64,000 nucleotides of DNA from positions 186,001-250,000 of the forward strand of contig VUYT01000017.1 in NCBI GenBank assembly GCA_008802785.1. The letters run 5' to 3'. The translations under genes and the position numbers were made by a program. The notes under the pieces were generated by a model, which made no database searches, was not told the origin of the DNA, and saw only the letters and a program-made list of their open reading frames with translations. Numbering within the stretch: position 1 is the stretch's first letter; each line of letters begins with the position of its first letter. The stretch comes from Symmetrospora coprosmae (lineage: Eukaryota; Basidiomycota; Cystobasidiomycetes; Symmetrosporaceae). Shown piece by piece: positions 1-64,000 of the stretch.

Positions 1-389
1 GACTCGCAAAAGGTCAATGCCAATCCAACAGAAGTAGCTTCGCGAGCGTTCGGAAGGGCATCTGGAACGTTCAAAGAGATGGACAGCACTGTCAGAACCA
101 TCATTGTGCTCCTTTCTGTCTACCTCTTGTATGCTGTCTTTGTCGCATGAGGCTGTTCCGAGCACCCGCCATTGCTCCCTGCCAGCAATAGGGAATGGGG
201 TCGTTTGTGGTAATGTGCTGAATATAGCTCGACATGGCACAGCGTCGAGGCTGTAATGACTGTGTCCTTGCACCTCTGCCTCTGCTGAAACGTCTCTCGG
301 CGTGGAGCCGTGAGCTCCAGCTCGTCAACCTCTGCCGGACTCGACGTTCTCATAATCGCACGACTTGGCTTTGCATCAGCCTGCGCACA
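1..389. other. left-edge intergenic region
   Basis: No coding region with convincing protein character is seen here. The stretch holds the probable promoter and 5' leader of the oxoprolinase-like gene that starts at 390. Confidence 0.5.
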
Positions 390-3114
390 ATGGCGAGCAT
401 ACCTGACTACTCGATCCAGATCGCGGTCGACCGAGGCGGTGCGTGAAGATGGAGCGGTCCGCTATAGTATTCGTCACCGGCTCTCGCTGACATCAATCCG
501 CGCACATGTTCCAGGCACCTTCACCGACGTCTACGCTTCCTGGCCCAAGCCCGGCAGCGATGCCTCTTCTTCCGATCGCGAGGAGGCTGTCCTGAAGCTG
601 CTGTCGCAGGACCCGTCAAGCTACAAGGATGCCCCGCTCGAAGGAGTGCGGCGCGTTCTCGAGCGTGTGACGGGACAGAAGATCCCGCGCGAAGAGCGCT
701 TCACGACCGAGAAGATAGCGAGCATCCGCCTCTCCACGACGGTCGCGACGAACGCTCTGCTCGAGCGCAAGGGCGCCAAGATGGCCCTCCTCACCACGAA
801 AGGGTTCAAAGACCTCCTCGTCATTGGCAACCAGTCGCGCCCGGACATCTTTGCGCTCGATATTCAAAAACCCGAGGTGCTCTACGAGCGTGTCATAGAA
901 GTGGACGAGCGCGTAACGCTTGTTGGCTACACGAGCGACCCACGGCGGGCTGAGCGAGAAGTACAGTTCGACGAGAACGGGAGAATGACGCGCTATTACG
1001 ACGGAGCAAGCACTGGAGATGCATCCGACATCGTACGCGGTCTGTCGGGCGAAGCGGTGCAGATCATGCGCAAGCCCGATGCGGGGCAGATTGAGGCGGA
1101 TCTCCAGCGCCTGTACGACGATGGCTTCCGCGCACTCGCCGTCGTCTTCATCCACTCGTTCACCTTTCCGGACCACGAAAAGCTCGTCGGTGACATTGCG
1201 CGGAGAGTAGGCTTCACCCATGTGTCGCTCAGCTCGGAGGCCATGCCCGTCATCAAAGCTGTCAGCCGCGGGAACTCGTGCACCGCCGATGCCTACCTCA
1301 CGCCCGTGCTGCAGCAGTACATCGACGGTTTCTTCGCCGGCTTTGATCAGAGCCTACGAGAAGGGGTAGACCAGCTTTCTGAGGGCAAGGCAGGCGCTGA
1401 GGGAAGTGCCAACGTGACCCGCGTCGAATTCATGCGATCCGACGGCGGTCTGACGGATGTCAAGAGCTTCAGTGGACTACACTCCATTCTCTCTGGTCCC
1501 GCGGGCGGTGTCGTCGGATTCGCAAGGACAAGCTGGGATGATAAGCGCAAGCAGCCGGTCATTGGACTCGACATGGGAGGTCAGCGATTGCCAGCTGTTT
1601 CATGCCGAGATTCTGCAGCTAAGCGCACTCGGGTGGACAGGCACGAGTACCGATGTATCACGCTATGCTGGCGAGTACGAGATCGTCTTCGAGACCACTA
1701 CAGCTGGCATATCGATACAGTCACCGCAGCTGGACATCAGTGAGTATTGTCAGCGAACCCAAGTCTTCCGGACAGGTCTGGTGCTGATACACATTGTCCT
1801 GGTCGTGCGGAGACACCGTGGCGGCCGGGGGCGGAAGCAGGCTGTTCTTCCGCAACGGCCTCTTCGTGACTGGACCGGAAAGCGCCGGCGCACATCCTGG
1901 ACCGGCAGCCTATCGAAAGGGCGGCCCTCTGGCCGTCACTGATGCAAATCTCCTTCTCGGGCGCCTTTTGCCGGACTACTTTCCGAAAATATTCGGCAAG
2001 ACCGAAGACCAGCGTGAATATCTGTGGTGCTACTCAGGGGCCGAGTCCGAGACTGAAGGACACCGCTCTCTCCTGCGCAGCTCTCGACATCGAAGCGTCG
2101 CGGGCTGCCTTTGAGGAGCTGGGGAAGGATATCGAGACACAGGTGGCTGATGGTATGTCGCTCGATGAGGTCGCCTGGGGATTCGTCAAGGTCGCGAACG
2201 AGACCATGTCCCGGCCAATTCGCGCACTGACGGAAGCGAGAGGCTATGCGGCACAAAAGCACATCCTAGCTGCTTTCGGCGGGGCGGCTGGACAGCATGC
2301 GTGCTCGCTCGCTAAGACGCTAGGTATCAAGACGGTTCTGGTGCACCGCTTCTCGAGTATCCTGTCAGCCTACGGCATGAGCCTGTCAGATCGGTGAGTC
2401 CAGGTCTTCGGGCCGTGACACCGACTATTAGCGACTGACGACATTGTCACGTTCGGCAGCGTCTTCGAACGACAAGAACCCAGCTCTGAAATATTCGACA
2501 AGCAAGAGGCACAAAGTCGGCTCCAGCCCCGCTTGGAACTTCTCACGAAAGAAGTGAGGAAGCAGCTCGAGGCTGCTGGCTTCGAGGGGAAGTACATCGA
2601 CGTCGAGGAGTACCTCAATCTTCGCTACGAAGGCACCGACACGGCTCTTATGACTCGACGGCCGAAAGAGGGCGGGTGGATCGAGAGAAGCAGCTTCGAG
2701 AATAACTACAAGCAGGAGTAAGTACTGTCCTGTCACCTTGGCTTCGTCGTCGTACGCTTATTCCGCATGCATCGCAGATTCGGATTCGTCCTCAAGGATA
2801 AGAACATTGTGGTCGATGACATCCGCGTTCGAGGCATTGGACGCTCATTCACCACGGCCGGCCCAAGCGCATTTGAAGAGGCGGCGAAGCTCGAGTTCCG
2901 ACCCGTCAATCGGTCCAAGGCCAGCCGGACTACTTCGGTGTACTTTGAAGAGACGGGCCGCGTCGATGCACCCGTCTACGAGATTGGCAGGTTGGAAGCA
3001 GGAGATCTAATCAGAGGTCCTGCGCTCGTCATTGACGACACGCAGACCATCGTGGTGGATCCAGAGCCAGTCACCTGCAAGGTGTTGGCAAAGTCTTTGC
3101 TGATAGAGTTGTGA
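390..3114 (+). CDS. 5-oxoprolinase-like protein, HyuA half only
   Basis: Seven exons (390-438, 515-1579, 1641-1739, 1813-2013, 2081-2393, 2460-2717, 2778-3114) join in phase to 773 aa. The product matches the N-terminal hydantoinase A half of eukaryotic 5-oxoprolinase, the ATP-dependent enzyme that opens 5-oxoproline to glutamate in the gamma-glutamyl cycle. Seen: an RGGTFTDVY start motif completed across intron 1, [45 protein letters not shown] completed across intron 2, [15 protein letters not shown]-like [10 protein letters not shown], and GTDTALM. The family is usually about 1,250-1,300 aa because a HyuB half follows. Here a stop comes directly after the HyuA end (SLLIEL), and no HyuB sequence lies in the roughly 380 nt before the next gene. 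Either a HyuA-type protein works alone or with a separate HyuB, or the gene is truncated. The start at 390 is chosen because the short first exon supplies the conserved N-terminal RGG motif. Confidence 0.88.
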
Positions 3115-3495
3115 GCACAGTCGTCTTGTAAGGCGTACAGGTCTTGCGTTCGAGATCAACTGCGTGACAGCGAAGCGGATGGATTCCGTGCACAGGATTG
3201 ACGTGCTCGTCGGGTCGGAACTGCCCGGAGCTGACGCCTATTTTCGATATTGATGCCTTCCGGTTCCGCCCATGCCGCTTGTGCCTGAGGCAGGCTGTTC
3301 CGGCACGTGCAGCAAGATGCGAAGGCACACGGTGTGGGAAAGGGTTGAGGCGTTCGCGGGCGAGGCGTGCGCAAGGAGGACCACCTCCTTGCTTCTGCTC
3401 GCCTCTCCTGCTTCAGCAACCTCTTCTCCGAATATCCTCACTTCAGCAGAGATCCGTCTTCCGTCTTCATAGCTGCCCCCGCTCATCCACCCGCC

Positions 3496-5218
<1,723 letters not shown>

Positions 5219-5538
5219 AGGCGTCTCAAGTCGAGAGATGTGGTGTTTGTTATGATGCAGTGTGATACTCCAGTCAGTCCGCAGTAATGAAGAGTGTAAG
5301 ACAAGTAGTAATCCGGGCGCTCTAGCCGGGAAGACGCGAGTAAGAAGCGTTTGCATATGGTATGACAGCCTGTTACAACACGATGCTGAACTATAGTCTG
5401 TACGATACCGCTGCTCAAAGAAATGCAGTTGCTATAATACGAACGCTCTTGACGTAGGGATATGAAAACGATAAGAATGAGACGCAAACACCAGAATGCA
5501 GCTTCTTCCTGGCTGGGGGACCAGTCGACGCTGACTGG
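5219..5538. other. convergent intergenic region
   Basis: This is the 3' flank shared by the GAPDH gene and MPE1, which meet tail to tail. AT-rich stretches probably hold the two polyadenylation regions. No gene is seen. Confidence 0.5.
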
Positions 5539-8237
5539 CTATATCCGCCTAATTGGCTGATTGCCAATCTCGACAAAGTCCTCTGGCCGTTCTCGCTTGA
5601 GGCCCTGCTTGAACTTCGGATTGACGGGCACGCGCATGTACGGCGAGTCGGCCGAGTCCTCCTCGTACTGCACGCCCGGCTGCGGGCGGTTCCGCTGCTG
5701 CATTGGTCCTCCTTGCTGATGTTGCTGTTGCTGCTGCTGCCATCCTCCGTTGCCGTTGAAGCCGTTCTGCTGCTGCATCATGCCGTTCCCGTTCTGCGCA
5801 TTGTACATCTGCTGCTGCTGCTGAAGCATCATCATCTGCTGCATGTGCTGCATTTGCTGCATGCGCTGCGCCATCATGAGCTGCTGCTGCATGTTGGGCC
5901 CGCCCGCGCCAAACGCACCCGCGCCCATCATCTGGGTCAGCTGCGCATACTGGTACTGCAAGCCCTGCAGTTGCCCGAGCAGCTGCATGCGCATCTGCGG
6001 CGGGAGCGAAGGGGACGAAAGGATGTTCATCGTCTGCTGGAGCTGGTTCTGCACCATCTGCAGCTGCGGAGGCATGCTGTTCCCAAAGTTATTGGTGAAA
6101 TTGTTGAACATGGTGTTCATCTGGTTCATGTTGCTCTGCATCATCCCTCCGTTCGCATTGTTGGCATTGCCATTGATAGACTGCGCGCCGACGGTAGACC
6201 CGTTATTGCTCTGGCCCTTGGTGCCGTTGCCTACTGAACCTGCATCGGACCGAGCAGCGGAACCAGCACGCGCGCTTCGAGGCGATTGGGAACGACCTTT
6301 GCCAACGGCCTGATAACACCATCGCAATTCGAGGGCATGCGTCAGTCGCGATGACAACGGAAGCTGGTGTAATGCCGGCACTCACCTGGCCATCTCTGCC
6401 GAGCTCCCCTTCTTCAGCCGGACCGGTGGGCGTGCCTTCTTTCCTCTTTCCGTCTCGAGCGGAGCTGTTGGGCATCACAGAGAGCGCGCCCTCGCCTGCC
6501 GACACGCTATCGCCAGCATCGCTCCCATTCTTCTCCGTCCTCTCGGCCTCCCCCGTGGCCTTGCTGGCCTTGAGCGTGTCCTCGAGGTACTTTTTAGCTC
6601 GCTCGCGACGGTCCTCGTCCTTTGTCAGATTCTTGAGGGACTTTATCTTTGATTCGCACTCTGGGCAGACAAAGTCGTTCTCCGACAGGTAGTTATGGAT
6701 ACACTCCTCGCAGTAACTGGTCGAACAGCACCCCGTCTTGACTGCGTCTCGCAGCAGGCGGCTACATAGCGGGCAGACTAGGTCTGGGTCCGTGGGTGCA
6801 GAGTTCTGTATGTCGCTTGAGGTCAGGTTGGCCTGCACTGCGCGATGCTTATCCCAGGAGGCGCTACGTAGACGCATGAAAGGCTCAGTTCGTTTCCTTG
6901 GCTTTGGTGATTGGGCGACAGCACTCACGCATCTGGCCGGGCGACAACAAAGCTGCCATCTGCAGTGATCATCATACCCGCCTGGTTCTCGCCGTCCTTG
7001 CCGGGACCTTCCACAGTCTGCAGGAAGCTCTTCGGGATGCCAGTCGTCCGCTTGATCCGTGGCTTGTTCTCCCACTCCGGCTTGTCATTCGTAGGGCAGT
7101 CTTGAATCCAGTGGCCTGCGGATCGACAGTACAGATGATAGTTTGCGTTGGTCAGCTAGCCGTGACTTACGCATGCGTAGCCCAACAACAAGCACGCACC
7201 TGGTTGACCGCAGCGATAGCAAACGTAGCCGGGCGGTACCGGCTTCTCGGGTCCTAAACTGACATGGGCCGGTCGAGATCCTCCCATCCCTGGTCGACGG
7301 TTCCCATAAAAGACAGGCGTGGCACTATCACCGCGCGCGTTTTATGCCCATGAGTGTGGAAGACCGGCAGACGAAAGAATGAGATTGGAACAGCAAGTCA
7401 GAAATAAGAGCTATAGCTGGCGGCAAGGCGGTCCCTGAGAAGAGCTTGACTGACGTAGACATTTGTTCCTGCGTGTCTTTCCATTGCTCGCTCGTCGTGG
7501 CCAGCATGGCCGCTATCCGCGCTGCCTCATCAGCACCGGTGGACGCTGTCGTAGCGATGACGGGTTGCGGATTTGACGACTGGGAAGAGGGCGCGCGTCA
7601 GGCCCCTCTTTTTGACTGAAAGAACAGGGAGGAGCAGTGACGATGCGACTCTCAGAGACATACCGATGGTTTCATAGGGGACGTTTCTTTACCGTCGAAC
7701 CGTCTAGTGACGTGGCCTCGCGCGGCGGCAGGTCCAGTGCCGCGGCCCGCACGGTTCAGTCCAGCAGCAGACGAGGACGGTCCAGCTTGAGGCGCAGCAG
7801 AGCTCGAGACCATGTAGTACTGGGCATTCCCGCGCCCAGGCTTGCTCGGAGGGAGGCGACGAGCGATGACCGAGGTCGATCGCGGAATGATGGCTTTATC
7901 ATCGCTGTACTCTACATGCGGTGCGGAACATTGCGCGAAAGCGAGCAGCGTACGAGACGGCCAGCGACGAAGCGCAAAACGGCGACCCGTAGAGTGGCGA
8001 GGTCCTAACATCAGCGACTGGCCCACGTTCCAAGCGTGCGCAGGCGGTAGATTCCCCCTCACCATCATTCGTGTCGGCGTTGTAGATTGCAAAGTCGAAG
8101 TCTGCGCCCTTGCCGAGCTTATTTTCTGCGAGGATGTCCTTCTTCAGATCCCATACAGAGATGCCGGTGCCTTCAAAGTGGATGGTTGAAGGGTCTTTCT
8201 GCGCCTTGAAGCGGTAGAAGACGACGGACCCGGACAT
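5539..8237 (-). CDS. MPE1: cleavage/polyadenylation factor subunit Mpe1 (RBBP6 homologue)
   Basis: Seven exons on the minus strand (8237-8063, 7911-7664, 7579-7455, 7324-7200, 7115-6929, 6863-6386, 6309-5539) join in phase to 702 aa. Mpe1 is a nuclear subunit of the pre-mRNA cleavage and polyadenylation factor. Domains in order: an N-terminal DWNN ubiquitin-like fold (residues 1 to about 80; VVFYRFKAQKD, then EYSDDKAIIPRSTSVIARR after intron 1), a CCHC zinc knuckle near 218 (CYRCGQPGHWIQDCP), and a RING/U-box-like finger at about 315-360 (VCPLCSRLL, CEECIHNYL, CPECES). A charged linker and a Gln/Met/Asn-rich low-complexity tail follow (about 450-680). Domain order and length fit the fungal family. 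The start is fixed by the DWNN N terminus (MSGSVVFYRF). The tail has a long CAG/CTG-rich stretch that also keeps a meaningless antisense frame open. Confidence 0.95.
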
Positions 8238-9040
8238 GGTTGCTTGACTTGAGGGTGCTTGGAATTCCTTCGGGTAAGAAGGAAGGGTCTATGCCGTCCG
8301 TCCGTTCCGACGATGCTCCTGTCCGTGCGCGACGCGAGGCTCAGGCAGCGGGGCAGCGGGTAGGCTCAGTCTGTTGCGGCAGGGCGAGGGCAAAGGAGGA
8401 GGGGGGAGGAAGCAGGCGCCCGGAAGAGGGATATGATATGGGACGAGCAGACGACTGGTTGCGGATCCTCGAAAGCAGTCGAAGTTGCTGGTTCGAATGG
8501 CTGAGAGCCGTCGTGTCGGGATCGTCTGACTAAAGACCTTGGCCTGGCTGGAATGGGTCAGACCGCAGGAGACCAGGCTGCTCGCCGCGATGACTGCACG
8601 CTTCCTTCTGCGAGTGTATGCGCGCTGTCTCTGTCTCTCGCTCTCTCTTTCGGTCTCTCTGGCTCGCTCGCTCGCTCGTTACAGGCTTACGCAGCGCTGA
8701 TTGGGCGAGGCCTGGGCTGCCGCTCAAAAGGGGACGGGACGAGAAGGAATCGACTACAACCGGCGAACCGCGCTAGGGTCCTCCTGCTATGCTTCTACCT
8801 TCTCTGTCTCTAGCCCTCCTGCTGGTGTTAGCCTGGGCGATGATGTGGATGGTGGTGTTTGAGCAGAGGAGGGAGGGCAAGAGACGGGCAAGCGGGACAT
8901 CCGGCGAGGCAGTAGTGGCAAATCCGCGAAGCTCTTCAGAGACAAAGAAGCAAGCAAGCAAGCAATAAACAGAACGCATCGCAGCCTGTATACACCTCCT
9001 GCACCTCATCTCATCTTTGGAAAAGGACTCAGGTCTACCC
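8238..9040. other. intergenic region, MPE1 promoter side
   Basis: About 800 nt lie between the MPE1 start and the end of the succinyl-CoA ligase gene, both on the minus strand. The stretch holds a CT-rich microsatellite and no supported gene. Confidence 0.5.
8626..8680. repeat. CT/GCTC microsatellite
   Basis: An imperfect run of CT dinucleotides passes into four GCTC-type units. It lies upstream of MPE1. A pyrimidine-rich promoter tract is possible, but nothing more can be said. Confidence 0.7.
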
Positions 9041-11118
9041 TTACGATTGAGCGGCCTCGACAGCCTTGGCGGCGGCTGGCAGTGAGGGAAAGATACAGCA
9101 GCACAAGGTCAGCATGCGCTGGCAACGCGTCGGACATCAATCCGACACACCCTCGTCCAGCCCATCAAAGGGGAAGATAGCCAGCCCACTGTCCTTGATG
9201 AGCCTGCGCGGATGACCGGGACCCGCTCTTTTCAGCACACAAACCCCCGCGCAATCGCCGAGGTGACGGTGACGCGATGGTACCCACTTCTTGGCCTCGT
9301 GCTCTTTCGTGCCCTGGAGACGAACAATCAAGGGAATCTCGAGGTGCAGCTCCTTTGTCGCCTTGATGATGCCCCTGAGAGGAGGTATCAGGAGGGTCAG
9401 CCATCGCGGCGGCTAGCCTGTTCACGCCCTGTCCAGCCACGCTAGTGACCCACTCTGCGATAACGTCACATCGCATGCTATTTTCGAGAGTAGAGGCAGG
9501 TGAAATGTATCAGTCTCGCGCGTGGGCAGGCTTCGAGAGGCAAATGCTGCGACGACTCACATTCCTCCGAAAATCTACAAAGAGCGCAGGATGCATGCAT
9601 GGAAGAGTCAGCAAGGCACATCCAGTGCACATGCATGGTCGCAGTCAGGGACGCACGTTGACAAAGATGGAGCGGACGCTCTTCTCGGTCAAGAGGAGCT
9701 CGAACGCCTTCTTGACTGCGTCGGCCGACGCAGAACCACCGACGTCGAGGAAGTTGGCCGGGCTGCCTCCGTTGAGCTTGAGGACGTCCATGGTGGCCAT
9801 TGCCAATCCTGCACCATTGACGAGGCACCCAATGTTTCCGTCGAGCTTGATGAAGTTGAGGCCGTACTCTGCGGCCTCGACTTCTGCAGCGTCCTCCTGG
9901 GACTTGTCGCGGAGGCTGAAGACCTTCTCCTGCCTGAACTCTGCATTCTCGTCAAACCCAAGCTTGGCGTCCATGCACATGACCCCTTCGGCCGTCTCGG
10001 ACAGCGGGTTGATCTCGACCTGGGTCGCGTCCGTGTCCTTGAAGAGCTTGTACAGCTTTGCCATGATGTCGGCCGCCTGCTCCTGCGCCTTGTCGTCCTT
10101 GAACCCGAGCTTCTTGGCAATCTCCTTGCCTTCGGCCGGGGCAATGCCCTTTTCAAAGTTGATGGGGTGCGTGATGATGGCCTCTGGCTCGTCCCGCGCC
10201 ACGTCCTCGATGTTCATCCCGCCCCGCGCCGACGCGACGAGCGCCGGGCCGCCGAGGCTGCGGTCGTTGAGGATGGCAAGGTAGTACTCGTGCGTGGGCT
10301 GGATGCGGCGCGCGAGCATGACCTGCGGGGCAAGAGAGGGGGAAGAGCAAGGCGTTAGCTGAGTCCTTTCCCGATGGGCAGCAGGGGGTCGCGATGCCTA
10401 CTGCATTGCACACTCGTCCACCAGCACCCGTCTGCTTGGTGATGAGCTTGTTCCCGAGCATCTGCTGGGCATAGTCCCTGGCCTCTTCCGGGCTGTTTGT
10501 GGGTGGGCGGGGCGGCACGAAGTCAAGCGCAGCTCGTCAGTCCCGTGTCTGGGAGAAAGCGCGCGGGATATGCAGCCCCACCTCTCAACCATCTTGACGC
10601 CGCCCTGGAGCCCGCTGTCAAAGTGACCTTTACCCCTTCCGCCAGCGAGGACCTGCGCCTTGATGACGAGCTCATTGGTGCCAAAGCTCTTTGCGACCTT
10701 GTACGTCTCCTCGGGCGTCTTTGCTGCCTTGCTCTCTGGTGTGAGCACGCCGTACTGCATGTGTGCGAGCCAGCGCGCGTCAGCCTGCTGCGATACGAGC
10801 CTGAACCTGTCCCGCAGGCAGGGAAGCAGTCCCTAGCCCAGCCAGGCCAGCCCAAGCAGGCAGGCCCGCACAGCATAGCATAGCGGTGAGAGCAGACGCA
10901 CCTCGTTCAGGAGGCCGACAGAGAGGTACTCGTGGATCGAGAGGTTGCGGACCTGCTGCTGTCCGGCGGCGCTCTGCAAGTCGAAGCATGCATGGTATCT
11001 CCTGTCAGCCTGCGTGCTGGTCACACCCGGGCCATCCCGGCACGCTTCTCTCCCAGCGCACCTTGAGCGCGGCTGAGCGGGCAGCTGAGCGGAGTCCGAG
11101 CGCAGAGCGGGAGAGCAT
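9041..11118 (-). CDS. LSC2: succinyl-CoA ligase beta subunit, mitochondrial
   Basis: Ten minus-strand exons (11118-11062, 10973-10902, 10754-10582, 10492-10402, 10322-9657, 9574-9561, 9477-9454, 9374-9288, 9203-9151, 9075-9041) join in phase to 423 aa, the usual family length. This TCA-cycle enzyme couples succinyl-CoA cleavage to nucleoside triphosphate formation in the mitochondrial matrix. The first exon encodes a basic Ser/Arg-rich targeting peptide ([16 protein letters not shown]). The mature N terminus follows with the ATP-grasp fold: [70 protein letters not shown] and [14 protein letters not shown]. Exon 6 is only 14 nt, and exons 7-10 are also very short. The neighbouring methyltransferase gene is divergent, with only 170 nt between the two start codons. 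Confidence 0.95.
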
Positions 11119-11288
11119 GGTGGTGGTGACTGTGTATGTACGTATGCTGCTACTGCTGCTGCTGCAATGGAGGATGCGATTGATGGGAAGAAGCGAGACC
11201 TGCGAGACCCCCTGCCCGTGTGAAATGGCAACGGGGCAGGCGAAGCACCGCTCTCCGTTTCACCACTGACAGCGATAGCATAGCAGAG

Positions 11289-12393
11289 ATGACAATGACA
11301 TCGTCAGAGCTGCCTAGGCTCAAGCAGTCAAAGGCCATACCCCCAGTCTCGCTCAAGAAGGCCGGGCGAGTCGCATACAAGCCGGCGGCAGCTCCCGTCA
11401 GCGCCGAAGAGGCGGCACGCAGGCAGAAGAGCCTGGCAGCCGAGGGTGCACTGCTGTCGCTCCTGACAGTCCTCAATGAAGCTGCGATGACGGACACAGA
11501 GCTACAGGTGACGCTTCAGGCGGTCAAGGCGGCCCTCTTTGCCAGGGACTATACCCTGGCGTTCTCCAGGCCTGTGAGTCGCGAGCTGGCTACACGAGGC
11601 CGAATAAGACACGAGAGCTCATACTTGGGAACGACAGGACTACCTCCGTGCTTACTGCGCTCGTTGGGTCCCCGGGCGCGCTCTCGCCTGGCGGGACCTC
11701 CTCCTCGACAGCGACACATTCGTCTCTGCGTGTCAGAAGAAAGCTCTATCGTCGCCGGAAGAGCCGTACCGCGCCGTGTGCATCGGAGGAGGAGCAGGAA
11801 GCGAGGTGCTGGCGCTCGCCTCTGTAGCGAAGGAGCTGCTGAGCGACCTGCAGCTCGGGCTGCGCGTCGAGGCCGTTGACATTGCAGACTGGGGCCCGCT
11901 GCTGCACGACATGGAGGCGCTCGCCCGCTCCCGCTGGAAGCTGAGCGACGACGCCTTCGCCCTGCGCTTTAGCCACGCCGACGTGCTCGACGCATACGCC
12001 GGGATCGACTTCGCAAGCGCCGACCTGGTCACGCTCTTCTTCACGACGAACGAGCTCTTTGCAGCGAGCAAGCCAAAGACGCTCGCCCTCCTCTCGCACT
12101 TCGGCGCAGCGTGCAAGCCGGGCGCCCTGCTCTGCGTCGCAGAGTCGGCGGGATCGTACAGCGAGATCACCTTCGGCGACAAGACGTACCCGCTCGACCT
12201 CATCCTTGACCAGACTCTCGCCGCGAGAGGCAAGCCGTGGAGGATTGCAGAGAAGTCGCAGAGCAGGTGGTACCGTGTACCCGAGGAGACGCGTAGCAGG
12301 TACAAGCTGCAGCTCGAGAACACGCACATGATGGTCCGCGTGTATCAGAAGCGTGTGCCGGAGAAGGTCTCACCAATAGCGGACAGCACGTAA
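11289..12393 (+). CDS. BMT6: BMT6-like 25S rRNA (uridine) methyltransferase
   Basis: Two exons (11289-11573, 11638-12393) give 346 aa. The product looks like the fungal SAM-dependent methyltransferase family that contains yeast Bmt6, which methylates a uridine of 25S rRNA. Seen: a helical N-terminal half, then DYLRAYCARWVPGRALAWRD at the exon 2 start, a glycine-rich SAM-binding motif VCIGGGAGSEVLAL (about residue 140), VEAVDIADWG for the acidic residue after strand 2, and a C-terminal basic segment. An in-frame ATG at 11220 would add 23 residues of poor protein character, so 11289 is preferred. The family assignment is from remembered motifs and is less certain than the methyltransferase fold. 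Confidence 0.75.
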
Positions 12394-12539
12394 TCTGTTG
12401 TGCTCGGAGGCTGTGTGTGTGTCACCGCATCACCTCCGCGTGCCCTTTGGCGTTACCACCCGCAGCAGCATCAACAGCTCGCACTTACCTTGCCTTGCTT
12501 CCAACTCTGTGCGCTCAGCAGCTCACTTTGATCAATCTC

Positions 12540-15054
12540 ATGGCATACCAGCAGCACTATGAAGGTGCTGCTCCACCGTACCATGCCGACACTACCTCGC
12601 GTCCCGGTGACGGTGGACATTCGCGGGATCACCACGGCGATGCGGCTCGGACGACGTATGCCATCCCGTCAGCGCTGCAATCTGGCAGCGTGGCGATGAG
12701 CGGTGCACACCATGGCCATGCCCATATGCCTGCGTCGACCCGACTCGAGGAAGCGCGTGTCGAGGCGCTGTCGTCGCAACAGGGACCGCTACAACGCCCG
12801 CCTCAGCCTGGCAGGCAGGGGAGCACGAACTCATACGACGGCTTGGGTGATGGAGATGGAAGCACCACCGTCTACCCGTACGACAGCATCTCGAACGCCG
12901 GGCGGGACCCCGACGACAGCACGACCGTCTTTGGTGGCGAGGACTGGCAACAGAGGGACCCCTATCAACAGCAGCAGCAGTCCGCGAGCAGGCACAGGAG
13001 CCGCGCGAGCAAGAGCTACGACAGCAGACCCAGGTCGCGCCATCGCTCCGGCTCGGGAACGAGCAGCGTCACCTCTTCCGCGCGTAACTCGGTCACGCAG
13101 TTCCCGCTTCTTGCGCACGGTCACGGCGGTTACGCAGGGCCAAGTCGCGCTCGCGGGCAAGAGAGAGGAGGGTCAGACGAGGATGAGGAGAGCATCATCG
13201 ATGGAGACACGGTCGTCGGTGCGAGCGGACGGCGCGTCCCGCCCGGCGCGGCCGCAGGTGAACGATACAGCGCAAAGTACGACGAGCCGAGCGCGGTCGA
13301 GCGGGGCATGGCGTATGGAGGCGGGGGCGCGGGCTACTCGTACCCGCCCCTCGCGTACGACTCGCCGCACGACGAAAAAGCATCAGAGCTCGACAGTCAC
13401 GGCCACGGCCACGGAACAGGCGGCCCGGAGGACGTGCTGGACACGCTCCGGGGCCGCAATGCGTCCGGCAAAAGGCCCCACTGGGCCCTGAGGCAGATCC
13501 GCGATACGACGCCATTGGAACAGAAGATCGAGAACCACAAGCAGGGTATCGGGGTGCAGGCACGCCCGTGGGCGTGCTGGGTCATGGGCGGCGTGCTCGT
13601 CATCGTCTTCATCGTGCAGCTGGTCAAGTCTGCTCAGGTGACGGGCAAGGCCATCTCGACATCTCCGTGAGTCGCGACCGCACCCTCGGGCCGTGTGCGT
13701 GGAATACAGAGGACGAGGCTGATGCGCTCATCTGTGGAACCAGCTTCAATTACATGATTGGACCAAGCAGCGAGATGCTCATCAATCTCGGGGCGCGCTT
13801 CACACCATGCATGCGCTCAGTCCCAGAAGTCTCGGACCTTCCCTTCCGCTGCTTGAACGACACCTCCGACGCAGCCACGACGGTGACGTGCACGCTCGAA
13901 GATACGTGCGGCTTCGGCGGCTTCGGATCGAGCGGCGCCCCGCATCAGAGCTTCCGGTGCGCTGGGCTTCTCCAGCCCTCGCATGCGGGCCTCGTACGAT
14001 CAGCGCTGAGCATCTCCTTTGATTCTCAGCTTCTTCGTCCCGATGTGGCTGCACGTCGGAGTCGTGCACATTCTCCTGAACCTCCTGGTCCTGCTCACGA
14101 GCTCAGCGTTGGTGGAGAAGCAAATGGGTACTTTGCGGTGAGGTAACTTGGCTGGCGCGTCCTCTGAAGCTCTCGATCTGATGTTGGGCTGTGTTGTTCT
14201 GGCAGCTTCCTGATCGTATACCTCATCTCTGGCGTGTTTGGGTATGTCCGCTTTTCGCCACGGGGCATGCCTTACATCCTGCTGACACCTCGGCCGGCCC
14301 TCGCAATACAGCTTCATCCTCGGCGGCAACTTTAGCTTGGTCGGCTTGAGCTCCATGGGCGCGTCGGGCGCTATCTTCGGCACGCACGCAGCAGTCCTGG
14401 TCGACCTCATCTCGCACTGGAAGCTGTTCCCTCGGCCGGGCAGGATGCTGTTTGCGCTCATTGCCGAGCTGATCCTGGGATTCGGACTGGGCTTCATCCC
14501 GGGCATCGACAGTGCGTGCTCTGCCTCCCTGCGTCTCTTTTCCAAGACGACGCAGACTAACGTAACTCTGCCCAGACTTCTCGCACATTGGCGGCTTCGC
14601 CATTGGCCTCCTGCTGTCGATCGTGCTCCTGCCGTCGATACATCAGACTCGCACGCATCGCATCACCATCTACGCGCTGCGCGTATTCTGCCTCGCTGGC
14701 GCGTGCGCCATGTTTGGGGTGCTGTTGAACAACTTCTACACGTCCGACCCAAACAGCGCATGCGAGTGGTGTCGGTACCTGTCGTGCTGGCCGACAGAGA
14801 GCAACAACGTGAGCTTCGGTCGATGCGGTGCGGGTATGGCAACCTGGGCTGGCTGACACGCGTGCGGTGCTCGTCCGTAGCGCTGCAAGGGCACGGGCCT
14901 GTCGACGCAAACGACGACGACGACGACCACAACGTCGGGCACACCAGGCACAGTCGGCGCGCAGGCGAACGGCAGCCTGATGCTCATTTACGCTGTCTTC
15001 TTCCTTCTTCCGCACCTTTCGCCAGGCTCATGGCGGAAGCACAAGACGGACTGA
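12540..15054 (+). CDS. rhomboid-family intramembrane serine protease
   Basis: Seven exons (12540-13666, 13744-13956, 14030-14137, 14206-14241, 14312-14511, 14576-14808, 14881-15054) join in phase to 696 aa. Rhomboids cut transmembrane substrates inside the lipid bilayer. The first 350 residues are a polar, Ser/Gln/Gly-rich cytosolic tail. A membrane segment (WVMGGVLVIVFIVQLV) follows, then PFNYMIGPSS, GARFTPCMR, a luminal loop with paired cysteines, and the rhomboid core: LHVGVVHILLNLL with the conserved His/Asn, the nucleophile in GASGAIFG (Ser about 513) and the partner His about 565 in NFSHIGGFA. Catalytic residues are all present. The last exon adds a Thr-rich stretch and a final hydrophobic segment. 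The layout resembles secretase-type (PARL-unlike) rhomboids with an added N-terminal helix. The substrate is unknown. Confidence 0.93.
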
Positions 15055-15611
15055 CCCGCAACCTAGATTTCCATCCGACACGGACAATGGCGTTGTCATC
15101 GCAGAAGTCAAGCAGTGTATGAAGCGCGTTTGAAGTGCTGCACGATGTCCACGTACGCTGTAGCCAACATGAGCTCCTACAGCACGCTGGCTGCTCGGTA
15201 GACGGCGTCTCTCCTGACTGTCCCTGACCTCCGCACTTCAGCTGATGGCTGATACGGCAGCTGCTGCTATAATGCAGCGCCACCACTGTCTTTCCTTACT
15301 CCACAGAAGCAGCTGGACCGCGGTCAAAGGGATCGCGTCTTTCCCATGACTTCGCCGGGGGCCACTCGATTTGCCACTCTGCACAGGACTGACATCGGGC
15401 CCCAATAGCTGGCGGCCAGGCTACAAAAGCGCGAGCTGAGCCAGCTCACCTCTCTCTCTACTTCCGATGCGATCCACCGCTCCTCGGAACCCTTTACATC
15501 TAGGTAGCACCCCTCCCGCACTCACCTACTGCGTCGTACCACTGCTATCGATCAGTCCGCCTCCTGCCAGGACAGTCACCTCTTGAACGCAGATCAACGC
15601 TTGCTGAAAGC
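15055..15611 (+). promoter_or_regulatory. family promoter block of copy A
   Basis: From about 15240 this stretch is similar to the blocks in front of copies B (44208-44731) and C (46690-47135). Shared marks in order: CCACAGAAgCAGCTG near 15301, GGTCAAAGGGATCGC, TTTCCCATGACTTCGC, ATTTGCCACT, GGACTGACATCG, AGCTGGCGG, then a TATA-like TACAAAAGCGCG at 15422 followed by a CT-rich tract. The ATG lies 190 nt downstream of the TATA-like box. Confidence 0.75.
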
Positions 15612-17608
15612 ATGTCCCGTAGCCAATCGCCCCGCGGTCCACCTGATGGGTAAGTCACGCTTAAGTGCATTTATCGCCTGACTTCCACATTCCAAAGCTG
15701 ACGGCCAAATTGCCCGCCTCACAGTGTCCGGTATTGCAGGCTCATGCTAGAAAAGGGGTCAAATAGACACTGGTGAGCTTGCTACTCGGACATTGGCGCT
15801 GCTGGAACATTGCTAAGTTCATTCCTTCACACCAACATCTTGCATGGCACGATACTACGGTTACGCCAGCTCATACAAGTACCTTAGTCCAGAGGACGAC
15901 CACGTATACATCAGCCACAAACAGAACCAGCATCCCAAGGCATAGTGAGCGAACTCTAACCTTGCGGAAGTGCGGAAGTGCGGAAGTGCAATATCCAATC
16001 TCTGACTCTACTCCCAGCCAAGAGGAACTTGAACGCCGCGAGAAAGAGCTGTTGCGGAGACTGTCACCGTTTGCATCGTGCCGGAATTCGCCAAACCAAG
16101 GAGCCGGACCCCGTACCGGACCTGGAGCGCTTGCCACGACAGTCAGGAATCGCTCAGCATCCCCTTCGTCCTGGACAGGCGAAGGCAAGGCGCCCGACCG
16201 GTCATCTGGCGGCGCACCTCCTGAACACTCGCAGCACCGAGGCCGCTCGGTAGTGTACGAGCCAGGCCGCGGGACGTCATCCCGGGAAGCCGTTCCGGAG
16301 TCATCAACATCCGGACCACGCGGTCCATCACCACCCCGCAGTACCACGCGGTCTCCTCACCCAAGAGATCAAAGTTCAACCTCCGAACGCTATGAACCGG
16401 CAGATTTCGTTCGTAAGCCAATTATGGCCTTACTGAAAGCTTGGACAGCTGGCACTCTGCCGAAAAAGTTTCAGCACTGGCTTGAGCGAAACGAAGGAGA
16501 CTATGGGAAGGGGGACCAGGCTATCTGGGGCTCTACGATTGCCGCTTGGTATGGCAACAGCAAGATCGACAACGACGAGAGAAGCGAGTTCGGGGGCATT
16601 GTGCTCGGAACATTCACAAAATACTGTCAAACCAGATCGAAACTAGGGGCCAAAGTCTCCGGCAGGACGACACCATCGACGCGGTTCTATGCGCGCCTGC
16701 TCTCTCTTGAACAGCAGCCCGAGCGCACTCCCTCTCCCTTCAAACCAGCTGTTACTCGGAAGCGTCAGGGTCATCGGCCCGTTAGAGAGCTACTACACGA
16801 GCAGGTCAAACTCATCAAGGCAGGAACTCATATAGAGCAGCTGATGCTCGACATGCCCGGTAATATGGGTAGAATACCGTGGCTGGCGTTGCTGCAAGCA
16901 ACTCTCACAGCGCTCGAAGTCTCCGATAAGGGAGTCGAAGAACTGGGTGGAGTGGCAGAAGCGCTTGGCGACAGGGTCCACGGCGCTCTTTGTACCACGT
17001 TCAGGGCTTGGGATGACCTGGATGTCGACAAAGTGCCGCTCGACAATCCCAGGACTAAGCGCCTCGCGCCACTATACGTAAGTATCAGAAAGACTCTCGC
17101 ATCCAGATCACAGCCGTCAATCTCGCCGCAGCTCGACAACGCAAGGCTCAACAAGGTGGGCGAAGGCAAGGGAATTAGCCATCACGCATTGGTCTGGATA
17201 TTGCGGATACTCTCTGGCGAGAATGAGCCGGCAAAGCGGCAATACGCAGACATAGACAAGATTGGAGAGTTCGACATCAGCGCGATGAGGAAGCTGCACG
17301 CCATCAACAAGAAAGCCGTGGAAGTAGCCTTGGGCTATAAATCGGCATACGAAACGAGCGAGTCTCTCAGAAACCTTGATAGAGCGAGAGCCGCGACGAC
17401 CACCCACGAACCTTTCGTGCAGGTCTGGCAAGACCTGAAGGTACTAAAGAATGCTACCGATTTGGCGAGCGTTAGATCCATGAAGGATCTCGAGGGTATG
17501 CGGGACGGGTATGCGAAATCGGAGGAAGGTCGCAAGGTCTTCAGGTACACGCAACCTGGCCTGTCCTCCTCCCGGAAAAGATCGCCCACGCCAGGTCCAT
17601 CCACCTAG
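15612..17608 (+). CDS. unrecognised repeat-family protein, copy A
   Basis: Proposed exons 15612-15649, 15740-15772, 15818-15878 and 15971-17608 join to 589 aa. The first three were found by matching the 5' exons of copies B and C. I recognise no known domain. After short N-terminal exons (MSRSQSPRG; TNILHGTILRLRQLI, compare copy C THVIFQHGRQYLEVAQKI) comes a coiled-coil-like QEELERREKELLRRL. A long Ser/Pro/Arg-rich linker follows, then two modules shared with B and C: one beginning KPIMALLKAWTAGTLPKKF and one holding YADIDKIGEFDISAMRKLHA. Copy A has an extra central segment of about 110 residues. The tail is SP-rich (RKRSPTPGPST). The exon 4 acceptor lies in a three-unit 8-bp tandem repeat (15963-15986) with a good branch-like CTAAC just upstream, so it is the least certain join. 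Confidence 0.6.
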
Positions 17609-18753
17609 ACGGCACCCGTCACCACAAGCCTTCTCCAAGCTCCCTGCACCTTGCGCTCGATTCTCCGTCGGCTCGCAGCACTTCAGACGACTTGAGAACC
17701 CTAGACAACTTAGACAACTTAGACAATTTAGACAACCTAGACAACTTAGACAATACTCCTAGCGACCCTGTATTGCTCTGTGACGACATAAGCTGCAGGA
17801 TTGAGCGCGGAGAGCTGGTGACGGCTCCGGAGGAGGCATCGCTCCGAAGGGCCTGAGCGTGACTGCAAGAGGAGCATAAGCATGAGCGAGCGAGCGACAG
17901 AGGGCGAGAGGGCAGCAAGGGCCACAGGCGAGGACCAGCTTCGATGTCATCTCGAGCTTGAAGCGTCCCGAACGGGCAGGACCCCGGAAAAAGCCAGTGA
18001 CCGCTGGGTGTTTGGGTGACTGTCCGCGACGTGGAACCTCCGTGATAACAGCAAGCATGGGCGAGTCTTCCTCAACGAGGAGTCGAGTGCGCTTGCATGC
18101 TCAACGTTTTCGGTATATATGGAGTCCCGCTGTCCAGGACTGCGTCGGGAATTGGCTGGATGGGAGGTTCCACGTGAAATGCGATTCAAGCGAGGCCCAG
18201 GGGCCGCACTCATCGATGAGTCTCAGCCCGGGGCAGCACGTCAGGTCGTAGACGGTTTGAGTCAGTCTGCCAGTCAGTGTGTGCATGTCTGGTGCATGTC
18301 ATTCAGGCCCGTCGCCTTGTCTACGCTTGTCCGTCTCTGCATCCTCGGTCACTCCGACGTCGGATCTTCTTGCTGGCTGCTGTCGGCTTCCGCGGTCGGG
18401 CTTCAGCGCTTCAGTTGATGAGGAATCCGAGAGCGCCCACCCAAGCAGTCTTGGTCATTTCTCCCTCGCTCTCATTCGCACTTCTCGGCCCCTCTTGCGC
18501 ACCACTACGCACACACGAGGACATCCAGCGTGAGCAGGAACTGCACAGTCGCCCCGACCTGGCTGGGCTTTTGGTTATTCATTCGCAAGGGACGGGTCAG
18601 CGACCGAGCGAGCGCGTCACGCACGTCGTGACAGGCGCGGGCGTTTGAGTGAGAGCGGGATCCAACAGCAGGAGAACACACAGAGCGCAGGAGAGCACGC
18701 ACTCTGGCAAGGATGCGACGCAGTGATAACTAGACTGCACTCTACCCGACACC
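17609..18753. other. intergenic region between copy A and the kinase gene
   Basis: About 1.1 kb hold the 3' flank of copy A, with a 9-bp tandem repeat, and the promoter and leader of the kinase gene. Open frames here look random, and no gene is supported. Confidence 0.5.
17702..17755. repeat. six-unit 9-bp tandem repeat, TAGACAACT
   Basis: Six head-to-tail units, three exact and three with one or two changes. A related CCTAGACAACTTAG motif lies 3' of copies B (near 46317) and C (near 49199), so the repeat has grown from a motif of the family 3' end. Confidence 0.9.
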
Positions 18754-21700
18754 ATGCTATCGCGCTCGAGCGCCTCAAACAGCCTGTCGCTGGCCGCTTT
18801 GGAGGCGGAAGGGGACGGAGGGCCTTCGTCCACGGCGATGGCAGAGGAGGAGGACAAGCACTCTCACTCTGTCACCGCATCGCTCGTCACGTCTTGCTCG
18901 ACTGCTGCGACACCGCCTGTGGCCTCTGTCGCTGTCGTGTCTTCGCCGGACTCGTCCAGCCTCACCGGCTCTGGCCCTCTGTCGGCTCCTCCCCTTAGAC
19001 CCGGCTTCACTCGACAGCAGTCGGCTTCATCCACAAAGAGCAACAGCTCTGCACGACTGCGCCAGCAGCTCCAGCACAACCACCACCAGCAGCACAGCTC
19101 GCACACACCCTCAGGCTCGCTGTCCTCGCTGCCGTCCCCGCGTGACAGCATAGGCAGTGGGGTAGGAGGGGGAGCAGGAGGAGGAGGGGCTGGAGCTGGA
19201 CCAGCTTCCATAGCCTCGTCTGCCTCGTCAGGCAAGACTGTAGGCGCAGCATCGTCCACTGCAACTGCTGCTGCAGGGAAAACAGGCCACACATCGATGC
19301 CGTCTCCAGCTTCCACGCTGCTCTTCGACGGCAGCGCCCATCATGCTGTCGCCCGTCAGCAGGAGCAGCGAGAGCGATCGACAGCCAACCTAATAAATGC
19401 GAGCATCATCAGCTCGCCCACATCACAGGTGACAGGAGGCTACCGCTCGTCCACGCGCCCACCCTCCAAGCGCACATCGTCGTACAACAGCCCAATCGCC
19501 GGGCTCGTCTCGTCCTCCGTCCCAGTGACAGTCCCAGCGTCTCTGGCCCGCCAGCGGCCACTGAGCATCTCTCCGCCGCTGGCGATCCCATCGCCACTGC
19601 CATCACCACCGCTCCTCGACAGCCTGAACCTTCACTCGTCAGCAGGTGTGTTGCCTCCGCCTGCGCCCCTGCCCTTATCACACGAGGAGCTCGCCCTGCA
19701 CAACCGCTCAACGCAAAGCGTGGGCCCGCCCCTGCAGCAGCAGCGCCATCGCAGCCATGCATTTGCAGCGATACAGAGCCGCTACCACCCCTCATCTCTG
19801 CGCACAGAGTGGAGGAACGAGGCCCTCGAGTCGCCGCTCCTATCGCCAGAAGCGGATGGCAGTAGCGGGGGCGTCTCACCCGGCGGCACGCGCAGGGCTA
19901 TTGCGATTCCAGGGTTGGGCTCGAGTCCACCGCCGATGGTCGACCTCTCCATGCTCCGCACACGCTCGTCCGAAGGCGGGACGGGGCAGTCAGCAGCGAG
20001 GCGTGGCTCCGGCGACGCCGCTGTCGTTGGCTTCCTGCCTAGCCCGGACCCATCGACCGCCTCTTCCTTCGCCTCCACCTCGGCGCACCACCTCATGCCC
20101 CTGCACGCGCACCCACACCCACACCCACACCGGACATCGTACCAAGGGCCACTGCACTACAACGGCAGCGTTTACAGCGACGTCTCGCAGCACCTCCCCA
20201 TCGCACCCGCAGCGACATCTGCCGCTTTCCGCGGGTCCATCTCTCCCCCGCGCGCAAGGGACTACGCTTTCGGTCTCAAGGCGGCCAGTGCTGGCGGGCC
20301 GGCCTCCGTCTCCTTGAAGGGCAAGGAGCGGGAAGTCGACAGGAACCGCAGCAGGAACCCATCGTCGTCGTCGTATCTCAGCGGAGGCGGGCACCCGCAC
20401 CCGGGCGACGGGCCGTACGACCAGGCCAATGTTAGCATGGACCTGCTGTCCAACGCCACGAATGACGTTGACACGGCCACGGATGTCGGGACTGACCTCG
20501 CGAGCGACGCGGGCGGGAGCGCAGTGCGCGAGACCGACAAGCTGTACTCGGCGAAGGACAAGACGGGCAGAAAGACCATCAATCAGTGGGTGCCTCCCTC
20601 TCTCGAGAATACATTCCGCACCCCCAGCTGACCAAGGCTAACTCCGTGCCGCACGCGCAGGTACGCCCGTGTCGCCGAGATCGGCAGAGGTGTGCATGGC
20701 CGCGTCTGGCTGTGCGAAGACACCGAGACGGGCGACTTCTACGCCATCAAGTGCGTCAACCGCGAGAACCGCAAGACGATAAAGTCGCTCAAGCGCTCGC
20801 AAGCCGAGGCGGAAGCGGCGCGGCGGCGCGTGTATGGACTGCCAGAGCATGACGAGGAGGAGCTAGGTGGCTCGGTAAAGGGCAGTCGCGAGGAGCTGCG
20901 CTCGTCCCGGGCGCCCAGCCACGGCAGGAAGTCCGCGACCAGCCTGGAGCGGCAAAGCCAAAGTCGGGGCGGTGCAGGCAAGAGCTGTGAACACCTGGAC
21001 CGGCACGAGGACGGCGGAGACCGGTCTTTCGACGCGCAGAATGGTCTCGACCACGATCACGATGCCAACGACGACTCCCTCGCATCACTTCAGCGCCGTT
21101 TATCGGAGCAGCGCAAGAAGCGACCCATTGTCATGGACGAGAAGGTTAAGCAGGAGATTGCAATCATGAAACGATGCCATCACGAACACGTCGTGCAGCT
21201 TAGAGAAGTCATTGATGATCGCAGAAGCAAGAAGATCTTCATGGGTGAGCGGCGCTCGCAATTGCCGAGAATCGAGATGATCTTCGCGCTGACAGCTCAT
21301 GCTCTTGCCAGTCCTCGAATACATGCCAGGAGGGCAGGTCGAATGGACAAAGAACGACGAGCCACTCATGACCGTCGACGACTCGAGACGAGCGTTCAGG
21401 GACGTCGTGCTTGGGCTAGAATATCGTGAGGGAGTCTTACGCTTCATGTTTCGATGCTGCCGAGCTTACATTCCCTTGTCTCTTGCTCCCAGTCCACTAC
21501 CAAGGCATCATCCACCGCGACATCAAGCCCGCCAATCTGCTCTGGACGCAAGACCGCCGCTGCGTCAAGATCTCCGACTTTGGTGTCTCGCACGTATCGG
21601 AGGCGCTTGCCCGAACATCAGCGGCAGATCCGGCAGGAGGAAAAGTCGGGCTCAATGACGATCGCGCTCTCCGCAAGACTGAAGGCTCACCGGCCTTCTT

Positions 21701-24515
21701 CGCGCCCGAGCTATGCGCAGCCGTCGAGACGACGCCCGTTGGCACGCCCGTCAACGAGCTCGAGAGGACGGCCAGTCGGCCAGACTATTTCCGCCGACAG
21801 TCCAACAAGTCTAGCCTGAACGCCGAATGGGCAGGAGCAGGCGGGACCGTGCGCGCCACTGCCGACCTCTCGCCGTTCTCGTCCATGCAGGCCGTCGAGG
21901 CTGCTGCAGCCAACAAGCGGCCGGCGCATATTAATCGCGCGTCTACCCAGACCATCACAACCATCTCGCACCCGCTCTCGGCGCAGCAGCAGCAGGCTCA
22001 CCGCATCCGCGCGAGAGAAAGGCCCGTCGTAGGGAAAGGGATCGACGTGTGGGCCCTCGGTGTTACCCTCTATTGCCTGCTGTTTGGGTACACGCCTTTC
22101 CACGAGGCGACGACTGAATACGAGCTGTACAACATGATTCCGCGGAAGGAGATCACCATTCCTGCTACCATGGGCTCCGACAGATTGTCCACTGGCAGCG
22201 GGGTGCCGTCGGACTTGGCAGCAACGAGCAGCGAGTACGCAGAGGGTAGAGAGGTCGTCGACCTTCTGGCTCGTCTGCTAGAGAAGGATCCTACGAAGCG
22301 AATTGGACTGCATGAAGTCAAGGTGAGCAAGACTCTCTAGGCATCGGTCTGCACCAACAACCGTGCTGACTTTCTGTCAACCTCGCAGAAACACCCCTGG
22401 GTCCTGCGGAACCTGGAGAACTCGACGAACTGGCTCAAAGACCACGACCTGGCCGAAACGCGGGTTGTGTCCGTTACCGAAGAGGAAGTCGAGCACGCTA
22501 CGGCAGAGCGGACAGAGCCAAAGGTTCCATCAGGACTCAAGGCCTCGCTCAAGCGATTCGGCGATATCTTCGGCATTGGCGGACAGACTTTTCTGCGCAA
22601 GTCTGCGCGTAGAGACAGGAGCAAGAGCGTGAGCAGCACGTCTGCGTCCATCACTACAAGTGCCTGGGACGGTCGAAGCGAGTCTGCCGCGAGCCGGACT
22701 GCCAGTCGGCAAGCTAGCATCGTCAAGAAGAAGCCGTCGAGCCACTCCACCCGAATGGTGGGGTCCGGTGGCTCGGAGGAATTGCCGCAGCCGACGCTTG
22801 TCGAGCATCAAGAGATGGACTCTAGCGCTCTGATGTCGCATGCTTCGGCGTTGAAGCGGAAACTAGTCAACGCCAAAGCTGCCCGGGAGGCACACGAAGC
22901 GGCGCTATCGGTCTCGTCATCGTCTCCTCCAGAGACGACTGCGGACAGGCATCGTTTGGCTTTCTATGCCAGTCAGGGCCAGCGTGACCCCCTTGCACGC
23001 TCGGTTTCTGGCGAGTCGACCGGATCAGCCTCGCATGAGGGCAGTCAGCCGACTGCCAGCCGGCGGCAATCCCTCGGCCTCCTTCTGCAGCCGCCGGCGA
23101 TGATGCAGCGTCGCGTGTCAACAGGAACGACAGAAGCGCAACAGCGAGCGTCCAAGGCTGCCTCGTCGACTCTGACGCTCTCGTCACACTCGGCATCGTC
23201 AACATCGGCCAGACCGTCCATGTCGGCTTCCTCCAGGCCCGCCTCCCAGTATTCGGTCAGCAAGGTGGACAGCGACCACGAGGGACAATTGACTGGCCGG
23301 ATCAAGAGCATGTGGAACAAGCTCCGGTCAGGCTCGCGGACGCCAGCTTCGCGTCAGCGGTCTGAGTTCGGCACGCCCAAGCGGGATGTGCAGCTGCAGC
23401 TATCGCGGGAGAACACCGCGGCCTCCACAGCTGCTCCTGCGCCCATGACGAGGGCATACAGCGCAAAATCTGCAGTGCCCGCGACTGCGTCTGCCAAACG
23501 CGCCGATAGCTCCTCGCACAGGAAGATACCCTCGGCACAGAGCCCGGGTAGCACACGCCGTCCCAGCGTGGAGAACATTATCTTCTCGCCAACTTCTTCC
23601 GAGTCTCGTCCCTCGTCTCAAGATACCGACCCCGAAGCGCGCCCGCCTTTCCTGCCCACCGACGGTCACGCCAAGCAGATCGAGGCGCGCCTTGCTGCTG
23701 CGGAGGCTGAAGCTGTGCGAGGTCGGATCGCAACCTCTGCTGCCGTCAGCGGAGTCGCCGCATTCCGAGCGAGCGGTGGTGCTGCCCGAAACTTGCCCGA
23801 AGAGGTTGTCAGCGAATCGAGCGACTCGTCTCTGGACGACTTCGACGAAGACGATGACTACGGTGAGGCGATCTCGCCTCTGGAGCAGGAAGACTTCGGC
23901 GGAAACGTTACGCAGCCGAGCAGCTACAGTCAGCCACCTCCGCCGCTCATGTGGAGCAACGCCAGTGGAGGCTGGCAGACTGGGCCGGGCGCCTCTACAG
24001 ACCCGCTCGGTCGCTTCCTGCGACAGCAGCCATCGCGCGCCAACTCCGAATCTGGCTCATCCTCTGCCAACATCACCACCACTGCCGTTGAGCGGGAGGT
24101 TACGCCGCGCGCCACGAATCGGATCAGTCTTGTCAGTATGCCAGACGGTCTCAGTCAGGAGCGGGAGCGTCTGAAGACGCCTGAACCCGCCTACCGCCAC
24201 AGCAGCAGCCGCTCGAGCTCGAGCAACGGCTTGCGCCCGCCCATGTCGCGGGATGGGAGTGTGGACAAGCTGCGAACTGCTCGCCTGCCTGCGCCACCCT
24301 CACCTGGCCGCTTGTCCGATATGGGTCTGGCCGGGAACGTGGCGGACGACGAGAACGATGACGATGAGGAGGAAGAGGTCATGATCAAGCCTCGCTCTCG
24401 CTTGCGCCGCGGCACCAACGCCAGCACGGGAGCCAGCACGCCCCAGTCGACAAAGCCGTCCTCGCCGACATCGCCCAGAACGCAAAGCCATTACACTCCG
24501 CTCCTGCCCATCTAG
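18754..24515 (+). CDS. large CaMKK/Ssp1-type Ser/Thr protein kinase
   Basis: Five exons (18754 to about 20589, about 20661-21244, 21312-21425, 21493-22322, 22389-24515) give about 1,829 aa. This kinase type activates AMPK-like kinases in fungi (Ssp1, Sak1/Tos3/Elm1). A 610-residue low-complexity Ser/Pro-rich N-terminal region comes first. The kinase domain then shows IGRGVHGRVWL, YAIKCVN, a family-typical long insert, KKRPIVMDEKVKQEIAIMK, VLEYMPGGQV, IHRDIKPANLLW, KISDFGVSHV, an expanded activation segment with GSPAFFAPEL, and DVWALGVTLYCLLFGYTPF. KKHPWV and about 690 residues of polar, Ser-rich tail follow. All catalytic residues are present. The join of exons 1 and 2 is not clean: a donor after INQW (20590) and an acceptor before TACGCC (20662) leave one G too many, so either the join is non-canonical or there is a one-base sequence error. 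Confidence 0.88.
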
Positions 24516-24962
24516 ACTCCGCTCCCGCACTCGAGAAGCCAGAACGGAACCAACGATAATACTGTGTAGCTGTTCTTTCGCGCATCCGCGAACACCACTC
24601 TCGCTACAATCATGTCAAAGGCCTTACGCATGTCGCCCTGCTCCGGACTTTTTCCCTGCGTGTTACTCTAGAAGTGTCCTTCGCTGCTTTCTCTCTTCGT
24701 AACGTATTCAGGAAGTCTGGAGCACGATGCATCCTGCTGTTTTTGCGAGGTTTCGATCAAGACGTGAGGAGTGAATCCGGCTGCTGCATGACTATCACGC
24801 GAGTGCTCCGCGTGGGCTTTTACTATGTGAGAAGATAGCTCATGCATATAAATGGTGTACATACAGGGTGACAGCTGCCTGCGGTGCTTTACATGATTAG
24901 CCACTACTGTGCAATTTCCTACACTCCAGATCTGTGGCCCATTGGCATATTTGGTCGGCCTG
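24516..24962. other. convergent intergenic region
   Basis: 3' flanks of the kinase and transporter genes. No gene is seen. Confidence 0.5.
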
Positions 24963-27437
24963 TCAGAAGACAGTACCCTTCTTGATGTTCGGCAACAGCA
25001 GGCACAGGAGAGCAACTGCGAACATGGGCGTGCCGGCGACTAGAGGGATATGCATGGTCAGCGTCTGCTTTCAGCCGGCCCAGAATGAGCTTCCTACAGA
25101 CTGAAAGGCCACTCACCGTAAAGTACAGCCTCCGTGCCTGTTCCCGCCCGAATCTCTGCACCAATGAGGGGCGAGACGATGGCTGAAGATCGTGCAGCGT
25201 GTCAGCATCGGCCACTGCGGAAATGTCTCGCTTCAGAAGCAGCTCGCGGTGCAAGATCGGGACTCACAGATCATACGGCCGAGGGCAGATGCTGTACCAA
25301 CTGCGGTACCTCGGATACCGGTGTGGAAGAAGAGAGGTGCACTGCCGTACAGGATTGCGTTGAAAGCGCTCTGTAGCAGGCGGTGTGGCAGCATAGGGCA
25401 AGTCAGCACGCGTGATCAGGCAGAGCACTAAGGTAAGGCTCGACGCACCTGGAAGAAGTACTCGAGGGAGTTCAACGCTACATATCTGCATGAGAGAAAG
25501 TGGAGATATGTTCAGGCCTAAAGCTTTGCCAGCCAGCACCGGACCAGGAAAGGATGACCCACACTTCGTACGTGTCCGCAGTGGCAAAGACGCAGAGCAT
25601 GACTCCCATCAGAGCGCCAGTCAGCGCTAGAGACCATTTCTGGCCGAGACCCTTGACTTCCACGAGCCCTGCGCCGAGAGCGACACCTGGGAGACCAACG
25701 CAGGCTTGGATCTGTACATAAGGGCAGGAAGATAACCAGGCATGTCAGCAGAGCCGACGAAGTAGACGGGTGCCGGCTATCGTTGCCAGCACAGCAGCCC
25801 GAACCGACGGACGCACGATGTAGGCTTGATAGGTCTCGGTAACGCTTCGGTCGAGTTGGGCGCCTCTCTCGCGTAGGATAATGGGGAGGAAGGTGCCGGC
25901 GAGCGAGAACCTGGTAATCCCAGGGAAAGTCAGGTATGTCAGGGAAGCTCAGGTAGGTCGATTAGGAAAGGAAGGACACGTACGCCCAGTAGTCGAGCAT
26001 GTAGATTGCGAAAATGAGGAGGACAAGGAAGATTGATTTCTTTGTAGCGAAGAGGATCTTGAAATGTGTAAGGTTGTACCACTTCTTGACCGTTGGCGAG
26101 ACTGGCGGTCCGTCCTTGAGGGACTCCTGGGCGTAGATGGCGTCAAGCTGGCGCATATCCTCAACGGACAGTTGGATCTCCTCCGGAGTGCGTCGGTTGA
26201 ACTTGCCGACTGCGTGCACGACGTTGACAGCCTCAAGGTCGCGGCCCTTGATGAGGAGGAACTTGGGCGATTCGCGGAAGTTGAAGACGATAAACCGAAT
26301 GAAGAAGAGGCCAAGCGTGAGGGCGCCGACGGTGAATGTCGCATTTCTCCAGCCGTAGTTCTCGGACTTGGTGCAGCACGGCTCTCCAGGTGCTACATCT
26401 CCGCAGAAGGCGGCATCGATGTCGCAAGTTCGGGGAGGCTGAGATGGGGAGGCCATCCAGTTAGCCTCTAGCAAATATCATGCTCGTTCTTCCTGTACTG
26501 CGGCTGTCCACGTACGATCAGACCGAAGGCGATGACACTGCACAGCAATACACCGAGCGGCTGGAAGACCGAGAGCAGAACCAGAAGCCAGCGCTTGCGC
26601 TACGAGTAGAGCAGAGTAGCCGGAGATGGCAGGCACGCACGGTGACAATGTCAGTACCCAATATCCCGACTATGCGAGCGGACCAGGGTGCATGACCCAC
26701 TGCAGGCAAGAACTCCAGCATGATTGTGGCTGGAACAGACGAGCGCCATCGAGACAGAGGCAGATGTTGGCAAAAGACGACATCATCGCTCCGGATAGAT
26801 GGAGGACGCGCGACTCACCATCGATGGGGATATTCCCTCCAAGGCCCAAACCGCAGAGCGTGGCCAGCGCACAGATGGCTCCATAGTCGGAAGGCACGGC
26901 CAGGAGGAGGCCGAAGAAGGACGCGATGAAGAGCGACAGGTTGAAGGCCCACTTTCGCCCGACGACATCGATGAGGATTCCCCAGGCGAAAGCGCCGACG
27001 CAAAGCCCGGCATTGAAGCAGGAGGAGATGTCTCCCTGTGGCGAGCGACAAACGAGCCAGACGTCAGTTCAGGACACGGCGAGTGGAAGGACTATCGCAT
27101 TGTGGTGGTCCCCTGTCCTACACACCTGCCGCGCAACGGGTACGCCAAGCTCAACCGTGATGGGCGATAGGATCAGGCCAAAAAGCTGGGCGAAAGCGAG
27201 GTCGAGGAGATAGCCGAAACCGCACAGGGTGAAGAGGCACCACTGGTACCTTCCCATTCCGATGCGGTCGATCTCCCTGTTGATGAGGATCATCTTCCTG
27301 TCGAGGAGCTCGACGCCCTTGAACTCCTCGTCCGCCTCTAGATCTTCCCGGTTCGTGGGGGTCCCTCGTTTTTCATCGTCGAGGAGCGTAGCCTGTGGCT
27401 GATGGCCAGGGATGATGCCCTTGACGTGCTCGAACAT
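24963..27437 (-). CDS. MFS transporter, SV2-like family
   Basis: Eleven minus-strand exons (27437-27126, 27035-26819, 26729-26701, 26599-26516, 26465-25984, 25910-25817, 25711-25572, 25485-25449, 25370-25268, 25182-25117, 25039-24963) join in phase to 546 aa. The product is a multi-spanning plasma- or organelle-membrane carrier. Seen: a cytosolic acidic N terminus, then IGMGRYQWCLFTLCGFGYL leading into helix 1, GAFAWGILIDVVGRKWAFN with the MFS loop 2-3 motif, GLGLGGNIPIDG, RFIVFNFRESPKFLLIKGRD (SV2-type loop after helix 6), FLVLLIFAIYMLDYWA, and paired C-terminal helices ending LLLPNIKKGTVF. The substrate cannot be read from sequence. Several fungal relatives are annotated only as general substrate transporters. 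Exons of 29 and 37 nt are unusually short. Confidence 0.9.
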
Positions 27438-28413
27438 GGCTGCTGCGTGGCGGGTATAGTGTCGGATGAGGAGCAGAGAGGAGAAGCTGTCAAACCCTTG
27501 ACGGCCGCAGAAAAGCAAGCAATTGGCTTTTCCCGATGCACGAATGCGGGACAGCGGCAGGCGCATGCGCAAGGCCAGGCGCAGGGGCGCAAGATCGTCA
27601 TGAATACGCTCTCGGCCAAGGGTGATCGATGGCCGTGGCTCCATGCGGAGAGAGAGAGCGGGATTGCTCGGTAATTAGTATAGCACATCAGCATTCGCGG
27701 CGATGCATACGAGTAAGTATGCGGATAGAGAGGAGACGGTCTTGTTCTCATATGTACATGGCACTTTACGCATACCGTACTACGGGGGGAGGTAAAGACG
27801 CATCTTTGCTGTGCGGACGCCGTTCCCTGAGATGACCCGGCGGCTTGTGGCGCCGTCTGACGATGGCGGAACCGCCCACCCGGCTGTGAGGCTGCTCCGT
27901 CTGCAAGCGTGTTGCATTGCACCGAATGGGACCGTCAGCTCTGGCTCCACAAATGCACGCCGTGGTGAATGAGCAGCGTCAGAGATGTTGGAGCCGCCGG
28001 GTGGCTGCGATGGCGCAGCCCCCACTCGCCGGACAAGTCAACGGAGGTTCTGTCCCGAATCACCAGTCACCAGTGAGCCTGCAGAGCTCGCATTGATGCT
28101 GGAGGCCCAAGGATGTCATGCACCTAGCCTATCGTCTGCCTGGACGTTGCGAACATGCAGGTCGCCCGTCCTGCTGGTCCAGGAAAAGCGTGACCTGCCA
28201 GAACTGTAGTGCATCAGACAGCTCTTTGCTCCGAACGCATCCCACTCAGTACAAGACCGAGTGAACATAGCTCGCGAGGCGACAGCACATAGTGGAAGAG
28301 GCGTCAGCTCGTAAGGACCATACGAGCATACGGGCTTTGTCTGCGTGCTCCGTCGCCAATCCCGACGGCGTGCGCCTGAAGACACGGGACACGGGACACG
28401 GGACACGGACGAG
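27438..28413. other. divergent intergenic region, transporter and TAF6 promoters
   Basis: About 1 kb between two divergent start codons. It contains the short 7-bp tandem repeat described separately. No gene is supported. Confidence 0.55.
28382..28408. repeat. 7-bp tandem repeat ACACGGG directly upstream of the TAF6 start
   Basis: Almost four head-to-tail units end 5 nt before the ATG of TAF6, so they lie in the 5' leader or the core promoter. Confidence 0.85.
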
Positions 28414-30554
28414 ATGGCGTCCACAGCATGGTCCAAGGGGTCTGTGAAGGTGTGCAGCATGTTCGGAGTAGCTCATAAGCGTGCATGCTTCACGGTCTGA
28501 GCATACTGCTGCTCGTCCGGACCCGCCAGGACGTGGCAGAGTCGATTGGGATTGGCAACCTCACGGACGACATCTCGTCCGCGCTGGCCGCAGATGTCGA
28601 GTACAGGTTGCGCGAAGTCATTGAGGTGGGAGAACTCATCGCACAGCTGAGCCGCTCCAACTCGCACCGGGCTGACCAGATGCGCCTTCTTCCAGGAGTC
28701 GCTCAAGTTTATGCGTCACGGAAGACGGACGCGCTTGAAGGTCGAGGACGTCGACTATGCGCTGAAGGTCCGGAACATTGAGGTGAGCGCGCTCGTGCAT
28801 CTTGTGTAGGTTATGACCCGCTGATGTCCAGGGACGGTCGTCTCTGCCGTTGGGATAGCCGCTCTGGGGCTTTTCATCACCACACGCGCCGATAGCCTTC
28901 CGCAAAGCGCCCCACGCCTCTGGCAACCTCTATTACGTGGAAGACGAGGAGATTGACCTGTCAAAGCTGTCACAACAAGAACTGCCCCCAACACCGCGCG
29001 ATATCTCCTATACCGGTGAGCTCGCCCCCGGTGTCCAGGACCGCAACAGGGCGCATCGGACTAACGGAACCTTGTGCCATGGCCACAGCACATTGGCTGG
29101 CTGTGGAGGGAGTACAGCCGGCCATTCCGCAGAACCCGTCTCCAGCAGGTGAGGTTTTTCTTTGTGGCAGCCAAGCCCAGCCCGCTCCCAGTAGCTGTTG
29201 TGCGCACCCAGCTCATCCGTCTTGTCGTACCTTTCGCAGAGGTGCGCCTGGCAGCCGCAAATGCACGGTCCGGCCTACGAACAACAGCGGCAGGGCCAGA
29301 AGGGACAGAGATTCAGCCACTCGTGGCACATGCGCTATCAAAGGAGCTCCAGCTCTACTTCGACCGTCTCACGACCTCTGCTCTCGTCAGTCATATGTTC
29401 CGCTTTTCGACGGTTTGTACTGCAGGCAGCGACCACTAATGACATCGCACATGCTCCTTAGGATCCGGACGAGACAACACGTCTCGCTGCACTAGAGAGC
29501 TTCAGAGGCGACACGGGGCTGCAGGGGCTGGTTGCCTATCTCGTGCAATGGACAGCCGAAAAGGTGAGGCCTGCCCGATTCATACTTCGTACAGCAGTTC
29601 AGCCGGGCTCACACTTCTCAATGCAGGTCGTCACATGCCTGAACTCATCCTTGTTGGCGCTGGACCAATGTCTGGACGTGATGGAGGCGATGCTGCAAAA
29701 CTCGTCTCTCTTTGTCGAGCCATACGTGCGTTGAGCCGATGCGTGCCGACTGGCTTGAGGCCTCTTGCTGACGCTATGCACCCGCACAGCTCCATCAACA
29801 TCTTCCATCCATCCTCTCCATCCTCCTCACCTCGTCTCTTGGCTCCTCGAGTGCCGCGCAACAGCAGCAACAGCTACAGCAGGGCTTCTCTCCACAAGCG
29901 ACTCGTCAGCACGCGGCTTCGTTTCTCTCATTTCTGCTATCACGCTACGCGTCCACCTACTCGTCGCTCAAGCCGCGCATCCTGCAGACCCTCCTGCGCG
30001 GCCTCGTCAACGGCTGCTTGCCGGACCCGCGCAACTCCGGCACGCTCCTCGGCGCCGTGCTGGGCATTCGGGCGCTGGGCCGCGACACGGTCCGGCGCGT
30101 GTTCGGTGCGCGCAGCACGAACCTCGGCAAGGTCGGCGAGGCGCTGCAGCGCGAGACCTTCCAGGAGCAGGACCGTGACCTCTGTATTGCGACCGTCCTC
30201 GACGGCCTCCAGGAGGCGTACCCGGCCTCGGCGCACGTCGCCACGTTCGACTACTCGGAGCTCGAGAGCTATGCAGGCCACTTCTTCGCGGCCCACATCA
30301 ACGCACGCTGCGCGCCGTCTGTCGCGAGGGGGATTGTGGCGGAACCGGCGGAGGAGCTGGCGGACCCGCCTGGCAGGGAGGACAGGATGCCCAATGGCCA
30401 TGCGGCCGATGCGGTGGAGAACGGCGCACGGCCTGATTACTCGAGGCGAGAGTCAATGGCTGGCAGCACGGGCGGCGGGGAGTCTCAGGATGCCGAAGGA
30501 AGCGGAGACGATGAGGACAGCGAAGACGTCGAGATGGATAGTGTCAACGCATGA
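28414..30554 (+). CDS. TAF6: transcription initiation factor TFIID subunit 6
   Basis: Nine exons (28414-28449, 28530-28625, 28696-28782, 28859-29015, 29089-29148, 29240-29385, 29462-29563, 29627-29725, 29790-30554) join in phase to 515 aa. TAF6 is a core subunit of TFIID, shared with SAGA in some fungi, and pairs with TAF9 through its histone fold. Seen: the N-terminal histone fold ([49 protein letters not shown]), the linker PLWGF, then the HEAT-repeat TAF6-C domain with [30 protein letters not shown] and [14 protein letters not shown] Gln-rich insert and an acidic C-terminal tail are present. The 36-nt first exon is needed to supply the start of the histone fold ([12 protein letters not shown]), which decides the start. 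Confidence 0.95.
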
Positions 30555-30691
30555 GTTCGCGAATACCAGTAAAGCATGTCCTTCCAACCGCACATGCTAA
30601 AAAAACGGAGGAGGAACATGCGGCGTGCTAAAGACGGCGATACCTTGGCAACAACACTTAACGAAAGCCACTGCGACCCCGCGGATTCCTA

Positions 30692-33600
30692 CTAATCTGA
30701 AAGAACGATGACCTCGTTGCTTGCGACTGATGCTCTGACTTTCTTCTTCTTGCCGGTTTTACTGCTACCTCTGGCCTTGGCCCTGGCCTTGCTGGATGCT
30801 GCCGATACCGACGCCTTGCCTGGCTTGCTACCGGACGACTCAGCCGGCTCGCTGCTCTTCTTGACTCTCTTGCGCGGCGCTCTCTCGCTCTGCATATTCT
30901 CCTTCTCATCTACTGGCGCTTCAGGCAGCCCGCCGTGAGTCTCGGCAGGCTTCCGGTTCGCGGGTTCGACGCTGGCGCTTATGCTCGCCGACTCCTTCCG
31001 CTTCTTCGCCGGCAAGGCCGCAGACGCCGACGCCGACTTTCGGGCCCTTTTCCGGCTTGCTTTCTGGCCGTCTTCGTCATCATCGCTGAGTAGCATCTCG
31101 TCCTCCTCAATGATCTCCTTGACCGAGCACAGCTCGACATCGACACCCGCGGAGAGCAGGACGTCGATCCACACCTTCTGCGTTTCGGAGAGCACGTCCC
31201 CTGGCCCTTTGACTTCGCTGAAACGGCAGACCTTGCGCTCGTAGTTCCAGAGGCTAATCGTCAGTAAAGCAGACTTTAGCATTGAGCTGACACAGCGGGT
31301 TTCGGGACCCTGCTCACAATAGATCAGGCACGCCCCCGACTCGGTGCGACCACTCTTCAGCGTAGACGCGGCAGATGGCGACTAATGCGGTTGGCGTAAT
31401 GCACTGCATATCGGGCCGGGAGACAGCGGTCAGTCGGTGATCATGTCCGATGGTCATTCGCAGAAGAATGCCCACCTGGATGATCTCGAGTAGGTCCTCG
31501 CGCTCATATGCCCATCTCACGCCCACGCAGTACGTCTTCTTGTCTCGTTCTCGCTCGTCTGTGGCTGTCAAGAGCTCCAAGGCCCGGCCTTGCTCGATGT
31601 CCTTCAGGCGAGCTTGGACCTGCTCGCTTCGTACTAGTAGCAAGTCAGGGCCACGATGTCAGCCACGACAGCCCCGAAGTGCCAGTTCATGCGCACTCAC
31701 CGATTGCGAACGCATCGGTCGACAGGTCGAGGGGGCCCGACTGATAGGCAGTCTCGAAGACGCCTTCGATGGGAAGGAAGATGACGTCCCAGAACAGGAG
31801 CGCAAACTGCGAGCCGGGTGACGTGAATGTGACCTTTGTCAGCTCGATGAGCGCACTCGCTCTGACCCCACAAGTGCGATTCCAGCCCACAATAGTCGTC
31901 AAGATGCCATTCTCGCTGTGAAAGCCCTTCCACCCTTCCTTCTCGTACCCTTCCAGCGCCAGTTCCTCGACCGAGACCTCTTTGCCGTCCTTTGCGGCGC
32001 TCCAGATTGAGTGCTTGCCCGTTTCGCCCTCGTCGAGCCTCTCGCCCTTCATGACGCGCTTCCTCGCCGCGCGCAGCGAGGCAATCTTGAACTGGGTCGT
32101 GAAGTCTGCGCGGTCCTCGTCTGGCACGGAGAGCGCCTTCTCGAGGCGGACGATGCGGCGCGCGAGCGAGTTGTGGTAGATCAGGTGCGTCCAAGGGTGC
32201 ACCAGCCCTTCGCGGCACAAGGCGAGCGCCTCTTCCTTGTAGGCTGTGAGGCGGTCGCTGCTGTCCATTTCTTCGTCATTATCGCCTTCGTCGTCTTCGC
32301 GGGCATCTCCCGGCCCAGTGCTGATGGTCCGCCTGACCTTGCCGCTGCCGAAGTGGTGCATGAGCACGAGCGCCAAGCGGTCATACCACTCCCCGCGCTT
32401 GCCGCGGCGGAAGCACGACTGACCGAGCAGGGAGCGCAGCACCTCGACTTCCTCCTCGTACCGGTGCAGCTTGGCGAGTATCTGCGACCCCTTCCAGACG
32501 ACGCGGGTGAGCGGCCAGCCTGCGAGGAACCGCTTGCGGTAGTATGTCAAGCGGTCGTCGAGGTCCGGCGCCTCTGTAAGCTTGCCCGTCCCATTCTCGC
32601 GGACGAGCTTGCCCTCCTGCAGGTCCTTCTCCTGCGCTTCCTGGACGAGCCGCTTCCAGCGCGGATACACCTCCTCGAACAGCGCAAACCCTTCCTTCAG
32701 GCCGCGCTCCCGCTCCTCCCGCGAGAGCTTCTGCTTTCCCCGCCCGCGGGACGGGTCGAGCGCCTCGCCCATGCACGTCTCCATCTTTCTTTCCATGATG
32801 AGCGCGTCCTCGTAGTCGAGGAGGGCCTGGCGGTCCGCAAAGATGGCCACGCTCCGCTTGACCGGGTACACTGGGTAATTGCGGATGCGGAATCGCGCCA
32901 GCACAGCTTGCGTGAGCGTCTTCTCCGAGTAGGAGACAGACCGGTAGTATAGGAGGTGCAGCCGCGCAAACAGGCGGATGGGCCCAGACTCGAGCTTGAT
33001 GCACGAGCCGAGGTGTGCAAGGGCTGCACCGACGACACAGAATCAGCTCGTCGCACTGAGGAAGCGACTCCCATCACTGCTGTACTTTGCTCACTCTTGT
33101 GTATGAGCAGCTCGGTCTGCCGCACGACGAGCGGCTTGCCTCCATCGTCCGAGCTGCCGTTGCTTGCTCGCCCTTTACCCTTGTCTTTGCTCTTGCCCTT
33201 CTTGTTTGAACTCTGCGTCTTGCGCTCCGCCATGCGCTTCATGCCCTGCTCAAACATGCTCCGCAGATTTCCCTGCCCATTCGCCGTCCGCTTGATGCCG
33301 TCCATGAGCGCCGCGCGCGTCGTGAGCTTGTTGCTAACGCGGACCTCCTTGCCGAGCAGCTTGAGCTCGTCGAGGCTGAGGAGCGAGAGGAGCTCGTCGA
33401 CATCCGAGCGGAGGGCGAGGACGCGCTCCGAGATTGCAAAGCGCGAGAGGCCGTACTCGAGCGTGTCGGAGGCAATCTCGGGGACGGGGCGGTCGACAAG
33501 CGGGTCGATGGGCGCAGAAGGGAGCGCGCTGGTGCTTGCGACAGGGTAGTGGATTTCGTCGCTCGGGCCGTCTCCTTGCTCGTCATCGTCATCATCGTCG

Positions 33601-34502
33601 ATCACGATGATCTCGGACGTGTCGCGCTTCGACGTGCTGCTGCCCTCGGACGCGCTCGAGGAGGCTCGAGACGGTGCAGACGGGCGCTCTTCAGGTGCTG
33701 GAGTAGCCAGATCCGAGAGCGACTCCCCGGGCGCCAGACACAGCTCGTTGACGGTCTGCTGCATGTTGGCAATCTCGTCGCAGTACGCAAGCTTTACGAC
33801 GCGGAACCAGCCGTTCTTGCGCGAGAAGAGCCTGACAAAGAGGTAGCGCGCTTCGTCTGGTTTGCGCCATTGCATCGTCTCAGCTGGGTGTTCGCCTCTG
33901 ATAATTCAACGCGTGCTGGCGCGCCGCTCACACGACATCTGGCTGAAGCGCGCAATCGTCTCGCGCTCCTCGTCGTTGAACAGGAAGGCCTCGTGCTCGA
34001 GCACGGTGTGTATCATCTCCTCGAACACCTGCACATAGTACGAGATGCGCTTCTCCTGCGGCACTTTTGCGTCGAGCTCTGCCAGAATCTCGTCGTTCTC
34101 GTCTGTGTCTGAGGCGCCTGGCTCGGGCGAGGCGGACGCGAAGGCGTCCCGGGGCAGAGCGACGCGTATCTCATCGCCGTACTCTCCAGTTGTGTCGGCT
34201 GTCGTGTCGGCCAAGCTGTCTTCGTGGTCTGGCTCTAGCTCCAGCTGTGGCTCTGCGTGCTCGTCTGCCTCAGCGTCCGACATGGCGTCGGTTCTCGAAG
34301 CAGCTGGGGAAGGTCGAGCCAGCTCGCCATGCTCCTGTGATATCAGCTCGAGGGGGGATCCGCTCGCCGCTTCCTGCTGTGCTGTCGTGTGCGAGAGCCC
34401 AATACTGGCGAAAGAGCAACCCCTAGCAGAGACGCGACTGACTGGGTGGACCCCAATCGAGGGTGGCGGCTGGCGGGGGAGGACAGGGTAGAGTAGACGC
34501 AT
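30692..34502 (-). CDS. FAN1: FAN1 nuclease (VRR-NUC), interstrand crosslink repair
   Basis: Six minus-strand exons (34502-33934, 33897-33095, 33023-31701, 31633-31476, 31403-31318, 31253-30692) join in phase to 1,166 aa. FAN1 is a structure-specific 5' flap endonuclease of DNA interstrand crosslink repair. Seen: ARYLFVRLFSRKNGWFR for the SAP-side N-terminal domain, a TPR-like helical middle (EEVEVLRSLLGQSCFRRGKR), the conserved AIVRSEQVQARLKDI, and the catalytic VRR-NUC motifs GGVPDLFLW and FSEVKGPGDVLSETQ near 975-1005. A basic nuclear tail follows. I see no N-terminal UBZ finger. Two in-frame starts are possible. ATG 34502 adds 73 residues that begin with an Arg-rich, acid-free stretch. ATG 34283 (MSDAEADEH) gives 1,093 aa. 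Confidence 0.93.
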
Positions 34503-34990
34503 GGGCGATGACAGAGCACAGAGAGACCATGTAGCATATCATGCCGGGTCCACTACTGTCAGATGATTGGGCTGCTCCTGTACACGTTCGCGTCCGTCAT
34601 GGAGCTCGCGGTTGGATGCGACTCCCGGTGGCGGCTGACGGGCGCGTCCGTGCGACCAGCAGTACGTACATATGTCCTCCGGTGCATGGCCGCGACGAAG
34701 AGCACCTCGCACTGCCACGTACGACCTTGCATATGCCATCCAACGCACCTTCCTGCACCGTGTCCTTATCCAAGCCCCCGCTTATGACGTTCTCCTGTCT
34801 GACGTGTGACGTGCATTGTGTGTGTCCCCCTGTTCCGGGCTCCCAGACCCTCCATGACGTTCGCACCCAGGGGCCCTGGACTACAAAAGCGCAGGCTGGA
34901 CCTCCCTTCTCCTCTGCTCTGCTTCGCATTCTCACATCTGACTGCGCTACTTACTCCCGTCCCACTTTCAACTCACCCAGCTGCACAACC
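34503..34990 (+). promoter_or_regulatory. divergent promoter region; TATA core of the DM9 gene
   Basis: A TATA-like TACAAAAGCGC starts at 34882. It is preceded by GCACCCAGGGG and followed by a CT-rich run with CCTCTGCT, and it lies 109 nt before the DM9 ATG. The same order of motifs is found in front of copy C of the unrecognised family (GCACCCAGGG, TATAAAAGCGC, CCTCTCCTCTGCTTCG). The rest of the stretch serves FAN1 on the other strand. Confidence 0.55.
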
Positions 34991-35916
34991 ATGGGCGTCG
35001 AGTGGTGGGTGCTTAACGGCGCGTGCCAGGCACCGCTCGGTCCTGCTGTAGCGGGGCCAACAGACTGATCTCAAACATCCTCCGTTTATACTGCACCTCC
35101 CTTCACACACATTCACACCTTCTCGCACTCACAGGAGGAGCTTCAAGTCTGGACAGCCCGTCCCGGAGGACGCCATCGTCGTGCGTGGCGGACTTGCCGG
35201 AGTGAGACACGTTCGCAATATTGATGCAAGTCCGCTTTCCACGCAGGGAGGTAACGAGGGCGACGGAAGCAAGCTCTATGTTGCCCGCATCCACCTCGAG
35301 GACGGATCCATCCACCCTGGTACGTCGAGGGGGGTGACGTCTGCCTCGAGCCGTGCCCCACCCTGACCCGTCCCCTTGGATTCGACAGGCAAGTTCGGCG
35401 AGCAGACTGGACGAGGTGCTCTCATCGGCTACAGCGGCAGCGAGAAGTACTCCGGTGAGTGGCGCGTCAGCGTACGTGACGCGTGTGGCCTCGCATTCAT
35501 CACTTTTTGGCATTCGGTCCCCTCAGGCTCGTACGACCTGCTCTGCGGCGATCAGAACTCAGTCAAGTGGCACGACATGGATGGCCCTCTGAACTCCGTC
35601 GACGGCCTGAACCCTGTCGAGGGCGGTCAGGTAAGCTGCGGTATCGCCAGTCAGCCCCGAGCTTGGAACTACCGCTGACCATCCGTGGATACAGACGTCC
35701 GATGGCCAGGCACTCTACGTCGCACACCTCGCAATCGAAGACAGTGTGCAGGTTGGAAAAAGCTGGATTGGTTGCAACGGTGGACAGGCTGCCTACGCAG
35801 GAAAGGAGTGCGAGCCCACCAAGGTGAGTTTTTGCCACCGTAGCGGGTCTTGACGGGAATTGGTCAACTGAGTTGAAGACTTTTCGCAGTGGTGGGCCAT
35901 CCTCTGCCACGCTTGA
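34991..35916 (+). CDS. small DM9/DUF3421-domain protein
   Basis: Seven exons (34991-35004, 35135-35201, 35247-35319, 35389-35454, 35527-35630, 35695-35823, 35890-35916) join in phase to 159 aa. DM9 repeats form a small mannose-binding lectin fold in animals, and their role in fungi is not established. Seen: WRSFKSGQPVPEDAIVV, two repeat signatures KLYVARIHLEDGSIHPGKF and ALYVAHLAIEDSVQVGK, and a C-terminal WWAILCHA. There is no signal peptide, so the protein should be cytosolic. The exon-intron density is high (six introns in 480 coding bases), and exon 1 has only 14 nt. The TATA-type promoter suggests strong or inducible expression. Confidence 0.82.
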
Positions 35917-36242
35917 GCATGCACTCGAACATGCTAGAGCACCTTTCCTCGTCGGCATGTCCGTGGTCGAAGAGACTGCCAGGGTTGAGCCGTTGTAGCC
36001 AGCCTTCTCCACAAGTTGAATCATGACTTCGGCAAAGACCGTGACGATGCCCGACGGCGTTCTACGTGATCGTTGACATGCGTGCTCATGTGTGTCACCT
36101 TCGTTAGTCGTGTCCCGTCCTTGACCGCTTGTGAGTGGATGTCAGTGTCGACTCGTTAAAGCACAGCGATCGAGACTGGACAGATTGAAGGTGGGTTTGC
36201 ATTGCAAGATGGTAGCTACAGAATCTAATTTGTCAGGTTCCT
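35917..36242. other. convergent intergenic region
   Basis: 3' flanks of the DM9 and glutathione reductase genes. No gene is seen. Confidence 0.5.
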
Positions 36243-41053
<4,811 letters not shown>

Positions 41054-41297
41054 GGTGCCGATACTGAGATGATGAGTGCGTGTGAGAGGGAGAGTGGCTC
41101 TGCCTAAGGTGAGTTGCTCGGGCCTGAGTGGCGAGTCACGGGTCAGAGGAGAGGCATTGTAATCCCGACCGGCGCGGTGGACATCAGTGTTGTCAGAGAC
41201 GTTGGCCAAGACGCTCGAGCGATGACAGTGCATGCAGTATATGAAATGGCAACAAGGAGGGTCGCTGTACTGAGGCGGTGCTTGCTTCGGGCCGAGC

Positions 41298-42416
41298 TCA
41301 GACGGCCTCGGACTTGCGCTTCTTCTTCTTTTCCTTCTTCTCCTTCTTCACAAGCGTCGTGTCCGCCATGCTCTCATCCGCATCAGGTGCCTCTTCCCCT
41401 TCTGCACGCTTCTTGTCCTTCTTGCTCTTGTGCTTCCGTGGACTCTCACTGCCGCTTTGGAGTGGGACCGGCACGTCCGGGTCAACCGCAATCTCGACCT
41501 TCTGTGGTGCTTTTGGCGCGCGCGTCGAGAAGCCAGCGGGTGCGAAGAAGCCGTTGAGACCATCGGGCTGCTGATGGGTGACTTGCATCTGCTCCGCGTC
41601 CTCATCTTGCGGGACGTCCTCCGGGGCGAGGTCGACAGGAGGCGGGAAGGATACGGCGTGCCGGACGACCAAGCGTCGGTGTATGGGCACGGATGCTGAG
41701 GGGAGTCATACCAGATATGCGTCAGCTGGCTAATTCGGCGGCAGGAGCTGCTGGTCCTTCCACAAACTCTTGCTGTATTTCCGCGAAGTCTTGTCCGCCA
41801 CGAGCGCAGTGAGGCTGTTCAGTTCGCCCGCGCCGACGGACGAAGCGTCCTCTGCGTCCGTGCCGAGCGCATGCACTTCATACTCTGTCTTCTTGCCCTT
41901 GAAGGTGCCCAGCTTCTGCGACTTTTCGCTCGAAGGCGTTGGTCTGGCCAGCTGGACATCGCCCAGGTGCCGGAGCTTGAGCTGAGGGTGAGGGATGGCG
42001 AGTCGGGACCGGGCGTCAACAGCTGAACACCGCTAGGAAGCACTGATGCGAGGGAGCTCACCCCTTCTGGCAGGCGAATAGCCCACAGCTCACACCCGCT
42101 CGCAAGCTTCCTTCGCAACGTCTCCTGGTCGAACTGCTCGAGCGCCTCGTCGGGAAGAGCGCGCCTGAGACCCTGCGGTGGCTCAAAGGTGTATCTTTCG
42201 ACATGAGGGTCGTTGATCAGAGACAGCCAGTATGCAGATTGCGACCGAATACACCCACGCGGCCTCCTTTGACGTTTGCTCAAACTCAACTCGGCGCCGC
42301 TTCGACCCGCGCTGAGCTTCTTGCTCGGCGGGCGAAGCTGTGCGCGATGAGTTGGAGGACGCTGACGACGATGAAGAAGCAGCGGGCGATACTGCACGCG
42401 TGGTCTCTGATGCCAT
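41298..42416 (-). CDS. RPA34: RNA polymerase I subunit RPA34-like protein
   Basis: Four minus-strand exons (42416-42259, 42194-42062, 41981-41768, 41695-41298) join in phase to 300 aa. RPA34 forms the TFIIF-like heterodimer with RPA49 on RNA polymerase I. Seen: a Ser-rich acidic N terminus, YTFEPPQGLRRALP, ELWAIRLPEGLKLRHLG for the dimerisation fold, GKKTEYEVHALG, and a highly basic Lys-rich tail (KKEKKEKKKKRKSEAV) as in the family. The intron 3 join (donor GTTTGT at 41767, acceptor before 41695) is inferred from phase and from the basic tail. Overall length and layout fit fungal RPA34, but sequence in this family is weakly conserved. Confidence 0.72.
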
Positions 42417-42594
42417 GGCTGTGCGTGATGGAGGGTGCGAACGGGACAAGGACAACCACTGCTCGAAGGGAGGTCGTCCTGAAGCGGCGCACGTGATGGA
42501 AGGTGGATGCATGCAGTGGAGAGCTCTGATCACAGCCCTTTTGCAGTCCATCCATACGCTAAGCTACATGCTGAGTCAGCTGTACCGTGCCTCT

Positions 42595-43997
42595 CTACTT
42601 CCAGTCGTACTTGGGCTTGTATCCGAGCTCGCGCTTGGCCTTCTCTATCGACAGCAGCGAGTCGTTGGGCCCGCTCGTCGCGTTGTACTTGACGCCCGGG
42701 AAGCACGCCTTGACGAGCTCTTCGTTAGGCGTGCGCATACAGGTATTGCTGTTGGCAACCAGGCTGCGCGCAGAGAAGGAGGTCATGTCAGCGATTCGAG
42801 GGTCGTGGGCGACCATCTATCTGGCATGTCCGAACTCACTACTGGTGGTGCCCCTTCTTGTCTGACTGGAGAGCCAAGTGCACGGCCTGTGCTCCGTCTC
42901 TGGCATCGATGTATCCCCAGCTGCGATGAAGTCGCGATATTAGCCATCGTCCTGCGCCCGGAAGCCAAGGGAAGCCTCGATGAAGCGAGGGAAGCTCACC
43001 AGTTCCAGTATCGCGCCTTGGGATCGCTCTGCCAGTTCTCGAAACCAGCGTACTCTTCAGGAAGCATGACATTGCTGAAGCGCATGCTCATGATCTTGAG
43101 CTCGGGGTCCCAGCGCGTGTACTGTTCAGCCATGGTCTCGCCCATGAGCTTGCTGAGCGAGTAGGCCGACTCTGGACGGCGCTCGTTCCTGAGGGACACG
43201 CAATGCAAACATGTGTCAGTTTGGTGCGTGTGCTAGGCGGCTGCTGCCTGTGCGCCCGGCAGTAACGGTGAGAGGAGGTATAGAGACTCACTCCTCGGTG
43301 ATGGGCAGGTACTCGGGCATGTGCGGGTCGAAGGGAATACCGATAAGAGTCTCTGACGATGCTCTGTGCGAGGCGGATGGCCATTGAAGCAATCAGTCTG
43401 TGATGTCGCCACAGTGTCCCCGCTGATCAGGCTGGAACGGCAGCCCCACTCACAGCACGACATTTTTGATGCCGAGCTTGCGGCACGCTTCGAGAACGTT
43501 GTACGTAGCCATGGTGTTGACGCGGAACTGGTTGCTGCTGTTGGTCTGCCCCGGCGAAGGGATGGCAGCGAGGTGGACGACCGCATCTACCCCACGGTAC
43601 CCCATGTCGGTCGAGTGGAAGACCTCGAGGACGCTGCCCATATCGGTGAGGTCGATCTCGACGATGCGGTATGCAGGCGTGCCAGTCTTGCCATCCTCGG
43701 AAGCTCCAGCGGGGCGTCTGTTGCGTCGAGAGTCACAGATGGAGACAGCAGCCATGTATGGACGTCAGCGGCTCTGCTCCTCTCCACTCCGACGATGAGG
43801 GCGAGCTCCGCGATACAGCAAGCCAGAGGAACGCACCGGGTGTCGACGTTGATGACCTCGTACCCTTCATCGGCGAGATACTTCACGACGCTCCTCCCGA
43901 GCTTGCCGCTGCCTCCCGTTACGATGACGCGCTTGCTGGGAAGCTCTCGCTTCGCCTCCCCAAGGGCGCGGTCTGCAGTGAAGGATGAGGGAGCCAT
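42595..43997 (-). CDS. NAD-dependent epimerase/dehydratase (extended SDR)
   Basis: Six minus-strand exons (43997-43837, 43717-43454, 43363-43292, 43188-43000, 42920-42840, 42763-42595) join in phase to 311 aa. The product is an extended short-chain dehydrogenase of the nucleotide-sugar epimerase type. Seen: RVIVTGGSGKLGRSVVKYL for the NAD-binding loop, VEIDLTDMGSV, VVHLAAIPSP, NTMATYNVLEAC, LASSETLIG, and the catalytic YSLSK with the upstream Ser. WGYIDARDGAQAVHLAL follows, then LGYKPKYDWK at the end. All catalytic residues are present. The substrate is unknown. The promoter faces that of copy B of the unrecognised family. Confidence 0.9.
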
Positions 43998-44207
43998 GGT
44001 GAGACTGATATGTGCGTACTATCTACAGGGCTCGGGTGAGGATGGTGAGGAGGAGAAGGAACGGGAGCGCTCCTCGCCAGCATGAAGCAGCTCCGAGTAC
44101 GAAGACCGCGGAGGCTTTCGCCGTCATCGGTGGTGTCCCCCGCCGGGGCATTACTTGCGAGCAACACCCGATATGGCGGTACTTTTCCTCAGACGACATG
44201 CTAAAGC

Positions 44208-44731
44208 CACGACGGACGATGGAGTCTCCCTCGAGTCAGCTGGCTTGTGCCCGACATGACCCGTCGAGCCTTGCCATCCCAGCTTTGCAGAGACCTGTTG
44301 ACCTGCGCTGCCCAGCTAATGCTCTGCATGACAGCTGCTGATCTCGCTGCAGCGCCGCTACTGTCTCGTGCTGACCCCACAGAATCAGCTGCATCGCAGT
44401 CAAAGGCATCGCAGTTTTCCCATGACTTCGCGGAGCTCGACTCGGTTTGCCACTTCTGCACCGGACTGACATCGTCCCCCATTAGCTGGCAGCGGGGCCA
44501 TAAAAGCGCGAGCAAATCAAGCGAAGCTCTCTCTCTCGACTCGCTCCAACTTCGTCACATCAATCCTATCCATCCTCGACGGGACTCAGACCTCGAGTCT
44601 CCTAGCTCGGACCCTGACTCGGTGAGCGTGCTCATGTGCATGTCTCCGAGCGGCGCCTGCGCTGCGTCCCTTCGCAGTGAATCGTTGATCCTCAATCTAC
44701 TTGACCGCCATTACAGAGACATTGCAAAGAC
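44208..44731 (+). promoter_or_regulatory. family promoter block of copy B
   Basis: Similar to the block before copy C over its whole length and to copy A in its proximal half. Seen: CCCACAGAATCAGCTG near 44379, GCAGTCAAAGGCATCGCAG, TTTCCCATGACTTCGCGGAG, TTTGCCACTTCTGCACCGG, and a TATA-like CATAAAAGCGCG at about 44499. The ATG lies about 230 nt further on. Confidence 0.78.
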
Positions 44732-46237
44732 ATGTCAAGACCGTTTGGCTACCCAGCCCGTGCTTCGGCGGAGTAAGTGGAAGGATCGAGGGTAGGATGG
44801 CCAAAACTCGCAGCGGACGTTGACATTCTGCGCGTACCAACCTCCAGACTTGTACCATGCGGGTACCTATACGACAACAAATCCCACATACCGCCGCAGC
44901 AGCAAGGCCAACCATGGTGAATCTCAATCAGCTCTGAGTCATTTGGAAACAATGACACTGATGACGAACGGTTGCCACTTTTCTTGCCCGCCCGCCCTCT
45001 GCTCGGACCTTCGGTGCTGTCTGCCCTCTCTGCAGCACCGAGCGACTACCTAGAAACAAGATGGCTGATCATATAGCATTCCATCATGGACAGAGGCTGT
45101 ACGTGCCAGTCTGACATCACGACAGCCAGTGTTCTGACCAATCTCCTTCCACACCTACGCGACTGAAGGAAAGCACCGACATCGGCACCCGCGGCTCAGC
45201 CTCAGGGAAGTCTTAGCCATGAGAGAGGCCGCGAGCCTATGCGTGACGCGCCACGTGTTGGAAGGCCGACAGGCACCACCTCACGCAGCTCGGGCCTGCA
45301 GGCTGCCTCACGTTCGCCGTCCCGGCCGACAACATCGCCGCCTGGCGTGCCGCACAGTCGTGTACGCGCGACTCCCACGAGGCGGGGAGCCTCCTCACGC
45401 AAAGGTAAAGGTAGAGCGGATGGTGAAGTTGGACAGCCGAACACTCGCATAGTATCGGCGGACAATGGCACCCTCGACTACCAAACATTGCCTATCCGGT
45501 ATCTCCTCGATGGTGTCCTCAATAATGACTTACCCCCTCGATTGCGGAATTGGTGGCAAGTCAGCAACGCCAAGACCTTCGGGACTGGCGAGCATGCAGT
45601 TACGCTCTCCGAAGTCATGGCTTGGTACGAGACAGCCTCAAAAGACGACAAACACCAATACTGTTCAGCTACCACCGGGTCGGTGGTCAAGCTATTCAGA
45701 AAGCTCGCTCAGGATGGTTGGAACACCCCGAGTCACCATTCCCCATCTCTAGAATGGTACAAGAGACTGCGCAAGCTGCCCTTGCCAGACGGCGAGGGGA
45801 GGCCATACAACCATCAATTGAAGCACGTCCTGTCATGGCGCGCAGAAGGTGAATGGCACAAGCATACGTACAAGGACATCAAGCATGCCGGCCCGTTCGA
45901 GATCTCACTCATCGACAAACTGTACGCCATCAACCCGAGCAGATTTGCGAGGTTCGGCGAAGTGAGCTTCTCAAACTTCAACAGCGGGCTTGCGGAAATC
46001 ACGAAGAAGGTCACGAACAGAAACTTTACCGAGACAAGCGGTAATAGAGAATCTACTCGGGATTGGTTGAACATTTTATTCGACCTGAGGGCGCTGGAGC
46101 AGGCCCAGCCCGAGGAACTTGCTGGAATCAAGTCGCCCAAAGCTCTCGCCGCGCTTAGGGCTCCTTCACGGAGCGGGAGCCCAGCGCGGAGCAAATCTCC
46201 GCCCACGCGAAAGCTCGGTTCCTCGTCCGCCAGCTGA
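44732..46237 (+). CDS. unrecognised repeat-family protein, copy B
   Basis: Four exons (44732-44772, 44848-44916, 45036-45098, 45169-46237) join in phase to 413 aa. The first three exons all end in phase 2, as do those of copy C. No known domain is recognised. Exon 2 ends CGYLYDNK...GQP and exon 3 has DHIAFHHGQRL, both alignable with copy C. A Gly/Ser/Arg-rich linker leads to module 1 (LPIRYLLDGVLNNDLPPRLR, GTGEHAVTLSEVMAWYE, WYKRLRKLPLP) and module 2 (YKDIKHAGPFEISLIDKLYA). The tail is SP-rich (SGSPARSKSPPTRK). Basic, with no signal peptide or membrane helix, so nuclear or cytosolic location is likely. It is clearly a paralogue of copies A and C. Confidence 0.7.
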
Positions 46238-46429
46238 TCCGCACAACGTGTCGATCCTGCCCGCCAGCCCGTACTTCCGATACTCCTCACATCTACAGAC
46301 CGTGCCTCACGCAACCTAGACAACTTAGCTGACTTGATATCAGACACTTTAGATGCGCTCTTCCGATACCTTTATACCGTTCTTGATCCTCAGACTGACG
46401 AAATAAAAGCCCGAGTAGCCAGAGATCGG
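46238..46429 (+). other. common 3' flank of copy B
   Basis: It shares with copy C the order CCTAGACAACTTAG, CAGACACTTTAGATGCGC, TCTTCCGATACC and GACGAAATAAA, the last being a likely poly(A) signal. Divergence is low enough that the two flanks align without effort. Confidence 0.75.
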
Positions 46430-46625
46430 ATGCATAGCCAGAACGCGCGACCCTTGTTCCCGGCTGCAGCAGTGTGGGGCGACAAATGACCAATCCGACG
46501 TGCCTGGATGGTAAGCACGACGTTCCTGTGCCGAGGGGCACCCACACTCCTTTACAGTCCGCTGCTTGTACGGCTCGCGGTGCACATTCGCACAGCGGCA
46601 AGACCTTGGCGCCGAAGATGCTCGA
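46430..46625 (-). pseudogene. fragment of the APN2 zinc-finger end
   Basis: On the minus strand this segment matches APN2 positions 49720-49915: the sequence around SSIFSAKVPPLC, the intron and the GRF-finger exon. It retains GCCAAGGTCTTGCCGCTGTG against GCCAAGGTCCCGCCGCTATG in APN2. The reading frame is shifted after the first finger Cys, and EPCKQW has become EPYKQR. It has no gene body and is a relic of the tandem duplication. Confidence 0.8.
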
Positions 46626-46689
46626 CTAGGGGTCCATTAGCATGACACTGCAGATGCTCGACATACACCTCCGCAGCCTCAATAGAGAA

Positions 46690-47135
46690 GGCACGACGGC
46701 AGATCAATGTCACCCGAATCAGCTGGCCTCAAAATACTGGACTAGCCGCGGAGCTTTGGCCAGCCGAGCCCTGCAGAGAGCTGCTGACCACTGCTGCCCA
46801 GCTGACGCTCTCTGTGACAGCTGCTGATCTTGCTGCAGCGCCGCTACTGTCTCCTGCCTACCCCACAGAATCAGCTGCCTTGCAGTCAAAGGCATTGCAG
46901 ATTTCCCATGCATTCGCGGAGCTCGACTCGATTTGCCACTGCTGCACCGGACTGACGACGTCCCCCAGTAGCCGGCACCCAGGGTATAAAAGCGCGGGCA
47001 GGATCAGAGCACCTCTCTCCTCTCCTCTGCTTCGTATCCATCCGCCCCATCACCTCCTCCTCAGCAGCCGAATCCTATCAACTTCGACTTTGGAGGACCT
47101 CATCGTCGAACATTCGGCACCTATCACGAACCGCC
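46690..47135 (+). promoter_or_regulatory. family promoter block of copy C
   Basis: Seen: CCCACAGAATCAGCTG near 46861, GCAGTCAAAGGCATTGCAG, TTCCCATGCATTCGCGGAG, ATTTGCCACTGCTGCACCGG, a perfect TATAAAAGCGCG at 46985, and a CT-rich tract. The ATG lies 151 nt downstream of the TATA box. Confidence 0.8.
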
Positions 47136-49122
47136 ATGGCCTCCAACGCTCAGTATGCTACATGCCAACTTTCTGCTGATGTAAGAGTCGAGGTGGGTAC
47201 GTGCGCTGAGCCATACTGTCACAGGACAATCAAATGCCCGTTCGTCTTCGGCAAGCAGACCAAATACCCTGGCCAGCCTTGGCGAGTCTCTCCCACTGCA
47301 CGGGCTCAGCACACATTGTCGACAACCACAACACGCCTAGGACAATCTGCTGACTTCACGATTCACCGCTTGCAGCAACGCACGCTTGGTCTTCGGGAGC
47401 GAGGATGACAAGGCGAACGACACGCATGTCATCTTCCAACATGGGAGACAGTACCTTGAAGTGGCTCAAAAGATTGCAAAGTGAGCCCTCTCTGGTGCGA
47501 GCGAGGCGATGCAGCGCACTCATCCACATTACGTTTCTACTGATGCATTGCTTGTTCTCGCTCCACGTTCATATTCTGCGCTTACTCCTTCCTCGTTGAC
47601 AGCAGCGAAGATCAGGTCGGGGCTGCAGCTGAAGCAGAACGCGTACAAGTCAGAAGACAAATTCAGATGGCAGCGGAAGCAGCCGCAGCTTCAGCCAGAC
47701 GAGGACGGGCGCCTGCGCCTCAGCGCGAAGCGCCTGGGCGTGGGCGGGAGGTTCGTCAGGGCGGCGTTCCCGCTTCCGCTCAAGAGACGAAGCACAGTAG
47801 ATCGGTAACGAGAAGAGTTACACAGCCCATTGGACCAAAGTCGGCCGGAACGTCCCCGTCGCGCAGTGCTCAAAACCCGCAGGCGTGAGCTGGGAATATC
47901 CAGGCATTCATGCTATGACTCTGAACTGACGTCCTGCTTTGAACCAAGGCCTTCGTCTGGGAGCGTGTGGAACCCTGTCAACTCTCGGGAACGTGTTCCC
48001 GGGACGCCCTCGCGTCTCCGCGGCAGTCCGGTCAGACAGGCTCGGACGGCCACTGTGCAGGATGACAATCAGGCGGCCATTCGAGGGCGGAGTGCGAGTG
48101 GAGGAGGTCACACAATGGTGCATGAAGGCTCTCAACACCGTAGCGAGAGCAGTGGCCGATCGCACTCCCAGCGCAGGCCACTTGCTGCAGGGTCGCAGCA
48201 GAGAGGTTCTCCTCCGCCCCGACAGGGTTCGCGCTCGCCATCTGACAACGGATTGAGGACATCTGCCACAGGTAAAGAGCCAGCGGTCGGTCAACAGTCG
48301 CGTGAAGGCTCGCCAGAGGGCATTGTTTCCAGCTCCCGCATGGACCGCAACAGAATTCAGTACCAGTATAATGCACAGCCGTTCAGAGTATTACTGGAAG
48401 ACATCAAGGCCTGCAAGCTACCTCCGGGAAATCATTCGTGGTTGAGAGACAACTGCTTCGGCGTAGGCGAACACGCCATCAAGCCGTCCGAACTTATCAG
48501 ATGGTTCGAGGACTCTTCAACCTCGGAAGCGGACAAGGAGAAGTATCTTGGCATTACGCCAAAGAAGGCGCGGCCAATCTTTGAGGACCTCGCCAAACAT
48601 GGTTACAACAGCACATGTCGCCGGAGCACCGCGCTTGACCTGTACAGAGTCGTACGCGGCCTGGATCTACCCGTCTCCGAAGATTCTCCTACTCTACATG
48701 CAGTGAAGAAGGTCCTTGAACAGCGTGCGATCGGCAAGTGGAATAAACAGCCGTACAATGAAATCACGAAGGCTGGCCCGTTCGGCATAGACTGTGTCGA
48801 AAAACTCCACGCACTAGACCAGAGTGCCATTCCTCGAGTAGCAGGCTCGATGATCTGGTCAAACTTCGGCAGGAGGCTCAATGACATGAGCAAGAGCAAA
48901 AGCAACATGCAGGATCGCACTGGTCTCCGCAGCGACACTAAGCGCTGGCTAGACGTCTACGATGACTTGGAGGCGCTGCAGCGTGCCAAAGAGCAAAATG
49001 TCATTGGAAAGATCAAGACACTCGAACATTTCGCAGCGTACAAGGCTGGAGAGCGCTTCGGAAGCCCATCCCCAGGGCGATCTCCATCCCCACGAAAGGC
49101 CGGCTCTCCCCCTGCCAGCTGA
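47136..49122 (+). CDS. unrecognised repeat-family protein, copy C
   Basis: Five exons (47136-47152, 47225-47281, 47376-47480, 47603-47884, 47949-49122) join in phase to 544 aa. The first four all end in phase 2. Intron 2 would need a GC donor (GCGAGT). No known domain is recognised. N-terminal exons hold CPFVFGKQTKYPGQP and DTHVIFQHGRQYLEVAQKIA, then an Ala/Arg-rich helical piece (MAAEAAAASARRGRAP) and a long Ser/Arg/Gln-rich linker. Module 1 (QPFRVLLEDIKACKLPPG, GVGEHAIKPSELIRWFEDS) and module 2 (YNEITKAGPFGIDCVEKLHA) follow, and the tail is SP-rich (SPSPGRSPSPRKAGSP). Basic, without signal peptide. The SP/RS-rich sequence suggests a phosphorylated nuclear protein, which is inference only. 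Confidence 0.7.
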
Positions 49123-49597
49123 TCCGTCCAACATCTCGATCCTACCGCTAATCCGCGCTTGTGATACGGCTCACATTCACAGACCGTGCCTCACGAAACC
49201 TAGACAACTTAGATGACTTAGATATTAGACACTTTAGATGCGCTCTTCCGATACCTGTGTACCGTTCTTCATCATCAAACTGACGAAATTAAACCCCGAG
49301 TAGCCAGAGACCGTTTAGGAGACGCGCGCTTGCGCTTTAGACTCATTTCCGGACTGCACAGCAGCAACGACACTCGGCCGTCTACAACAGACTGAATGGC
49401 TGACCCCGTCTAGGTGACCCGCCTTTCGTGCGCGTCCGCGGTGACTGCTGTATGCTTAACCCTGACCATGCGGCATTGCCTTGCTTTTCTTGCCTCTGCC
49501 TTGACTTCCTCCACTTCCGTTAGTAGCGGGTGCCGCGCGCTTTACATCGCTCTCCCATCTGCAACCGATGCAACCGAGCATTAGCCATTGCGCGCAG
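49123..49597. other. convergent intergenic region, 3' flank of copy C
   Basis: The first 190 nt are the common family 3' flank (CCTAGACAACTTAG near 49199, CACTTTAGATGCGC, TCTTCCGATACC). The rest has no counterpart after copy B. No gene is seen. Confidence 0.6.
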
Positions 49598-52266
49598 CTA
49601 AGTGGCCAGATTGAGAACAGCAAGAATAAGGACTGACTTGAAATAGTCGCATCGATAGTCGAGATTCGTATCCTGCACCGGCTGACCTTGCCCGTACCCT
49701 GGCCCGACTGGTCTTGTGCATAGCCAGAATGCGCGGCCCTTGTTCTTTCCGGCTGCAGTAGTGTGGGTCGACAAGGAGACCGCTTAGACTAGGCTCACCT
49801 GCAGCATCCATGTGCAGAGGAGCACCCACACTTGTTGACGGTCCACTGCTTGCAAGGCTCGCCGTGTACATCGCATAGCGGCGGGACCTTGGCGCTGAAG
49901 ATGCTCGACCAGGCAGAAGAGGCCTGCTGATTCCCGCTGACGGCCTGGAATTAGGCGCAATATCAACATGGACAAGTGCATCAGCTTGAAGACATCCACA
50001 GAATGTGCTGTACCAGCGCACCTGCCGGATATCATCGGAGTCACTGCCATCTGTATCTTCTTTCTTCTTCTTGCGCTTCTGCGCACTCCGCTCTTCCTTG
50101 CCACCATTCAGCGCCCGCTTGCGTAGCTGCTCAAGTCCTTCCTCATCGTCGCCATCCTCATCATCGACGACCTGCGAGCTGGACGGGCGCGCACGGCTGT
50201 CGTCCCCGCTGTCTCCCGCAAGGATCCCTTCGTCCTCGTCATCCAGATCAATAGCACGTACCTTCCCTTTTCCCTTTGATCCGCTGCTTGAAGCGGCATC
50301 AGCAGCCGACGTCGGTCCGAGCTGGCCATCCGGATCCGATGTGCTCCTCTTCTTCCCCTTCCCCTTCCCCTTCGACTTGGCTGCGACAGGCGGCGGCGTA
50401 GGGGGTCGAGGCGGCTTGAAGAAAGTTGAGATGCTCGCCTGTCCTTTCTTTGCCCGCTTGGCAGATGTCGCAGCCGAACCTGTGGGAGCGGTGACGGATG
50501 GCGAGCGGGATGACTCGGCTCGAGCTGTTTGGGAGGCGACGCTCTTGCTTCTGCTCGCGCCGTTGCGCAGTGCCGTAGATGACGGCTTACTTTTGCTCTG
50601 TAGGTCGCCCTCGCCCTCGCCATCGCTGTCTGCCAAGGTGAGGTCGATGGAGGGAGAGGGCAGCGGCGGTGGGAGCGATGAGACAGGGGTGCCCGCCATC
50701 TCCAAGCCTTGCGATGTCGATGCCGCAGACGTAGACGCTAGACCGAGGGCATCGACTGCGCTCTCGGAGATTGATGTGCTGACGGCGACCTGACCAGGAA
50801 CTGGCGCGGGTGCCATCGCCGACGTGCCGGGCTGCCCAGCAAAAGCGGCAGTCTTCGCCACTTTCTGACTGGAGGATTTTGCAGGCGCCCCACTTCCACC
50901 AGACTCAGGCTGCAAGCCCTTCTTGCCAAAGAAATTGCTCAAGAGTCGTTGCTCTGTGCTGAACTCTGAGTAGAACTTGGCTGCCAGTCTAGGCGGCTCC
51001 GGAGCAGGCGCGTCTTTCATCCTGCTCCTGCCTGGCACATTGACCATGTCCCACAACCGCAGCGTGCTCCCATCTTCTTGCGTGATCTCCTCGTGGAAGT
51101 CGACAACGACGGGACAGTGGTCGCTCCCCAGGATGTGCTGCTGGACTTCGCAGTCCTTAATCCACGGCAGCAAGCCGGGGGTAGCGAGAATGTAGTCGAT
51201 CCGCGTGCCGTAGTTTGTCTCTCGCGCATTGATGCGCGTCTCCCAGTGCGTGTACATGCCCCTCCTGTCCGGGTGGAAATGCCGGGCGAGGTCGACCATT
51301 GTCCCGCCCCGCTCGGGCGCATCGACGAAGGCGTTGAACCATTTGCGCGCCGGATGATTCTCGAACGCGCCGTACGCCGGGTGATCGCCTGCGCGGCGGA
51401 CGGGATCGCAGTGGTCGATGGCCTTTGCGCAGATGTTCAGGTCGCCGAGGATGACGACCTCTCTCCCTGCGCGGATGAGGTTCAGGATGCGCGCCTCGAG
51501 CATGGCGTTGAAGGCGAGCTTGAAATCGAGGCGTTCCTCGTTCGTCTCGTTCGGGCAGTACAGGTTGATGAGGACGAACAGGCCCAGGTCGACGATGGTG
51601 GTGCGCCCTTCGCTGTCGATCGTGCGCACGTCCGACATGTCGAGCGCGATGCTTTCGGGAGAGAGAGTCCCGCCAATGAGCTGGTCTGATGATCCGGCCT
51701 CGCCCTTGCCGCGCTCGAGCGGGAGCAGGCCAGAGATGCCTTCTTCGGCTTTGAGCGGGACGACGGCCTCGCGCCGAGTGAAGATGCAGGTCCCGGAGTA
51801 GCCGCGCTCGGGTTTCCTGGAGTACGACGAGAAGAACGAGTCCCACGAGGGGAGGATGGCCATGCTCCGCTCGACCTGCTTCTTTGTGATTTTGGTTTCT
51901 GCGGATGCGAATGCGATGACGGGCGCAACAAGTCGGTCAGTGTGAGCCTGGAGATGGAGAGCGGGCAAGTAGCCGACGCGGGCTCGTCTCGCACCCTGGA
52001 AGCATATGATGTCGGCCTCGAGCTCGTTGAGGATGGCCTCGTACGTCTTCAAGGTGTTCCATCTGTGTGCGGGTAGAGACGTCATCATCGTGGAGCGCGC
52101 GTTGCAAGACTAGGCGCGTCGCCGGTTTGAAGCTGGAGCTCACGGGTTGTACTGGAGCAGCGTCTTGATCCCGTTCTAGCGTCCGGATGCGAGCGTGAGT
52201 CCACAGCAGTGCGTATATGCGCTATAGTGCACCCGCACTCACGACGTTCCAGGTCATGATGCGCAT
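49598..52266 (-). CDS. APN2: AP endonuclease 2 with GRF zinc finger
   Basis: Six minus-strand exons (52266-52243, 52175-52144, 52062-51995, 51898-50022, 49944-49830, 49752-49598) join in phase to 756 aa. The enzyme cuts DNA at abasic sites and removes blocked 3' ends in base-excision repair. Seen: MRIMTWNVNGIKTLL built from two tiny exons, ADIICFQETKITKKQ with the metal-binding Glu, GYSGTCIFTRR, VILGDLNICAKAIDHCDP, GTRIDYILATPGL and the catalytic GSDHCPVVVDF. The long Ser/Lys-rich tail carries two PCNA-binding-type motifs, QRLLSNFF (about 357) and QASISTFF (about 528), and ends in a GRF finger: PLCDVHGEPCKQW, then GKNKGRAFWLCTRPVGP and YRCDYFK. The last residues after CDYFK (SVLILAVLNLAT) are unusual, and a further intron there is possible. 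Confidence 0.93.
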
Positions 52267-52572
52267 CGTGGCGGCAGCGGCGGGGGCGTCCTCAAGGCGG
52301 CGGCTATGACAGAGCAGCTCCGGCCTTTTTCGCTATGCGTAGCTGTGATGCATGGCGGGCTTGCTGGAGATCCTGCACTGCCTCTTGTGGTATGTATCGG
52401 ATGTCAATCGCAGTCGGGCGAAGAGCAAGCAGCAAGAGGCGTCTCCATCTTCGTCCATCCATCCATCCATCTGCCACTCAGCGTCCTGCCAACTCCATCG
52501 CATAAATACACACAGTTTAGCATACATACAATACTCCCTCGCATCACAACTCATCGTTGACACAACGCCAGG
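52267..52572. other. divergent promoter region of APN2 and the SDS3-like gene
   Basis: About 300 nt with a short run of CCAT units at 52455-52470. No gene is seen. Confidence 0.55.
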
Positions 52573-53851
52573 ATGGACCCAGAGTGGGCGACAGCAGGGA
52601 ACGCCGTGGCAGTACCGTCGACGCTGCCGCCCTTGCACGTTTCTGCCGGAGGGGCACGTCCAGGTGGTGCAGGACTACTTGGGGGAGCAGGTATAGCAGG
52701 AATGGGAACCGACGCAGCCATGGAGAGCAAGCGCGACAAGCGGCGGCGCGAGATGGCGGACCGCGTCGAGCGGCACCGGCGCGACACGATTGACCGCAAG
52801 GACGAGATCTACCGCGACCTGCACAACTCGTACGGCCTCTCGCTGCAGGCCATCCTGTCGCAGCCGGAGCCGAGCCACCCAGAGTACCTGCTGCGCCTGC
52901 ACGCCATCTCGCTCCAGCGCGATGCCGCCGTCCTCGCCAGCCGGCTCGAGCACGAGTACGCCCGCGAGACGGCCAGGCAGCTCTACCACAGCGAGGTCGA
53001 GCGCGTAGAGGACGAGTACGAGGCGGCAAAGAAGGCGATACGCGAGAAGCTGCTCGAGGCGTGCGACGAGCGCGCCAAGAAACTGAGGGAGGAGAAGGAC
53101 AATCCAGAGATTGTCTCGCTGCTCCTCGAGGAAACGGCTGGTCTCGCCGGGGCTATTGGGGGCAGCAACGGGAAGCACTCGACGAGGAGGGGTCGTGGTG
53201 GTGTTGGCAGTACGGGCAGGGATGGCATGAATGGCGCCCTGAGTGGCGTGGGCACGCCTCTGCCAGGGGCCGGTGGCAGCAGCAGCAGCAGCGGCAATAA
53301 CGGCTTGGTGCCAAATAGCGGTGCGTGTGGGACTCTTCAGCAGCGTACTGTCAGCACTGTAGCTGACAGCCCGATCCACCATCCCAGGCATTGCGATATC
53401 AGGCGTCGCTCTGCCTTTTGCCGAGACCTCCTCCACATCCATGGGCAACTCGGCCTCATCTTCTGGCCATAGCGGCGGCGGCGCCCCGTCTGCAGCGCTG
53501 CAAGCCAACCTCTCCTCTTCACACATCAGCGATCCCTTCAACTACTCTCTCCTGCCGCACTCGCCCGCGCTGGCGCACAATGCGCTGCACCCGTCCATGC
53601 TGCTCCTGCAGCCGGGGAGCACGGCGCTCCTGCAGTCGCTCAAGACGGGGCACCACTACCACCACCAGCGGACGGCGGGCGGACGCACAAAAGCTGGGTA
53701 CCCGCCGAACGGCCTGCTCATTACACCGGGGACGTACACTGTGCTGGGCAAGAGCATTGCTGCGCTCAACGCGCTGCGCGCCGAGGAGATCCAGGACGAC
53801 ATGGAAGGGCTGCGCAAGAAGAAGCGGAGAGGGGCGGCGAGTGGCAAGTAG
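52573..53851 (+). CDS. SDS3: Sds3-like subunit of the Rpd3L histone deacetylase complex
   Basis: Two exons (52573-53320, 53403-53851) join in phase to 398 aa. Sds3/BRMS1-type proteins hold the Rpd3/Sin3 deacetylase complex together. Seen: a Gly-rich N terminus, then a long basic/acidic coiled coil (KRDKRRREMADRVERHRRD, KDEIYRDLHNSY, HPEYLLRLHAISLQRDAAV, RVEDEYEAAKKAIREKLLEA, DERAKKLREEKDN) in the order typical of the family. The C-terminal half is Ser/Gly/His-rich, with a conserved-looking GLLITPGTYTVLGKSIAALN and a final basic KKKRRG. The coiled-coil pattern is the main support, so the family call is good but not certain. Confidence 0.78.
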
Positions 53852-54370
53852 AGGGTGGATGCAGTGTGGGTGTGTATGGCAGTGTATGTTACGACAAGGG
53901 GAGCCGCCTGTTGTGATGCTCAAGCCATGGATCCAGTGCAATGTCGGACTGCGGTGCTGCTGCTGCACGTGGTCTCCCGCCGAACAGTACTACAGGCTCC
54001 GTGCGTTATGTCAGGAGGAAGCTGCGAGCAATCCTGTGTCATGCATCCCATGCTGTGTGGAGTACGCTCACCCGTGTCCGTGTCGCCGCTGCTGCTGCTG
54101 CCTTCCGTCTGTGGTGCTGCGGACACTTTGGGGTGCTGCGACTGCGGCTGACCCAGACGGGCTTCTCCTGCCCACCACTTCGAGCTCGCATACTCCATGT
54201 GCATAGCATAGCAGTACATAGCACACATAGTGTACGCACTGCACCATCTCCAGGCGGGTGAGCTTCGCCTCACCTCAAAAGGTGGCGTGTCGCTGCTGCT
54301 GATATCATGCTGATGATGGTGATGATGGCATCGCACAGGCAATGCAGTGCAGAGCAGCAACCGCATCAGG
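53852..54370. other. intergenic region, mannosyltransferase promoter side
   Basis: About 520 nt between two plus-strand genes. It holds CTG/TGC-rich stretches, and no gene is supported. Confidence 0.5.
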
Positions 54371-56889
54371 ATGACACAGTACAGCAATCCGAACCACCTC
54401 CACGTCCACCCTCATGCATCATCATCTCTGTCCGCTCACCTCCGCAGTGGCTGGTCCATCCTGCAGAGGCGACGCTTGCTTCCCTTGGCAGTCCTCGCCT
54501 TGCTCTCCGCTCTCTTCCTCCTGTCCAGCAGCAGCTCCCCCGCTACTTTCAACCCTTCATCCTACGGCCTGTCCCTGCCCGCCAGCGGGAACGGCTTTGC
54601 CCGGCTGCGAGGCATCTTTGTCCGCCCATCGCGGTACACGTCCTCAGCCGTGACGTCGTCCATCACGTCGGTCGACCACCATGCCCGCCGGGCGCAGAAC
54701 TGGCGCTCGCCCACCCCTGCCCTGCCGCTGGACGCGCCGCTCCACGCGCGCCTGCAGGACCTGTGGGATGCCCCGATCGAAGAGCCCGCGAACTGGGTCA
54801 AGCACAACAGCGCAACGTGCAGCCGCGAGCGCGTGAAGCAGGCGCAGAACGACTGGCTCACGCAGGAGATGGCGGGGACGTGGCACAGCCTCAACAGCTC
54901 GGACGTGCGCGGGTACAGGAAGCAGATGATCGACTACCTCGTCGAGGCCGACCGGCAGGGCCTCATGGACCCGAAGAAAGCGGGCTCCGGCAGAGGCCTC
55001 GTCTTCACCGCTGGTAACGCAGACACGTACTCGCGCGTGCTGCTCACCCTCAAGCTCATGAAAAAGTACTATCACGCGGCGCTCCCCTCGGAGATCTTTA
55101 GCTTTCCCGGTGAAGAGCCGCCCGCGGATCTGATACCGCAGTTTGCCGAGCTCAATGCCACGCTGCGTTACGTGGGTAGATCCGCGTCAGGTCTTGCTAT
55201 AGCATCGTAAGCTCTGACTTTCATCTGCTGACAACATGGCGACGACGCCCGCAGATCGAAGGAGCCTCGCGCGACACGTCCCGCACCAAGAACTACCAGA
55301 TCAAGTCGGACGCGATTGTTGCTTCGTCCTTTGCGGAGGTGCTGTACCTCGACTCAGACAACATGCCGTGCGGGTACCTGGGCGAGAGCGACGGCTCGTT
55401 CAACGCGAGCCTCATCAGAGAGCACGAGCTCCTCTGGAACGCGCCGAGCTACAAGCGGCTGGGCGCCATGTTCTGGCCGGACTACTGGAAGACTGGGCCC
55501 TTCAAGTGGGTCACTGCATCCGCACGATAGCATCCCCGAGCTCTAGCTTACTGTCCTTGGCGTCTCTGGATGATGTTAGCCCCATCTGGGGCATCATCGG
55601 GACTCAGTGCCGCGACGAGTGGGAGATGGAGGCGGGGCAGATCATGATTGACAAGCGGCGGCACATGGACGCGCTGCTTCTGTCCAACTGGATGCTCGAC
55701 GACTGGGAATTCTGGTTCAAGCTGTCGGACGGAGACAAGGACATCTTCCGTTTTGCGTTCCTGGCGGTGGGTGGACTGCGGTCAGGGTATGGCAAGCCAG
55801 TCCTTCGGGTGCTGATGCTGTCCTGATGCGCGCTTGATCGGCTTCAATGCTATGGCGCAGCTCCGGAAACGCTGGGCTGTCCCAGGCAGATACGTGGGCG
55901 CGGCTGCGCTGCCGGGGAACACCATGTCTGGCTTCTGCGGCCATGTGCGTCCGCTTATTCGCCAAAGGCCGCGACGCCGGCTTCTGTGAGGAGCACTTGC
56001 TGACCTTGGATCTGCTCTATTCGGGTCACGGCGCGCAGACCATGCTGCAGCACGACCACCTCGGCTTCCCAATGTTTGTGCATGCCAACTTGCTCAAGCA
56101 GATCCCAAGCGGCGTCGGGCGCGGGTTCACATGGGGGAGAACGCGGCAGACGGGCCTGTTCAACGGCGGGGATCCGCTAGTGGAGGGCGGGGAAGGGTCC
56201 GGGGACGTCGATGCGGACAGTGCGTTCTCTCGACCAGCCTTGTCCGCGTGCCATGCTGGCATTGTGAGATATCACGAAGCTGACTCTCACGTCCCTCGCG
56301 CGATGGTGGGCAGTGATCGCCAATGCGCGCTCTGACGGGACGGGCATCACGGCGTCCAAGAGCACGGGGGTGCGGTATCGCGCTGCGCTCGAGAGAGGCG
56401 TGTGGACGCGCTTCCATGGCGGGGCCGTCTCTGCGCTGTGAGCCGTACGATGCACGGCATCAGTGTTGTGTCACTGGTCTGATTGGGCCCCGTCGACTGA
56501 CTGAGAATCGGTATGCATGAACTTTGGCAGCTGCGTCGACATGCATTGGGACGATCCGCGCACGAAGGCTGAAAAAGCGGATGACATGGCGTACGAGCTT
56601 GCGCACCCTGTCAAGGACGACAACGGCAAGACGGTCGAGGCAAAAGGGATGATTACGCATGGCAAGGGCAGCGACGGGGATGCTATCGAGATTGACTGGT
56701 CGATCAACCCGGTGATTGTGAGTGAGGAGGAGGTCCGCTGGTTCTGATGTGGTCTGATCTGTGCTGACGCTCAGTACCTCTCCACCTGTGTCTCAGGTCG
56801 GGCTGTGGGGCAACGAGCCGCGTCTCCAGGATTTCGAAAAGCACTTTTACGACGAAGGGGGCAAGCCCAATGCGCGCGGCTTCACTTAG
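54371..56889 (+). CDS. alpha-1,2-mannosyltransferase, MNN2 family
   Basis: Eight exons (54371-55171, 55255-55505, 55580-55766, 55861-55944, 56039-56219, 56314-56437, 56531-56717, 56797-56889) join in phase to 635 aa. Enzymes of this family add alpha-1,2-mannose to outer chains in the Golgi lumen. A type II signal anchor (LLPLAVLALLSALFLLS) follows a short cytosolic tail. The catalytic part shows GLVFTAGNADTYSRVLLTLK, EIFSFPGEE, TKNYQIKSDAIVASSFAEV, the metal-binding YLDSDNMP, GAMFWPDYWKTGP, PIWGIIGTQCRDEWEMEAGQ, and LHPGF-like QHDHLGFPMFVHANLLKQI. It ends LWGNEPRLQDFEKHFYDE. An upstream in-frame ATG at 54347 would add eight residues. Confidence 0.92.
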
Positions 56890-57143
56890 ACGAGAGTAGA
56901 GCACATACACGCGAAACCACACGTTTAGCTGTACTGTACCTTCATCCACACCTGATCGTGTATCAGTTCCTCTCCGAGTCCTCCCTCCCTCTCCAGCAGT
57001 CACGTGGGTTCGCGCCGACGTGTTTACTATTTGAATGGTGGCAAATTAGGGGGTGGACCCTAGGGAGAGGAGGATCCCGTTCCACTTCGCCAGGCTCTTG
57101 CTTCTCGGCCCACGCATAGCAGAGACGACGACGGGAGAGGAGG

Positions 57144-60100
57144 ATGTTTGATACTCCCACTCCGCCGTCGCAGTCGTACTCGCACGTCTACGAGGGAGCG
57201 GGAGGAGGAGGAGCAGGAGGAGCGGTGGGGGCACTGCTGCAGACCTCCCTCAAGCCGCGGTTCGCAATGGGGACGACGGCGACAGCGACGACGACGACGA
57301 ACAAGACGCCATTCAAGAATGTCACATCCACGCCAGGGATGCCAAAGAGCCGCCTGAATGAGCGCATCAATGTGACGGACGACGACGACGACGGCGACGA
57401 GTACGACTCGACCTTCACCGCGTCCGAGCTTGGGGGTGACAACAACAAGCAGCAGCAGCAGCATCCGACAACGTACAACGGGCAATCTCGCTATGCAGGA
57501 GGGATGGACGTGGACGACATCGAGAACCGTCGTCCAGCAGGTGCAACTGCCTCGCGCAATGCGAACCGCTCTCTGGGATACGGGGACGCTGGGAGGTGGC
57601 TCGGGCTGGGAAAGGCAGAGGAGAGGGAACGGTTCGCCGACCTCGACAGCAGCAACAGACGGCAACAGCAGCACCAGCGCAGAACGACGGCACGCGTAGA
57701 CGAGTACAGCGACGTCACAGACTCGTCCTCAACCTCATCGTCTGCTGGTCGGACCCGCCAACGAGCCGCGGCCGCGCGTGCCGGCTCGGTGTCGGTATCG
57801 GCGTCGGCGTCGAGCGAGGACGACCAGGAAGACGACGTCCTCTCTGCCCGACTGGGACTGCACAGACCAACACTCACCACAACTACAGATGCACATGCTC
57901 ACGTCCAGCGTTCACCCTTTGGCGCCTATGGCGTCAGCAGCAACACCAGCAAGTCGGCCTTCGACGGCATGGCGCGCGAGCTCCGCAGGGAGTTTGAGCG
58001 GATCATGGACAGCGGCAAGAAGGCAACTCCCGTCGCTGCCATCGCATCTGGCAGCTCACCGTCAAGAATGACGATGAACTACGCTCCGTCGAGCACGGCT
58101 GGCGGCGCTCCACCGTCTCCTGCCCGGCCGCAGCAGCAGCAGCAGCAGCAGGCCGCACAGAGGTACTCGCTCCAGCCTGTCGCACCGGCAACTCTGCACC
58201 AGCAACATCATCAGCCCTCGAGTTCACTCCCGCGAGGCGTACAGCCGCCCTCCACCTCGTACTCGCAAGCGCAAGCCAAGAGACCCATTACCATCCCCGC
58301 ACAGCGCCCAGCACCCGCGCGCGCCGACAGCACGCCCACCACGCTGCGGACCCTTCCTCCGCAGCGTGAGCAGCAGCAGCGGCCCATCTCGCCCTTCCAC
58401 ATCAACCCGAACTCGTCCTTTGCACCGAGCTCGGGGATCCTTCCGCCCAATAACACCCGCGCGACGGGCCGGTCTGCGTCTCCGGCCGCACCGCCGGTGC
58501 AGCAGCAGCATCAGCAAGGTCAACCGGCACGGCAGGTACAGCGGGAGCATACCCGGCAGGCGTCTCTCTCGTACGCACAGCCCCAGTCTCTCGCTCAAGG
58601 ACGCTCTTTGCGCCACGAGAGCTTCTCGGGCCCCGCCGCGACCGGCATCAACGACAAGCGGCAGCTGGCTCTCGCAGATTCAGACGACCCGTACTCGTAC
58701 TCTCCCTTGCGCGTGCCGGACATCACCGGCCTCACAGAGGGCCTGACCTCGCCGAGCCGCGCGACGTCCGGCCCGTCATCGCACCGCGAGCTGCCGCACC
58801 GACATTCGAGCCAGAACCACGGCTCGCCGGGCGTGAGGTCCAGGCACAACAGCCGGCCGAAAGAAGGTGAGGAGCGCCATGTGACACCGGATTGACCAGA
58901 CTGCATGTACCCGAGGCACGAGCTGATGCCTTACTGGATCACGACCCGACGTTTGCCGCCCGCATCCAGACCCGGCACTCTCGGCAGCCCTCACAGGCCT
59001 CCGACAGCGTCTCGAGGCGCTCGAGACCGAGAACGCCCGCTCAGAAGCCAAAGTTGCAGAGCTAGAGGACAAGCTCGAGGAGCGAAATGAGCCGTCGGCC
59101 CCGCGCAATACTCGGGAGGATGGTGCGTACAGCGCTTCGTACCGATAGCGCGATGAGGTGACGGACCCGCTGACGTGTGCTCTCTGTGGGCTGTGGACTG
59201 GGCAGAGCTCGTTGGCGCACTCAAGGCGGAGATTGAGCGGCTGCAGGGCTCGATCGAGCAGCACTCGGCAGCGCTCGCCCAGCTCCAGCAGCAGCAGCAG
59301 CAGCAGGGCTTCTCCGCGCTGGACGCGCACCGTCCTGCAAATGCCGGGACTGACGCCTATCGCCGCGTGACGCAGAGCTGGACAGACGAGTTCCTCCAGC
59401 TCCGGGATGCCCTTACGAGTCTCGCTGAGCAGGTCACGGAGGTCAAGAAAGTGCTCGAGGAGGTTCTGCAGAGCGTGCGCCGCCCTGCGCTTGAGCAGCT
59501 CGTCGAGAGAGGAGAAGTGCTGGACGATCCGCGCGATAGAGAGCTTCTGCGCCCTGGAAGTCGACAGGGAGGCCACGGGCCTCATGACAGACCTACAAGC
59601 AACAGTAATGGCTTCAGCACCAAAGAACGGATGGGAAGCTACGGCGGCGCAGGCCAACCGTACAGAGAGCGTCAGCCATCTGCTCGGCAGGATCAGCGTC
59701 GGGTCCTGCCAGGAGCTAGCTGGGCCACACGGCATCACAGCGAGCCGCCCGCAGGCGCTGGCAGTGGATATCCTCACGCCCCTGGCTATCTAGGCCCGCT
59801 GCACGCCGCACATGAGCACGAGCAAAAGCAACAGTCCCGCCCAGCCCAAAGTGCATCGCAACCTGCGCGTGCGGCGTCCGCTCCGCCTCCTGCAGCTATA
59901 GCCCATCGCGTTCTCCGACAGCCCTCATACACCGCACATCCAGCAGCTGCTCCGACTGTGAACGCAAATGCCGAGCCACTTCTCGACCGAGCAGAGCGTA
60001 TCCTCTCGACTCTTCCGCCGCCGCTCGACGCACACGCCAGTGCGGCATGCGAGATTTGCAGGCAGCGAGCCGCTTCGCCTACGCACGGGCACGGGCAGGA

Positions 60101-60688
60101 TGCAGATTTTGGCAACCAGGATGAGATCGAGGCGTTTGAGTCGAGCCACAGGGCGGACCGGGCACAGCCGCGCCTCTACAGGCAGCCGCATCAACACCCG
60201 CACCAGCATCACCGGGCTGAGAGAGCCGAGCTGCCCATGCAGACGGTCATCACTCGCGCGCTGCGGGATCTGGAGGACGACTTTGCAGTGCACAAGCGGT
60301 GAGTCCCGGAACTTGGCGCTAGTGCGCCTGTGTACTATAACGCGGCTGACACGCATCCTATATGATATGCACGCACGCAGGATCTTCATCGAACTCTCGG
60401 ATGAATACAAGACGATGGACCCAGCCACGCCAGACGTCGGGAAGCGCAGAATCCTCGCAAGCCACTTGAAGGAATCGGTAGACGTCTTGGAGCTCAAGGT
60501 GAGTTGAGACAAAGAGGCCACTCCGTCACATAGACAGGACACTGACATGACGAGCCGGTTGCTGCGCACAGGCCGACGAGATTAAGCGCTTGTACGACCT
60601 GCTGCACTATCGAGGGGAGCTCGAGCGATCCCAGGAGGCAGATCGCATTCAGACGCTGGCGCAAGAGCTGAGACAGCGTTACCAGTAG
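57144..60688 (+). CDS. C-terminal Cep57/Ppc89-like spindle pole body protein
   Basis: Five exons (57144-58866, 58970-59122, 59206-60298, 60381-60498, 60572-60688) join in phase to 1,067 aa. The protein is probably a microtubule-organising-centre component similar to fission yeast Ppc89. Seen: a 570-residue low-complexity Ser/Gln-rich N terminus, then coiled coil (LTGLRQRLEALETENARSE, LVGALKAEIERLQGSIEQH, LAEQVTEVKKVLEEVLQ). A further disordered stretch leads to a C-terminal Cep57-type microtubule-binding domain: LEDDFAVHKRIFIELSDEYK, GKRRILASHLKESVDVLELK, EIKRLYDLLHYRGELE. The two CHIC-like Cys around CEICRQRA may form a small metal site. The domain was recognised from memory. Confidence 0.82.
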
Positions 60689-60979
60689 TGGCGCTGCCAG
60701 AGCCTGCATGCTTACCCGTATCAGTACCCACCGCTTGCTAGGAGTACCTTGTACTGCTAACCCCGTCATGTTCGCTTCGACACATGCTCATGCTCATGCC
60801 TTACGGCTCTCTTAGACAGCCGGTAATACAGGTCACTCATTGCAGTTCTACAACAACAGCTCGCTGGGCCACGTCACAGCAAGTCCTGGCTAGTGCTATC
60901 GTGCAAAGTAATCTTTCTTCTCTGCTTCATAGCTCCACTATCTGTCACCGGCCACCTGGGGAGGTATAGAGAGAGTGCG

Positions 60980-63900
60980 TCAATGCAAGGCACCTCCTAG
61001 GTGAAGAGACGGGAGTGATTTGACACTCACGCGCTCGAAGAATTGGCGGAGGGTCTCGCTCAGGACGTCTGGAAGTGACTCGACATCCCGGAGCACGACA
61101 TAGTAGTCGAACGGGAAGGCGTCCATGTATCGCTCCATCTGGAGCTCGAGGTTGCCGTCCTTGCCTCGCACGTAAGAGACCGAGTTCATCGAAAGGATCG
61201 AGTTGGTATTGCGCTTCTTTTGAATAGCCGCGCCAGCTGTGTTGTCCTTTGCCACTGACTGTGGCTGCTGGTGCAGGGAGTCGACAACGACGAAGACGAC
61301 CATGACCTTCTGCTCTGTCGCCTTGCGGAGGAGCGCGCGCAGGTCGTCCAGATCCTGGCAGATGCCATCAGATATGATGATCTCGAGCTGCCAGAGATTG
61401 GTAGACGAGCCGCGCCGGTTCTCTCGCGCTGCAGACAGCCTCTCCAGACTGCGCTCAAGCAAACGCCGGACATCGGTACTGCGCTGTCCGAACGTGAAGG
61501 CATCGACAATCTTGGTTCCGATGACATCCGACACGGGGCCGTCCTCGAAGCGGTGGATGAAGTCGACCGTTTCACCGAAGCGGCAGACGGAGATCTCGCC
61601 CACTTCTAGGCGGGTGAGAGATTGGCACACGAGCGCCAATGTCTGGTAGGCGAGGTGCACGGAGTGCGAGTCGGACATTGAGCGGGAGTCGTCCAGAGAA
61701 AGCAGGATTTGGTACTCTCGCTGGCTGGGTCGCGTTCGGCGCAGCCAAATCTTGTCTTTCGTGAAGTCGGAAGCGATGTAGGGGATGATCTTTTTCATGT
61801 TGAGACGCTTGCCGGTACGGTAGTCACCCTTGAGGCGCGTTGCCAGCGTGGGCTCGAGAATCAGACGCAAGGACTCGGTGAGCGAGAAAGACAGGTCGCG
61901 AGTGAGACTCTCGTAGAGGCGCCAGACTTCGTCCGATGGCAGCGAAGATCGTCCCTCTTCGTACCAATGCTGGAGCTGTTGGCTGATGGCGGGTGCGTCG
62001 AGGTCCTCCTCTTCTTCATCCGGAGTAGGCTCACGTTGGCGTCCGGAAGAGTCTTCATCCATCTCTTCCAGGCGCTTTCGTCGCTCCTCCTCCTTCTCCG
62101 AATCGGGCCCTCCACGTTCCTCGTCCTGGTCTTTGTCGTCTTGCATAGCTTTATCGGGGATTTGGTGCACCTGTGTCCTGTCCTGAACGGACGGGTTGAC
62201 CATCTCTTCGACTTCCATGGCCTCGAAGTCGTCGACCATTCTGTTCTCGTCCATCTGCTGGCCCGCTTGCTTTGCATCCTCCTCGTCCGCAGCTCCGCTT
62301 GCTTGCAGTGTTACGTCTTCGTCCGCATTCTGCGTGTACTCGATGTCCTTCGTGTCGTCAATGAGCGTATCTTCCTTGGCGTTCGTCTGATCAGACGTCT
62401 CCAGGGCATCTGGAATGGCTTCAAGGCGTCGCATCCAGGCTTTTGAGGCGTCGCCCAGATCGCGGCGTTGCTCTTCCGGCTGGACAGTATCCCCGCCCTC
62501 TTGATCATCGGCGTCTTCTGAAGCCTTGTTTTCGGCCTGCTGGATCTCTTGCGAATTGGACGTGTTTGCGTCTGGCATAGCTTCGGATCGACCGGATGCG
62601 CTGCGATCCTGTTGCCTCGCCCGCTCCCGTCGACCTGCCTTGCCCGCGTCAGCCTGACCCGCTTGGCCAGAAGGCGCGTCCATCTCCATATCGCCCGGCG
62701 TCTCGTCTTGATCGCCGTCCTTCTCGCGCTTCTCGTCCTCGGTCGGCAGAGTTGATGCGGAAGGGGCATCGCCTCCAGAAGTCCCAGCGTCCCCGCCTGA
62801 CGTGTGCTGCATGGCTTCTTCTTCTTCTGTGTCTGGCTGGTCACCATCTGCTTGAGGTTGTGGAGAGCCCGCGACTTCCTGCTTATCCTCTTCATTCCCG
62901 GCACCTTCAGACATTCCATCGTCGTTGTCATCTCGGTGGCCGTCAGGGCCTGAGGACACACACGTGCTTCTTCGTTAGCATGGCATGCATCAATAAGCTC
63001 AGGCGCTCGCTGCTCACCTTCTAGCTCGCCGTCCATTGCGAGATCCTCCTCGTCCTCCTGCTCGTTTTCCTTGTCGGGCTGCGCATCAAGTTGAAGATCA
63101 TCTGGCAGGTCCAGAGCTTGAGTCTCGTTGTCTAGGTTGGGCATTTCCTGCCTTTCCCTATCCTCCACCTGCTCGCCATTCTCGTCCTCTCCAGGCTCGT
63201 GCTCGGGCTGGACTTCCATGTCTTCGGGAGCATCTGCCTGTTCATCCGCACTTTCTTCCTCCTTCTCCGTCTGGTCACCGTTGGCATCAATATCGTTATC
63301 GCCGACCTGATCCTCCTTCTTCTTTTCTTCCTTCTTGTGAGGTTTGTCATCCTGCCTGGTGCCCATCTCGGGGTCGCCGCTTTGTTCAGCCTGCTGGTCA
63401 GTCTGCTCGTCCGTCTCCTCAGGCTCCTCCTTCTTGTCATCTCCGCCCCAGAACTTGTCGTCGACAGCTCCTGGATCCAGAGGATCGACCTTGCCAACTT
63501 CCTCTTGGACATCGTCCTCCTCTCCGTCCTCCTCATCCTGGTCACCGTCCTGTTCGTCGTTCTCGTCTTCAGGAACGTCTTCCGTACGTCCGCCAAAATC
63601 GTCGGTCATGTCGACTGCAGCATCGTCTTTCTTATCCTGCTGCTCGGGCTGTTTGTCGTCCTCATCCTGATCATCCTGATCTTGAAGCCCTTCGACCTGC
63701 TCTTCGCCTTCGATTTCATTGCTGACGTTCTTGTCCCCTTTGCCCGCTCCCATACCCGTTCCCTCGCTGGTCTGCCCCTCGCCGCCTGACTGTGTCTCGC
63801 CTTCAGAAGGTTTACAGAAGCCTTCGTCAGCAAGCGTGAGCATCAATCCGACCAAGACGTGGCAGAACTTGAGGAGAGAGCGATGCCAGGCGAAATAAGC

Positions 63901-64000
63901 GAAGATATGCTGCTCGAGCAGGGACAAGTACGCTTGCAGTACGGGCATCACCCTGTCCATATGTGGAGCACGTTACATGATTAGCTTCAGACTGAAGACT
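60980..64000 (-). CDS. MDN1: midasin, C-terminal part (5' end outside the window)
   Basis: Visible minus-strand exons are about 63951-63018 and 62949-60980. The gene runs off the right edge. Midasin is the giant AAA-type ATPase that strips assembly factors from pre-60S ribosomal particles. The part seen starts in the helical linker (LEQHIFAYFAWHRSLLKF, EGFCKPSE). About 480 residues of Asp/Glu-rich tail follow, then the MIDAS/VWA domain with metal-binding DDSRSMS, WLRRTRPSQREYQILLSLD upstream, ISVCRFGE, FTFGQRSTDVRRLLE and IIISDGICQDLDD. The end is unusual: after the family-typical LRQFFER the frame runs on for 14 residues (VSVKSLPSLHLGGALH). A GTGAGT donor at that point suggests a last intron or an alternative end. 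Confidence 0.93.

Follow-up and report, generated by a model that had tools for sequence, protein, structure and literature searches.

The question raised by this locus is what kind of gene family is represented by three paralogous genes, A, B and C, which lie on the forward strand within 64 kb of the Symmetrospora coprosmae genome (the window), and what its members have in common. We favor the view, with a probability of about 0.55, that these genes and two further relatives, D and E, make up a co-regulated family whose products are nuclear proteins that evolve rapidly. Table 1 lists the features concerned.

Table 1. Positions in the window of the features discussed; module borders are our own, and the possible exons are readings of the sequence.
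Feature	Position	Strand	Remark
Promoter block of A	15206..15468	+	ends at TATA-like CTACAAAAGCG and a CT-rich stretch
Possible first exon of A	15612..15649	+	MSRSQSPRG...; followed by GTAAGT
Main ORF of A	15767..17608	+	613 aa, stop to stop
Modules of A	M1 about 16397-16714, M2 about 16769-17107, M3 about 17147-17521	+
3' array of A	17702..17751	+	six TAGAC repeats, 9-nt period, starting 93 nt past the stop
Promoter block of B	44281..44545	+	nhmmer profile
Possible first exon of B	44732..44772	+	MSRPFGYPARASAE; followed by GTAAGT
Main ORF of B	45167..46237	+	356 aa
Modules of B	M1 about 45476-45778, M3 about 45779-46165	+
Conserved 3' region of B	46238..46430	+	two TAGA[CT] repeats (46317, 46350), degenerate ones between
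Remnant of APN2-like gene 3' end	46431..46630	-	76% over 200 nt to 49717-49913
Promoter block of C	46768..47031	+	nhmmer profile
Possible first exon of C	47136..47152	+	MASNAQ; followed by GTATGC; tentative
Possible internal exon of C	47376..47480	+	NARLVFGSEDD...FQHGRQYLEVAQKIAK; three-frame translation, tentative
Main ORF of C	47809..49122	+	437 aa
Modules of C	M1 about 48367-48666, M3 about 48667-49038	+
Conserved 3' region of C	49123..49313	+	TAGA[CT] array 49201-49239, five repeats
APN2-like ORF, neighbor of C	49581..52109	-	Exo_endo_phos, PF03372, E 7.6e-16

Five diverged paralogs

A, B and C are homologous, and both BLASTP and a three-way alignment confirm the three paralogs that had been recognized from the sequence in an earlier note. 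Amino-acid identities are 37% (B–C), 30% (A–B) and 28% (A–C); the B–C alignment spans the entire C-terminal part, and the second-ranked A–B and A–C segments have E-values of 2e-08 and 5e-07, with further small segments among the three (E 0.47–8.4) attributed to chance. The motifs proposed to define shared modules (LL..LP..W, GxGxxAI..W and Y..I...G.F.I....KL.A) hold up well, all named positions being invariant in the alignment with the single exception that AI is AV in B. Paralog D, on another contig (C18), was located with A as the protein query (E 3.5e-10), and D as query matches the family with E 8.6e-11. The fifth and distant paralog, E, is on a third contig (C76), with a BLASTP E-value of 1.5e-05 to A and an M1 profile score of 22.2 bits, as against no more than 7.5 in 2198 scored shuffles; its M3 alone is not significant, since 71 of 2282 scored shuffles do at least as well as its 0.5 bits. 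Not covered by the earlier note are D and E, the repeats 3' to the genes and the APN2-like remnant that follows B.

Whole-genome searches (20 Mb) thus give five members, three of them inside the window, and this count is a minimum, given the fast divergence of the members and a search that scores best candidates only. A candidate on a further contig (C75) from a consensus search was not accepted (E 0.14, three stops), and outside A–D the profile search of the examined sequence gave only matches of E 2.3 or worse. The suggestion of a large, expanding family is not borne out by five members, even as a minimum, with B–C the sole tandem duplication seen in the surroundings of A, B and C. That of lineage specificity is tentative, having been weakly tested against viral and prokaryotic collections: 86 and 105 pattern stretches respectively were found, none was confirmed as a relative, and a viral or prokaryotic origin was dropped on that ground.

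The coding body has diverged strongly. Fourfold-site identity is 29–47% (23 of 49 sites for B–C, 11 of 29 and 11 of 38 for the other two pairs), and dS is saturated for A–B and A–C. For B–C, pN (0.41) is lower than pS (0.66) and dN/dS is about 0.38 (dN 0.60, dS 1.56), an average over 252 codons of this one pair that does not speak to single sites; dN does not exceed dS over these codons, and positive selection is not seen at that level.

The proteins are indeed basic, with isoelectric points of 9.9, 10.4 and 10.0 for A, B and C and a family range of 9.9–10.5. The linkers and tails, previously called SP- and RS-rich, deserve the first term more than the second: [ST]P pairs exceed the expectation from composition (13 vs 7.7 in A, 8 vs 5.3 in B, 13 vs 5.3 in C), whereas the excess of RS/SR pairs is slight (observed/expected 13/11.0, 11/7.6, 14/11.9, 14/10.7 and 12/8.8 for A to E), and the RS richness is mostly a matter of composition. 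No nameable domain had been seen, and the library searches agree. Pfam gives no family for A, B and C at E up to 10 and none for D and E (the scans taking the proteins minus the possible 5' exons), NCBIfam none for A–D, and the PDB sequences no match to the A-B-C profile. A known fold was also dropped, since the AlphaFold2 models are poor (mean pLDDT 56.3 for C and 44.5 for a second model) and the 20 Foldseek matches of the C model to the PDB at E up to 10 (best 2.6) include none that is usable. M1, M2 and M3 look alike by eye, but hhalign probabilities of 2.3, 0.3 and 0.1% led us to reject them as internal repeats.

The family proteins appear to carry one to three modules, mostly helical, and S/P-rich linkers that are probably disordered, and at least five genes would encode strongly basic proteins that are probably nuclear, as judged from their composition. 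They resemble SR/RS-domain nuclear proteins in their basic, S/R/P-rich linkers and tails, but differ in that RS/SR pairs are near expectation and no RRM is found in the Pfam scans. Our guess is that they are most likely state-specific nuclear regulators or chromatin- or RNA-associated proteins. Among the titles and abstract openings listed for conserved promoters, for the motif UUAGAC and for gene families that are orphan, lineage-specific or fast to evolve, none describes the A–E family, and a description may exist in print.

The small-exon 5' structure, previously thought common to all three copies, is plausible for A and B, in which an ATG is followed after 38 and 41 nt respectively by GTAAGT; for C there is only a possible short exon. 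The putative internal exon of C has short look-alikes in A and B.

Conserved flanks around a fast-changing body

A, B and C share a promoter block, as had been proposed, and it is present also at D. Block identities are 84% over 275 nt (B–C), 79% over 205 nt (A–B) and 76% over 202 nt (A–C), and the A block matches the four-block profile, of which it is itself a row, with an nhmmer E-value of 1.9e-75. The DNA upstream of D matches the A block (74% over 141 nt, E 1.9e-13), with identities of 74, 70 and 73% to A, B and C in BLAST pieces and local scores of 93, 86 and 58, as compared with shuffle maxima of 27, 29 and 34 (100 shuffles each). A pattern derived from the four blocks occurs at its own four places and nowhere else in the genome (reversed control 0); a looser pattern occurs at six places including A–D (reversed control 2), and the extras, C13 and C33, were discarded as they lie inside long reading frames and match neither family nor block. 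No block was found at E, where between 111 and 192 of 200 shuffles scored at least as high locally. Genome DNA searches with the C block missed D and those with the D block missed A–C, and since known copies are missed in this way, such searches say little about diverged blocks elsewhere. Invariant columns are clustered within the block (59 adjacent pairs, matched by none of 2000 shuffles; the longest run, of nine, was reached by 83 of 2000), and CAGAAnCAGCTG, TTTCCCATG and TGCAGCGCC are candidate regulatory elements. An Rfam search restricted to 14900–18000 gave no matches.

The second conserved element is 3' to the genes. The B–C 3' regions are 83% identical over 235 nt, the match opening about 14 codons ahead of the stop, and TAGA[CT] arrays follow A, C and also E, with a 9–10 nt period in A and E. 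In 226,890 strand-bases there are three clusters of at least four TAGA[CT] within 60 nt, and these follow A, C and E, always on the coding strand. The count is not blind, as the motif was chosen after viewing these ends. B and D have two TAGA[CT] sites each and no array, and these mean little because two of 14 other ORF ends in the window also have two. The array is a likely site for a single RNA-binding protein or for a factor in termination or processing, and would act at the RNA level. There is a parallel in Schizosaccharomyces pombe, in which meiotic mRNAs carry repeats of the DSR motif UNAAAC that are read by Mmi1; here too the genes of a set carry several copies of a short motif in their 3' part, although the motif and its 9–10 nt spacing are different and the reader protein is putative.

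The flanks are more conserved than the coding body, with the block at 76–84% among A–C against 29–47% at fourfold sites. We propose that the block of approximately 260 bp with its TATA-like box most likely allows A–D to be switched on jointly by one transcription program, such that they would be co-expressed, and that selection holds the control parts while the gene body evolves fast.

Duplication beside an APN2-like gene

B and C are the products of a tandem duplication, in which the tail of the APN2-like gene neighboring C was copied as well. We take that ORF to be APN2-like and the remnant behind B to be its GRF zinc-finger part; the remnant carries small indels, among them a one-base difference in frame, and the rest of the gene is missing. 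Because the presumably neutral remnant is still 76% identical, the B–C likeness at the 3' end may partly reflect recent duplication. The B–C 5' exons and introns align like unrelated DNA, and identity drops steeply at the borders.

An unlikely reading is that gene conversion keeps the flanks alike, with B and C (less often A and D) exchanging promoter and 3' flanks around bodies too diverged to convert. The B–C identities (promoter 84%, 3' region 83%, remnant 76%) and the sharp fall to unrelated 5' exons and introns are consistent with this. However, the block is also present on another contig at D, its invariant columns cluster as binding sites do, and the borders fall at the TATA/start region and at the stop codon, a placement for which constraint is a direct explanation.

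The silent divergence of B and C (dS about 1.56; 23 of 49 fourfold sites) is far above that of the remnant, which was copied in the same event, and this is what would be expected if B and C were old alleles, long diverged under balancing selection beside the APN2-like gene and placed in tandem by unequal crossover. Long-held diverged alleles are a feature of loci for recognition or mating type, and many ascomycetes have APN2 adjacent to the mating-type locus. We nonetheless regard this origin as distinctly improbable: A is still more diverged though not allelic, constraint on the APN2 copy would make the remnant look younger, and no mating-type gene was recognized among the ORFs scanned (a search for STE3 was uninformative, with no match here or in any of its 14 control genomes).

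Control regions and the identity of the family

Families with regulatory or untranslated flanks better conserved between copies than their coding part include trypanosome VSG, Plasmodium var, Pneumocystis MSG and snake venom PLA2 genes, and A–E are similar in this respect. Large and often subtelomeric repertoires go with such families; here at least five copies were found. The proteins look basic and nuclear rather than surface-exposed or secreted. Among fungi, the wtf genes of S. pombe, meiotic drivers that kill spores through poison and antidote products, likewise evolve fast and have promoters that are conserved in part. A–E could conceivably be genetic-conflict genes (a selfish element, meiotic driver or genome-defense factor), duplicating together with their control regions and diverging quickly through antagonism. 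The fast divergence of the body, the duplication of gene and controls as a unit and the dispersal over three contigs fit this, but it seems rather improbable given that the B–C average dN/dS is below 1 (0.38), copies are few, Pfam names no transposase among 29 other ORFs in the window and the region 14000–50000 has no strong inverted repeats (three pairs of 33–34 nt, 73–74% complementary). Neither many copies nor clear terminal inverted repeats of a transposable element were seen, with the block pattern at four places genome-wide.

We return to a co-regulated family of nuclear proteins as the preferred reading. A bolder and unlikely version of it is that the control cassette, and not the protein, unites the family: copies would spread along with the block and the TAGA[CT] array, both more constrained than the body, the regulatory program would be the trait conserved, and the nuclear protein would be a fast-changing payload, perhaps of a recognition or conflict system whose origin lies in ancient alleles next to the APN2-like gene. 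Proteins are the usual means of following lineage-restricted genes, and they diverge until they can no longer be recognized. In this family the promoter block stays easy to see between genes with proteins that can hardly be aligned, and the 3' array ties in a fifth gene, E, that lost or never had the block. Together the block and array may thus offer a handle for finding more members, for identifying the regulators that drive them and for understanding why control regions outlast the proteins that they serve.

Five related genes and their modules

The genes A, B and C, which the earlier note had read as paralogs, are confirmed as open reading frames in the window (bases 186001-250000 of contig C8, ~60% GC) and as relatives of each other, and the observation extends to two further genes. 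Genome size, introns and gene content suggest that the source is a eukaryote, probably a fungus. The same residue is encoded at 94 of 252 aligned codons between B and C, at 71 of 235 between A and B, and at 69 of 250 between A and C. The chance of a stop-free run, per start, is 2.8e-4 for the 356 codons of B, 4.3e-5 for the 437 of C and 7.5e-7 for the 613 of A, and simple arithmetic with ~2,900 stops on both strands leads us to expect about 0.8, 0.1 and 0.002 such runs, such that length by itself is no proof of a gene for B. Better evidence is that pN (0.41) is below pS (0.66) between B and C, showing that both reading frames are under selection.

Searches of the 20.05 Mb genome (77 contigs) with A, C and D as queries recovered these three and B; D is a paralog that lies on contig C18. 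A query built from the consensus of the four yielded two more places, both weak. The place on contig C75 was dropped as a member, having three stops and a poor score. The other is E, a 319-residue reading frame with S/P-rich ends and the protein module M1; the M1 profile scores it at 22.2 bits, whereas none of 2198 scored shuffles exceeds 7.5 (4000 were made, the remainder returning no score), and BLASTP relates it to A (E 1.5e-05), C (0.005) and B (0.059). The M3-like stretch of E is not significant alone, being reached by 71 of 2282 scored controls. The module architectures are as we read them, and M1, M2 and M3 could not be demonstrated to be repeats of one another. We also note that D has no clear M1, and that D and C have a C-terminal SP..GSP.AS ending in common.

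The family has at least five members in its own genome, and its description in the earlier note as large and expanding is not supported. That it is undescribed holds within the libraries searched: Pfam (E up to 10) has no family for any of the five, NCBIfam has none for A-D, and no PDB sequence matches either the A-B-C profile or E alone. A single PDB match to D (E 0.65) was judged to be chance. No relative was confirmed in collections of viral and prokaryotic contigs. The family may be lineage-restricted.

Positions of the five genes and of other features (window coordinates unless a contig is named; TAGA[CT] distances in nt after the stop codon)
Feature	Position	Promoter block	TAGA[CT] sites	Modules or content
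A	15767-17608 (+)	15206-15468	93-138, six copies, 9-nt period	M1, M2, M3
B	45167-46237 (+)	44281-44545	79 and 112	M1, M3
C	47809-49122 (+)	46768-47031	78-112, five copies; one at 215	M1, M3
D	contig C18, L018 4770-6344 (-)		6 and 47	M2, M3
E	contig C76		76-106, four copies, 10-nt period; one at 207	M1, doubtful M3
APN2-like remnant	46431-46630			3' end, behind B, between B and C
APN2-like ORF	49581-52109 (-)			behind C; Exo_endo_phos, E 7.6e-16
FAN1-like nuclease pieces	30692-34538 (-)			VRR_NUC, FAN1_TPR, weak FAN1_HTH
Inverted pair, 33 nt	14511-14543 / 18671-18703			73% complementary, 4.1 kb apart, flanking A
5' peptide, A	15840-15960			SPEDDHVYISH
5' peptide, B	45040-45110			DHIAFHHGQR
5' peptide, C	47376-47480			GSEDDKANDTHVIFQHG

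Control regions and gene bodies

The earlier note was right that the genes have their own promoter block, which ends in a TATA-like box and CT-rich sequence, and the block also occurs at D on a further contig. Searching the genome DNA with C's block retrieves A, B and C, and using D's block retrieves D only, so that such searches miss diverged copies; D was found by its protein, and the block was then seen upstream by direct comparison. It matches A at 74% over 141 nt (E 1.9e-13), B at 70% over 179 nt and C at 73% over 92 nt, with local scores of 93, 86 and 58, where shuffles reached at most 27, 29 and 34. The pattern CAGAAKCAGCTGN{20,32}TTTCCCATG, built from the four blocks, matches A-D and nothing else (reversed control, 0). 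A looser pattern matches A-D and two further places (reversed control, 2), neither with any sign of the family. The block was not found upstream of E.

Among 252 columns of the A-D block alignment 103 are invariant, with 59 adjacent invariant pairs (reached by none of 2000 shuffles) and a longest invariant run of nine (reached by 83 of 2000). The clustering of these columns, and the invariant words of five or more bases (TGACC, CAGCT, TGCAGCGCC, CAGAA, CAGCTG and TTTCCCATG), are compatible with candidate factor-binding sites.

In the 226,890 strand-bases scanned, clusters of at least four TAGA[CT] copies in 60 nt number three, one each following A, C and E and always on the coding strand, although the motif was picked after seeing these ends and the test is not blind. 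The scan covered the window and eight genome loci, L018 and L042 being included because of D and E; E had been identified by protein alone, and the remaining sequence has no such cluster. Behind 14 other window ORFs there are no sites in nine, one in three and two in two.

Promoter BLAST pieces are 84% identical between B and C (275 nt), 79% between A and B (205 nt) and 76% between A and C (202 nt), and the 3' regions of B and C are 83% identical over 235 nt; for A, the array is all that its 3' region has in common with that of C (85% over 39 nt). In contrast, identical fourfold sites number 23 of 49 for B-C (shuffling predicts 13.0), 11 of 29 for A-B (7.8) and 11 of 38 for A-C (11.5), and aligning B with C over their 5' exons and introns gives ~40%, the level of unrelated DNA. 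Conservation thus covers the promoter of A-D and the 3' ends of B and C, but not the gene body. Peptide look-alikes in the 5' parts of A, B and C, with VFG likewise upstream of E, suggest by eye a common internal exon. The inverted pair around A is probably chance.

Duplication of B and C

An APN2-like 3' end lies behind B and the APN2-like gene behind C, which shows that a segment carrying the family gene and an APN2 tail was duplicated. The remnant is 76% identical to the gene over 200 nt, with small insertions and deletions including a one-base frame difference. It is less diverged than the B-C silent sites (dS ~1.56), and it is presumably neutral. Either conversion homogenised the flanks and the remnant, or the bodies of B and C had already diverged before their tandem placement, old alleles being one example, or constraint acts on the remnant as DNA upstream of C. 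The window also contains FAN1-like pieces, and we take the FAN1-like and APN2-like genes to be two DNA-repair genes in the same 64 kb.

Nature of the proteins

The five proteins have pI values of 9.9-10.5, with [ST]P pairs above expectation and RS/SR pairs close to it. AlphaFold2 with three-row alignments gave weak models (mean pLDDT 56.3 for C and 44.5 for A), the M3 region of C being the sole locally better part (blocks of 61-92), and Foldseek with the C model returned no usable match. Any cellular role would be a guess, and the best reading is that A-E may constitute a co-regulated, fast-evolving family of nuclear proteins.
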